64,000 bases of DNA from Lunularia cruciata (Eukaryota; Streptophyta; Marchantiopsida; Lunulariales; Lunulariaceae), in NCBI GenBank assembly GCA_948567375.1, contig OX419755.1, forward strand, positions 46,828,291 through 46,892,290, written 5' to 3'. The notes beneath the pieces were generated by a model that had not been told where the DNA came from, searched no databases, and was given only the letters and a program-made list of their open reading frames with translations. Position 1 is the stretch's first letter; each line of letters opens with the position of its first letter. Positions 1-64,000 of this stretch are shown one piece after another. Both the position numbers and the translations under genes were made by a program.

Positions 1-856
1 TTGTGATTACTCAAAAGAAATTGTCAGCTACTACATAGCAATTCCATACCCTTAGAGTGTTGTTTTGGAATGTTCATGGGCTTACACATAGCAAGTACTA
101 CAGACTGAGCCTTTGTGGGATGATGCTGATCTGATCAATCTTGTGGAGACATGTTGAGGCCTTTGTTTTCTATAAAAAGTTGGTGAAGTGCAAAAAGCGG
201 GCAGTTTGAGACTCAAGGGGGTTGAGTTGAGCACTGAATTGAAGAGGAATCCCAAAGCTTTCTGGAAGAAGGTAACTATCAGATCTCCATCTCCATCACT
301 AGACCTAAATGGGCTTTGTAACTATGTGAAGGATTATGTACTTTTTCCCTGATGTTGCCAACATGGCACCTAGCCTTGGATTTGCTCTCACCATCTTTGT
401 AGCTGATGTCAAGTATAAACTCAAGAAGCTGGCCATGAGTAAGGCTAAAGACCTTGATGGACTATGTGTTGAACTTCTTAAGTGAGGCGGTAGCCATCTG
501 TTTCCAATACTCACTTCTCTCTTGAATGAGGCAATCAAGTGTGGCTTTCCTAATAGATGGTGCTTCAAGAAGATAGTTCCTATTCACAAGTCTAGTCAGG
601 GAGATATTGTCATCAATTATCATACCATCCTAGTGGGTACTATCTTTGCCAAGTTGTCTGCTCAAATTTTGGAGTCTAGGTTGAGTACTTGGGCTAAAAA
701 GACAGAATTTGAGCTAAGTGCCAGTCTGGTTTCAAATCAGGCTTTAGTAATTTGGACTACCTATTGGTACTCCATGTTTTGTGGTGGAAATCTAAGGGTG
801 TTGGGAGAGCTCTCTATGTTGCATTTATTGATTTCATGAAGGCCTTTGATAAGGAT
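1..856 (+). mobile_element. LINE-A, front part (L1-like, deleted and decayed)
   Basis: This is the front part of an L1-like LINE. The first 157 bases match the end of ORF1 and the start of the endonuclease (compare 34640-34800 and 38580-38735). At about 158 the sequence jumps to the region between endonuclease and reverse transcriptase, so most of the endonuclease is deleted. From 522 to 856 it encodes early reverse transcriptase motifs (NEAIKCGF, VPIHKS, ending in AFIDFMKAFDK) with stops and frameshifts. At about 857 it gives way to CC element A. The matching downstream part of a LINE lies in the opposite orientation at 50782-51906, on the far side of the proposed inversion. It is non-functional. 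Confidence 0.85.
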
Positions 857-1554
857 AGATGGGAGTGTCTTCAAAGGAAATCTGAAGAAGCCGACTTTGG
901 GTTGGAGAATGGACATACTCAGAAGGGGAGTACAAAGAACAAGTCCAAAGATCCTCGTCTTTGGATCAGGATGCAAAGGCCAATGCAAAGACCGTCTAAC
1001 AACCTTTCTACGTGGCAAGAAAGTACACTTCAAAAACAGCAAAGGAAGAAGAAGCATGTCTTGACAATGACAGGATAGCAACACGCAAGAAAGGGAAGTC
1101 TATTTTAAAATGGACTGAAGAATGACTGCAATTTGAGGTGATATAAAATTGCGATTGCAAAGGGGAAAGTTATATATGTCAAGTAGATTTCCTATACCTC
1201 TGGGTAGTTGTCCTACAGTAATGTGTGTCAAGAAGCCAATTGAGAGTGAAATTTTCCAAAATCCAGAAGGGGTTAGAGTGTCTTGTCCAGGAGAGTGAAT
1301 AGTCTTTTAGTGCCAAAGAATGAGAGAGCAGATCATGACAAAGATGGTCAATAACGCTTTGGCAGTATGAAGTTTTGCAATTCATAGGTTGGATGTTGTA
1401 GCAAGGATTGAGGTCTTGAATAGACTTTGTATTACTTTCTTAGCATGGAATTGGAATTTTAGTTTCCCATGAGTCATGGTAGAGATAGCTGCCAGTAATT
1501 GCGAAGAAGGCCCTAAGGTCAAAGGGAAGAGAGTGAATCCGGCTTGATGGACTG
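857..1554 (+). mobile_element. CC element copy A, front part, cut at the inversion breakpoint
   Basis: This stretch is collinear with 8560-9241 of CC element C: a leader, a TATA-like box at about 1142-1150 (TATAAAATTG), and the start of the conserved coding region with several stops. The terminal TGTGGTACCC and about 90 bases are missing, together with about 150 bases of the host LINE, so a small deletion removed the 5' junction. It stops after GATGGACTG at 1554. The next base of the element is found at 53996, reading leftward on the minus strand. The match to copy C is direct; joining the two parts is inference from exact adjacency in copy C. Confidence 0.8.
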
Positions 1555-1740
1555 CAACAGAGCGAGACAAGAAATTCTCTGTTGCTCCCGGATCTATTAA
1601 TACTCTCACTTGATTACCTTCTAGGATTCCATTCACAACAATCAATTGTGAGGTTGCCTTTCGGGATCTTTGCGCATTATTCTTCTTCCTTCCCTCGCTT
1701 CTCTGCTTCCTTATTGAGCCAGTAAGGCCGCGAGGTACAT
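1555..1740 (-). pseudogene. Ty3/gypsy aspartic protease, first part, cut at the breakpoint
   Basis: The translation runs through LIVVNGILEGNQVRVLIDPGA and NFLSRSV. The retropepsin active site is normally D-S/T-G-A; here it reads DPGA, a single T to C change, so the catalytic loop is probably damaged. The frame ends at the junction with CC element A. The next protease residues occur in frame at 53997 on the plus strand, ending in the typical [10 protein letters not shown]. Confidence 0.85.
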
Positions 1741-2829
1741 TTACTGGCAATCTTCATTTTCCGAAGTGGTTTCCACCTCCTCCTCTTCAATGTGCCTCTC
1801 CATGTTGTTCAAAGATCGCCTGTACGAAGGCCGAGGGCCTCTAGGGAAACGAGTGCGACAATTGGTAGATATGTGCCCAATACGGCCACAATTGTAACAA
1901 CGGCGTTGTTCTCCTCGAGTCCCTTCTCCTAGTGGGACTCCATCTCTTCGTTCTTCTACCCGTCCTCGCTCTCCTTGAAGCGGCCGTGCTCCTCGATCCC
2001 GAAATTGAAGGTTGCCCAATTCCATCTATACTGGTCCACCCATGTGTGGCATTTCTACCCGATAATGTTGAGGTAGAACTACTCCTTCACCTCCACCTAA
2101 TGCTCCGGCTATTCTCTGCGCACAAGCAATGGCTTCAAATACCGTGCGAGGGTTTTGCACCATGACTTCTTGGCGAATCCGCTCTTTCAACCCTTGTTTG
2201 AAATTGTCGAGAGCCTCTACTGGACTCATGTCGGTAATTGCGACTTGTAGATCCAGAAATGCCTCCACGTACTCTTGTACGCTATTCTTTTGTCTCAATC
2301 CCCATAGTCGGGTTCGAGCCATCTGCACAAAATCCACCGATTGGAAATTCTTGAGCAGTCCTTCTTGCATTGCTGTCCATGTGACCTCCCTTCTCTCTGC
2401 CAACATGGATTGTTCCCAAGCATCATACCATGTGAAGGCTTTATCGGTCAAGTACCCACATGCAAACACGCCTACAGCATGCTCTTTGATCTCTGTTGAG
2501 AACAATCAAAAATATCAATTCATTCTCGAGATCCAATTCTCCACTACTCCCATCGTACGCTGCCCCTTGTAAGGCTCGATGTTGCAGGTCTTCTTCATCC
2601 GGAGTAGCAATGTGGCTTCATCGTTGATAGGGTTTGTAGGCACGGGTGCCTCTCCAAGTACTTCAGTCGCAGGTACTGGGTTTTGAGACGGCTATTCTTC
2701 TTGCATGGCTTGATCGTTCCTGAGGATCTGCACTTGACTTTGCAATGTCTCCATGGTCATCTTAATCTCTCGAAATTCATTCAACATCCCTTGCATTCCT
2801 TGCACCAACTCTTGCAACTGCGGATCCAT
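1741..2829 (-). pseudogene. gag: Ty3/gypsy gag, broken
   Basis: The likely start is the ATG at 2829 (MDPQLQELVQ). The frame is interrupted by a TAG at about 2694 (probably an old CAG Gln) and further stops near 2510. An open part from 2505 to 2026 carries the capsid-like region (DKAFTWYDAWEQSM, NFQSVDFVQMARTRLWGLRQ), and the part to 1741 carries a nucleocapsid zinc knuckle, CYNCGRIGHISTNC, with C-x2-C-x4-H-x4-C spacing and basic flanks. In this family gag forms the particle shell and binds the RNA. With several stops this copy should not make a full protein. Confidence 0.85.
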
Positions 2830-3027
2830 GGTGCCTTGATGTGGAATAGGTTTGAGAATGGAAAGCTAGGTGTGGGAAATTGTCCCCCCGGCGCATCCAT
2901 CCCATCCGCTCTCTAAAGTCCTTCCTAAGTCTAGCGATTACTCTATGTTCTCCACCTCAAATTACTCAGTTTCAGTAGTTCGTGCTATTCCAAGAGGGGT
3001 GATCCACTCTCTTGGACTAGAACACTC

Positions 3028-3039
3028 GCTCTGATACCA
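3028..3039 (-). other. Primer binding site for initiator tRNA-Met
   Basis: TGGTATCAGAGC on the minus strand, one base beyond the LTR end. It is the usual plant Ty3/gypsy and Ty1/copia binding site complementary to the 3' end of initiator tRNA-Met, and it fixes the direction of this half element. Confidence 0.93.
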
Positions 3040-3040
3040 T

Positions 3041-3780
3041 TGTAATACTCCGAGGACAAGAGAAGAGAGAAAACACAGATTGCACACTCAAACATTCGAT
3101 GCCCCAAGGGAGCACCTTCTCTTTATTATATAGACAAAGAGGATCTCCTCCAAGGAAGCTCCACCATAGGATTAGGGACATAGATAGGTGACATGTCAGC
3201 AAGCTCCACCCTTGGATTACTGACTTGGATGGGTGACCTGTCTGGTCTAGGTCCTATCTGGTTGGTCAAACGAGCTTTGACCGGAGGGAATCTTTTAGGG
3301 AATCTTCCTGTAGGAATCTCAGAATCACATGAGTAAGGTACCGTTGGAAAGCTCTCGACGAGACAAACCAGAGGGGAGGGAAGGCCAGGCTTTCCTCTGT
3401 TGGGGGGGGGAATCTGCACATTTTCGAGGCCTAATTCATCCGTTTAGGCCTCCGAAATTGCCTTCAAAGATTTCAAGCATATTTCGGTTCCTACTCTATT
3501 AGTAGAAGTCCCCTTTTGGTGATACCTCTTTCTGATCTGTTTAGTCCATCATGTGTAACATCCTTCCAGATGTTACCAAACCAATTCTCACTTTCAAATC
3601 ATATGTCTAGCTATTGGTTCTAAGGTTCTCAAGTCTATTTCGGTTTCTGCCCTATTAGTAGAAGTACTCTTTTGGTGATACTTCTATCTGATCTATTTTG
3701 ACCATCATGTATAACATCATTCTAGATGTTACCAAACCAAATTTCACATCTAGATCATATGGCTAACCCTTGGTATTACA
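3041..3780 (-). repeat. 5' LTR of the Ty3/gypsy element
   Basis: 740 bp, starting TGTAATACC and ending GTATTACA when read on the minus strand, which makes an 8-bp terminal inverted repeat. It is nearly identical to the plus-strand LTR at 57249-57990: I count about 10 substitutions, nine of them transitions, plus a difference in a C run. A TATA-like box (CTATATAATAAAG) lies near 3121-3133. It carries an internal near-duplicate: the text around GGTTTGGTAACATCT and CAGATCAGA occurs twice about 170 bp apart. Confidence 0.95.
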
Positions 3781-5159
3781 CAAAGTTGGCAATGTATAAA
3801 GAAGATTGGCTTGCAGATTGAGAGCGTAAAAGGAAGATGAGATTGGAGCCATTGAAGGAGATCGTAATCAAGATGAATGCAATGCTGAGTACAAAGGCTT
3901 GTATTTGGATTGAAGAGACAAGGCTGCACGAGTTGGAGTTGTTGGTGCAAGAGATGAGGAGGAGATAGGCAAAGGATACCGATTTGAACGCGCTGTTGAT
4001 TAGTCTCAGAACTTGTGTAGATAGGAAGATATTGGAAGTCAAAGACAATATCGTGATTAGATCAGATCTATTGAAATTGGAGATAGATAAACTTTGGAAG
4101 GATGTTAGAGTCAAACCCGAAGTAGATGAGGTAGGAGTGCAGATGTCTTTGGAGTTACCATTAGAGACATTAGAAAAGAGTGGGTCAGCAGATAAGGAGT
4201 TAGATAGATTACCCACGAGTGAAATTTTAGATTAGGAAAGAGAATTGCTAGATCTGGTAGGAGATGTAGGAGTTATGAAACCCAAGGATAGAGTACTAGG
4301 AAGTACAGTTACTTTGGGTTTGGGTTTGAAAGCCAAAGAAGAAGTAGATATCAGATCGGATTAGTAACAGATTTGAGATTTGAATATGCAGATATGAAGA
4401 GGTGCATTGTCATTTCAAATCTGCAGGTTTGTAGAGGCATTAGGAAGAGGTGCATTAGGAAGATAATTGTCAATTGTTTCACTATTTAAGAGTAGCATTT
4501 ACAGTCTTATGTTGTTTAGTGCTCATAATTCTGAGAATAGATAAAGCAAAGTGTTCTGAAGTAGTGCTTGTCGCTTAAGCTTGATTCTGAGTATCAACTT
4601 TGGGTTTGTGTTTGTGAGTGTTTGAAGAAATTCAAAGTGCAAGTCAGTGTGTTTGTTGGATGTTGGATTCCGCAACCTTGATCTTCATTCTATGTGTGTG
4701 ATCCTGAGTGAAGTGCAATCAAGGCAATGCCTTGATAGATCTAAGAGGAATTGTAGTGTTGTTAGTATTCTGCATTTGTGAGTGCAGTGTAAAGTTGATA
4801 TGAAGCAATTTTGATCAAGGAAGTTGTGCCTTTAGTGGAGGGGTGAAACACAATTTTGAGGTGAAGTCATTTTGCAGTGAAGTGCCATTTTTGGGAGAGC
4901 CTGAATCATCACAATCAAGATTATTTGGAAAGAATTGATGGAGTTGTGATTAAGGAGTGTGAATTCGTGACAAGATTGTGAATCAGTGCTTGTTACTCTC
5001 TTCTAGGTGTGGTTTCTACCTGAGAGATTAAAGATGCAACCAAGAAGAACTACATTGTGACTTTTAACTTTGTATTTGACCAATTCTGACTCATATCTCT
5101 GTGGGAATGAACTTTACTTACCCAATTATCACAAAAGTGATATTTGCCGGGTTGTCACA
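3781..5159 (+). mobile_element. CC element copy B, back part
   Basis: This is collinear with 10830-12154 of CC element C. It carries the end of the coiled-coil frame (ARLHELELLVQEMR at about 3926; DNIVIRSDLLKLEIDKL at about 4047) up to a TAG at 4362-4364 after KAKEEVDIRSD, then 795 bp of noncoding DNA with a TATTTAAG box at about 4482. It ends GGGTTGTCACA at 5159, followed by ATTTC (5160-5164). The reverse complement of ATTTC, GAAAT, flanks the other end of the same copy at 60405-60409. The front part of copy B is at 57991-60404; the Ty3 element was inserted between the parts. Confidence 0.85.
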
Positions 5160-5164
5160 ATTTC
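5160..5164. repeat. Target site duplication of CC element B (left)
   Basis: ATTTC directly after the 3' end of copy B. The matching GAAAT is at 60405-60409. Together they rebuild the uninterrupted LINE text AGAGAAATTGAG seen at 35600-35612. Confidence 0.8.
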
Positions 5165-7250
5165 TCTTGGATCACTTGTTGGTATAGATCTCTCTTGTGA
5201 AAATCTAGACAAAGTTTCCTTTTAAAGGCATGCTCAATAGATAATGTGGTTTTATTGGGGCAAGGAAGAAGGATGGCACAAGATAGATGTGCATGGTCAG
5301 ATTTTGGTTGAGGATCTCAAACATCAAAATCCAAAACAACGTGTCTATCACTAGGTGAGGTGAGAAAATAATCTATCGTGCTTGCTCCACTAGAAGCAAA
5401 GCATCTGCTCTTATAAGTTTATGGAAATTGAGAAAGGCCATTCAAGATCTTCAAGCTACAATTGATACCAAAGCTCACTCATGGGGTTGGACATAAGATC
5501 TTTGGAAGAGCAGGACCAAGTGCTAGAATGGTCTATCACTATGGAAAGGATCATTGTTTCATTCTCAAGGTTACTAAATTCAGGAATTTGAGAAGCTTGG
5601 ATCCTAGAATTGAAATCACCAAGAACAAGTACTGCACCTTTACTTTGAAACTCCAACACATCCTTTGTTAAGGAGTAGAAAGGTTGCATGGTGTTGAGCA
5701 CTCCACTTGAATAGATTGGTGATGTCAATGGGGAAAAATAACAAACAACAAGGAAGAAATGTACAACAACTCCTCCAATCCTCAACCATTGGTATTGTCC
5801 ACTTGAGTCTTTGCCAATCAAAGAGACTGATTTTTCAAAGCCAAAACTGACATAAGTAGCAATACCTCCAAAGCCCATACCTCTATGTTGCCTCTGCTTG
5901 TTCTAGGTTGAACCAATAAGAGTGGAACCTTCAATATCTTGAATGGTGTTTCTTTCATGTTCCCATGTCTCCACAAGATTGATAAGATCAACATCATCCC
6001 ACAAAGGCTTAGCACTTGAGTACTTGGTATGTGTGACCCATGAATATTCCAAAAAACACTCTAAGGTTCTGGAATTGCTATGCATCAATTGATGATCTCT
6101 TTTGGGTGATCACAACTCTATTATGTCTCAAGAATACAACAAAACTTGCTTGTTCAATCACATTCACTTTTGATAATTCTCCTTTCTTTGCTTGCCATTT
6201 GAGAGATATGAGATTAGGGTCCAACTAGATACACCACCCCTTCAGTATAGCCTTGTTTGCCATCACTGAATTGCTTTGAGTTTTTGAGCCAAACCTCACC
6301 AAACCTGAAATCCTCAAACAGGCCCTACAAAGTTGGCACTCCAAACATGAAGATGCAGGAGATATGACAAAATGAGAATTGTCACCACTTCTTGCTCAAA
6401 CCTCCATGTGCTGCAAGCTTGGCCTTGAAAGAGAGCTTGTAAGTCATAGATTTTGATGTAGCAATCATCATTGGATTTCCACTTGTGACTGCAAAGCAAT
6501 ATCCCCCCAAATCCTTGCACAATCACATAGACTTCTCAAAGCTTCCTCAAAATAAAAAAATCCAAAACTCCTTGTGTATTGCTCCAAACTGCACAAGCTT
6601 TACCTTTAAATTAAGCTCTCATCATGTTGCTTCTAATGAAACCTCAATCATAACATTTGCTAAAGTATTGGCAAAGATATAATCCCCTAAGTATCTCTAA
6701 AAGTTGCAGATGTGAGCACCACCAAGCACACAAGATCACAGAATGATAAAACTCAAAACTTCTCTATAGAACTACAACTTCAGCCTTTAGGTACTCAATA
6801 TAAATCTCTTCCAGAGGTGCTCCTAATGAGCCTAAGATTGAAAAATTTGGACTTGGAACCACAAAGTTACTATGTGTCAAAATTGCACCTCAAACCCTAA
6901 AATTTGCCAAAGATAACAAAATTTGAATCCTCTTAACTTTTTGCACAAATGTGGTCTTCAAGGGCGCTTGGTATTAATCAAAAGATCTTTTCAAGGTGCA
7001 TCCAATGCAATAAGAATTACTCCATTTGGACTCCATGTGATGAAGATACAAACTATAAAAAAGGATCCTCTCTTAGGAAATTCAATCACTCATAACTTTT
7101 GGTGCATGTCTTAGAATGGTGCAATCTTGGTGGGCATGGAAAGCTTGTAGCAAGGTGCTTCTAAAAAATCAAAATTGCAAGGTTTAGACAAGTAGGTGCT
7201 GAGATATGTCATGCCAAACTTTTGGGAAATCTTGCTTTTCAAAATAAAAA
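5165..7250 (-). mobile_element. LINE-B, front half (5' leader, ORF1 remnant, endonuclease)
   Basis: Read on the minus strand from about 7250 it starts with the LINE 5' leader (7250-6310), jumps by deletion into late ORF1 (about 6300-6100), and continues into the APE-type endonuclease (about 6060-5400). Endonuclease motifs are readable: GGIATYVSFGFEKS, YFSPLTSPIY, VLVLGDFNSR, and further toward 5330 the region before SDH. There are frameshifts and stops. It is cut by CC element B at 5164 and continues at 60405 on the plus strand after the inversion is undone. It abuts LINE-C head to head near 7255. Confidence 0.85.
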
Positions 7251-7267
7251 AATCTCCTTCAAAAAAA

Positions 7268-8458
7268 ATCTTTGGAGGTATTGCTACTTATATAAGATCT
7301 GGCTTTGAAAAATCTGTCTATTTGATAAACCAAGATTCAAGTAGAAAATACCAATGGTTGAGGATTGGAAGAGTTGCTACATCTTGTTTCCTTTGTGTTT
7401 GTTATTTTGCTCCATTGACATCACCAATCTATTCAAGTGGAGTGCTCAACACCATGCAGCCTTTCTACTCCTTAATAAAAGATCTGTTGGAGTTTCAAAG
7501 TAAAAGTGCAGTACTTGTTATTGGTTATTTCAATAGTAGGATCCAAGTTTCTCAAATTCTTGAGTTGATCAACCTTGAGAATGATCCTTTTCATAACTTG
7601 ATAGACCATTCTAGTGCTTGGTCCCACTCTTTTAAAGATCTTATGTCCAACCTCATGAGTGAAAACTTTTGAGATTTGGTACCAATTGTAGTTGAAGATC
7701 TTGAATGGCCTTTCTCAATTTTCTAAAATTTATAAAAAGCACATGCTTTCATACTTGATCCACAAGAAAGTAGATCAAGCACTATAAATTATTTACTCAC
7801 CTCACCTAGTGATATACACCTTGTCTTAGGTTTTGTTGTTTTAGATCCTCAACCTAAATTTGACCATGCACCTCTATCTTGTGCCATCCTTCTTCCTTGC
7901 CCCAATAGAACCACATTATCTATTAAGCATGCTTCTAGAGTGAACTCCATTTAGATTTTCACAAGAGAGATCTGTACAAACAAGCTATCTAGGAAAAGTT
8001 GAGCTCTATGGAATGGAGCTCTAATTTCCCACAATGAAGTGATCAATTCTTTGGACTTCTCAATCTACATCAGCTTCATTGTTTCCAAGAGCATCTCATA
8101 GGAAAAGACTTGGTCTCCCTTCCAATAGGTGGTATGATGTTGATTATGAAATGGCAAGGATCAAAGCTATGGATAGGTCTCTTGATCAAGTTGCACAAAG
8201 TTTGGCTTTTGTCTCTTATAGAAAGTTGGTGAAGTGCAAGAAGCAAGCATTTCTGAGACTTAAGGAGATTGAGTTGAGTATTGAACCAAGGAGCAATCCA
8301 AAGACTTTCTAAAAGAATGTTACATCAGATCTCCATCCTCATCATTGGACTCCAAGGAGCTCTGTAATTATATCAAGGATCAGTACTTCTTCCTTGATGC
8401 TCCAAGCATGGCACCTAGCCTTGAATTTGCTCTCATCATCTTTGAAGCTGATGTCAAG
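7268..8458 (+). mobile_element. LINE-C, front part (endonuclease to start of reverse transcriptase)
   Basis: It opens in the endonuclease (GGIATYIRSGFEKS at about 7275) and continues through YFAPLTSPIY and the decayed active-site block VIGYFNSR (normally GDFN, so the Asp is lost). The linker follows (FPRASHRKRLGLP at 8081; KCKKQAFLRLK at 8237), then the early RT region, up to GATGTCAAG at 8458. CC element C interrupts it there, and LINE text resumes at 12155 with the duplicated TCAAG. Stops are scattered through it. Confidence 0.85.
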
Positions 8459-8828
8459 TGTGGTACCCACATTTTTTGTTTTTCTATGTTTATTAGTGTT
8501 TAAGAGAAGAAGTAAGCACTGAAAGTCAAATTGCGGACAAAGAATGGACGGAAGTAATTTTGGAGGACATCCAAAGAAGACAACATCAGATCGGATGATG
8601 GAGGTACTTGGAAAAGGAGTACGATGGAAAAAGTCCGAAGAGCACTGTTTGGGTCAGAAGGCGCAGGAGATACGAAGACCATTTAACAACCTTGGTACGT
8701 GGCAAGAAAGTACATTTCAAGAAACAGCGGAGGCAAAAGAAGCATGTCTTGATAGTGACCGGGATTTGCATGCAGAAGAGAGAAAGTTGAAGCTGAAACT
8801 AACTGAAGAATGATTGCAATTTGTGGTA

Positions 8829-8839
8829 ATATAAAATTA
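8829..8839 (+). promoter_or_regulatory. TATA-like box of CC element C
   Basis: ATATAAAATTA, about 185 bp before the first conserved ATG. The same place holds TATAAAATTG in copy A (about 1142) and TATAAAAATT in copy B (about 60012-60003, minus strand). Conservation in all three copies suggests a promoter belonging to the element. Confidence 0.5.
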
Positions 8840-9021
8840 CAACTGCACAGGGACAAGTTGAATGTGCCGAGTAAATTTCCATTCCCTTTGAGTAGTTGTC
8901 CTGCAGTAATGCGTGTCTAGAAGCCCATCGAGAGTGAAATTTTCCAAAATCCCGAGGGAGTTAGAGTGTCTCGTCCAGGAGAGTGTATCATCTTCTAGCA
9001 TCATAGAACGAGAGAACAAAT

Positions 9022-11357
9022 TATGGCAAAGAAGGTGGCCAATGCGCTGGCAGTGTGAGGTTTCACAATTTGAAGATTAGATGTAGTAGCTAGAATTGAG
9101 GTCTTGACTAGACTTCGTATTACCTTTTTAGCAAGGAACTAGAATTGTAGTTTCCCGGGAGTGATGGCAGAGATTGCTGCCAGTAATTGTGAGGAAGGTC
9201 CCAAGCTGGAAGGGAAGAGAGGCAATCCGGCTCGATGGACTGAGTCAGATTGGAGGTTAGTATTGGGGAGAGAAGCAAGAGAGCCAATGGGAATCACCTT
9301 CTATCGGAAGTGTGATGCTACAGAGCAGACGGTAGAGATTCACAACTTGTTTTTTGCTCCAAGAATGACAAATGGGTACAAGTGGAGTCCTATCGGGATC
9401 CAATCCAAAGAAGCATTTTGGAGGCGATGATGGCCATGTTCAAGCCAGAACAAACCACCTATGTGAACATGTAGCAAGCTGTCTTTTTCCACCAGATGTT
9501 TGTAGGAGTTCCAGTAAATTGGGCAAAGTGCTTCCACCACCGAACAAGGCAGATGGTTAATTGGCAAACGGGCTCGCCACTGCATTACTTTTCACCATTT
9601 GCAATACATTTCTACTTTGGGCTGAACCTACTGACCAAAAAGAAGCATCATCAGATGGTGTCTCATGTTCATCCGGATTTACGACAGGAAGCAGATGAGG
9701 AAGAGCGCTAGTATATGCTGCATCTGCAAGCAAACAATGAATATTTCTCAAAGACCGGACAATGGAAGGTCAAAGAAATTACTAGTCTGAAGACAAAGAA
9801 ACGCGGCAAACCCAAAGAAGCAAAGTTGCCTTCCACTCAAAGAAAGACTCGGCGGCTGATTCTAAAGAATATGAAGATGGTGAGAGACGCATCATCAGGA
9901 TCGGAGTCTAGGGAAGAAACCAAATTGCAAGAGGAGGAGTCCAAAGAAGAGGAGCTCACCTTAAAAAGTGAGGAGTTTGGGAGTAATAGCAATGGGGAAC
10001 CAGAAGTTTAGCAATCAGTGGCGGTCAGTGAGGCTTGTCAAGCGATGGTGGTAAACAACCCAAGACCAGAAGAGAAGGAGGAGTATCCTACGGGACCAAG
10101 TTCAAGAAGCAAAGACAAAGAAAGTACCGACACAATCTCTCTGAAGATACAAAGATCACAACTTCAGATGAAGGAGCCAATGACAAAGGTGAAGACTCAA
10201 GACAAAGATGGCAATGATGAGGAAGAGAATGGCGGGATATCGTATTTAACGAAGGTGGTCACACCATTGCTGGAGCTATTGAAGGATCATCGGAAGGTAA
10301 TTCCCCAAGATAGTAAGAAGGGGATGAATGAGTTGCAGGTGGTGATGCACTTGATGAGGGAAGTGAAGGAGTTGCAAGAGCAACAAGTCCAAAGACGTGA
10401 AGAAGTGGAAGAACTTCAGAGGGAGGAAGGCTTGACAAAGAAGACTCTTACCATGTTAGAAGAAAGCTGTGAGGTAAAAGATAAAGAACTGCAAAGGCGA
10501 GTCGGAGAATTACGGAATAGGTGATGTAGCTCAGCAAGATGAAGGAGGAAGTGAGTGATGTACGCATCGAGAATGTCCATTTGAAGGCGATGACGATCGT
10601 AATGGAGCAGGAGTTGGATAGTTTGAAGAAGAGTGCAGCGGCAAAGGATCAAGCATGGTGGAGAGAGTTGGCAGCCAGGCAAGAAGAAGAAGAACAATTA
10701 CGAGAACTTGTTAGGAGCGCGGAAAGGCAGAGCACGCAGTATGCAGAAGAGAAGAAGATGCTCGCTGCGGAGTACGAAGACAAGTTGAAGATGTATTGTG
10801 AAGAGTTGAAGGTAGAACGTTCTCGAGGATATATATCGGAATTAGTGGGAGAAGTTGCGGGGAAGTTGAGAGCACTTCTAAGCACGAAGGCTGAAGAGAG
10901 ATTGGAAGAAGCCCGCCTACATGAGTTGAAGTTACTCGTGCAAGAAACTCGGAAGAGAAAAGCCAAGAAAAGCCAAAATCGGACCTTGTTGATCCGATTG
11001 AGAGAGCGTGTAGATCGAAAAATGTTAGAAGTAGAGAATAATGTTAGTCTTCAATTAGATTTGGTTAATTCAAAGTTAGAGAAAATTCATAATAGTGTGA
11101 CAGTGGAGCAGAAACCTGATGTTGCAGAAATAGGAATTCAGGTGTCATCGGACTTGAGAATTGACATATTAGAGAAGAATGGGTCAGGAGATTAAGCAGT
11201 AGATGGAGTAACACTGAGCTCAATTGTAGTTCCTAGTGTAGAACTAGTAGAATTAGTGAAGGAATTAGTAGAATTAGCTATACCCAAAGAAGGAGAAATG
11301 ATAAGAAGATCATCGGGTTTGGAAGCCGATGATGAGGTAGACATTGGATCGGGGTAG
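9022..11357 (+). pseudogene. CC element protein (globular domain plus coiled coils), copy C, broken
   Basis: I do not recognise this protein. The start is set by the ATG at 9022 (MAKKVANALAV) and the end by the TAG at 11355-11357 after DEVDIGSG, which matches copies A and B. In order: a Trp-rich front (ARWTESDWRLVLGRE at about 9229; FKPEQTTYV, then FFHQMFVGVPVNWAKCFHHRTRQMV at 9485-9560; FAIHFYFGLNLL; MVSHVHPDLRQE at about 9656), a Lys/Glu/Ser-rich linker (9715-10230), and two coiled-coil blocks (about 10250-10520 and 10540-11100, ending in RLHELKLLVQETRKRK and IRLRERVDRKMLEVENN). Several stops and at least one frameshift (about 9420) make it inactive. The layout recalls extra ORFs of unknown role in some plant LTR elements; that is only an analogy. 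Confidence 0.75.
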
Positions 11358-12154
11358 TACAATTTTGAGATAGGAAGAGGCAAATATGAAGAGATAGATT
11401 ATCAATTGGGATCTGCATGTAGGAAGAGATGTTAGGAAGCGGTGCATATGTAGGAAGAATTGCCATTTGCTTCAGTATTTAAGGAGAGCATTCGCAATGC
11501 AATGTTGTTCAGTATTCATATTTATGAAGATAGATAAAGCGAAGTGTTGTTCTCAGTGCTCGTTTCTTAAGCTTAATTCCGATTGTCAATTTTGTGTTTG
11601 TGATTGTGAGTGTGTGGAGAATTCCGAAGAGCAAGTCAGTGTGTCGGTGGATGTTAGAATCAGCAGCCTTGATCTTCATTTTGTGTGTTTGATCCTGAGT
11701 GAAGTGCATTCGAGCAATGCCTTGATAGATCTGAGAGGAATTGTAGTGTTGGTAGTATTCTGCATTTGTGAGTGTAGCACAAAGTTGATGTGAAGCAATT
11801 TTGATCAAGGAAGTTGAGCCTTCAGTGGAGGGGTGGAACACAATTCTGAGGCAAAATCATTCTTCACAGTGAAGTGATGTCTTTGGGAGAATTTGAATCA
11901 TCACAATCAAGAGTTGTTTGGACAAAATTTGCTATGATGTGATTATGTGTGTGTATTCGTGACAAGTTGTCAAGATTGTGAGCTTGTTACTCTCTTCTGG
12001 GTGTAGTTTCTACCTGAGAGATTAAAGAAGAAACCAAGAAGAACTGCAATTGTGACTTTTGACTTTGTATTTAGACATTTTTGCATAGTATCTCTACGGG
12101 AACGAACTTTACTTACCCGATTACCCCAAAAGTGATATTTGCCGGGTTGTGACA

Positions 12155-14091
12155 TCAAGTACCAACTCAAGAAGTTGGCCAATAGTAAGGCTGAAGACCT
12201 TGATGGAATTTGTGTGAACTTTTGAAGTGGGGCGATAGCCATCTGATCTGAATACTCACTTGTTGAGTGAGGCAATTGAGTATATCTTTCTTGATAGATG
12301 GTGCTTGAAGAAGGTAGTTCCTATTCACAAGTCTGGCCAATTAACATACCATACTAGTTGGTAGTATCTTTGCCAAGTTGTATGGTCAAATTTTGGAGTC
12401 TAGGTTGAGTACTTGGGTTAAAAAGTATAGAATTCAAGCCAAGTGCCAAGCTGGTTTTAGATCAAGCTTTAGTACTTTGGACCATCTATTAGCACTCCAT
12501 GTTTTGTGGTGGAAATCTAAGGCTATTGGGAGAGTTCTCTATGTTACATTTATTGATTTTAGGAAGGCCTTTGATAAGGTGCTCAGGAATCTCTAAGTGA
12601 GAGACTCATTCAAGTTGGTGTTTCATCGGATTTTATTGGTGCTATATCTAGACTCTATGAGAAAGTTGTTGTGAGAATTTCATCTTTGAGTTGTCAAGAT
12701 GTCCTTAGCACAATGGGTGTGATTCAAGGTTATTCACTATCACCAACTTTGTTTGGAATCTTCACCGATGACCTTGAGAGAGTACTCATGTAAGTTGGAG
12801 CTATTAGTGTACAGGTTGACTCTTTGATGATACATGCACTCCTTTATGTAGATGATGTAGTGCTCATCTCCACCAATCCACAAAGTTTATAGAAGTTGTT
12901 GGATTCTCTTCTTTGCTTTTGCAATCAAACAAAGATGGAGGTGAACCTAAATAAGTCCAAGGTGATTGTGGTGGGTTCTAAAGGTGTTATACCTTTCTTT
13001 TTTATGGACAATGTTTGGAGTAGGTTTCATCTTATAAGTACTTGGGTGTTGAGTTTTCTCATGACTATAGTTGGTATACTTGTGTGAAGAATTGAATCAA
13101 TGCATGGTTTAGAGCTTTGTATTCACTCATGAATCACTCTAGACTTATTCATCTTACAACATGGGAGTTGAAGAAGGTGTTGTTTAGATCTCTTGTACAA
13201 CCAGCGGTTCTCTATGGTGCTTAGATTTGGGGTCCAGGGACTATGAAGACATGGTGGCAGAAGGTGGAGAAAGTTCAAAAAATATTTTTGTGTGATGAAC
13301 TTGGAGTGAGGACTCAAACTCTTTATGTATTTTTGATTGCTGAAATAGGTTTTTTGCCTCTTAAGGCTGAAGCTTTGTTTTTAGCTCTCACATATGCCAC
13401 TAAGGTGAGGTCCATGGAACATGAGAGACTTCTACACCAAGCTTTTTGTGCCACTTTATCTATTTGTTAGTATAGAGATCTGATTGCATGGGCCACACAA
13501 GGTGAAATGTTTGTGAGCAACATTGGAGATTGGAGCCTATTGCTCTACAAGAATTGATCAAGGAGCAGTTCTTACTTTGCTTATGGAAGGAACTTGGTAC
13601 TAAGATAGTGTTCTATCAGCAGTTTGTAAATCCTATGTTGGTATATTGTGAGCAAGATTATCCCTTGGCTAAGATTTCTACTTCACTTAGACATGTTATT
13701 GCTCAATATAGAACTAGTTCTCATAGACTAGAAGTAGAATAAAGACATTGGAAGTAGATAGAGCACTCCATGCAACTTTTTGTACTGTGTATGAAACTTT
13801 TAGTACTATGAGTAAAGTTGAGGATGAGTACCATGTCTTTGTTGAGTGACCTTGTTACAAGTAGATTAGAGATAGACATCATATTAGTTGTAGTAATTTT
13901 TCAACTCTCTTACAGATTAAGGCTTTAACGTTAAGGAAGTATATGACCAAGATTAGTTTACATCTGACCAATTTGTTAATGATTGGTCAGATGTCCTAGA
14001 CTCACATATCATATGTTATGTATTGTAATTTTAGCCTTTTTGACTCTTTGGGTCTTCCGAGCTTTATATTTCATTTTTTTCATTATTTCAG
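12155..14091 (+). mobile_element. LINE-C, back part (reverse transcriptase to 3' tail)
   Basis: LINE text resumes with the duplicated TCAAG and encodes the reverse transcriptase: YRIQAKCQAGFRSSFSTLDHLL (12420-12485), FIDFRKAFDKVL (12550-12585), an eroded YADD block (LYVDDVVL at about 12842; Ala to Val), and KMEVNLNKSKVIVVGSKG (12932-12985). The C-terminal region follows, with the zinc-knuckle-like segment at about 13800-13860. The 3' UTR holds GACTCTTTGGGTC (about 14041) and a short T-rich, TTTCATT-like tail ending near 14091. Frameshifts and stops occur throughout. Confidence 0.88.
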
Positions 14092-15060
14092 TTGAATGAC
14101 TTTGCAAGTGAAAAAATATAAATTAATTCAATGAATTGGTTTAAGGAAATGAGTTGATTAAGAAAAATAATGAACCAATTAACAAATTGGGAAATGTATT
14201 AATTAGGGAATGATTAGGAAATTATTATAAGTCTAATAATAAGAAACTGAATTAATTAGAGAAAAATGTAATCTAAAGAAACAAGGAGACAAAGTAACAA
14301 AGAAAAGACCAGCAAAGAAGCAACGAGACGGAACCTCGCAAAAAACTATTAATATAAGTATTCATGAAGTAAATGGAAGAACTCTAAGTTGAACTTTCGT
14401 AAGTACTAGATCCTATTTTGTTCAAGGAACTTAATGGATATTCACACTCTCTCATATTTCCCTCTCTAGATTCACATTACCCTTTAGGAGGGACAGTATG
14501 GTTGGCCTCTATTAATTTTAGTCGATATTTTAATAGTATATATCTCCACGGCTGGAATCCAAAGGAAAAACTTCAGAATTTCGTCTCTCATTTCGATATG
14601 CAATCATTTATTTATTTTAATTCTTACATTGCTCTATGTACCAGTAATAGTAACACCACTTCTCTCTCACTCTATATGTAGCAGATAATTTGACATCGAG
14701 TCTCACAACATCGTGAGACTCGATGTCAAAGTATCTACTATATATATAGCGAATTGCTTTGTAAGCTTCAGGAATTAGAGACATACCTCCCTGGCCGATT
14801 TTTCGTATAGCCAGTCTCTTTTGGGGTCAAAAGCTGTTGGATCAGCCCGGTAAAGTCCCCCCAACCAAAACTAATGCCCAAGTTCACTACATACCGTATG
14901 TCGAAGGAAACGCACAAAATAATCATGATTAATAACCAGCTTTGTGGTCAAGGTAAAACCTTTGGTAGATTGAGACTTGAGACCGTGCTAAACTACAGAC
15001 AGCACTGTAAGGCCGCAAAGAGCCGAGATGTATTAAGCGATGAAAGTGCCATAATATCGA
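14092..15060. other. Low-copy AT-rich spacer before the SNARE gene
   Basis: No gene or transposon protein is visible. Short open frames here (for example 14418-14681) have no recognisable motifs and look accidental. It contains the palindrome listed at 14674-14746. Base composition changes from AT-rich to GC-rich from about 15100. Confidence 0.5.
14674..14746. repeat. Long palindrome (hairpin-forming)
   Basis: A perfect 16-bp inverted repeat, TGACATCGAGTCTCAC at 14691-14706 and its complement at 14713-14728, with a 6-base loop AACATC. The arms extend imperfectly outward (TATATGTAGCAGATAATT against the complement of AAGTATCTACTATATA) to about 73 bases in total. It could be a small MITE relic, a cruciform or a hairpin RNA. 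Confidence 0.85.
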
Positions 15061-15675
15061 GAAACTGATTATAATATAGCACAAGGGCCGTGTCAGAAGG
15101 GCGCCACCCATCGAATGCTCAGTGGACAGCTCACGCGAAGTTGGAAGCGCGCCTCTTTTAGTGGCAAAGTTCCACGCGCAGTTCGAAGCCCGGTCGCAGA
15201 AGGCAAGCGGAGAATCGGACACCGGCCAGTGTGTAACCGGGAGGGACCAGTATTCTCATTTCTCCTTCTTCCTGTCTGACTTTAGCTCCGGTCGTGGTGC
15301 CGCCCTCTAGGACAGACAGAAGACAGCAGAGCAAAGAGACGAGACGAGCTCGTAAGTCTTGGAAGGGTGGAAGAGGAAGAAGGGTTGCTGTTGATACTTT
15401 TGCGGATCTTCGTCGTCGTCGTCGTGGGAGGAGGACGTCGATTTCTCGTAGATCGGTTGTGTTCGCCTGAGAGCAGTACGCTAGAAGGAGGAGCAAGAAG
15501 GAAGTAGGGCCAGGGTAAGGCAGGTGGCGGAGAGTGTTATTGGAGACGCGATCGAGGGTAGATAGGGCGGGGAAGAGGTGGAGGTAAGGAAAGAGTGACT
15601 ACTTCGAACGACGAAGAGCAGGAGGAGGAGGAGGACTCTTGACAGGTAAGAGTGCGTCTGGTTACTGGGGCGACG
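15061..15675 (+). promoter_or_regulatory. Probable promoter and 5' leader of the SNARE gene
   Basis: A GC-rich, CpG-containing stretch with CGT and GGA simple repeats (CGTCGTCGTCGTCG at about 15410; GGAGGAGGAGGAG near 15620) precedes the start codon, unlike the surrounding AT-rich DNA. A possible TATA box, TTATAATATA, is at about 15068-15077. GGTAAG at about 15645 could be a leader donor site but needs no intron before the ATG. The transcription start cannot be fixed by eye. Confidence 0.4.
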
Positions 15676-18600
15676 ATGCCGGTGGCTCTGGGATCCGCGG
15701 CTTCGTCTTCCTATAGAGATAGAACTTCGGAACTTCATTCGATAGCAGAAAGGTTACGAAAAACTCAGGCGTTTTCTGGTTCTGCTCCTAATACTCAATC
15801 GTCAGCTGCCAATGGATCCGTCGACGGCTCCGCCAGGACGCAGGGTCCGCAATCGTGTGGATCTGTTCAATCGGAGTTTAATAAGTTAGCATCCAGAATT
15901 GGCCTGAGTATTCATCAAACTTCACAGAAACTCTCGAAGCTGACCAAGTGTAAGTCCTTTCTCTTCCATCTGAACATGAAATGGGAGTTAAATACCAGAC
16001 GAATTCCAGTTGCATGTTCGTCATCTGTCCCCAACTATCAATGTACGCCACCTGTGAAAGTCAAAGCTTGCTGACATTACTCTGATTGATACAAGAGCGA
16101 ATTGTTCCTGAGCAAATGTATAAGTAAGGAAGAAAGACGCACAATGTTTGTTCCCGCTGCTCTTGACTTGCAATCAGGTCCTAGTATGCCGGTTTGGTGA
16201 ACCCAACTTATCGAATCCACTTGTTGTCTGCCATTTGCATCCGTCGCCGGGATACTTTAGGTCAGAGTAGATGTCTTCTGTTGTACCCTGCAGAACTACC
16301 GCATAGCATGCATGAGTCTTGTACATCGTGTCGTGTCTGAACATCTGAACGTCCTTCTAATCAGCGTGCATGCATAAACCTGCAGTGGCAAAAAGGACAT
16401 CAATGTTCGATGACCCCGCAATAGAAATTCAAGAACTTACTGCTGTGATTAAGGAAGACATCAAAGCTTTGAATGAAGCCATTTTCAACTTACAAGGCGT
16501 ATGTGACTCAAGAAATGACGGTGGAAACAGAAGTACACACAGTAGTGAACACTCGACGACTGTTGTGGACAATTTAAAAAGTCGACTTATGAGTACTACA
16601 AGGGAGTTCACTGATGTACTCACTTTACGAACTGAGGTGAGCTTGGTGATTCTTCTACTGACCGTGGGCGATCTAGGCATGTATCGTGGCAGAGCAGGTC
16701 CTTGTCCCTTGTACATTAGTGGAAGGATGCGTAGTGAGCATCATGCTGGTGTAAGGTGAACATTGCTGTTTACTCGTTTTCGACTGTTCTTGTAGATCAC
16801 CTTCCGCCCTCAGACAACCCATTTTTCCCCACGCTTTGAAACTGACTGGAGCACCTACATTTGCAGAATCTGAAGGTCCATGAGAACAGGAGGCAACTCT
16901 TCACAGCCACTCCATCTAAAGAGCAAAGCAACCCTTTCAGTCGACAGGGTCCTCTGGCAAACGTAAATAGAAACATTACAAGTAGTAATGCGGGTGCGGG
17001 GCCAGGTCCTGGCACTAGTACAAGTGCCAGTCCTGTAACTCATCCGTGGGCTAACGGAGGGGCTGCTACTCAAACTCCACTATTCTCAAGGTACCCATAC
17101 TTCAATACCGCAATCACGGCTGATTTTAGTGACTTGCTCGAACTCAAGATGATAGAAGTCTTACTCCTTTTTCAGTTAGGAAAAGGTGGATAGTCTGCCA
17201 TTCTCCTGTCGCGTCTTACGACAGTCGGTATTTTCCCATCTGTTCGTGCCTATCCCACCGTCGTTTTTACTCGATAATGACCTATGTGACGGTGATTGTG
17301 GGTAAACTAATTGGGTTCTTGGGAGGATCGCTGTTGCACACCTCTCGGATTACACTCCTTTGACTGTGACGTCTGGTGACATAGATCTTGAGCACTTTTC
17401 AAGAAAAGCAAGTATTGCGGCTGACGACTCAGAAACTAACGAGCCAGCTCTCAGAGATTTAAAACCAGTGTCGGGAGATTAGTTGTGCATCCCTACAGTG
17501 ACTAGATTCTCGGTTATCGCAAATGTGCTCCATAATTTCATGGCGAGTGTCAATGGTACGAAGAGCGAGCACATTCGTTTTTATTTATTGATTCCCTTCT
17601 GATCGTTTGCTAGACTAAGTACACTGATCGGGCTGTTTCCATTTGAAGAGTTCATCTACTTTTATTTGTGGTCATTGGGAACGGGCACTCTGGCATCGGA
17701 CCAAACAAACTGGATGTTGGCCATGAAAATTGGATGAGACTACGCCGTGGCTGATCCTTCGGGAGGCCCAAACATGTTTGCTCATTGTTCAATCGAGAAG
17801 GTTATGCTTGATGGCTCAGGGCCCTGCAATGTAACGTTGTGATGGTTTCCATTTTCGTCCCAGACTGTTTTGACTCGACTTTCCAACTACCTTTGTTTGT
17901 GATACTCGAAACCGCAATCTTATCAAAAGAGCTTCCGAAGCAATTTAGTTTAATTGCCTAATCTTAGACGTCAGTGATTACTTGTCGGAAAGGGTATATG
18001 GAAGTGCAGCTTTTTGTCTCAGCGAAGAAACTTGGACCGTCCTAAATTAGGTTACATCGGACAAAGTTGAACAGATGGAAGTTGTAGGGTTCTATTTGGT
18101 TTCAAATCTTCCTTGTTGACTATCCCTGTACCAAGTCTAGTACCGACCTGTTGTTCTTACCACTGATCATTCGGTGCCCTTGATGTAGCATTTGACTATT
18201 GTGGACTGGCTACTGTTTCAGAGGGAGGGGTTTGTGCAAGACTGCTTGAAGAAGATAAAAGAGAGGTCAGGACCATCTTCATGATGGTTTTGGGAGTTTT
18301 TGCAAAAGATTTTTTAAGACTTTATTGGTTGGTGAATTGGCATGTGGCAGAGAGCTATCAGTTGGCTTGTCCAGTCGCACTAAGTTGAGGTCTGTCTTTG
18401 TATTTCCGGTCCATGGCAATTGTTGGTAGTTCTGGAGAAGGACGTCCTTGTTGTAATCTTATTTGTTTCTGAAATATTTTGAAATGGCATGTGTGTCCTG
18501 TTTTAATCTGAAGAGGTTCAGTTCGAGGAAGTGCCTTTAGTCTAGAGATGCGTCAGCTGGCCTGCTTTGCAAATCAATGTGGAGTGCCACAACGAACAAT

Positions 18601-20048
18601 CTTGTGCATTTTAGATTTGTTCATATTGGTCTATTATTTCATTGTTTTTATATCACTGCTCATATCATTGTCAAGCTGACCAATGGGAAATGATCTTATG
18701 CACGAAAATGTTGCACATGCATACACTTTTTTGAGAGCACCAAGTGGTTCCGTGTCTAGTATGGGGTAGGATGTAGTAAAGAGCTGGCTGTATATTGGGA
18801 TTCGTAACCTAGTTCCTAAGTTTCTACCACGATGTACTGAGGATAACATCTGTTTTGTGTATTCAAGATTTGTTATCTGATTTTCGGGTTATGCTGGGGT
18901 GCTCAGTAAAGTCGACCATGATTTTAGATACTGTATCTAACTTGGTATTTGTTTGTAGGCGGCGCCCAAATGCTGATGGTGGATCAACTCCTGGATTATT
19001 GCAAAGCCAAATGCAGCAGCCGCTGCAGCAGCAGCAACAACAACAACAACAACTAGTTCCTGGCCAGGACAGCTACATGCAGAGTAGAGCAGAGGCACTT
19101 CGGAATGTAGAGAGTACGATAATAGAGCTTAGCAGCATCTTCACTCAGCTGGCTACCATGGTTCACGATCAACATATTCAAATCTCAAGGTTTGTTCGTA
19201 ATATGACTTTCTCTTGCTCTCCCTTATTTCTAACAACCTCTGACCTCAACATTGATAAATGAGATTCCACAAGAAGATTGAGCATGTTTGGTGCATCGTA
19301 AGATGTCGATGGCGTGCAAGGATTTTGCCTGAGTTGGATTTCGTTAGCGTGTTTTGAAGTTCAAAGCGTCGTCAAAACAAGAAGTAAGAGCTTTGGTCAA
19401 CAGTCGTGTGTGGCAAATGTCACGTAGTTCGTTTTTGTACTTGACTCTTACTCGATTTAGTGCTTTCTCTCTCTATACTTCTTTTTTTCCCGTATCAAAA
19501 CCTCATTTAGTTGAGGCCAGCCCGAGTGACATGCAGACAATACCTCCTTCCGTACCTTGATTACAAAAAGAGGGAGTAAAGGAGGTCGTTACCAGATCTT
19601 GGTAGCGAGGGCTAAAAGCATAAAGGAAGTCTTGCTCTGCTTTCTCCTGGCTGTTATTACGGTTGTGAACACTATTGGTACTAGCGCAGACGGAATTGAT
19701 TGGGAAATCCCAAGCTGCCTAGTGTAATTTCAGTCATGCAATATTGCTGATACACGACACAATCATCCCGTGAGCGAATGGAATTAATCTTGTTCTAAAT
19801 CTGCTCGGTGTAGTTTACGCTTTATATACGCATTTTCATTTCTCCATAAGTACATTATTACCAACATCATTCTTGCACTTGTGAACAGAATTGATGATGA
19901 CCTCGGCGTGACAGCGGAAAATGTTGAAGGAGCGCAAGGAGCACTTCTCAAGTACTTGAATGGAATTTCTTCGAACCGGTGGCTGATCATCAAGATATTT
20001 TTTGTGCTTATCATTTTCCTGTTAATTTTTGTCGTCTTCGTGGCCTGA
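15676..20048 (+). CDS. SYP3: Syntaxin-5 class Qa-SNARE (SYP31/SYP32-like), five coding exons
   Basis: Qa-SNARE of the Sed5/Syntaxin-5 family, which acts in ER-Golgi and intra-Golgi membrane fusion. Coding exons: 15676-15949, 16386-16636, 16867-17090, 18959-19189, 19889-20048; all introns are GT-AG and phases match, giving 379 residues. Domains: an N-terminal DRT-x-EL peptide (residues 15-20; in Sed5/Syx5 this motif binds Sly1), a conserved SEFNKLASRIGL block (66-77), Habc helices (about 96-165), a low-complexity linker with nine Gln (273-281), the SNARE helix (about 289-350, zero-layer Q321 in MVHDQ), and a C-terminal anchor (about 359-379) ending FVVFVA. The ATG is chosen because it opens the family N-terminus. 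No stop or frameshift is seen. SYP31 against SYP32 cannot be settled without a tree. The gene lies inside the proposed inversion. Confidence 0.95.
17091..18958 (+). other. Intron 3 of the SNARE gene (1,868 bp)
   Basis: The longest intron, from GTACCC to TTTGTAG; the flanking exons join in frame through a split Arg codon (AG|G). It contains no coding motifs and no copies of the window's LINE, CC or Ty3 repeats, so the gene has escaped the nearby insertions. The other introns are 436, 230 and 699 bp. Confidence 0.85.
19026..19052 (+). repeat. CAG/CAA repeat coding nine glutamines
   Basis: Three CAG then six CAA codons in exon 4 of the SNARE gene, just before the SNARE helix. The unit is likely to vary in length; the linker position suggests that this would be tolerated. 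Confidence 0.9.
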
Positions 20049-21750
20049 GTAAATTGCACTGGATTCCTGGGATTGAGGGGTTATCTGTTATGAAAGGCAT
20101 ATGTTAGTTGTCACTTCCCTGGGTACTGTGAACCACCCGGCATCGGAGCTGCCACATTGATCAATGGCAACTAACGCGTTCAGTTTGGAATCGCTCGCCA
20201 TTTCTTTCACCTGTAATTTTACGAGTCTACAAATGCTGCGTTACCGGCATCTTGATCAGCAAATTGGTCTCAATAATGAGCTGCTTGCAGACATGAGCTT
20301 CTGGTGTTATTTGTTCGGATCTCGAAATCAAGTACTAAGTACCTGGATTACTTTATATGGTTGCTGTTAGTCTCATGCCTTCATCCTGTACAATACCAAA
20401 GCACAGTCCCTACAGGTCTTTCTGTGGTGAAGAAGACCTCCTGAGACCGCAGCTTGAGTTCGGAACTTTAATTCTCTCTATTCTTTTACTTTGGTGACAA
20501 CATGGACTCGGTTCATGCAACACAAAGCATCCAACTTTATTCTTTAGGGGGTGGCGTAGTCAATCTTGTTGGGTCGACATTACCGAGACATGGATGTAAT
20601 CAAGATGTCGTGTGCATCAACGTCCCTGTGAAGGGATCGAAGGGTTGCCAATTGGCGCATAGTAGTAGATGGTGGAATTTCCTTCAGCAGAGCATCCGCC
20701 GTTTGCTTTGGATCTCAGAGTGCACCACCGCTATTTTATATCACTTTTCCAGACTGTATGTGTACTGCATAATGTATATGGTTCAAAGATCAATTTACGA
20801 AGCTTTTATCCGTCAATGACTTCCCTTGAATTTGAGGAGTGCAATCTGTGGCACGGATGGTATATCTCCACATGCCCACTGTTTTCGTGTTTCGATTACT
20901 TTTGTTGTAAGAGCGACTTGATGAGCAAGTTGACACCTCCTGCGTTCCCTCCACAATCGGTCACACTTGTCGGGATAAAACGGGAGTTGCCATTGCGGCA
21001 TCAAAATTCGTCCTGGAATGGATGAGAGAAAGGTGCTCGCGCAGATTCTCTCTTGTCAATAGAGTTTAGGGGCAGTGTTCGTTCACGAAGGATAGCACGA
21101 TCTAGGTACGTGTTGCCATGACACTTTGTGCGCTGGTTGAGAAGTCTGGTCTTTGAATGTCGGTAACTAACACTTTTACCCAAACACGAAGTCTCCTTTT
21201 GCGATTTCCTGTGTTGTGGTCGCTCTGTAAGGAGTAACCACCCAGTTGGTCTCTTGCTTCAGCGGAGAACGAGGAGATAGGATGGCAAAGTGACCGTTCC
21301 CACTGATGGCCTTCCTGTTTCGGTGGAAGTGACTGGCAGGCAGCTACCTAGGTGTTGATATTATGGTATAGACTTCAAGTCCTGTTCCTCACTCATTTAC
21401 TTGACCTTCTCCGATGGAGGATGTGGGTTTCCCTTGCACAATAGCGACAGACTTCGTCATGGGAACATTGCTTTGGGCGACTCGGGACTCGCTCGGAGAC
21501 CAATGTGAAATCTTCTGTCCTGACTGGCCTTAACAGGAAGTCGGCCACCAGGTCAAACTGGCCGCTGCAAACGTGGCACTTGAATGTGTTAGTGCTCGGC
21601 TAATGAACGAGATGGATACGATGTTTTCATAAAGGGAAAATACAAGTGAAAGAACCACAAACTGACGTGATTACATCTTGAACTATAGTCGATTGAAAAT
21701 TGACTATAGAAAACCTTATCAGAAAATTAACTAGTTAACTTTGCGGTTAG
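20049..21750 (+). other. 3' flank of the SNARE gene, no second gene seen
   Basis: Mixed-composition low-copy DNA. The 3' UTR must begin here, but no clear AATAAA signal stands out. Short open frames at 20502-20819 and 20669-21025 show no recognisable motifs. No repeat of the window's families is present. Confidence 0.45.
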
Positions 21751-21949
21751 AATTTGATTCTTGCCAAGTTTAAAACATTTCTCGGAAAGTTTACCTTACC
21801 CTTACCTTGGATTCGAGGAATTCAACTCAAATATCCAGAAACATTTCCCCAAAGAAATTGCATGTTAAACTTTTTGTTTACAGGAGCATATGTGCGTATA
21901 TACCAATTGACGGCAAGACATAGTCCAGAAACTTCACGAACATCTCCCT

Positions 21950-22215
21950 TCGATAATTTCTCTCCCCTCTTGCCCTCTCTTGAATTTTGCCTCTCTTACT
22001 CCCTTCGATAAGTCCCCTCCTTCTGTCCCTCATTTCTCTTTCCCTCTTCTCCTTTTGATATATTCTTTCCCATTTTATCTTGAATTTTGCCTCTACCTTC
22101 CCTCTGATAATTTCCTTCCTTCTGCTCTTATATCCTCTCTCTCATTGTTTCTCTCCCTCTTTGATTATTATGTCATTCTCTATCGATTAAAAATGTGTAT
22201 GTCATTCTCTCTCGA
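21950..22215 (+). repeat. Pyrimidine-rich tract with an imperfect duplication of about 100 bp
   Basis: A C/T-rich run. CTTGAATTTTGCCTCT occurs twice (about 21980 and 22079) and TATGTCATTCTCT plus TCGAT occurs twice (about 22168 and 22198), so short tandem duplications built it. No coding content. Confidence 0.6.
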
Positions 22216-22598
22216 TCTGAATTGCATGTGCAAATATTTTTAGACTGGCACCATGCATAAGCACTTCTCAAAATTTAACCATCAAATCCTGTATTGTTTG
22301 GAGCAAATCCTATATTATTCAGGTCTGGAATCCATCTTTCTCATTGACACAATCTATATTATGCAAGTTTGGGAATCCATATTCCTTACCGCCACAATCT
22401 GTATCCCTTACCGTTGCAATATATATTAATCAGGTTGGAATTAATTTCAATATATTGCAAAAAGACATCAAATGATACTCAACTTTCCAATACACATTAG
22501 TCTCCTCTCTTTAAGGAACATTTAGTTTATTTAATTCAGTTTCTCTAGTTTCTTCTCTCCCTATAATTCTTGGATCATTAAGTTCCTATTCTCCATCC

Positions 22599-22680
22599 GT
22601 TTCATGTGTTTTGTATTGTGTTTCCAGCCTTTTGACTCTCTGGGTCTTCCGGGCTTTATATTTCATTATTTCATTGTTTC
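22599..22680 (+). mobile_element. LINE 3' tail fragment (82 bp)
   Basis: Only the LINE 3' end: GTTTCATGTGTTTTGTATTG, the hairpin block GACTCTCTGGGTC, then GGGCTTTATATTTCATTATTTCATTG. This is an extreme 5' truncation with no coding part, and it is the only LINE copy between 14.1 and 32.3 kb. Confidence 0.85.
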
Positions 22681-25600
22681 TTGAGTGAATTATATTCCAA
22701 GTTCCTCTTCTATCCACAAGTTGCTCCTATGGATGAAAAATTTATGCAATATGATATAGCACTTATCCGCTTCATCAAATATCCATTTCTATTCTTACTT
22801 TAAGTTGAACTCTTAGTTCCCGCAACAAATGCCAACATGCCTTCAACACTTTGAAGCAATGCTCGTGAGAACCTGTGCTCTTGTTATACATTTGTTAAAC
22901 TCTACTTCATCCTCTATAAAAGGAAGCTTGAATGAAGGTACATTGGCTCATTTGCACATACCTTGAGTTGTTAAGGAGATACTAGTAGTGGTGCTCAAAG
23001 GGAAATTTGGATCCTCCTTGATTCCTGTCATCCCGCAAGGGTAATTTCTTGATGCAAGTCATGTAGTGAGTGGACCCATGTATTGGTGCAATAACGTGTA
23101 CACCTCTCAAACAACCACATTCCATAACACACAACTGCATTCAATAATGCTTAAACAAAGGAGCAATACCCACCATTACAACATTGAAATTTCAAATTTG
23201 AGGAAAACTACAACAACAAAATTTCAAATTTGAGAAGAACTACAAGAGATTTCCAAATTTGAGAAGAACCAACACACCATATACTTGGAGAAAAACTTAC
23301 ACTCTTGAGCACTCAAAGAACACTCATCTCAAAAAATGAATTATTTGTTGTATTTCATTGCTTACAACTTAGCCGTTGATTGAATATGCACCTTTGCAAC
23401 TAAAGTAAATTTCTCCATCCACTTTGGGTCTCTAGACAAGAGAAATTAAGGTCCTATCCACTAATCTTACACATCCTTTAATCCCTTTTGGTGCAAGGAT
23501 GTTGGAAACTGTATTTCTCTCTTCTTTGTTTGACCAAGTAACTTCTTTACTCAAAGTGGCTATAATGACTATCATTATTCTATCTATGAATTTAGTTATA
23601 GATCTAGAACTAATTCCCTATAGATTTTCACTCCTTGCTACACATGCTATTTTTGTTATGTCCAATTTGATCAGGGGTTACAGCCAATTGAACCCACTTA
23701 GGAGATTAACCTTTCTTTAATTTCTCTTTTAGAAAATGTCATGTTCTTTGATGAGGTCAAGTAAAAACAGAAACGATTCAACATCCATCTACACAAATTA
23801 CCTAAAGGAAGAGGGATCTAAATCCCTAAAGAATTTACAAGACAAATCAATGCTATTGTTGTAAATATTTCTCTCAATCAAATATCACTTAGAATGAAAA
23901 AAATACCACCACTTCAATATTAATTCATTAATTCATCCTTGTCCTCTAAATCCAAATCCAAATCACTCCATGTTTCATCATGATTTTGAAATTCCTTGAA
24001 TCTACCATAATTGAATCCTCATTCATCAAAGTCAAGTACACTTTCATTCTCTCTATTGGATATCTACTTATGCATGCATCTCTTACTTTCTTTCACTAGT
24101 AATTGTTAAATGCTACAACAATACATTTTTTTGCAGTGCCTCCAAGGAAGCATTCTATATGGAAACCACTAATCCAATTGAAAAATTCTCACTCTATAGG
24201 AAAACTCATGAGCTCAATTGAACAATTCTCACCTGATATAGAAACATGCACAAGCTAAAAACATGTGGGGAGAGATAAATAGTACCCCATGAGACATGAA
24301 AACAATTTAGAAAGAGAAATGGTAGATGCATGAGAAAGGAAAACTAGAATAGAGTTCAGATCCAAAACCAAGTTTAAACGGCTTGCTTCCTAAGGTTACA
24401 AAATGTGGCTTTCACGTTTCAAATTCAAATGCCACTTGCAAATAAGGACTCTAATTAAAATGTAAGGGTCTTGTTAAGAGTTATGGGTAAGTCTTATTAC
24501 TCATAAAACTCTACAAGTCATGATTTTTGTGACCGCTAAATATTTAATGGCTATGGGTGCCTATTTGAGAGTGGATAAAAATCTATTTGGAATAGTGTTG
24601 TGATTATACTCTTGATCTCATTAGTGGTTTCATTTTAAATGATTTGGCAGTCATTTCTTTAATTTGGAGTCTCTTAACTTTAGAATTTTTTTCTTTGTCT
24701 TGCATATCTGCTCAACTTAAGTCTTCCTCTTCTCTACTTCTACAAGGTGTCTTTGTTTCTCCATCTTTGCAATTTTTTTTGCTTCTATTCCTATTACCTT
24801 GAATCTCTCTTAAGCTTCTACGTACTCAATTTTCTATTAACAATTGTATGCTAAATCTTGTGACAAAGTAGTAAGTGTAAAAGTGATATTTAAATTCAAT
24901 TTGGAAATCTTTTTTCTCTTATTGGATTCATTATCTTGCTTCTAGTTTTGCATCTTGAGATAGTATCTCTTTTGTTCTTCTTGTCAATGATGGGGTAACA
25001 TCTTCATACATTCCTGCAGATTTTGCAATGATTCTAGACACATGCTTGGCTCCACTCTCCTCTTTGAAAAAATCATGAGAATCAAATCTTTGGGTACTTG
25101 GGATAGCAAATGGAATTCAATCCATTCTCGATTCAATAATCTCTTCCTCTTCATTGGTTGACTAAAATTTCCTCCATTCTCCTCATGAGGCTCCATCCAT
25201 ATCGTGTCAGCCCCTCGGCCCTCTCCTTGTCAAGTATATGCACTTGATACTCATCTCCATCACCTAGATTTTCAACAACACTTGCTCACACTTATACTCA
25301 TTAGTATTGAAGGAGAAATATTTGCATGCCTTCCAAATATGAGATCCACACAATCAAATTGAGGACATATGTGATTTACCTTATCTTCCATTGTTCTCCA
25401 TCTTTACTTGTACTCTTGTTTGTTCAATCCTTTGCTTCCTTGTGATATTTCATGTACCACACCCACTTCTTGTACAAATTTGCTAATCAATGAAGGTAGA
25501 AACTCTCTCCATGCCAAACTAAAAAATGGCCATGTGACTAAAGTGTTGCTCTTTTGAAAAATCTTCTTGCAATTACTACCATGAATTTTCACAAAATGCT

Positions 25601-27731
25601 CTTCATCCTCTATATAATCAAGTATTTTCAAGTAGCAAAAAGGTCAAGTATTAAGCATGAGAAATATCTTATTTGTGAATGTACAGAAGAAAAGTGTGGG
25701 ATGACGATGAACTGAAAGATCCTAAGATCTTATGAGATGAGCAAGAAAATTACCTACAAGTTGAAGTTTATCATTACAAGAGATCTTACCAAAATGTATA
25801 GTAGCAAAAAGAGAAGTAGTAATTAAAGCTAAAGGTAATACTCTGGCAAGGTCAAGGAATGTATATTAGTGTAAAGAATCTAGAGATAAGAGCAATTAGG
25901 CATTTATTGTGGCAATGCATTAAGGAGGCAAAAACCGCAAGTACAGTGTTGTTCAGAGGGGATGGAAACTCTTTAGGTTAGGTAGCTATATGTAAGTTGG
26001 CTTGTGCCCCTTGGGCAGGCATTCTTCATTTTTTCCGTTCTTTTCCTAGTTCCTTTGTTTTGAGAGAATCCTAAGCAAAGAGTCAATTCTTGTTAGCAAA
26101 GAAAATTGCTTAGAGTAATCAATGGGTCCACAAACTAAAGCTGTGACCAATCATGGTTGTAAGGGCTGAATCATGTGATTTTTTTGGTAATTCATACGTT
26201 TAAAATCAGGTAATCATCAATACTAAAGAAAATCCACTCTATCTCACTCTTGACTTAGTTTGCATGAGTAATGTAGAGGACATTTTTCTAGTTGTGAATG
26301 TGTAAATGTTTGATAAATTGTTCCTTTCTTTGCTCGTCATACCATTATCTAAATTGTAGAGTGTGCTACAATATTGACCATAGTATTGGGTTAGTTGAAT
26401 TGAAGTGATTTTATCATAAAGGCCCAAGGCTCACCATTGTGACAAACCTGCAAGCCATTCCAAGGTTAAGTGTCTAAGAGTAAACCCCATTCCTTTGTGG
26501 AGCTAAGATTGCTTCAAGAATCTTGACCAAAATTTCACTATGAGCCAAGTCAAAGGCTACCCATGCAAGGATTGTCTTGTCTCTTCTTATTTCCTATTAC
26601 AGTATCCCATACCTCCTTCACTATAGGATTATGCCAACCCACCCACAAGTATTTGTGCATAATGATGAGAAATCATATAAAACCTATCATTCTCATCTTT
26701 TTAGCCTTGTTCTACAATGTGAAAGAGAATGAAATTATTTTAAGAAGATATGAAACTTCATGGGTGGCGAGTGTTGCAAGGGAACCAACTTGAGAATTGA
26801 ATGAATGGAGATGGTATGGAGTTGAAATAGATCCAAGGAGGAGAAATAGAATCTAGAGCTATTATGGATTGATTGCAAAGGAAATTGAAATAATAAAGAT
26901 CACTCCATTGACTCAAAGGCCATCAATTCAAAATGAAAATACCAATGGCTAGAGTCAATTGAAAATTGCTTCTAGCCGGCTCTACTTTAGCTCATAATCT
27001 TGTCTTGCTGCAAAAAACTAGCACAAATTTATTGTATGCTTTTGATGGTTTCAATTCACTCACTTTTGAACAAATTCATCTAACTCCTCTCCTTGTGAGT
27101 GAAGAATTCAAATGTTTCTTTGAGGTCTGTGTTCATGTCTATTGGCTATCATGTGGCACTTCTACCTCTTTTAATTTGAACTTAGCAGATAGCATCTATC
27201 CCTACTTTAGTTCCTGAGTTTGCTCTATACATGTGTCACTCTCAAATAAGTTTATAGCCTCTCCAGAGTCCTTTAATTTGTTATTGTATTATGGTGTAAC
27301 TTCATTAATGAAGTTGCTAATTTACTTTTAATCATTCAAAATTAAAAACTCTCCTAACCCGTAAGCCACTTTCATGACTTGAATAAATTTATGAGACACT
27401 TCAATTTGCACTCCAAAAATTTTAAGATGATTAATAAATTCTATTATGGATGTTAGTGCACTAACTATAGTAATCTATCATTTTTGAATCTGAAACCTCC
27501 CTTGTCAATGCCGGTGGTCCCCATGACAATAGGGGTCTCAGATATAGGTTTATGGATGCTTATAAATCTATGTAACTATTTTTATGGATCTTATAAAAAA
27601 ATATATGGGTAGCGCATTGAAGCAAATTGCATTTTTTATGGATAAAAGTCCACAACTATATAAACTTGAAAATTTTAAATCATAGGATGATTATTGGACT
27701 TACAATGGAGCTGTTTTCCAATGATTATAGA
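22681..27731. other. AT-rich intergenic DNA, no gene seen
   Basis: About 5 kb without recognisable coding sequence. The open frames (for example 23499-23720, 25404-25631 minus, 26966-27217) are short and without motifs. One short tandem repeat is listed at 23183-23272, and a weaker pair of similar phrases (AATTGAAAAATTCTCAC and AATTGAACAATTCTCAC) is at about 24176-24231. Confidence 0.5.
23183..23272 (+). repeat. Short tandem repeat around ATTTCAAATTTGAG
   Basis: Three diverged copies of a unit of about 35-40 bp containing (A)ATTTCAAATTTGAGRARAACTAC. The core ATTTCAAATTTGA is itself nearly palindromic. Confidence 0.75.
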
Positions 27732-29049
27732 AAAATTATAACATTTTATGATTATGGATTTACATAGTAATGAGATTTATAGAATAACTTTTAACCTACC
27801 TAGTATAATTAGGTATTCAAATGAGAAACTTAAGGTTTTCTTAGGGGATCCAAATCACTGCCCATCAGATTCAGCTGGAATATTGTAAAACAAAGATCTC
27901 ACAAAAATGAATAGTATGTACAAAATTTTACAATTGTACAATCTAAGTTGCAATTTTTGGAGGAATTTTCAATTTCAGTAGCGGAACGAACTAGATTTTT
28001 ATGGGTTAGATCAGCTAGAGATTATTATGATACAATAAAGGATTTCAAGAAGTGAATTTTGGGGTTCCTTGAGGATCCGTGAATACTTTGTATGAGAGAG
28101 ATCTCGTAAAGTTCTATGAAGTGTGGAGTATGGATACAAGAATTTTATGAAAGGATTTAGAAACGAAGTAGATTTGAATTATGGGGTCTTTAAAATCTGT
28201 ATGGGAACTCTATGGTAACAAAAAATTTCCGTAAGCATCCATTGAATTTATTTTAGAAATCACTGATGAATCAAATAATGTATGCATGGAAGAGTATTAA
28301 CCTGCCATGCAATCATTTATTACCTCTAATTAAGATTTATAGATAATCTATAAGCTTCAATCATCTATAAAATATAATGGGTCACCTTTCTCATGACATG
28401 ATTTCATACAGATTGTGGTTTAAATACGAAGGGTTTCATATTTTTAGGGAATCGAGTTTAAATACATAAAATATTTTATGGGGTACCCATAGTTAAGATT
28501 TGTTTGAAAATCTGAAACATCTCGTAAAAAGAATTTGTTTCAAAAATCTAAGGTAAAATCTATCCGGATAACTTTACTTTTTATATCTCTGGATTTTACG
28601 GGATCACTTGTAGCCCATAAAAAGCTATGAGGTTTGTTTATATTTCCCATAAATGTATTTATTGCTATGGAGCTTTTCCTATAAAGGTTCAGTGTACTCC
28701 CAACCACTACTGTCACAATTTAGCATGGATTCTTACGGATCTGAAACCACATAGTGTAAAACTTCCGGTATACCCCTACCACGCCTCCCATAAATTATTT
28801 TCCCAGACCTTGAAAAGGTTATGGATCCTTTATAGAGTTTTTGTAAAATCCGTAAAATATTATATGGGTTCCAAATACAGATCTAATTAGAAAATGAAAT
28901 TTCCCATAAAATTATTGGGCTGGAAAAATATACCTCAAAATTATACTATACATGTTCCAAATTATATGATGCTACATATTATCACGTAACCCTATATGGT
29001 GCGTTAAGAGTTGTTACATAAATCCATAATCATGAAATGTTATAATTTT
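27732..29049. repeat. 1.3-kb unit bounded by a 31-bp inverted repeat
   Basis: 27732-27762 and the reverse complement of 29019-29049 agree at 30 of 31 positions (core ATGATTATGGATTTA). The AT-rich interior has many CCATAAA/TTTATGG phrases, so it may fold further. No target duplication is clear and no transposase motif is visible. It could be a non-autonomous DNA transposon or chance in AT-rich DNA; the length of the match favours the former. Confidence 0.5.
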
Positions 29050-29425
29050 CATATTAAAAAAATATATTGTAGAATTAAATATTGATTGAATACTTTCAAA
29101 TTTTTAGAATATTGTCTCTTACTCTTGCTTGGTTGATTCATCACTTGTTAGAGTCACTAACAATATAAGAATCCATAAATTTTACCTTTATGATAATACT
29201 AGTAGGACCAATGTACTCCAAACATGCAATATTACTCATTTTTCTTATGAAAAATATTTTCTTTAGGTTTTAATATATTTTCATGAGAAATGAAAAACAT
29301 TCTAGAATTCTAGAATTTATGGCTCATATGGTACTTGACTTGCATAAGGAAAAAAAAAGCAACATGACCTCTTCAACATGCTGAATCCTACAAAAACTGT
29401 TGAAGGATAGATGTACCATCTTCAA

Positions 29426-29428
<3 letters not shown>

Positions 29429-29456
<28 letters not shown>
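29429..29456. repeat. (AT)n microsatellite
   Basis: An uninterrupted AT dinucleotide run of about 14 units. Confidence 0.95.
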
Positions 29457-29460
<4 letters not shown>

Positions 29461-29517
29461 GGTTAATTTGTCTTAAACACTGATTGTGGGACATGAGAGT
29501 TGTTTAGAGGTAGGTTT

Positions 29518-30446
29518 AGATAATAACACATGTATATTACGCTCTGGTTCCTTTTGTAACGGGGTGAGCTCATGGAGTAACATCATGTTTCTTGCTAAAT
29601 CACCATGCTAAGCTGAGAGGAGATGCTACAAACTACAGTTGCTTTAGAAACTAAGATGGTGTGATTGAGTTTGATTTGTGTTTCTCTTGCTGAATGACCA
29701 ATAACAAATCTTCATACTGGTCCCAACAAATCTGCCAAGAGGGGTAGAAGCATCTAGTAAGGTTTCTTGGGTATGTACATGAGACCTACACATGCGTATA
29801 TGTGATTAGTGTAACTCAATCATGCAAGTGCAAAATGTCTTGATTCTGAAATACGTGTGACAAGATGCACATTTCCAAAATTTCTGCAATGGAAGTACAA
29901 TATTCTTGGTATTTCAAAGTAAGAAGCTCTAACAAGCTTATGAAACTTATTCAATAGCCTTGCTTACTATGCGTGTGCAATTGTAGGTGCAAGGCAAGCT
30001 TGTCAACAACACAATGGTTAATCTAAAGGTTTCAAGCTTTTGCTTGAAGAATGATATTGGAAAGAGTCCACTTGGAAGAAGGTGTGGATCTAATACACAA
30101 AACTGCCCTAGAGCTTGATTGGGAATTTAGCTTGCATGAAGCTCTCAATCTTAATCAACAATGTAGTACTTTAGAGATGTATGTTATGATTCAGTTTTTA
30201 GTTAAAGTACAATATGCATGGAGGCATGCACACAAAGGAGGACTAAATAAAGTAGTTACTCAACCATTTTGTCCAAAAAGTATATTTCACGGTAGGTACT
30301 TAAGTAAGCATTGGTGATACCAACCATTGATTCTTCTTTCTCTATTCATATAGATATGTATATTATGCTCTAATTCCTAATGGGGTTAGCTCCTAAGGCA
30401 ACATCTTGTTTTTTTGCTTATTCACCAGGCTAAGCTAAGAGAACCT
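29518..30446 (+). repeat. Pair of diverged direct repeats of about 100 bp
   Basis: 29518-29624 and 30347-30446 share ordered blocks (TGTATATTA, GCTC, GGGGT, AGCTC, CAACATC or TAACATC, TTGCT, CACCA, GCTAAGCT, AGAG). Just beyond the second copy, GTGGTCAATCTA resembles ATGGTTAATCTA at 30013. This suggests an old segmental duplication with an internal deletion; no gene is associated. Confidence 0.45.
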
Positions 30447-32361
30447 TATCAATAGCATAGTGGTCAATCTACAACATTCAAACTTATGTGAACACATGTC
30501 ACCAAGTGAGGCAAAGGGAGGCAAGAGGTAGGCTTCCCAGGCTTCCCAATTGCAAAAGGCATTAAGATAAAATTCCTTGTTGATGAATGAACAAGGACTC
30601 TTAAGATCCAAAAATTCCATAAGAGTTCAGGAGAAAGAAAAAGACTTAGAGTATGCCAAGTTCTCATGTCTCACCTCCCATAGATATATCTAGCCTCTAC
30701 ATATGAGAATAAGGTATGGACAGGTAGCTAATGAAAAATTATTTTTACCACTCTCTACACATTGGACAATCACCTGGCATGAAAATCAATACAACTATTG
30801 CAAAGAATCTGTTCTATTTGTTTTGTTCATTTTGCACCATATTGATGGTTGCATATATAAACATTGAAAAAATTAGGAAGTGTGTGTTTATCCCTATATT
30901 TGCAAGATGATTCACCTTGGGTTTTTGGTTGGCTTAGTCTACTCCCACTTGATGACTTGTCCAAAGTTGAAGTATTCTCAAAAGCATGCCAAAATCAATA
31001 TGTAAGTTGATTGTGAGTGAAGAATAGCAAGCAAGACAACCCAAAACTTACGTAAGATTCAAAATCAAACACCAATAGTAAAGGGAGATCCATCAAGTGA
31101 CTTAAAGATGTAGTTAGACTTTCACAAGAAGTGAAGAATAATGTAAGAACTCTATGTGGTATATTGATAGATTAAAGCTTGAATCTCCTGATTAATGAAC
31201 AAATTGTGGGTCAAGGTATCTCAATTCGTCATCTTTTTGCTACATTTTTCCCTCATCTTCCTCCTCCTCTTCCATGTTTGTTGATTCTAGGACAAATGAC
31301 ATCTCTTTTATGTGCATAATAGTAGCCAAATTTTTTGTATTTTTTGCATAGTCCAAGTATGTCAAGCCCTTGTCTTTGTACTCCATTCTCCCCTCTCCTT
31401 GAACAAGTTTAGAACTCCATTCACATTCATCTTTCTCATGCTCATGTTGACTAAGGTTTGACCCTTTAAGAAGGAAGGCATCAATGGTCCATCTAACCAA
31501 TGGCCTCTTCACTATGTTGTCATACTTTCCCTTTCTCTCTTTGGGTATACATTGGATGCTTAGCTATGGAATTTATAGATCAAAGGTTGTATGTAGACCA
31601 TACACTAAAAGTTTGAGCCTGATAGTTTGCACAATCAATGGAACCTTCTAATCATATTTATAGTTTTCCTTCTATTGAGTAGGGAAGTAATAGGCAACCT
31701 AACCTATCATCACAATATACAATCTTGGTTTGATAATCATCACTTCTAGCACTACCAAGGAGAAAATACACACCTAAAAAGAAAGAACCTCAAAGTAATG
31801 CCCATACACCAATCCAAGCCAACTAGGTGTACAAACAAGCATGCAAATATAGAGAGGATCCAAACACAAGAATTAAGCAACAACTCTCTATGATTTTGGG
31901 CAGAAATTAGCTTTAGAGTCTCTTTGTTTATCCTCAAGCTGATTCCAATCTATACTCCATGTTACGTCCAATTTGTATTCCTTTGTGTGGAACTTTTATG
32001 GCTTTTGATGGGGACATCTTTGTGAGACTCAGATGAGAATAACCTTTTCTAAACATCTTGGATTTGGATGTTTTGGGGCTCAATGGAAAGCCTATGAGAT
32101 AATATTTCTAATGATATAAAGCAAGTCTCAATTGGATCAATACAACTCCTTTGACAAGAATTCAAACTTGGCCAGATTTTTTCTTGCATCAACCTAATTT
32201 CAAAATCCCTAATTGAGGATTGCTCTAGGCAACTCTTCTCCATAGTTTTTGCCTTAAATTATGATTATACTCAAAAACACTCTAGAAATCTAAAACCTTT
32301 AATTATGTTTACAATTGGAAAAATTGACATTCAAATTCTTTTGAAGGTAAAATTACTTCAT
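30447..32361. other. AT-rich intergenic DNA, no gene seen
   Basis: About 1.9 kb without recognisable genes or repeats of the families in this window. A minus-strand open frame at 31240-31512 is Glu/Lys-rich and low-complexity, with no motif. Confidence 0.45.
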
Positions 32362-33129
32362 TGAAATGAAATGAAATATAAAGCCCGAAGACCCAAAGAG
32401 TCAAAAGGCTGAAAACACAATACAAAACACATGAAATGTGAGCATAGGCAAGAGCCTAGGACATCTGACCAATTTGTAACAAATTGGTTCAATGTAAACT
32501 AATCTCCGTTGTATACTTCCCTAACGCTAAAGCCTCAATTTGTAAAAGAGTTGAGAAATCACTACAACTAATTTGATGTCTATCTCTGATTTGCTGGTAA
32601 CAAGGACATTCAATAAACACATGATTCTCATCCTCAACTTTGCTCATAGTACACAATATGCAAAGTTGCATGGAGTGCTCTATCTATTACCAACGTCCTT
32701 GTTCTACTTCTAGTCTATGAGAACTAGTTCTATAGTGAGCAATAACATGTCTAAGTGAAGTAGAAATCCTAGCCAAGAGATAATCTTGCTCACAATAAAC
32801 CAACATAGGATTTACAAATTACTGATAGAACACCATCTTGGTACCCAATACTTGCTATAAACAAAGTAAGAACTACTCTTTGATCACCTCTCGTAGTGCA
32901 ATAGGCTCAACTCTCCAATGTCGTTCCAAAACATTCCACCTTGTGGCCCATGCAATCAGATCTGAATACCAACCAATCTATAGAGTTGCACAGAAAGCTT
33001 GGTAGGGAAGTCTCTCATGCTCCATGGACCTCATCTTAGTAGCATATGTGAGAGCTAAAAATAAAGCTTCAGCCTCAAGAGGTAAGAAGCCTGTTTCAAC
33101 AAGCAACAATACATAAGGTGTTTGAGTCT
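32362..33129 (-). mobile_element. LINE-H, 3' end (C-terminal region and tail)
   Basis: Minus-strand LINE 3' tail (CATTGAAATGAAATGAAATATAAAG), the hairpin block GACCCAAAGAGTC, then the ORF2 C-terminus (LCILCTMSKVEDENHVFIECPCYQQIR near 32590-32660, a Cys/His cluster found in many LINE ORF2 proteins). A solo LTR interrupts it at 33130, and LINE text resumes at 33821. Confidence 0.88.
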
Positions 33130-33820
33130 TGTGAGCCGGCCTGTCTCTCACTCAAGATGAACCTCTAATGGCTATTATGGTAGCGCACCATGGACTAAGA
33201 AGGCAAGGAACCCCAACTCCATCATACTCCTCCAAGGCTAACACTCCAAGACTCAAGACATTGCTCACTAGAGAACTCAATGAGAGAGAGATAGTTGCAA
33301 ATGAAAGGATCATGAGTACCTCCTCACCCCTTATTTAAATAATTGTGAAATAGTTATGCACCAAAGTTACTAATTACCGTAGTAACTCAACTTACTAGAC
33401 TAAAAGTCAAGTAAAGTCAAAAAGTATAAAGGAATATCCATTCACATGGGCATATTCCACTAGCATGTGATCTTATCTTGACCCAACCACTAAGTCAAGG
33501 ATTCTTTCACATGGGCTATCCTTGGACTATAGAAGAATCCAAAACAAAAAGGCTTGCGGGCCCAAGAGTTCTCAACTCTTTCCTCAAAGCCAAACACCTA
33601 GGAATAATACCAAGTCAACACACTAGAATACAAAATAGTGGTGCTCATCTTTTCCACTTCCTCTAAATAAAGGGACCCTCTATCTTAGCTATGACTAAAT
33701 TTAGCTAATCATGACTAATGTAGAACCATCCTTTATCTCTATATAAACAATATCTCTCAAGTACTTGTAATACAAAGCTAAATATCACAATACTACACAC
33801 ATGCACAAATGGGTGTTACA
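33130..33820 (-). mobile_element. Probable solo LTR inside LINE-H
   Basis: A 691-bp block splits otherwise continuous LINE text (GTTTGAGTC before, GTCCTCACTCC after). Read on the minus strand it starts TGTAACACCC and ends GGCTCACA, typical LTR termini, with a TATA-like TTTATATAGAG at about 33748-33758. The flanks GTCTT and GTCCT fit a 5-bp duplication with one change if the boundary is moved one base. It is not related to the Ty3 LTRs at 3041 and 57249, so a second LTR family once moved here. Confidence 0.7.
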
Positions 33821-34033
33821 GTCCTCACTCCAAGTTCATCACACAAAAATAGTTTTTGAACTTTCTCCACCTTTTGGCACCATGTCTTCTTAGTACCTGG
33901 ACCCCAAATCTGAGCACCATAGAGAACCGTAGGTTGCACAATGACCGGTTGTGCCATAGAGAACCAAATCAAATCTGAACCAAACCAAATCTGAATGCCA
34001 AATCTGAGCACCGTAGAGGACCACCGGTTGCAC
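33821..34033 (-). mobile_element. LINE-H, continuation, with a local duplication
   Basis: Minus-strand LINE ORF2 text (KTWCQKVEKVQKLFLCDELGVRT). The block CCAAATCTGAGCACC is repeated about 94 bp away with the following CGGTTGCACA, so the end of this fragment carries a local tandem duplication. Confidence 0.75.
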
Positions 34034-34332
34034 ATTGAGCTGATGATAGTATTTCAATAAAGTTTATTTCCTTAGTTCTCAATATTTATACAACCTAAGC
34101 AACCCAAATTTCCATAGTAGTTGGTTATGCTCATGTCTAAATTGTTGTAAATTTGAAAGCTTGATACAACTCCAATCTGTAGATATGGATCAATTCCCAA
34201 GTTGGACTACCTTGTGAGATTTACAAACCCAAGTATACTTGATTCAAGACCCCAACCTACATATTTGAAGAATTCACATGAAACCTTTTCATAGAGGTGC
34301 AAGACATAATCACAAACAATACTTGAAACTTC
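34034..34332. other. 299 bp of unassigned DNA between LINE pieces
   Basis: It matches none of the families seen in the window. It separates a minus-strand LINE piece from a plus-strand one and may be old flanking DNA. Confidence 0.4.
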
Positions 34333-36298
34333 ATGAGAGTTGAGAAGGAAGATACAAAGGCCATAGTGTGTGAGTTTATTGATGATTCTTTGAGAGTCCA
34401 TGACCCTCAAATTGTGCAAGCATATAGATTGGGACGGGAAGGTGCACAACCAAGAAGCATTTCGGTGAGGTTTGGCTCAGAAATTCAAAAGAATTTAGTG
34501 ATGGAAAACAAGGCTATATTGAAGGGGTGGCTCATCTGGTTAGACTTTGATATCAGATCTCTCCGATTGGAAAGTAAAGAAGGGAAAACTAGCAAAAGTG
34601 AAGGAGGCTCAACAATCAGGTTTTGTTGCATTCTTGAGAGATAATCTAGTTGTGATTACTCAAAAGACATTTTCAACTACTGCATAGCAATTCCAGATCC
34701 TTAGAGCGCTATTTTGGAATGTTCATGGGCTCAACACATACCAAGTACTCTAGTGCTAAGCCTTTGTGGGATGATGGTGATCTGATCAATCTTGTGGAGA
34801 CATGGGAAAATGAAGGAAATACCATTCAAGACATTGAAGGTTTCACTCTTGTCGGTTCAACCTGGAACAAGCGGAGGCAACACAAAGGAAGGGGCTTTGG
34901 TATTGCTACTTATGTCAGATTTGGCTTTGAGAAATCAGTCTCTTTGATAGGCCAAGACTCAAATGGAAAATACCAATGGTTGAAGATTGGAAGAGTTGTT
35001 ACACCTTGCTTCCTTGCTGTTTGTTACTTTGCTCCATTGACATCACCAATCTATTCAAGTGGAGCTCTCAACACCATGCAGCCTCTCCACTCCTTGACAA
35101 AAGGATGTGTTGGAGTTTCAAAGTAAATGTGCAGTACTTGTTCTTGGTGATTTCAATGCTAGGATCCAAAAATTTTGCATCCTAAGTCGAGTGACCTTGA
35201 GAATGACCCTATTTTACCTTAATAGATGATTTTAGTACTTGGTCTTGCTCTTCCCTAGATTCCATTAGCAACTCCATGAGTGAGCACTTTTTGAGCTTTG
35301 GTACCAGTTGTAACTTGAAAATCTTGAATGACCTTTCTCAATTTCTTGAAACTTGTAAGAGCACATGCTTTGCTTCAGGTGGATCAAGCACAATAGACTA
35401 TATGCTCACCTCACCCAGTGAAATACACCTTGTCTCAGAGTTCACTATTTTAGATCCTCAACTTGAATCTGACCATGCACCTCTATTTTGTGCCATCCTT
35501 CTTCCTTGCCCAATAGAACCACAATACCTATTCATCATGCCTTTAGAGGGAGACTCCATCTAGATTTTCACAAGATAGATCTGTACAAACAAGCTATCCA
35601 AGAGAAATTGAGCACTATGGAGTGGAGTTCTGATTTTCAACAACATACTGATCATTTGGTTGCACTTTGTCAATCTACATCTACTACTATATTTCCAAGT
35701 GGTTCTCATAGGAAGAGACTTGGTCTCCCTTGCAATAAGTGGTATGATATAGACTGTAAAATGGAAAGGATCAAAGCTATGGATAGGTCACTTGATCAGA
35801 TTGCACAAAATCAGGCTTTTGCCTCTTATGGGAAGTTGGTGAAGTGCAAGAAGCGGGCATTTTTGAGACTCAAGGGGGCTGAGTTGAGCATTGAGTTGAG
35901 AAGCAATCCCAAGGCTTTCTAGATCAAGGTAACCATCAGATCTCCATCTCCATCCTTGAACTTGAATGAGCTTTGTAACTATGTGAAGGATGTGTACTTT
36001 TTCCCAAATGCTCCAAGCATGGCATCTAGCCTTGGATTGGTTCTCACCATTGCTGAAGCTGATATGAAGTACAAACCTCAAGAAGTTGGCCAATGGTAAG
36101 GCTGAAGAACTTGATGGACTATGCATTGAAGTTCTAAAGTGGGGTGGTAGCCATTTGATTCCCGTACTCACTTCTCTCTTGAATGAAGCAATCAAGTGTG
36201 GCTTTCTTGATAGCTGGTGCTTGAATAATGTAGTTCCAATTCACAAGTCTGGCCAAAGATATGTTGTTAGCAATTACCGTACCATACTAGTCGGGGAT
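34333..36298 (+). mobile_element. LINE-D1 (end of ORF1, endonuclease, start of reverse transcriptase)
   Basis: It starts in the ORF1 RNA-binding region (KEDTKAIVCEFIDDSLRVHDPQIVQAYRLG) and passes into ORF2, where the endonuclease is well kept: NVHGL, ETWENEGNTIQDIEGF, GIATYVRFGFEKS, YFAPLTSPIY, VLGDFNAR, STIDYMLTS, ESDHAPLFC. The linker (GSHRKRLGLPCNKWYDIDC) and the first RT block (KCGFLDSWC, VPIHKSGQ, SNYRTILVG) follow. At about 36298 it is cut by the 5' leader of LINE-D2; no continuation is found after D2. Confidence 0.88.
34710..36298 (+). pseudogene. LINE ORF2 remnant: APE endonuclease and start of reverse transcriptase
   Basis: In this family ORF2 nicks target DNA with the endonuclease and primes reverse transcription there. 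Catalytic-type residues are visible: Glu in ETW (about 34798), Asp and Asn in GDFN (about 35149), and SDH (about 35470). At least two frameshifts (near 35110 and 35200) and several stops (for example TAG at about 35224 and about 35564) break it. It is the best-kept endonuclease in the window apart from LINE-G. Confidence 0.82.
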
Positions 36299-36369
36299 TC
36301 TTGAGAACCCTTGAGATTTCAAAATTTTGAGAGAAAAGATTTCCCGAAAATGTGGCATGTCATATCTCA

Positions 36370-37786
36370 GCACATACTTGTCCAAACCTTGCGATTCTGG
36401 TTTTTTTAGAAGCGCCTTGCCAAGATCTTTCCATGACCACCAAGATTGCATCATTTTGAGCTTTGTGCCAAAAGTTATGAGTGATTGAATGTTTTGATAG
36501 AGGATCCATATTTGAGGGTTTGTTTCTTCATCATCAAGAGTCTAAATAGAGCGATTTTTGTGGCATTAGATGCACCTTGAATATCTCTTTAGATTGATGT
36601 CAAGTACGCTCAAAAAACACATTTTTACAAAAAGTTACAAGCATTCAAATTCTATCATCTTTGGGAGGTTTTAGGGTTTGAACTGAAATTTAGAATGATT
36701 GTATCTATGCCAATACTCTAGCAAATGGAGTAAGTGGGGTATCATTAGAAGCCTAATGCCGAGGGCTATATTTCAGGGTAAAGTTTTTGCAATCTGGAGA
36801 AGTAAACATAGAGTTCTGGATTTTTCAATTTTGAGGAAGCTTTGAGCAGTCTTTGTGATGTGCTAAAATTTGGAGTGGTATTGCTCTATGGTCAAATATG
36901 CAAATCCAGTGAAAATTTTGCATCAAAATTTGTGAGTTACAAGCTCTCTTTCAAGGCCAAGCTTGCTGCATATGGAGGTTTGAGCAAACAGTGGTGACAA
37001 TTCTCATTCTTCACATCTGGTGCATCTTGGTGTTTAGAGTATCAAGTTTGCAAGGCCAGTTCTTTTCACTCACATACCCAATCCAAGTGATTCTTGAGTT
37101 ATAAAAGCCACAAAGTCATAGGCTTCCTATTGAATTCATATTTGAAAAATTTGAATATCCAAGGCAGATGATATGACGATTTTTTTCACAATGACACTTA
37201 TAAGTTCTTGGTGTTATAATCTGCACATGTGAAGTGTGATTGCTCTATACCTATAGGTCCAAATCAAGTGGTTTTTGTGGCAATAGAACAAGTATTGTGC
37301 AAGGTTTCTAGTGAAGTCTGATTTTTTGTAATTGGAGGTCATAAAAGGAAGCTGTGTCAGTTTGAAATCTATGACTCTTTGTACATCACAACATTGTGAA
37401 GTGCAAATTCAAGCTAGTGTATCTTTGTACTCAATGATCCAACTGAAGTGATCTTTGTGTCATTAGAATCAGATCACTCAGACCTTTACATTGAAAAATT
37501 CTTGATAGAGTTTAGAGGACATATTTGGAGCTCTAGGTACCCCAATTTTTTCAGTCCTTGGTAACTTTGTGCATTGCAAATTTGGAATATAGTATCTTTA
37601 CATTCACAAGTCCAAATGAGGTGATTCTTATCTCAATAGAACCAGCTTCTCCAAGTCCTTACTTGAATACTTGGCCAGTAGTACTTAGAGATGTAAATCA
37701 AAAGCTATGACTACTTGAAAATCTTGAAGTTTTGGTGTTGGAAGTAAAACTTGTAGATTGACTGTGAGTGATTAGTGATTGGCATA
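36370..37786 (+). repeat. LINE 5' leader built of diverged repeats of about 170-185 bp
   Basis: The phrase TCCAAAT-x-AAGTGATTTTTGTGGCATTAGAA, in degenerate form, recurs at about 36541, 36711, 36891, 37073, 37258, 37438 and 37609, that is every 170-185 bp. Units also share ends like AGTATCTTTACATTCAC. The same order is present in LINE-E (42690-44030). This resembles the monomer-array promoters of some mammalian L1 families. Confidence 0.7.
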
Positions 37787-38629
37787 ATGGAAAAGTCCAA
37801 GATGATGAAAGACATTGCTGATATAGTCTTGAAGCAACAACAATTAGCTGAAATGTAAAGGAAATCTAGTGACTTCCACAAAGAGCTTAGAAGCTTCTTT
37901 CCACCCAAGTCCCAATGCATGAATACTCTTATGACTGATATAGAGGTTTTAAAGGTAGAGATCGGCATTGTAAAAGAGTCATTGAACTTGGTCAACCAAG
38001 AGATTCAAGACCTAAAGTAGAGTACTATCTTGCTATTAACATCAACCAAGGGGATGGTTGATGCTATTGAGAAGGTTTCTTCTTTGGGAGCACAAGCCAC
38101 TAACATTGCTACACAAAGTGAAGGGCTCCAACAGATTGTGGACACATTAGAAGTGAAGATGAGGTCTTATGCTGAAGCTACTAAAGAGGCTCAAATCTCT
38201 TACTTGCAAGAGCATGAGGTTGAGAAGGAGAACCAACTGGTCAGAATGAATAACTTGAGGATTTTAGGTTAGATTGAGAAAGAAGATATAAAGGCCATAG
38301 TGTGTGAGTTTATTGCTAATTCTTTGAAAGTCCATGATCCTCAAATTGTGCAAGCATATAGATTGGGACAACAAGATGCACAACCAAGAAGCATTTTGGT
38401 GAGGTTTGGCTTAGAAACTCAAAGTAATTTAGTGATGGCAAAGAAGGCTATGTTGAAGGGGCGGTGCATCTGGTTAGGCCTTGATCTCACATCTCTCCAA
38501 TGGCAAGCAAAGAAGGGTGAATTAGCAAAAGTGAAGGAGGCTCAACAAGCGGGTTTTGTTGCATTCTTGAGAGATAATAGAGTTGTGATTACTCAAAATA
38601 AATTATCAGCTACTGCAAAGCAATTCTAG
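37787..38629 (+). pseudogene. LINE ORF1 (coiled coil plus L1 ORF1p-like region), broken, D2 copy
   Basis: The ATG at 37787 opens MEKSKMMKDIADIVLKQQQ; stops occur at about 37856, 38018 and 38270. The order is a coiled coil (about 37900-38260), then NLRILG, KAIVCEFIANSLKVHDPQIVQAYRLGQ, PRSILVRFG and LDLTSLQWQAKKGELAKV, which follows the pattern of the L1 ORF1p RNA-binding and C-terminal domains (Transposase_22 family). It ends with TAG at 38627-38629, and the endonuclease begins a few bases later. In L1 this protein coats the RNA and acts as a chaperone. Confidence 0.8.
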
Positions 38630-39655
38630 ACCTTAGAGTGCTATTTTGGAATCTTCATGGGCTCACATACACCAAGTACTCCAGCGCTAAGCCTTTGTGG
38701 GATGATGTTGATTTGATCAATCTTGTGGAGACATGGGAACATGAAGGAAATAACATTCAAGACATTGAAGGTTTCACTCTTGTCGGTTCAACCTGGAACA
38801 AGTGGAGGCAACACAAAGGAAGGGGCTTTAGAGGTATTGCTACTTACATCAGATTTGGCTTTGAGAAATCAGTCTCTTTGATAGGCCAAGACTCAAGTGG
38901 ACAAGTTACACCTTGCTGTAACTTTTGCTGCTTGCTAAAACATGGTTTTTGCCTCTTGAGGCTGAAGCTTTGTTCTTAGCTCTCACATATGCTACTAAGG
39001 TGAGGTCCATGAAGCATGAGAGACTCTCATACCAAGCATTTTGTGTCACTCTATCTGTTGGTTGGTATATAGATCTGATTGCATGGGCCACAAGGTGGAA
39101 TATTTCTGAATGATATTGGAGATTGGAGCCTATTGAGGTGATAAAAGAGCAGTTCTTACTTCATTTATGGAAAGTACCCAATATCAAAATGGTGTTCTAT
39201 CAGTAATTTGTAAATCCTATGTTGGTGTATTGTGAGCAAGATTATCTCTCGGCTAGGATTTCTACTTCACTTAGACATGTTATTGCTTAGTATAGAACTA
39301 GCTCTTATAGACTAGAAGTAGAACAAGGACGTTGGCAGTAGATAGAGCACTCCTTGCAACTTTGCATATTTTGTACTATGAGCAAAGTTGAGGACAAGCA
39401 CCATGTGTTTGTTGAGTGTCCTTGTTACCAGCCAATTCGAGATATATATCAGATTAGTTGTAGTGATTTCTCAACTCTCTTATAGATTGAGGCTTTAGCA
39501 TTAAGGAAGTATATGAACAAGATTAGTTTACATCAGACCAATTTATTATGGATAGGTAAGATGTCCTAGGCTCATGTTTCATGTGTTTTGTATTTTGTTT
39601 CAGCCTTTTGACTCTTTGGGTCTTTTGGCTTTATAATTCATTGTTCATTGTTCAT

Positions 39656-39915
39656 AGTAAGATGAGAAAGTGTTGAGCAATTCATGAGTGAATATAAAGC
39701 TCTAAACCCTGAATTTATTCTCATCTTCACACAAGTAGTCATGAGAGAACTCAAGGCCCAAGTACTTATAAGAAGAAACCTGATCCAACTGCTGTCCATC
39801 AATAAAGAAGGGTGTGACACCTTTAGAACCCACCACAATCACCTTGGACTTGTTAAGATTCATCTCCATCTTTAATCCATATAGTCCAAATGCAGTCCAA
39901 AGACACACATGCACA
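39656..39915 (-). mobile_element. LINE fragment (reverse transcriptase, C-terminal part)
   Basis: Minus-strand RT text: KMEMNLNKSKVIVVGSKGV, YKYLGLEFSHDY. It is truncated at both ends and abuts the tail of LINE-D2. Confidence 0.85.
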
Positions 39916-42095
39916 TTCCAACTCCCAAGGAGTTATAGTTGCAATCATTGATTGGTCTATTAAGCAAACTTAAACAACTTTGAGGTAGCCATGTTTCTTC
40001 CACTTTGTGCCATTGTGAAACATGTATTTACATGATACTTTATAGATTGGTGGGTGATGATTTTAACCTTCCACCATGATCCATTACAAAACCTTGCTAA
40101 ACCTAACAATTAATGAATTTGACTACACTTTAGGTTTGACTTGACCTTAAACTCTCTAAGCTTGACCTTCAATGCTTTGGTCATCTAAGTTGATGCTTCT
40201 TGGAAGCAAACTCTTTGAAGATACATGTTCACAAGAATGTCAAGTCTACATGGAATCACAAATGGCTACTAAGGGTAGATGATTGAAACTTTTCAGAATG
40301 CTAAGGGAACTTAACCAATAAGCACAAGTAAAATATCAATGTTCCTCCTTTTCGATCTTTGGAAAATAATTAGGTTTTTCTAATGGGATCATGTATTTTC
40401 AAGTTTAGAATGTTGTGTAACATGCAATGGGATGTCTTGAATACAACTTGTTGAAGCACCTTCAAATAGTTTGCACTAGAACCTAGGATAGATACAAAAA
40501 ATTATAGTAAGATAAGACAATTTCTTTGTTCTTGAGTAAAAAGCACATCTAAAAAAAAGAACCAATGATAAATGTAAAATTGCAATCAAGCCAATGAAGC
40601 TATGATCTCTTCAATTTAAAGATGGTCAAAACAATTAAATACATTGAGAGGTAAGTATGTGTAAGTCTTCACTCATGGCTAATCTAACATTTAATATACA
40701 TTGATGGTAAAAGATGATGAAAACTTGGAAGTGCTTGTAATATTTTCTTTCAGAAATTGGAGCATCCAAAAAATGAAGAAATGCAAAGATGACTCAAGAA
40801 CATACCAATATTAAGTTAGTGCACAAGAAAAAAATTTAATCTCATAATAAAAGTTACGAGGATTTCTTAGTAAACTTGTACTCAAGGAAACTCAAATACT
40901 TCCCATACATCTATGAAAATGTTTTGGAAGTGTTTGCAGCATTTTCTCCATCAAGTGCCTGGAATATTCAAGAAATTAGAACATGAAAAGATGAATTAGG
41001 TAAAAGAACACACCAAGAATACATTAGTGCCAAGGAAAATTTTAATCTTTATGTGATAAAAGTTACAAGACTGTACAAGAAGAAAGTGTATGAAGACTGG
41101 GATTTACCTTTGCATGCTATATGGCATCACGAGTCATTCAACACTTCAAAAATTCAAAAAGAAAGACTCAGACTCAACATAGTAAGTCTGAATGAAAGCA
41201 CCAATGACTTCATCAATGCCATGTACACGTGCTGATATAGCTAAAAGCAATGTCAATATTTACCTTTTCCCATCTTGAGTATCTTTGTTCCTTTATTCAT
41301 GAGTGCAAAGGCAAACTCGGGTCTTTCTAGAATGTACATTGCAAGAAAATATAGACTTGGAGGCCAGATTTACCTATACCCACCATTAAGATCATAAAAT
41401 ATCAAAGAGGAGACTTAGAATCTATGAAATGTAGAGTAGCAAAATAATCAACAAAGAAGAACTCATATTGCAATAATTGGGTGGCAAGGCAAGTAAAAGC
41501 AACTAACTTGGAAATCATTTGTAGGATCATAAATGGTAAACAGACCTTGTAAGAATACTTGTAAGGTGAAGAGTAAAATGAAAAGGTAAAAAGAATCCAT
41601 TTCGCATCCAATGTTTGATAATAGGAAAAGAGAAACAGCAATGATAGAGAAAAACATGAAGAACTAACCTTCTTGAGGACTACTTCCATGAATCATTCAA
41701 ACAACATAGAAATGAAAATCATGTTTCTTGATCAACCACCAAGATATTGCCTTGGTAGTCTATTACTAAAAGATCTCACCTCATTGTCACACCTCAAAAG
41801 TGCTTCACTATAAATAAACTATGCAGTAAGCCTCTTCAACCATAAGGACTACTTAGCAAAAGTACTTTAACAATGGTTAGCATAGTTGCTTTTGAAAATG
41901 CTACATATAATTAACCAAACAAAAATATATCTTTGGAAACATGCAATCCAATGTGAGAAAGCATCTATCCTTGAGCCTTGTTAATAGTCATGGCATAAGA
42001 AAGAGGAAAAGGAAATTGATGCCTAGAAAGTGGAAAAGGCAATCCATTACTTTTAGTAATAAATTTAATTTGTGGAAAAACTTGTTACATGCATC
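39916..42095. other. AT-rich DNA between LINE pieces, no gene seen
   Basis: About 2.2 kb without repeat-family matches or recognisable coding motifs. Short open frames such as 41053-41235 and 41402-41689 (minus) show no motif; the latter is hydrophobic because of T-rich composition. Confidence 0.45.
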
Positions 42096-42165
42096 CTTAA
42101 TTTTGACTCTATGGGTCTTCCATGCTTTATATTTCATTGTTTCATTACTTTTTATAATTAAGCAT
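42096..42165 (+). mobile_element. LINE 3' tail fragment (about 70 bp)
   Basis: TTTTGACTCTATGGGTCTTCC, then GCTTTATATTTCATTGTTTCATT: only the hairpin block and the octamer tail. No coding part. Confidence 0.85.
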
Positions 42166-42286
42166 CAACTACTCATGTTATAAACCATCAAATAATGAGA
42201 TGGTTCAATTGCAAAATCCAACAAAAGCATTCAAGTTGCACAAAATGTTTGTGAGTGACATTGGATTCTAAAGGTGTGACACCTTT

Positions 42287-42672
42287 ATGAACAATGAACA
42301 ATGAAATATAAAGCCTAGAAGACCCAAAGAGTCAAAAGGCTAGAAACACAATACAAAACATATGAAATGTGAGCCTAGTGCATTTGACCAATCTATAACA
42401 AATTGGTCCAATGTAAACTAATCTCCGTCATATACTTCCCTCATGCTAAAGCTTCAACCTTTAAGAGAGTTGAGAAATCACTACAAGTAATCTGATGTCT
42501 AACTTTGATCTGCATGTCAAGAGCAATCAACAAACACATGGTGCTCATCCTCAACTTTACTCATAGTACATAATTTGCAAAGTTGCATGGAGTGCTCTAT
42601 TTGCTTCCAATGTCCTTGTTGCTTGGAGGTAGAAAATAGAGTGACAAAAAATGCTTGGTATGGAATGCTCTT
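42287..42672 (-). mobile_element. LINE 3' end fragment
   Basis: A minus-strand tail (GAACAATGAACAATGAAATATAAAG), hairpin block and decayed ORF2 C-terminus, with an internal deletion near 42635. A scrap of plus-strand LINE text (GGTGTGACACCTTT) precedes it at 42265-42286. Confidence 0.82.
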
Positions 42673-42674
42673 GC

Positions 42675-44934
42675 AAGACTTGGATAGATTTCAAAATTTT
42701 GAGAAGAGAGATTTCCCAATAATTTGGCATGTCATATCTCTATACCTACTTGTCCAAACTTCACGATTTTGATCTTGTTAGAAGCGTCTTGCCAAGAGCT
42801 TTTCATGACCACCAAGATTACACCATGATGAGCTTGGAGAAGAGAGTTATGAAGGATTGAATTTTTTGACAAAGGATCTATATTTGATAGCTTCTTTCTT
42901 CATCATTTGGTGTCCAAATTGAGTGATTTTTGTGGCAGTAGATGCACCTTGAACAACTCTTTTGATTGATAGAAAGCTAGCTTGAAGACGACATCTGTGA
43001 AAAAAGTTACAAGGATTCAAATTTTGTCATCTTTGATAGATTTTAGGGTTTGAACTGCAATTTTGAATGAATGTATCTCTGCCATATACTTTAGAAATAG
43101 AGTGATTGAGGTCTTATTGGAAGCCTTATGCTGAGATTTTCCTGTCAAGGTAAAGCTTGTGGATTTTGGAGCAGTACGCTGAGAGTTCTACATTTTTGCA
43201 TTTTGAGGAAGCTTTAAGCAATCTATATGATTGTGCAGAATTTGGAGGGGTATTGTTATGTGGTTACAAGTGAAAATCCAATGAAAATTTCTGCAATAGA
43301 ATTTGTGACTTACAAGGTCTCTATCAAGGCCAAGCTTGCAGCATATGGAGGTCTGACCAAGCAGTGGTGACAATTCTCATTCTGTCCCTTCTTGTGCATC
43401 TTGGTGTTTGGAGTACCAACTTTGCAGGGCCATTTCTCTTCACTCATAGATCCAATTTAGTTGATTCTTGGGTCATAAGAAACAAATAGTTTTGAGCTTC
43501 CTATTGAATTCATATTTGTAGAATTTGAATATCCAAGGCAGATGATATGACCATTTGTTTCACTTTGACACCTCCAAGTACTTGGTGTCAAAATCTGTAC
43601 ATGTGAAGTAGGATTTCTCTTTACCTATAGGTTCAAATCAAGTGGTTTTTGTAGCAATAGAACAAGTATTGTGCAAGGCTTCTATTGAAGTCTGATTTGT
43701 TGCAATTGGAGATCAGACAAGGAAGTTGTGATCGTTTGAAATCTCTTGCTCCTTCATTGTGAAGTGTAAATTCAAACTATTGTATCTTTGTACTCATTGA
43801 TCCAAATGAAGTGATCTTTGTGTCATTAGAATTATCTCACTCAGACCTTTACATTGAAGAATTCTGGACAGAGTTCAGAGAACAGATTTGGAGCTTTAGG
43901 CACCTCAATTTTTGTAGCCTTTGGTAGCTTTGTGCACTAAAGATTTGGAATATAATATCTTTACATTCACATGTCCAAATGAGATGAGATCTCATTGGAA
44001 CCAGCTTCTCCAACTTTTTAGTGATTAGTGATTGGCATAATGGAGGATTCCAAGATTTTGAAAGACATTGTTGATATAGCTTTGAAGCATCAACAATTAG
44101 CTAAAATGTATAGGAAATCTAGTGAGCTTAGAAGCTTCTTTGCACCTATGTCCCAGTGCATGAGTACTCTCATTACTGATATTGAAGTAGTAAAGGTTGA
44201 GATCAACACTACAAAAGAGTCATTGAATTTGGTCAACCAAGAGATCCAAGATTTGAAGAAGAGTACTATCTCTTTGTTAACACAAACAAAGGGGATGGTT
44301 GATGCTATCAAGAAAGTTGCTTCTTTCGGAGCACAAGCTAGCAACATAGCTACACAAAGCAAAGGGCTCCAACAAATTGTGGAAAAATTAGAAATGAAGA
44401 TGAGGTCTCATGCTGAAGCTACTAAGGTGGCTCAAATCTCTTACTTGCAAGAGCATGAGGTTGAGAAGGAGAACAAACTGGTCAAAATCAAGAACTTGAG
44501 GATTTCAAGTTTGCCAAAGATTGAGAAAGAAGACACCAAGGCCATAGTGTGTGAGTTTATTGTTGATTCTTTGAGAGTCCATGATCCTTAAATTGTGCAA
44601 GCATAAGATTGGGACAGAAAGGCACACAACCAAGAAGCATTTTGGTGAGGTTTGGCTTAGAAACTTTGAGGAACTCAGGGATGGAAAACAAGGCTATACT
44701 CAAGGAGTGGCGCATTTGGTTGGACCCGGATCTCACCTCTCTCCAATGGCAAGCAAAGAAGTGTGAATTAGCAAAAGTGAAGGAGGTTCAACAAGTAGGT
44801 TTTGTTGCATTCTTGAGAGATAATAGAGCTATGATTACTCAAAAGGAAGTGTCAAGTAATGTATAACAATTCCAGACCCTTAGCCATAGCGACTAGCTAA
44901 TGCAGAGCAATTCTAGACCCTTAGTCATTTAACG
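42675..44934 (+). mobile_element. LINE-E, front half (5' leader, ORF1, start of endonuclease)
   Basis: The 5' leader starts ATAGATTTCAAAATTTTGAG (compare 36313 in D2), runs through the repeats of about 170-185 bp (42906, 43090, 43260, 43449, 43630, 43799, 43972), then ORF1 from 44040. The start of the endonuclease region is broken off at 44934, where an inverted LINE piece (F) begins. It holds the best-kept ORF1 in the window. Confidence 0.87.
44040..44866 (+). pseudogene. LINE ORF1 (coiled coil plus L1 ORF1p-like region), E copy, nearly open
   Basis: From ATG 44040 (MEDSKILKDIVDIAL) the frame is open to 44589: N-terminal helix, coiled coil with LNLVNQEIQDLKKST and SYLQEHEVEKENKLV, then NLRISSLPKIEKEDTKAIVCEF. 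It is then broken twice, by a CAA to TAA change at about 44589 and a 1-base deletion at about 44606, after which GTQPRSILVRFG and the LDPDLTSLQWQAKK block continue to 44866. The pattern is the Transposase_22-type L1 ORF1p, not the CCHC zinc-knuckle ORF1 common in flowering-plant LINEs. Confidence 0.82.
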
Positions 44935-46856
44935 ATACCTCAAAAGCCCTTTCCTCTATGTTGCCCTTGCTTGTTCTAGGTTGAACCGACAAGAGTGAAC
45001 CTTCAATGTCTTGAATGGTGTTTCTTTCATATTCCAATGTCTCCACAAGATTGATCAAATCAACATCATCCAACAAAGGCTTAGTGTTGGATTACTTGGT
45101 ATGTGTGAGGCCATGAACATTCCAAAACAACACTCTAAGGGTCTGGAATTGCTATGCAGTAGTTGACAATTTCTTTTGAGTAATCACAACTCTATTATCT
45201 CTCAAGAATGCAACAAAACCTGCTTTTTGAGCCTCCTTCACTTTTGCTTATTCTCCCTTCTTTGCTTGCCATTGGAGAGATGTGAGATCAGGTTCTAACC
45301 AGATGCGCCGCCCCTTCAATATAGCCTTGTTTTCCATCACTGAATTCCTTAGAGTTTCTGAGCCAAACCTCATCAAAATGCTTCTTGGTTGTGTACCTTT
45401 CTATCCCAATCTATATGCTTGCACAATTTGAGGATCATGGACTCTCAAAGAATCATCCATAAACTCAAGGCCTTGGTGTCTTCATTGTTTATCTCCGGTA
45501 AACCTAAAATCCTCAAGTTCTTCATTCTCACTTGTTGGTTTTGTCATGGTATTTGTATTGACGCATCTAGATTGCTTGGACATTGGAGATGCATTGATAG
45601 TAGTTAGAGTCATTTCAATAGTTTCTCAGAGACTACTTTCCAAAGGTCAGATTTCGTGTTAGGGGTACCGAATTCAAGGTGGAGCACATCATCACTTTGC
45701 ACCATTTGCACCATCGAGTGTGCCATCAGTGGGATGTTGTGCTATGAATTTGAACTTGAAACAGAGCTTGTAACTCACAAATTCTGATGCCACAATTTTC
45801 ACTGGATTTACACTTCTGATTGCAGAGCAATACTCTTCCAAATTCCAGCACAATCACATAGATTGCTGAAAGCTTCCTCAGAATTGAAAAATCCAGATCT
45901 CTCTATGTACTGCTCCAAACTGAACAAGCCTTACCTTGAAAGAAAGCTCTTAGCATAAGGCTTGTAATGAGACCCCAACCACTCTCTTTTCTCAAGTATT
46001 GGCAGAGATACAATCATTTGAAATTGCAGTTCAAACCTTAAAATCTGCCAAAGATGACAGAATTCGAAACCTTGTAACTTTTTACACAAATGTGATCTGA
46101 ACAAGATTGATATCAATCAAAAGAGATATTCAAGGCTCATGCAATGCCACAAAAATCAGTCCATTTGGACTCTTGATGATGAAGAAATGAACTCTCAAAT
46201 ATGGATCCTCTATCAGAAAATTCAACCACTCATAAATTTAGGCACAAAGCTTAGAATGGTGCAATCTTGATAGTCATGGAAAGCTCTTGGCAAGGCGCTT
46301 CTAACAAGACCAAAATGGCAAGGTTTTGACGAGTAGGTGCTGAGACATGACAATCCAAATTTGTTGGAAATCTCCTCTCTCAAAATTTCAAAATGACCCC
46401 TCTCCTCAAACTTCCCTATAGTTCCTATTCACCAGGTTGACCAGGTTCAAGAAATATTTTATAGTACTGATCTCAACCTTTAAAAATTCCATATCAATCA
46501 TGCGAGTACTCATGCACTAGGACATTGGTGAAAAGAAGCTTCTAAGCTCTTTGTGGAAGTCATTTGCTTTCCTTTACATTTCAGCTAATTGTTGTTGCTT
46601 CATGGCTATATCAACAATATCTTTCACCATCTTGGACTCCTCCATTGTGCCAAGCACTTATCACAATCAATCTAGAAGTTTTACTTATAATACCAAAACT
46701 TCAAGATTTTCAAGTAGGCATAGCTTCTATTTTATAGCTCTAAGCACTACTCGGCAAGTGTTCAAGTAATGAGCTTGAGAAGCTTGTTATAATGAGATAA
46801 GAATCACCTCATTTGGACATGTGAGTGCACAGATACTATCTTCTGAATCTGTACAA
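44935..46856 (-). mobile_element. LINE-F, rearranged front half
   Basis: Minus-strand LINE in scrambled order. From 46856 to about 46650 comes the end of the 5' leader, and to about 46430 the start of ORF1 (ATG near 46645). Then 46390-45590 is 5' leader again, and 45540-44935 is late ORF1 and the start of the endonuclease. It needs at least two events, or two LINE copies, to explain. There are stops throughout. Confidence 0.8.
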
Positions 46857-47205
46857 TGATGAACAATGAACAATGAAATATAAAGACCGGAAGACCCAAA
46901 GAGTCAAAAGGCTGAAACACAATACAAAACACATGAAATGTGAGCCTAGGGCATCTGACCAATGTGTAACAAAATGGTCAGATGTAAACCAACCTCTATC
47001 ATGTACTTTCCTAATGCTAAAGCCTCAATCTTTAAGAGTGCTAAGAAATCACTACAACTAATCTGATGTCTGACTCTGATCTGCTGGTAACAAGGTCAAT
47101 CAACAAACACATGGTACTCATCCTGAACTTTCCTCATAGGACACAAATTGCAAAGTTGCATGGAGTGCTCTATTTGTTGCCAACGTCCTTGTTCTACTTC
47201 TAGTC
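46857..47205 (-). mobile_element. LINE 3' end fragment (about 350 bp)
   Basis: A minus-strand 3' tail GAACAATGAACAATGAAATATAAAG, hairpin block GACCCAAAGAGTC and ORF2 C-terminus, ending where the 3' tail of LINE-G starts. Two LINE tails are therefore stacked head to tail. Confidence 0.87.
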
Positions 47206-50200
47206 AATGAACAATGAACAATGAAACATAAAGCCCAAAACACCCAAAGAGTCAAAAGGCTAAAAACACAATATAAAACACATGAAATGTGAGCCTAGGG
47301 CATCTGACCAAATGTGTAACAAATTGGTCTGATGTAAACTAACCTTGGTCATGTACTTCCCTAATACTAAAGCCTCAATTTGTAAGAGTGTTGAAAAATC
47401 ACTACAACTAATCTTATGTCTGACTCTGATCTGCTTGTAACAAGGTCAATCAACAAAAACATGGTGCTCATCCTCAACTTTGCTCATTATACACAATTTT
47501 CAAAGTTGCATGGAGTGCTCTATCTATTGCCAATACCCTTGTTCTACTTCTAGTCTATTAGAGCTAGTTCTATACCAAGCAAAAACATATCTAGTGAAGT
47601 AGAAATCCTAGCCAAGAGATAGTCTTGCTCACAATACACCAACATAGGATTTACAAATTGTTGATAAAACACTATCTTTGTACCGGGTTGCTACCATAAG
47701 CAAAGTAAGAATTGCTCCTTGATCACTTCTCATAGTGCAATAGGCTCCAATCTCCAATGTCGCTCACAAACATTCCACCTTGTGGCCCATGCAATCAGAT
47801 CTATATACGAACCAACAGATAGAGTGGCACAAAAAGCTTGGTATAGAAGTCTCTCATGCTCCATGGACCTCACCTTAGTGGTATATGTGAGAGCTAAGAA
47901 CAAAGTTTCAGCCTCAAGAGGCAAAAACCCTATTTCAGCAAGCAACAATATATAATGAGTTTGAGTCCTCACCCCAAGTTCATCACACAAATTATTTTTT
48001 GAACTTTCTCCACCTTTTGCCACCATGTCTTCTTAGTACCTGGACCCTAAATCTGAGCACCATAGAGAACCATCGGCTGCACAAGAGATCTAAACAACAC
48101 CTTCTTCAACTCCCATGTGGTAAGATGAGCAAGTCTTGAGCGATTCATGAGTGAATACAAAGCTCTAAACCCTACATTGATTCTCATCTTCACACAAGTA
48201 GACCAACTATAGTCATGAGAAAACTCAAGGCCCAAGTACTTATAAGAAGAATTTTCTCCAAATGCTGTCCATAAAAAAAGAAAGGTGTGGCGCCTTTAGA
48301 ACCCACCACAATCACCTTGGACTTGTCAAGGTTCACCTCCATCTTTGTTTGATTGCAAAACAAGCAAAGAGAATCCAACATTTTTTGTAAACTCTTTGGA
48401 TTGGTAGAGTGGAGCACTACATCATCTGCATAAAGGAGTGCATGTATCATCAAAGAGCCAACCTGTACACCTCTAGCTCTAGCTTCCATGAGTAGTCTCT
48501 CTACTTCATTGATGAAGATTCCAAACAAAGTTGGAGATAGAGAGCAGCCTTGAATCACACCCATTGTGCTAAGGACATCTTGAGAGCTCAAAGATGAAAG
48601 TCTCACCACCACTTTCTCATAGAGTCTAGAGATAGCACCAATCAGATTAGTTGAAATACCAACTTCAATGAGTCTCTCACTTAGAGATTTCCCAAGCACC
48701 TTATCAAAGGCCTTCCTGAAATCAATAAATGCAACATAGAGAGCTCTCCCAACACCTTTATATTTCCACCACAAAACATGGAGTACCAATAGGTGGTCCA
48801 AATTACTAAAGCCTGATCTGAAACCAACTTGGCACTTAGCTTGAATTCTGGACTTTTCAGCCCAAGTACTTAACCTGGACTCAAAAATTCGACCATACAA
48901 CTTGTCAAAAATACTACCAACTAGTATGGTACAATAATTGGTGACAATATCTCACTAACCAGACTTGTGAATTGGGACTACCTTCTTGAAGCACCATCTA
49001 TCGGGAAAGCCTCATCTGATTGCCTCATTGAAGAGAGAAGTGAATATTGGAATCAAATGGTTACCACCCCACTTCAAAAGTTCAACACATAGTCCATCAA
49101 GTTTTTCAGCCTTACCATTGGCCAACTTCTTGAGTTGGTACTTGATATCAGCTTCAGAGATGGTTAGAGCAAATCCAAGGCTAGGTGCCATGCTTGGAGC
49201 ATAAGGGAAAAAGTACAGATTCTTCACATAATTCAAAGCTCGTTTAGATCCAATGATGGTGATGGAGATGGAGATCTGATTTTTGCCTTCTTTCTTTGCT
49301 CCTTGACTTAGTGCTCAACTCAACCCCCTTGAGTCTCAAGAATGCCCGCTTCTTGCACTTCACCAAATTTCTATAAGAGACAAAAGCTTGATTTTGTGCA
49401 ATGTGGTCAAGTGACCTATCCATAACTTTGATCCTTGCCATTTTACAATCAGCATCATACCACCTATTGCAAGGAAGACTGAGTCTCTTCCTATGTGAAC
49501 CTCTTGGAAATAAAGTAGTAGATGTAGATTGAAGAAGTTCAACCAACTGATCACTACGTTGTTGAAAATCAGAACTCCACTCCATAGAGCTCAATTTCTC
49601 ATGGATAGCTTGTTGGTACAGATCTTGCTTGTGGAAATCTACACGGAGTTTCCCTCTTAAGGTATGGTCAATAGGTAATGTGGTTCTATTGAGGCAAGAA
49701 AGAAGGATGACACAACATAGAGGTACATGGTCAGATTCAGGTTGAGGATCTAAAATAACAAAATTTGAGACAATGTGTATATCATTGGGTGAGGTGAGCA
49801 TATAATCTACAATGCTTGATCCACCTTAAGCAAAGCATGTGCTCTTACAAGTTTCAGGAAATTAAGAAAGGCCATTCAAGATCTTCAAGCTACAATTGGC
49901 ACTAAAGTGCAAAAAGTGCTCACTCATGGGGTTGGACATGAGATCTTTGGAAGAGCGGGACCAACCACTAGAATGGTCTATCAGACTATGGAAAGTATCA
50001 TTCTCAAGGTCATTAAACTTAGGAATCTAAGAAGCTTGGATCCTAGCATTGACATCACCAAGAACAAGTTCTACACCTTTACTTTGAAATTCCAACACAT
50101 CCTTTGTCAAGGAGTGGAAAGGCTGCATGGTATTGAACACTCCACTTGAAAGATTGGTGATGTCAATGGGGCAAAGTAACAAACAGAAAGGAAGCAAGGT

Positions 50201-50781
50201 GTAGCAACTCCTCCAATCCTCAACCATTGGTATTGTCCACTTGAATCTTGGCCTATCAAAGAGACTGATTTTTTAAAGCCAAATCTGACATAAGTAGCAA
50301 TACCTCCAAAGTCCCTTCCTCTATGTTGCCTCCGCTTGTTCTAGGTTGAACCAACAAGAGTGAATCCTTCAATATCTTGAATGGTGTTTCCTTCATGTTC
50401 TATGTCTCCACAAGATTGATCAGATCAACATCATCCCACACAAGTTTAGCGCTTGAGTACTTGGTATGTGTGAGACCTTGAACATTTTAAAACAAAACTC
50501 TAAGGGTCTAGAATTGCTATGCGGTACTTGAAAACTTCCTTTGGGTGATCACTGCTCTATTGTCTCTCAAGAATGCAAAAAGACCTGCTTGTTGAGCCTC
50601 CTTCACTTTTGCTAATTCTCTCTTCTTTGCTTGCCATTGGAGAGATGTGAGATCAGAGTCCTACCAGATATGCCGCTCCTTAAGTATAACCTTGTTTTGC
50701 CATCACTAAATTCCTCTAAGTTTTTGAACCAAACCTCACGACAATGCTTCTTGGTTGTGCATCTTGTTGTCCTTATCTATA
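47206..50781 (-). mobile_element. LINE-G, longest ORF2 copy
   Basis: Minus-strand LINE, truncated within late ORF1 at 50781 and complete to the 3' tail at 47206. It holds the whole endonuclease and reverse transcriptase order without large deletions and is the reference for the family in this window. It is abutted at 50782 by the 3' tail of LINE-A. Confidence 0.9.
47295..50520 (-). pseudogene. LINE ORF2 (endonuclease and reverse transcriptase), broken, G copy
   Basis: Minus strand. Endonuclease: the start near 50520, YVRFG-type and QYQWLRIG blocks (50310-50220), LVLGDVNAR (normally GDFN), then 49801-49244 with MLTSPNDIHIV and ESDHVPL. Reverse transcriptase open at 48900-48190: KCQVGFRSGFSNLDHLL, VAFIDFRKAFDK, GVIQGCSLSPTLFGIF, ALLYADDVVL (catalytic YADD intact), MEVNLDKSKVIVVGSKG. 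C-terminus: WGPGTKKTWWQKVEKVQK, IGFLPLEAE and a Cys/His cluster, ending in a TAG at 47297-47295. Several frameshifts and stops. The YADD box and order fit the L1 clade; a tree is needed to be sure. Confidence 0.85.
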
Positions 50782-51906
50782 TGAAACAATGAAACAATGA
50801 AATATAAAGCCCGAAAGACCCAAGGAGTCAAAAGGTTGAAAACAAAATACAAAACACATGTAAAGTGAGCCAAGGCAAGATCCTAGTACATCTGACCAAT
50901 GTGTTATAAACAGGTGCAATGTAAACTTACCTTGGTCATGTATTTCCCTAACGCTAAAGCTTCAATCTGCAAGAGTGCTGAGAAATCACTACAACCAATC
51001 TAATGTTTGACTCTAATCTAATGGTAACAAGGTCAATCAACAAACACATGGTGCTCATCCTCAACTTTGCTCATAGTACACAATTTGCAAAGTTGCATGG
51101 AGTGCTTTATTTGCTGCCAACGCCCTTGTTCTACTTCTAATCAATGAGAGCTAGTTCTATACCAAGAAATATTATATCTAAGTGAAGTAGAATTTGTAGC
51201 CAAGAGGTAGTCTTGCTCACAATACACCAACATAGGATTTACAAATTGTTGATAGAACACCAAAGAACAAAGTTTCAGCCTCAAGAGGCAAAAACCCTAT
51301 TTCAGCAAGCAACAATACATAATGAGTTTGAGTCCTCACCCCAAGTTCATCACACAAATTTTTTTTTGAACTTTCTCCACCTTTTGCCACCATGTCTTCT
51401 TAGTACTTGGACCCCAAATTGGAGCACCATAGAGAACCACCGGCTGCACAAGAGATCTGCACCATCTTCAACTCCCATGTGGTAAGATGAGCAAGTATTG
51501 AGCAATTCATGAGTGAATACAAAGCTCTTAACCCTACTTTGATTCTCATATTCACACAAGTAGACCAACTATAGTCATGAGAAAACTCAAGGCCAAAGTA
51601 CTTATAAGAAGAAATTCCTCCAAATGCTATCCATAAAAAAGAAAGGAGTGGCTGTTTTAGAACCCACCACAATCACCTTGGACTTGTCAAGGTTCACCTC
51701 CATCATTGTTTGATTGCAAAACAAGCAAAGAGAATCCAACAACTTTTGTAAACTCTTTGGATTGGTAGAATGGAGCACTACATCATCTGCATAAAGGAAT
51801 GCATGTATCATCAAAGAGCCAACATGTACACCAATAGCTCCAACTTCCATGAGTACCCTCTCTAGATCATCAATGAAGATTCCAAAAAAAGTTGGGGATA
51901 GAGAGC
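50782..51906 (-). mobile_element. LINE-A, back half
   Basis: Minus-strand 3' tail (TGAAACAATGAAACAATG...), ORF2 C-terminus with an internal deletion near 51260, then RT text (LTTWELK, MEVNLDKSKVIVVGSKT, AFLYADDVVL, SPTFFGIF) up to GATAGAGAGC at 51906, where CC element A begins. With the inversion undone this is the downstream part of the LINE at 1-856; about 150 bp of LINE at the join is lost together with the 5' end of CC element A. Confidence 0.85.
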
Positions 51907-53996
51907 TATGACAACCTGGCAAATATCACTTTTGTGGTAATCAGGTAAGTAAAGTTTGTTCCCAAAGAGATACTGATCAGAATTGGTCAAATACAAAGCA
52001 AACAGTAACACTTCAGTTCTTCTTGGGTTCTTCTATAATCCCTTAGGTAGAAACTACACCCAGAAGAGAGTAACAAGCTCACAATCTTGACAACTTGTTA
52101 CAAATTCAAACACCAATAATCACAACATAGAAAATTCTCTCTAAACAAATCTTGATTGTGATGATTCAGATTCTCCCGAAGATGGCACTTCATTGCAAAA
52201 TGACTTTGCCTCAGAATTGTGTTCCACCCCTCCACTGAAGGTACAACTTCCTCAATCAAAATTGCTTCACATCAACTTCACGCTACACTCACAAATGTAG
52301 AATACTACCAACACTACAATTTCTCTCAGCTCTGTCAAGGCATTGCTCCAATTGCACTTCACTCAGGATCAAACACACAAAGTAAAGATCAAGGCTGGAA
52401 AATTCAATATCCACAAACACACTAACGTGCACTTTGAAATTCTCTACACACTCACAAACACATACACAAACTTGACACTTGAAATTAAACTCAAGTGACA
52501 AGCACTAAAATCAACACTTCACTTTATCTATCTTCAGAAAGATGAATATTGAACAACAGTTTACTATGCATGCCTTCCTTAAGTACTGAAGCAATTGACA
52601 ATTATCTAACAAAAATACCATTCTACAACAACTCTTCTACCCTACATATCCAAACTAACAATGAAACTCTTCATATCTGCCTCTTCCTATCTCAAATCTA
52701 TTACTACTCCGATCTGATGTCTACTTCATCATTGGCTTTCAAACCCGATGATCTTCCTACCACTTCTCCTTCTTTGGGTATGTCTACAACTACCAATTTC
52801 TTCACTACTTCTACTACTTCTTCACTAGGAACTACAATTGCACTAAGGAGTGACTTATCTACTCTTTATCTCCTAACCCACTCTTCTCTAATGTGTCAAA
52901 TGACAAAACCGAAGACACCTGAATTCCTACTTCTGCAACATTGGACTTCCTCTCCTCTGTCACTAAACTCCGTATTCTCTCTAACTCTAAATTGACTAAA
53001 TCTAATTTGAGACTAACATTGTCTCCTACTTCTAACATTTTCCGATCTACTCACTCTCTCAATTGGATTAGTAGAGTATTCATATCTACATCTTTGGCTT
53101 TCCTCTTCCAAGTTTTCTGCACAAGCAATTTCAACTCGTGTAGGCGTGCTTCTTCCAATCTTCCTTCAGCCTCTGTGCTCAACATTGCTCGCAACTTCCC
53201 TACAACTTCTTCTATGGATTCCAACTCATACCCCCAAGATTTCTCTACCTTCAATTCTTCTTGGTACATCTTCAATTCATCTTTGTACTCAGCAGCAAGC
53301 ATCTTCTTTTCCTCCGCATATTGAGAACTCTATAACTCAACACTTTGTACCAACTCATGCAACCTTTCTCCTTCTTGATTTCTGACTGCCAACTCTCTTT
53401 GCCATGCTTGATCCTTCCCGGCTGCACTTTTTCTCAAGCTTTCTAACTCCTACTCCATTATTATGGCCATCTCTTTCACATGAATACTCTCAATGCGCAC
53501 ATCATTGACTTCTTCTTCATCTTGGTCAGCATCATCGTCTGCTCCTTCCATTTTTCAACTTGATGCTGCATTTCTCTCCCTCTTGCCTCAAAACTCTCTT
53601 GCAACCTCTTGAAAGTTTTCTTCTTCAAGACTTTATCCACCCAAAGTTCTTCAACTTCCGCATCTCTTTGGATTACACGCTCTTGCAAATCCTTCACTTC
53701 AGCCAGCAGGTACTTCACCACCTGCAACTCATTTGTCACCTTCATACAATCTTGGGGAATTACCTTCTAGGACTCTTTCAATAGCCCCAACAGTGAAGTT
53801 ACAACAGTGGAGTTTCAATAGCCCCAACAGTGGAGTTACAAATAAAACTCCACCTTGTAACCATTTGTTGTACGTGGAGCAAATAACAAATTGCGTATGT
53901 CCGCCGTCTCCTCTGCAGCATCACACTTCCGATAGAAGATGATCCCCATCGGTTCTCCTACTTCCTTCCCCAACACTAACCTCCAATCCGACTGAG
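51907..53996 (-). mobile_element. CC element copy A, back part, cut at the inversion breakpoint
   Basis: Read on the minus strand it begins at 53996 with CAGTCGGATTGG, exactly where the plus-strand front part (857-1554) stops by comparison with copy C (9241/9242). It carries the later coding region, a TAG at 52704, 797 bp of noncoding DNA and the end GGTTGTCATA (terminal TGTGACAACC changed to TATGACAACC on the plus strand). LINE-A text follows directly at 51906. Confidence 0.85.
52704..53996 (-). pseudogene. CC element protein, copy A, back part, broken
   Basis: Minus strand. Readable blocks: LGKEVGEPMGIIFYRKCDAAEE (53975-53905), a deletion of the remainder of the front domain and the linker, then coiled coil NELQVVKYLLAEVKDLQERVIQ (about 53735-53670), AEYKDELKMYQEELKVEKS (53295-53240) and RLHELKLLVQKTWKRK (about 53155), ending before TAG 52704 with the shared ANDEVDIRSE-like tail. 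It is not functional. The 3' noncoding part has 797 bp, the same as copy C. Confidence 0.7.
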
Positions 53997-56900
53997 CAAT
54001 CAGATTGGGAATGGATCTAGAGAGAGATGGAAGTGAAGAAGTAGAGTTACCAAATGGGCAAACAGAGAGGATTGAATCATTACCTAGACGGGTAACCCTC
54101 TCTGTAGGAGAATATCAGGAAGCAATTGAGTGGCGAGTGATACAGTTAGCCCGTTATGATGCAATTTTAGGCAAGCCATGGATGGAGCAGTACAACCCAA
54201 TGGTGGATTGGAGGAAGAAAGTAGTGAGAACCCACCAATGGTCAATCATTGGGGTTAAAGAAAAATCACACAAGCAGAAACTGCCTCTATATGTCATAGG
54301 GACGACAATTGTCTGTAAGATTGATAGATGTTTTCTGGGTCTAATAAGAGAAGTCCAGAGTGCACAACTCGCTGGACAAATTCTTGAGAAATTGAAGGAT
54401 GTGGTGGATGAGTTTCAAGATGTCTTTCCCGATGATCTACCCTCAGGATTACCACCTAAAAGGCGAATAGATCACAAAATAGAGACACTCCCGAGGAAGA
54501 CACCTCCTTGTAAGGCCCCATATCGCCTATCACCTCATGAGTTGGAGGAGTGTAAGACTCAAATTGAGGAGATGCTACAAAAAGGGTTCATCCAACCTAG
54601 CGTATCACCATATGGGGCCCCTGTCTTGTTTGTGAAGAAGAAGGATGGTACAATGCGCATGTGCATTGACTATCGGGGTCTCAATCAGCAAACAGTGAAG
54701 AACAAATACCCCTTACCTTGCATGGATGACCTGTTTGATCAACTCCATGGAGCGAGATACTTCACCAAACTGGACTTGCGGAGCGGTTACAATCAAATCC
54801 AAATTGCAGAGGAGGATGTGTACAAAATTGCCTTTTGAACCAAGTATGGCCACTTTGAGTATCTTGTGATGCCTTTTGGCCTCACCAATGCGCCTGCCAC
54901 TTTCATGAGCCTAATGAATGACATATTTCGTCCATACTTGGATAAGTATGTTATCGTCTTCTTGGATGATATCTTAGTATATAGTAGCACGATGATAGAA
55001 CACAAACAACATCTACGAGAGGTCCTCCAGATTCTAAGACAGAATCAGTTGTACGCCAAAATCTCAAAGTGTGAGTTTGGCAAGTCTAAAGTAGACTACT
55101 TAGGGCATAGAGTAAGTGCAGAGGGCATTCAAGTATTGACAGATAAAATAGAGGTCATTCAAAAATGGAGTGCCCCCGAAGATCAGACTCAACTTAAGAG
55201 CTTCTTGGGGTTGACGGGATTCTATCGTAGATTTGTCAAGGACTTCTCCAAGGTTGCACAGCCTTTAACGGCACTACTTGGCAAGGGGAAGAAGTGGACA
55301 TGGGGAACTGCACAAGAGTTGGCCTTTCAAGAATTGAAGGCCGCCTTGCTACATGCACCAATCTTGAAGTGGTATGACCCAAAACGTCCAATCAAGTTGG
55401 CTATGAATGCATCAAGCGTAGCAATAGGAGTAGTCCTACAACAAGAGTGGCATGACGGATGGCATCCAATTGCATATTTCTCTCAAAAGTTGTTACCGGC
55501 AGAGCGCAACTACCACACCACAGAACGAGAAGAGCTGGCCATTGTTCTAGCAACCAAGCATTGGAAGCACTACCTGGGCGAGAAGGCATTTGTAGTAGAG
55601 ACAGACCACAAACCTCTAGTCTACCTCGAGACGCAAAAGGATCTATCTCGTCGCCAAATTTGGTGGGCAGAGTGGCGACAACGCTTCAACATGACAATCA
55701 CCTACGTGGAAGGTAAGAAGCAACTTGCAGATGCGTTCACCCGCATGCCAATGGCCAACAACTTGGCGGCAGAGGTTAAGATTAACCCTGAATTCTGGCA
55801 AGAGATTCTAGCTGCTACAAAAACTGACCCACAGATTGTAGAAGTGCAAGTGTCCAAAGGTGTCATCAGCACCCAAGGACTCACCTTTCAAGAGGGCCAA
55901 TTGTGGATCCCAAATGTCCCAGAATTACGCACCACCATTCTAGCGGAATGTCATGATTCGGCCATTGCAGCTCATGTCGGAGTGGACAAGACCTTGGAGG
56001 TAGTCAAGCGCCATTACTATTGGCCCAAGATGAGCAACGACGTGATGGACTATGTGCGTAGCTGCCTACTTTGTCAACAAAACAAAGCTTCTAATCAAGC
56101 TCCTGCAGGGCTCCTTCAACCTCTTCCCACTCCTACCCAACGTTGGGAACAAGTGAGTATGGATCTCGTCTGTGAATTACCCAAGACCACCTCAGGGTTT
56201 GACTCCATTGTCGTCTTTGTGGACCGGCTCAGCAAAATGATTCATGTACGCCCTACCACCAAGGAGGTGACCGCTCCACAACTAGCTCAACTATACTTAG
56301 ATGCAGTCTTTGCTCACCATGGCTTGTCTAGAGTACTCATCACCGATAGAGGCACCCAATTCACCAGTTTGTTTTGGCGAACACTCTTTGGTTTCTTCAA
56401 AACCAAGTTGGCCATGTCTTCAGCTTACCACCCACAAACAGATGGCCAAACAGAGCAGGCTAATTGCACGATTGAAGACATGTTACGCGGCTTCACCTTA
56501 GAAGAGCAAGAGAGGTGGGACACCCTACTACCGTTGGTGGAATTCGCTTACAACAATTCAGTGAATGCCTCCACCCAGGTCACTCCGTTCTTCCTCATGT
56601 ATGGTGAGCATCCCTTCACACCTTCTAGCTTGATGAAGATCCGTCCAGTGACTACCAAGGTTGATGCAGTCAACACATTTGTTTCTAGAATCCAACAAGG
56701 TATGGAGAGCGCCAAGCACAGGTTACAGATTGCGCAAAATCGACAAAAGCAGTATGCTGATGCACATCGTAGGCATATGGAGTTCAATGTTGGGGATCAA
56801 GTGTGGCTATTGACAACCAACCTCACATTAGTTGGATCTCGTAAGCTCAGACCTTGTTTTATTGGGCCTTTCTCGATTCTTCATCGCATCGGCGCTGTGG

Positions 56901-57235
56901 CCTATCACCTTGAGCTACCACCACACATGAAGATCCATCCAGTGTTCCATGTCTCCCTATTATGCAGATATGCTCCCCGATCAGGCCAAGGTACTTCCAC
57001 AGAGGACATTCGACCTTGTCCAACAGTCATTGATGGCACAGAGGAATATGAAGTAGAGCGGATTCTCCAAAAGCGCATGCGTGGTACTTGCCATCCGTGG
57101 GTGGAATATCTAGTACAATGGAAAGGTTACCCTCTCTATGAAGCAACCTGGGAACCCGCTGCCAATTTGGCACATGCACCGGTGTTGGTGCAAGCATTTG
57201 AGCAACAATTGCACAACGAGGACGTTGCGTCTTAA
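53997..57235 (+). pseudogene. pol: Ty3/gypsy pol polyprotein (protease end to chromodomain), one in-frame stop
   Basis: Protease end [10 protein letters not shown] (about 54155-54184). [50 protein letters not shown], then TGA at 54836-54838 where the family has Arg (CGA to TGA, a typical methyl-C change). Open from there to TAA 57233: [22 protein letters not shown] (catalytic FLDD intact), and RNase [12 protein letters not shown], where the usual first Asp is Asn. Integrase has the HHCC finger ([13 protein letters not shown] ... CLLCQQNK), the DDE residues in [17 protein letters not shown] and [13 protein letters not shown], and a C-terminal chromodomain ([11 protein letters not shown] ... 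[17 protein letters not shown]), which in chromoviruses steers insertion to marked chromatin. Stop and Asp loss make it inactive. Confidence 0.93.
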
Positions 57236-57246
57236 AAGGAGGGAGG
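57234..57246 (+). other. Polypurine tract
   Basis: AAAAGGAGGGAGG two bases before the 3' LTR; the usual plus-strand primer of LTR retrotransposons. Confidence 0.8.
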
Positions 57247-57248
57247 TC

Positions 57249-57990
57249 TGTAATACCAAGGGTTAGCCATATGATCTAGATGTGAAATTTGGTTTGGTAA
57301 CATCTAGAATGATGTTATACATGATGGTCAAAATAGATCAGATAGAAGTATCACCAAAAGAGTACTTCTACTAATAGGGCAGAAACCGAAATAGACTTGA
57401 GAACCTTAGAACCAATAGCTAGACATATGATTTAAAGGTGAGAATTGGTTTGGTAACATCTGGAAGGATGTTACACATGATGGACTAAACAGATCAGAAA
57501 GAGGTATCACCAAAAGGGGAATTCTACTAATAGAGTAGGAACCGAAATATGCCTGAAATCTTTGAAGGCAATTTCGGAGGCCTAAACGGATGAATTAGGC
57601 CTCGAAAATGTGCAGATTCCCCCCCCCCCAACAAAGGAAAGCCTGGCCTTCCCTCCCCTCTGGTTTGTCTTGTCGAGAGCTTTCCAACGGTACCTTACTC
57701 ATGTGATTCTGAGATTCCTACAGGAAGATTCCCTAAAAGATTCCCTCTGGTCAAAGCTCGTTTGACCAACCAGATAGGACCTAGACCAGACAGGTCACCC
57801 ATCCAAGTCAATAATCCAAGGGTGGAGCTTGCTGACATGTCACCTATCTATGTCCCTAATCCTATGGTGGAGCTTCCTTGGAGGAGATCCTCTTTGTCTA
57901 TATAATAAAGAGAAGGTGCTCCCTTGGGGCATTGAATGTTTGAGTGCGCAATCTGTGTTTTCTCTCTTCTCTTGTCCTCGGAGTATTACA
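57249..57990 (+). repeat. 3' LTR of the Ty3/gypsy element
   Basis: 742 bp from TGTAATACC to GTATTACA. About 10 substitutions from the LTR at 3041-3780, plus a longer C run near 57619-57629. A TATA-like TCTATATAATAAAG is at about 57896-57909. The divergence of about 1.4% points to a fairly recent insertion, older than the inversion. Confidence 0.95.
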
Positions 57991-59908
57991 CTCTGCCTCA
58001 AACTCAGCTTTCATAGTTTCCTTCTCCTTCTCCTTCTGCACAATCTTCTCCTCTTGATCACGAAGTAACTCTCGTAATCTCTCTTCTTCCCTATATCTCA
58101 CTATCAACTCCTGCTGCCACAGTTGCTTCTTCTCTTCTACACTCTCCATCACTCTATCAAGTTCTTGTTCCTTTGCTGCTACCCTTGCCATAGCATGGAT
58201 GATTTCTAGTCTGGAATCAGCAAACTACTGCTTCAAGATTTCATACTTTGCTACTTGTCTTTCCCTTGCTATGTCACTCTTCTTCACAAGTTCTTCCCGA
58301 TACCTTGCTTCTCCCTTCAAGTCCTCAATAACTTGATTTTGTACTATTGCCTCCCCTCGTAGTACTTCTCTTTCCTCCTTGCCTTGAGTTATACTCTTCT
58401 TCAACTCTGAGTTCTCTTCTTCCAATCTCGCCAAAACTTGCAACACAGTCTTCACCTCTAGACATGTCGACTGCATCTCCTTCTTCCTGTGCTCCAACTT
58501 TACCAACAACGGGCACACAATTTCTTGCAGGTACTCCACTCCATCACTCGCAACTACTTCCCTCTACATAGAAATCTCCTCTCTTACCTCTTCTTCTCCC
58601 GATACTTGCCTTCTTCTTTGCAGTTGTCGTATCAGAATAGACGCTTCACTCCCCAAACTAGCATTTGCTTCTTCCTTTGCCTTACTTGGACCCGCTTCAC
58701 ACTTTGCCTTGTATCTTGACCAAACTCCTCTCTAAATCGTGAACTTCTTCTCCTTTGGCTTGGGTATCTCATCCTCCAACTTTGCATTATGTTCTTGCTC
58801 GAGCTCCACCCAAACTTCTTCTTCTTCTGCAACAGGCACCAACGTCATCTCTCCACCTTCATCACTATCGCTACTTGTATCTCCACTTTGCAGCGTGAGC
58901 TCTGGTTCCTCCTTGTGTTCCAAGTCTTTGGACTTGCACTCGGCTTTGCCTTCCAAGTCTTTGTCTTCTGACGTGATCACCACCATGCCTCTCCTTGGGT
59001 TTCCTCTCCTGGTCTTCTGAGGTCTTGTCTTATCTTCAGTTTCTCCTTGCCGACTCCGCTTCTTTGACTTTGGAGTACTTACCTCTATCTCCACGCTCTT
59101 GCCCATCTTCATGTAGTACTCATCTGTGCTTCGGATTTGAAGAATGTATTGCTACTCCTTTGTATCGAACTCTCTTCTCAAGTCGGGATGGAAGTGAGAC
59201 ACCATTTTGTTGCACTCTGCCAAATTGAGCAAATTCAACCCGAGGTAGAAATGTGCTACAAATGGCACGATGTAGTGTGGAGGCAACTTATCCCGCAAAT
59301 TCCACACCATTTGTCTCGTCCTCTCATGGAAGCACCTCGCCCAATTGATAGGTTCTCCTGCAAACATCTTATGGAAGAACACCGCTTGGTGTTTCATCAC
59401 ATAAGTCGTTCTCTCTGGCTTCAAGATTGCCATGAAGAGCACTCACAATCCCTCTCTTCACTGGATCTTTGTAACTCTCAACCTTATACCCATTCTTCGT
59501 TCTCTTCAAAGAGAAAGCATCCCTCACTTCTTGGGTTTCTTCTGCTACTTCTTCCTTCCCCAAGAATGTGGCACCCTGCTCCGTGCCTGCCTCTCTCCTG
59601 AGCACTAATCTCCAATCTGACTTTGTCCAGCAAGTCGGATTTCCTCTTTTCCCCACTTCCTCGGGGCCATCGAGACACTTACTCTCAATTATCTTGGTCA
59701 TGAAACTTGGAAAACTCACATTCCAATTCCACGCCAAGAATGTGATCCAAAGTCGGCTCAAGACCTCGATTCTCACAATCACATCTAACCTCCAAATCAC
59801 ATGATTTCTCACTACAAATTTGGAGTTCTTCTTTCCTCCTCCCATCTTTCCTGCTTCCTCACTGTCTCTCGATTTCACTCTCTTGAATTCTCCTCTACAC
59901 ACTAGCAC
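57991..59908 (-). pseudogene. CC element protein, copy B, front part (best-kept front domain)
   Basis: Minus strand, likely start ATG 59845 (MGGGKKNSKFVVRNHVIWRL), alternatively ATG 59908 in the same frame. Front domain: WITFLAWNWNVSFPSF, CWTKSDWRLVLRRE, FSLKRTKNGYKVESYKDPVK; a 1-base shift near 59430; then LKPERTTYVMKHQAVFFHK, GEPINWARCFHERTRQMVW, PPHYIVPFVAHFYLGLNLL and MVSHFHPDLRREF (to about 59160). An acidic and basic linker follows (59112-58732), then coiled coils (58539-57991) such as ERLRELLRDQEEKIVQKEKEK. I do not know the fold; the conserved Trp/His/Phe-rich block is shared with copy C. The remainder is at 3781-4364. Frameshifts and stops break it. Confidence 0.75.
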
Positions 59909-60002
59909 GTCTTCAACTCTACTTCCCTTCCCACGATCCTATGCTAGATGACTTCTCAATGGCAAAGGAAAATTGCTCAACATTGCTTTGTCATTAGCCC
60001 AA

Positions 60003-60012
60003 TTTTTATAGA
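60003..60012 (-). promoter_or_regulatory. TATA-like box of CC element B
   Basis: CTCTATAAAAATTGGG around this position on the minus strand, about 160 bp before the ATG at 59845 and about 390 bp from the element's 5' end. Aligned boxes occur in copies A and C. Confidence 0.5.
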
Positions 60013-60826
60013 GTCGTGCCTTCTTTGTCTTTCTTCAATTCGAGTTTCTATCGAGAAATCACACCTCTTACATGCGCTTGTCCATTATCACTATCAATTG
60101 TACTTCACGCATATGGGCCACCGGTTTTGAACGGTCCCTTCTTGAATTTCTCGCCCCAAAGAAAGGTTGTTACATTGTCTTCGCCTTGGGTTGAGCTCCC
60201 CCGATACTAAGACTCCTTACTTTGGGTTGTATGATGACAGGGCAAATCTGAGTACTTTGCCTTATGACCCAAAGCCACTTTACCTTGGGTTTCCTCCCAA
60301 AGACTCTTTTCTTTGCCTTCTTTGGCCATACAAGTGCAATCCAACTTCTCTATACACTTCTTCTTCTCCATTTTGAAAAAAAAACAAAAAATGTGGGTAC
60401 CACAGAAATTGAGCTCTATGGAGTGGAGTTCTAATTTTCAATAGTGTAGTGATCAATTGGTTGAAATTCTTCAATCTACATCAACTACTTTGTTTCCAAG
60501 AGGTTCTCATAGGAAGAGACTTGGTCTCCCTTGCATTAGATGGTATCATGTTGACTATAAAATGGCAAGGATCAAAGCTATGCATAGGTCTCTTGATAAG
60601 ATTGCAACAAATCAAGCTTTTGTCTCTTATAGAAAGTTGGTGAAGTGCTTGCAAGAAGCGTGCATTTTTGAGACTCAAGGAGGTTGAGTTGAACCCTGAA
60701 CTGAGGAGCAATCCCAAGGCTTTTTGGAAGAAGGTAACCATTAGATCTCCATCTCCATTGCTGGACCTAAAAGAGCTTTGTAACTATGTGAAGGATTTGT
60801 ACTTTTTCCTTAATGCTCCAAGCATG

Positions 60827-61894
60827 AAACAATGAAATATAAAGCCCGGAAGACCCAAAGAGTCAAAAGGCTAAAAACACCATACAAAACACATGAAATG
60901 TGAGCCTAGGGCATCTGACCAATTTGTAACAAACTGGTTTGATGTAAACTAACCTTGGTCATGTACTTCCTTAATGCTAAAGCCTCAATCTCTAAGAGTG
61001 CTGAGAAATCACTACAACTAATTTGATGTTTGACTCTGATCAACTGGTAACAAGAGCAGTCAATAAACACATGGTGCTCATCCTCAACTTTGCTCATAGT
61101 ACAAAATTTTCAAAGTTGCATGGAGTGCTCTATCTGCTGCCAACTTCTTTGTTTTACTTTTAGTTTATGAGAGCTAGTTCTATATTGAGCAATAACATAT
61201 CTAAGTGAAGTAGAAATCCTAACCAAGAGATAATATTGCTCACAATACATCAACATAGGATTTATAAAGTATTGATAGAACACCATCTTGGTATAGGGTT
61301 ACTACCATAAGCAAAGAAAGAACTGCTCCTTGATCACTTCTCGTAGTGTAATTAATCTCTAATATAGCTCACAAACATTCCACCTTGAGGCCCATGCAAT
61401 CAGATCTTAAAACCAACCAACAGATAGAGTGACACAAAATGCTTGCTAGGGAAGTCTTTCATTCTCCATGGACCTCACCTTAGTAGCATATGTGAGAGCT
61501 AGAACAAAGCTTTTGCCTCAAGAAGCAAAAACCTTGTTTCAGCAAGCAACAATACATAAGGAGTTTGAGTCTTCATCCCAAGTTCATCACACAGAAATAA
61601 TTTTTGAACATTCTCCACCTTTTGCCACCATGTCTCTTTAGTTTTGAACTAGTGTCTTGGAACCACTTGGTGTTGATATCATCTAGAGTTTTGGGAGTTG
61701 TCTCGGGGGTTAAGTTACTTGGGTTGCTTCTTATGCTGTTCTATGCCAGGATTATATTATCTTCACTCGTGATAGGTAAAAAGAGTACCTAAACCCCAAA
61801 TTTGAGCACCATAAAGAACCACCGGCTGCACAAGAGATCTTAACAAAACCTTTTTCAACTCCCATGTGGTAAGATGAGCAAGTCTAGAGCGATT
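60827..61894 (-). mobile_element. LINE 3' end fragment inserted in LINE-B
   Basis: A minus-strand tail, hairpin block and ORF2 C-terminus, 1,068 bp including an unrelated insert at 61642-61785. CATG at 60823-60826 and 61895-61898 flanks it as a possible short target duplication, and its removal restores LINE-B text (AAGCATGGCACCTAGCC). Confidence 0.85.
61642..61785. other. 144-bp unexplained insert within a LINE fragment
   Basis: It splits LINE text (ATGTCTCTTTAG before, TACCTAAACCCC after) with AG at both edges. It matches no other sequence in the window. One minus-strand frame reads without much interruption, but no motif is recognisable. It could be a small non-autonomous element or captured transcript sequence. 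Confidence 0.5.
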
Positions 61895-61976
61895 CATGGC
61901 ACCTAGCCTTGGATTTGCTCTGAAAATCTATGAAGTTGATTTCAAGTACTAACTCAAGAAGTTGGCCAATGGTAAG

Positions 61977-62068
61977 TTGGCCAAAGGCTCATGTTTCATG
62001 TGTTTTGTATTGTGTTTTCACCCTTTTGACTCTTTGGGTCTTTTGGGCTTTATATTTCATTGTTCATT
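61977..62068 (+). mobile_element. LINE 3' tail insertion (92 bp) with 6-bp target duplication
   Basis: GGCTCATGTTTCATGTG, hairpin block GACTCTTTGGGTC and tail TTTCATTGTTCATT, flanked by GGTAAG (61971-61976 and 62069-62074). Removal restores GGCCAATGGTAAGGCTGAAG. Confidence 0.88.
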
Positions 62069-62288
62069 GGTAAGGCTGAAGACCTTGATGTACTTTGTAT
62101 TGAACCTTTGAAGTTGGGTGGTAACCACTTGATTCCAATACTCACTTCTCTCTTGAATGAGGCAATCAAGTGTGGCTTTCCCAAAAGATGGTGCTTGAAG
62201 AAGATAGTTACTATTCACAAGTTTGGCCAGAGAGATGTTGTCACCAACAATTGTACCATACTAGTTGGTAGTATCTTTGCCAAGTTGT

Positions 62289-62362
62289 GTTTTGTATTGG
62301 TTTTTCAGCCTTTTGACTCTTTGGGTCTTCCAAGCTTTATAATTCATTGTTTCATTGTTTCA
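62289..62362 (+). mobile_element. LINE 3' tail insertion (74 bp)
   Basis: Hairpin block and a tail with TTCATTG repeats, between TTGT at 62285-62288 and TTGT at 62363-62366. Removal restores GCCAAGTTGTATGGTC of the LINE reverse transcriptase region. Confidence 0.88.
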
Positions 62363-62380
62363 TTGTATGGTCAAATTTTG

Positions 62381-62495
62381 AACAATGAACAATGAAATAT
62401 AAAGCCCGGAAGACCCAAAGAGTCAAAAGGTTGAAAACACAATACAAAGCACATGAAGTGTGAGCCTAGGCAAGAGCCTATGGCATCTGACCAAT
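62381..62495 (-). mobile_element. LINE 3' tail fragment at an RT-core deletion
   Basis: A minus-strand tail AACAATGAACAATGAAATATAAAG with the hairpin block. The host LINE lacks the RT core between its two sides, so this insertion coincides with a deletion. Confidence 0.82.
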
Positions 62496-63100
62496 GTTCA
62501 ATGCCCCTCTTACCACATGGGATTTGAAGATGGTGTTGTTCAGACCTCTTGTGCAGCCGGTGGTTCTCTATGGTGCTCAAATTTGGAGTCCAAGTACTAA
62601 GAAGACATGGTGGCAAAAGGTGGAGAAAGTATAGAAATTGTTTTTGTGTGATGAACTTGGGGTGGGGACTCAAAAACTCCCTATGTATTGTTGCTTGTTG
62701 AAATAGGGTTTTTGCCTCTTGAGGCTGAAGCTCATTTTTAGCTCTCACATATACCACTAAGGTGAGGTCCATGGAGCACGAGAGACTTCCATACCAAGCA
62801 TTTTGTGTCACTCTATCTGTTGGTTGGTAAACAGATCTGGTTGCATGGGCCACAAGGTGGAATGTTTATGAGTGACATTAGAGATTGGAGCCTATTGCAT
62901 TACAAGAAGTGATCAAGGAGCAGTTCATACTTTGCTTATGGAAGCAACATGGTACCAAGATGGTGTTCTATCAGAAGTTTGTAAATCCTATGTTGGTGTA
63001 TTGTGAGCAAGATTATCTCTTGGCTAGGATTTCTACTTCACTTAGACATGTTATTGCTCAATATAGAACTAGTTCTTATAAACTAAAAGTAGAACAAAAA

Positions 63101-64000
63101 AATAATGAAATAATGAAATATAAAGCTTGGAAGACCCAAAGAGTCAAAAGGCTAAAAATAAAATATAAAACACACAAAATGTGAGCCTAGGCCAAAGCCT
63201 AGGGCATCTGACCAATCTATTACAAATTTTTCTGATGGAAACTAATCTCCATCATATCAATTGCTCTTCTCTTACACATTGGTCAAATGTCCTAGGCTCT
63301 TACCTAGGCTCACACTTCATGTGTTTTGTATTGTGTTTTCAGCCTTTTGACTCTTTGGGTCATTCAGGCTTCATATTTCATTGTTTCATATACTTCCCTA
63401 ATTGTTTCATTGTATATCATTGTAATGCTTAAGCTTCAATTTGTAAGAGAGTTGAGAAATCACTACAAGTAATCTGATGTCAAACTCTAATCTTCATGTA
63501 ACAAGGGCAATCAACAAACACTTGGTGCTCATCCTCAACTTTGCTCATAGTACACAGTTTGCAAAGTTGCATGGAGTGCTCTATCTTTTGCCAATGTCCT
63601 TGTTATACTTCTAGTCTATGAGAACTAGTTCCATACTGAGCAATAACATGTCTAAGTGAAGTAGAAATCCTAGCCAAGAGATAATCTTGCTCACAAAACA
63701 CCAACATAGGATTTACAAACTATTGATAGAACACCATCTTGGTACCGGATTGCTGCTATAAATGAAGTAAGAACTGCTCCTTGATCACTTCTTGTAGTGC
63801 AATAGGCTCCAATCTCCAATGTTGCTCACAAACATTCTACCTTGTGGCCCATGCAATCAGATCTGTATAAAACAATGAAATAATGAAATATAAAGCCTGG
63901 AAGACCCAAAGAGTCAAAAGGTTGGAAACACAATACAAAACACATGAAATATGAGCCTAAGCAAGAGCCTAGGGCATCTGACCAATCTATAACAAATTGG
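63101..64000. mobile_element. Mosaic of LINE 3' end fragments
   Basis: Four pieces: minus tail 63101-63270; plus tail about 63275-63390 (GACTCTTTGGGTC at 63344); minus ORF2 C-terminus about 63391-63866 (complement of the TMSKVEDEHHVF, CEQDYLLARIS and LEPIALQEVIKEQF blocks); and a new minus tail from about 63870 to the window end. The pieces abut without intervening DNA, as expected from repeated insertion into LINE tails. Confidence 0.8.

Follow-up and report, generated by a model that had tools for sequence, protein, structure and literature searches.

An inversion of 52,442 bp (positions 1555-53996), which reads from the sequence itself as one simple reciprocal event, very probably took place within the window, the whole stretch of 64,000 nucleotides of Lunularia cruciata DNA that was analyzed. 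The two junctions had been placed at 1554/1555 and 53996/53997 by a previous sequence-only reading, and alignments to an unbroken CC element (CC C) and to sister Ty3 copies locate them at the same positions (table 1). The two junctions are reciprocal, in opposite orientation and with complementary sides, as expected of a simple end-joining inversion. The claim that a single inversion restores the split elements agrees with the adjacency of the Ty3 bases in sister copies (27 out of 27), the continuity of CC elements (6 out of 6), the target-site duplication of CC B and the LINE-B parts, and the copies of both split elements in the whole genome support the single inversion. The uninverted arrangement can be taken as ancestral without an outgroup because the elements insert whole.

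Table 1. Features in and around the putative inversion (positions in the window)
Feature	Position	Strand	Details
LINE-A upstream part	1..854	+	159-854 matches LINE 49387-48699, 84%; outside inverted segment
CC A 5' part	855..1554	+	875-1554 matches CC C 8564-9242
Left inversion junction	1554..1555		CC A joined to Ty3 protease; overlap T (1553) or TG (1553-1554)
Ty3 5' half	1555..3780	-	LTR 3041-3780, gag 2026-2505, protease start
Ty3 target-site flank CTTTG (minus strand)	3781..3785	-	
CC B 3' part	3781..5159	+	4322-5155 matches CC C 11315-12150; end ...GTTGTCACA
LINE-B upstream part	5158..6303	-	matches LINE 35610-34461, 83%
CC B target-site duplication ATTTC, inner copy	5160..5164	+	
CC C, unbroken reference copy	8459..12154	+	TCAAG duplication both sides
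Syntaxin gene (Syntaxin-5-like)	15643..20000	+	exons seen to about 19980
LINE-A downstream part	51263..51906	-	matches LINE 47896-48545, 93%
CC A 3' part	51907..53996	-	matches CC C 12150-10265 and 9388-9240
Right inversion junction	53996..53997		CC A joined to remaining Ty3 protease; overlap G (53996), 1 bp, or GAG filler 53994-53996
Ty3 3' half	53997..57990	+	remaining protease, RT, RNase H, integrase, chromodomain, LTR 57249-57990
Ty3 target-site flank CTCTG	57991..57995	+	
CC B 5' part	57991..60404	-	5' end at 60404
CC B target-site duplication GAAAT (= ATTTC, minus strand), outer copy	60405..60409	+	
LINE-B downstream part	60410..60826	+	60404-60826 matches LINE 35603-36021, 86%

Split transposons and LINEs

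The bases equivalent to positions 1555 and 53997 are adjacent in every sister Ty3 copy that was read (27 copies, out of at least 39 non-self matches), confirming that the inversion makes the protease continuous. In the copy L069, a longer piece of one of these 27 copies (L002), the two positions align to the neighboring bases 3099 and 3098, respectively. The domain order of the two halves, read in separate pieces (gag, protease, RT, RNase H, integrase, chromodomain), is that of the Ty3/Gypsy elements. Pfam identified the gag of the 5' half (Retrotrans_gag 2.8e-12, Ty3_capsid 1.9e-9) and the RVT_1, RT_RNaseH, Integrase_H2C2, rve and Chromo families in the 3' half, and the protease is assigned by its position and by a weak score of the short protease start (E 0.04-0.06, below the cut-off). 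About 390 bp are absent from the 5' half at position 2835 compared with seven other copies, and the open reading frame list contains an in-frame stop in the 3' half. The LTR termini (TGTAAT...ATTACA) fit the TG...CA pattern. The flanks CTTTG and CTCTG were found as described earlier, but as a target-site duplication they are identical at just four of the five positions, with one mismatch. The best protein matches of the Ty3 element were found in Riccia sorocarpa (81% and 71%, covering 68% of the query).

The two Ty3 LTRs lie 53 kb apart in inverted orientation, on the minus strand on the left and on the plus strand on the right, and are 98.4% identical (10 substitutions and two gap columns, 740 bases compared). 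Their origin as the pair of one element is supported by a maximum likelihood tree of 62 LTRs, in which the left and right LTRs group together with a third LTR, L052 (support 0.79). The state at column 352 is common to the left and right LTRs and absent from the 60 others, which are near matches picked by search, and their state at column 334 is also found in two of the 60. None of the other LTRs is closer to the right LTR than the left LTR is (one tie), and five out of 60 are closer to the left LTR (10-11 differing columns) than the right LTR is (12 columns; three ties). The two LTRs differ at three columns that are variable among the others, with the state of the right LTR present in 12, 11 and 9 of the 60. 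For comparison with their 10 substitutions, two presumed LTR pairs show 9 and 12, and the median among 58 LTRs is 18. Taken by itself, the LTR distance proves nothing, because 47 out of 1653 pairs from different loci also differ by 10 or fewer substitutions. That the segment between the inverted LTRs flipped a second time was considered and rejected, since each LTR keeps the neighbors expected from a single inversion (gag and the CC B 3' part at the 5' LTR, pol and the CC B 5' part at the 3' LTR).

The CC element has a length of 3.7 kb, and neither CC C nor any of the six relatives that were read is interrupted at the point of the break. The continuity of CC A after reversal was thus upheld, but the corresponding point in CC C is 9242/9243 and not 9241/9242 as previously given. 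At the right break, CC A 53996-53847 (minus strand) matches CC C 9240-9388; the last one to three bases of the 3' part (53994-53996) are ambiguous. Among the matches listed, at least 39 other copies were found in the genome for the 5' part (84-88% identity) and at least 39 for the 3' part (82-91%, plus three second pieces), and both halves (150 bp of the right half) matched at six places, three of which are also among the six CC copies read. The half-matches abut with the same 3-bp overlap at five of these places; at the sixth (C1:44410788) the right match begins at query base 6, which agrees by extrapolation. The copies ranked 1, 2, 3 and 4 for the right half rank 1, 3, 15 and 2 for the left half among the matches listed. 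The best match of the 150 bp beside the right break (C11:3779572, 94%) lies outside both half-element match lists, so that the nearest copies are not uniform along CC A. A search for proteins similar to one CC reading frame returned no match at E <= 0.001 among 86 candidates, and Pfam assigned no family above the cut-off to two CC reading frames.

Reversal of the segment also makes CC B continuous around the Ty3 insertion, with the perfect 5-bp duplication (ATTTC/GAAAT) that had been predicted. The similarity of CC B to CC C is 100% at 60403-60380 (CC C 8460-8483) and 66% at 59797-59306 (CC C 9068-9557). The two LINE-B parts meet at one point of the LINE (35603-35610), and LINE-B therefore regains its downstream part, as had been claimed for both LINEs. 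LINE-A is rejoined as well (159-854 with 51906-51263), but without about 153 bp at 854/855, where CC A has also lost its first ~104 bp. This loss lies outside the inverted segment and is a deletion separate from the inversion. The 5' junction of CC A, needed for its target duplication, is missing there.

Junction sequences and repair

No bases were lost and 3 bp were gained in the inversion as a whole. A GC dinucleotide had been reported as common to both junctions; instead, the left junction displays an overlap of T or TG and the right junction a single G or a 3-nt GAG filler. The scar would accordingly consist of 1-2 bp of chance microhomology or of a 3-nt filler. Between 100 bp of sequence from one break and 100 bp from the other, no common word of 8 bp or more occurs (the longest is 7 bp), which together with the balance of bases suggests that the DNA broke at two points and was repaired by end joining of the double-strand breaks. 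The absence of long homology, with just microhomology or a short filler, is as expected of this pathway and sustains the earlier preference for end joining over recombination between repeats. No target duplication surrounds the junctions, and no sizeable duplicated fragment of the staggered-break type was found at both breakpoints, the net gain being 3 bp only. We infer end joining as the repair pathway, and the presence of the junctions in the plant, beyond the assembly alone, is likewise probable.

The complementary halves, the split target duplications, the grouping of the LTRs and the lack of homology at the breaks form the demonstrated part of the explanation. In the proposed order of events, LINE-A and LINE-B would have been in place when CC A and CC B inserted into them, and a chromodomain Ty3 would then have inserted into CC B. 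Two double-strand breaks, one within CC A and one within the Ty3 protease, would have released a segment that was rejoined backwards by nonhomologous end joining, carrying the syntaxin gene along.

Alternative explanations

In assemblies, long near-identical repeats and scaffold gaps are the places where mis-joins are to be expected. A segment flipped in the assembly of an uninverted plant might be suspected in a region this dense in repeats, where an assembler could be misled by the inverted LTRs with their identity of 98.4%, but this is improbable: both junctions lie outside the LTRs, the whole window is free of N and other ambiguous letters, the break sites have no common word of 8 bp or more, the extra 3 bp resemble a repair scar, and the genome is assembled into 74 sequences for 566 Mb. 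Nonallelic homologous recombination between inverted repeats is less probable still. Inverted LINE, CC and LTR copies are plentiful in the window, but at the breaks CC A is connected to Ty3, without a shared word of that length, and recombination through the inverted LTRs would flip 3781-57248 with breaks in the LTRs, whereas the observed breaks are 1.5 and 3.3 kb away from the LTR pair.

The chances are slimmest for two further explanations, to an equal degree. If the half-elements were separate partial insertions or deletion remnants, a large supply would be at hand, as a first look at the genome gave 4322 Ty3 LTR and 4269 CC candidates, many of which may be partial. However, the halves abut within 3 bases in both elements, bearing out the earlier argument that independent truncations would not give complementary breaks in two elements; if breaks fell at random in two elements 3.7 and 6.2 kb long, agreement to within 3 bp in both would occur about twice per million, and the target duplications and LINE-B would also need a chance match across two sites. 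An intact Ty3 element elsewhere had been named as a finding that could explain each half as a separate copy. Such copies exist trivially (all 27 that were read are uncut at this point), but the halves are not thereby explained as separate insertions, given that one complements the other exactly, that the LTRs group together and that the target duplications are split. Aberrant transposition, in which one end of an element is inserted elsewhere while the other is still attached (as proposed for Vandal5 in Arabidopsis), would fit the position of both breaks in transposons. Here the breaks lie inside the Ty3 protease and the CC element, with hundreds to thousands of bp to the nearest terminus, the junctions lack a surrounding target duplication, and Ty3 elements move by copying and not by excision.

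Comparison with known inversions and the syntaxin gene

The inversion is a fresh example of an already known kind. According to the available part of a study of Drosophila subobscura and D. melanogaster (PMC6861252), "cut-and-paste" inversions arise by nonhomologous end joining when unrelated break sequences are rejoined in reverse, and a unique origin is expected; the present inversion likewise has two breaks in unrelated sequences and a reversed rejoining, but its ancestral order was read from split transposons within one genome. The same part of that study accounts for a duplicated fragment at both breakpoints by staggered-break models, in contrast to the gain of 3 bp found here. A 1.17-Mb inversion in Arabidopsis thaliana, in which a Vandal5 transposon end was taken as the cause in the part of the source available (PMC5664140), likewise concerns a plant and has a transposon at the breakpoint; the present segment is about 22 times smaller, and both of its breaks are interior to elements that resemble passive targets. 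In wheat, large rearrangements were traced by transposon insertion sites between two genomes (PMC7156093, available part), and the transposon landmarks and the end-joining scars with small microhomology or filler are common to both cases, whereas a single genome was sufficient here.

Inversions of tens of kb are hard to detect and to polarize without an outgroup. The process is ordinary and a record this clear, with two transposons sliced in a nearly letter-exact manner, is unusual: thanks to the order of nested insertions, one genome is enough to recover the ancestral arrangement and the breakpoints as well as the repair scar and an upper age limit, and it is in this sense that we infer the age of the inversion. 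Young uniform Ty3 and older CC copies might, as a tentative suggestion, serve as a built-in recorder by which inversions of 10-100 kb that are missed by gene comparisons could be found and polarized in one assembly, which would also set their maximum age; as part of the same suggestion, the present inversion would be recent and possibly still polymorphic. If many such cases exist in the genome, the rate and the repair mode of small inversions would be measurable in a little-studied plant group.

As a result of the inversion, the SNARE gene is enclosed between two inverted LTRs of 740 bp with 98% identity, and recombination between them could flip the segment again. The assembly may hold an alternative haplotype for the SNARE region. 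The gene, which is presumably known as SYP3 in plants, is the one ordinary gene carried by the inverted segment, with over 13 kb between it and either break, and its first exon alone matches Pfam Syntaxin-5_N above the cut-off (7.9e-5).

Two elements split at one pair of junctions

A Ty3/Gypsy retrotransposon (Ty3) and CC A, one of three copies (CC A, CC B, and CC C) of the CC element in the window, are both broken in two at 1554/1555 and 53996/53997, and a single inversion of 1555-53996 would explain the split elements; both the description and the interpretation, as proposed in the sequence-only reading, stand with small corrections when compared with the copies in the window and the genome. 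Each element half was compared separately, with the halves unjoined, with the copies in the window and the whole genome (565.8 Mb, 74 contigs; the window is C1:46828291-46892290), and the best 40 candidates were scored in each genome search. A first look at the whole genome gave 4269 candidates for the left half of CC A and 14261 for the right half.

Coordinates of the split and nested elements and of the genomic places matching both CC A halves (window positions unless prefixed by a contig)
Feature	Position	Strand	Detail
Ty3 left half	1555-3780	minus	LTR, gag, protease start
Ty3 right half	53997-57990	plus	remaining protease, RT, RNase H, integrase, chromodomain, LTR
LEFT LTR	3041-3780	minus	
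RIGHT LTR	57249-57990	plus	
CC A left part	875-1554	plus	matches CC C 8564-9242
CC A right part	53996-53847	minus	matches CC C 9240-9388
CC B start	60404	minus	GAAAT at 60405-60409
CC B end	5159	plus	ATTTC at 5160-5164
CC C	8459-12154		unbroken
LINE-A parts	1-854; 51906-51263		
CC A place	C1:62231084		abutting
CC A place	C59:8060		abutting
CC A place	C8:9503177		abutting
CC A place	C10:18935718		abutting
CC A place	C1:1509750		abutting
CC A place	C1:44410788		right-half match begins at query base 6

The break point of CC A is uninterrupted in all six relatives fetched from the genome (6/6). Among the matches listed, six genomic places match both halves (the right query being 150 bp): the half matches abut with an identical 3-bp overlap in five, and the sixth agrees with abutting by extrapolation. 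Three of these six places (C1:62231084, C59, and C8:9503177) also belong to the relatives read across the break. The relatives ranked 1 to 4 for the right half rank 1, 3, 15, and 2 for the left half among the matches listed, but the 150 bp beside the right break are nearest, among the matches listed for that stretch, to a different copy (C11:3779572, 94%). Two close relatives among the matches listed (C8:9492622-9496262 and C8:9502499-9506111) lie in the same orientation with 10 kb between them and may represent a local tandem duplication. Compared with CC C, CC A also carries an internal deletion at 53795-53847 (CC C 9388 to 10265), where cagtggagtt is present twice (53805 and 53828).

The bases equivalent to 1555 and 53997 are adjacent in every sister Ty3 copy read (27/27, of 39 non-self matches listed); in one genomic copy, L069, they align with bases 3099 and 3098, respectively. 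Relative to seven distinct copies (L002-L008, L069 being a longer piece of L002), the window Ty3 is without ~390 bp at 2835, between LTR and gag; this gap and an in-frame stop in pol mark it as defective. Riccia sorocarpa has the nearest named Ty3 proteins (81% and 71%), which makes a liverwort the likely source.

Over 740 compared bases, 10 substitutions separate the Ty3 LTRs, LEFT and RIGHT (740 bp, 98.4% identical; K2P 0.0137). Two presumed LTR pairs, each with both members in one orientation and coordinates 5.9 kb apart, show 9 and 12, and pairwise comparison of 58 LTRs gives a median of 18. Among 60 other LTRs, picked by searches as near matches, the state of LEFT and RIGHT at alignment column 352 is found in none and that at column 334 in two, and a maximum-likelihood tree of the 62 LTRs groups LEFT and RIGHT with the genomic copy L052 (support 0.79). 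None of the 60 is nearer to RIGHT than LEFT is, with one tie. However, five lie nearer to LEFT than RIGHT does and three more are equally near, 47 out of 1653 LTR pairs drawn from separate loci show ≤10 substitutions, and at three columns that differ between LEFT and RIGHT, 9 to 12 of these LTRs have the state of RIGHT. Judged by their sequences, the two LTRs fit one Ty3 insertion, which is support and not proof. Left inverted by the inversion and bracketing 53 kb, they are a possible substrate for further flips.

Nested elements after un-inverting

Un-inverting 1555-53996 had been said to restore five continuities at once. This applies to CC A, the Ty3, its LTRs and flanks (CTTTG and CTCTG, identical at four of five bases), CC B, and LINE-B, the LINE into which CC B inserted; LINE-A, the LINE into which CC A inserted, is reunited but lacks ~153 bp at 854/855, where CC A has also lost its first ~104 bp. 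This deletion is a separate event in the outer, unmoved part near the inversion. The perfect 5-bp target duplication of CC B is inverted, its copies 55 kb apart. The LINE-B parts join at LINE positions 35603-35610, an overlap as large as the target duplication together with a few matches by chance.

"CC" is a label and not a coiled-coil prediction. The ~3.7-kb elements begin TGTGGTACCC, finish GTTGT(C/G)ACA, and have 5-bp target duplications; CC C has ends similar to those of CC B and a perfect TCAAG duplication, and its first and last 800 bp have only 10-14 bp matches in common. Two CC reading frames matched no Pfam family above its cut-off and one had no homologue at E ≤ 0.001.

Junction scar and repair

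The sequence over the break is GGACTGAGTC in CC C and four of the six relatives read; in L090, the closest relative of both CC A halves among the matches listed, A replaces G after ACT, and a further copy, L094, departs at a different base. The left junction retains GGACTG and continues with the Ty3 from 1555, and the right junction piece reads, on the minus strand, CTCAGTCGG in place of the expected CTGAGTC. A TG microhomology on the left with a GAG filler on the right (53994-53996) and no loss fits this scar, as does a base change private to CC A combined with overlaps of 1 bp (T at 1553, G at 53996) and small duplications made by fill-in. Counted from the junction sequences, the net change under either is +3 bp with zero bases lost. 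The GC dinucleotide originally thought to be shared by the junctions was therefore only roughly right. Comparison of 100 bp from each break gave no common word of ≥8 bp on either strand (longest 7), which argues against repeat recombination and is in keeping with end joining, as had been suggested.

Excerpts of published work describe Drosophila inversions made by NHEJ along with staggered-break models (PMC6861252), a Vandal5 inversion in Arabidopsis (PMC5664140), end-joining scars in wheat (PMC7156093), large maize inversions detected through synteny (PMC2773423), and an inversion by which liverwort sex chromosomes differ (PMC13182070). No report of the present inversion was found in the titles and abstract openings listed. 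The kind of event is already well known; it is an ordinary process with an unusually good record.

Order, age, and the carried gene

Elements insert as complete units, which makes the uninverted order the ancestral one. The LINEs came first, followed by CC A and CC B, then by the Ty3 insertion into CC B, and last by the inversion. The LTR divergence is an upper limit on the age of the inversion. If an Arabidopsis rate of 7e-9 per site per year is assumed, the Ty3 insertion dates to about 1 million years ago; nine out of ten differences between LEFT and RIGHT are transitions, and methylation may thus inflate this estimate.

The inverted segment contains a syntaxin gene (Pfam Syntaxin-5_N on the first exon, more exons to about 19980), which the inversion would have turned round with the segment. 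Both breaks lie >13 kb from any syntaxin exon seen.
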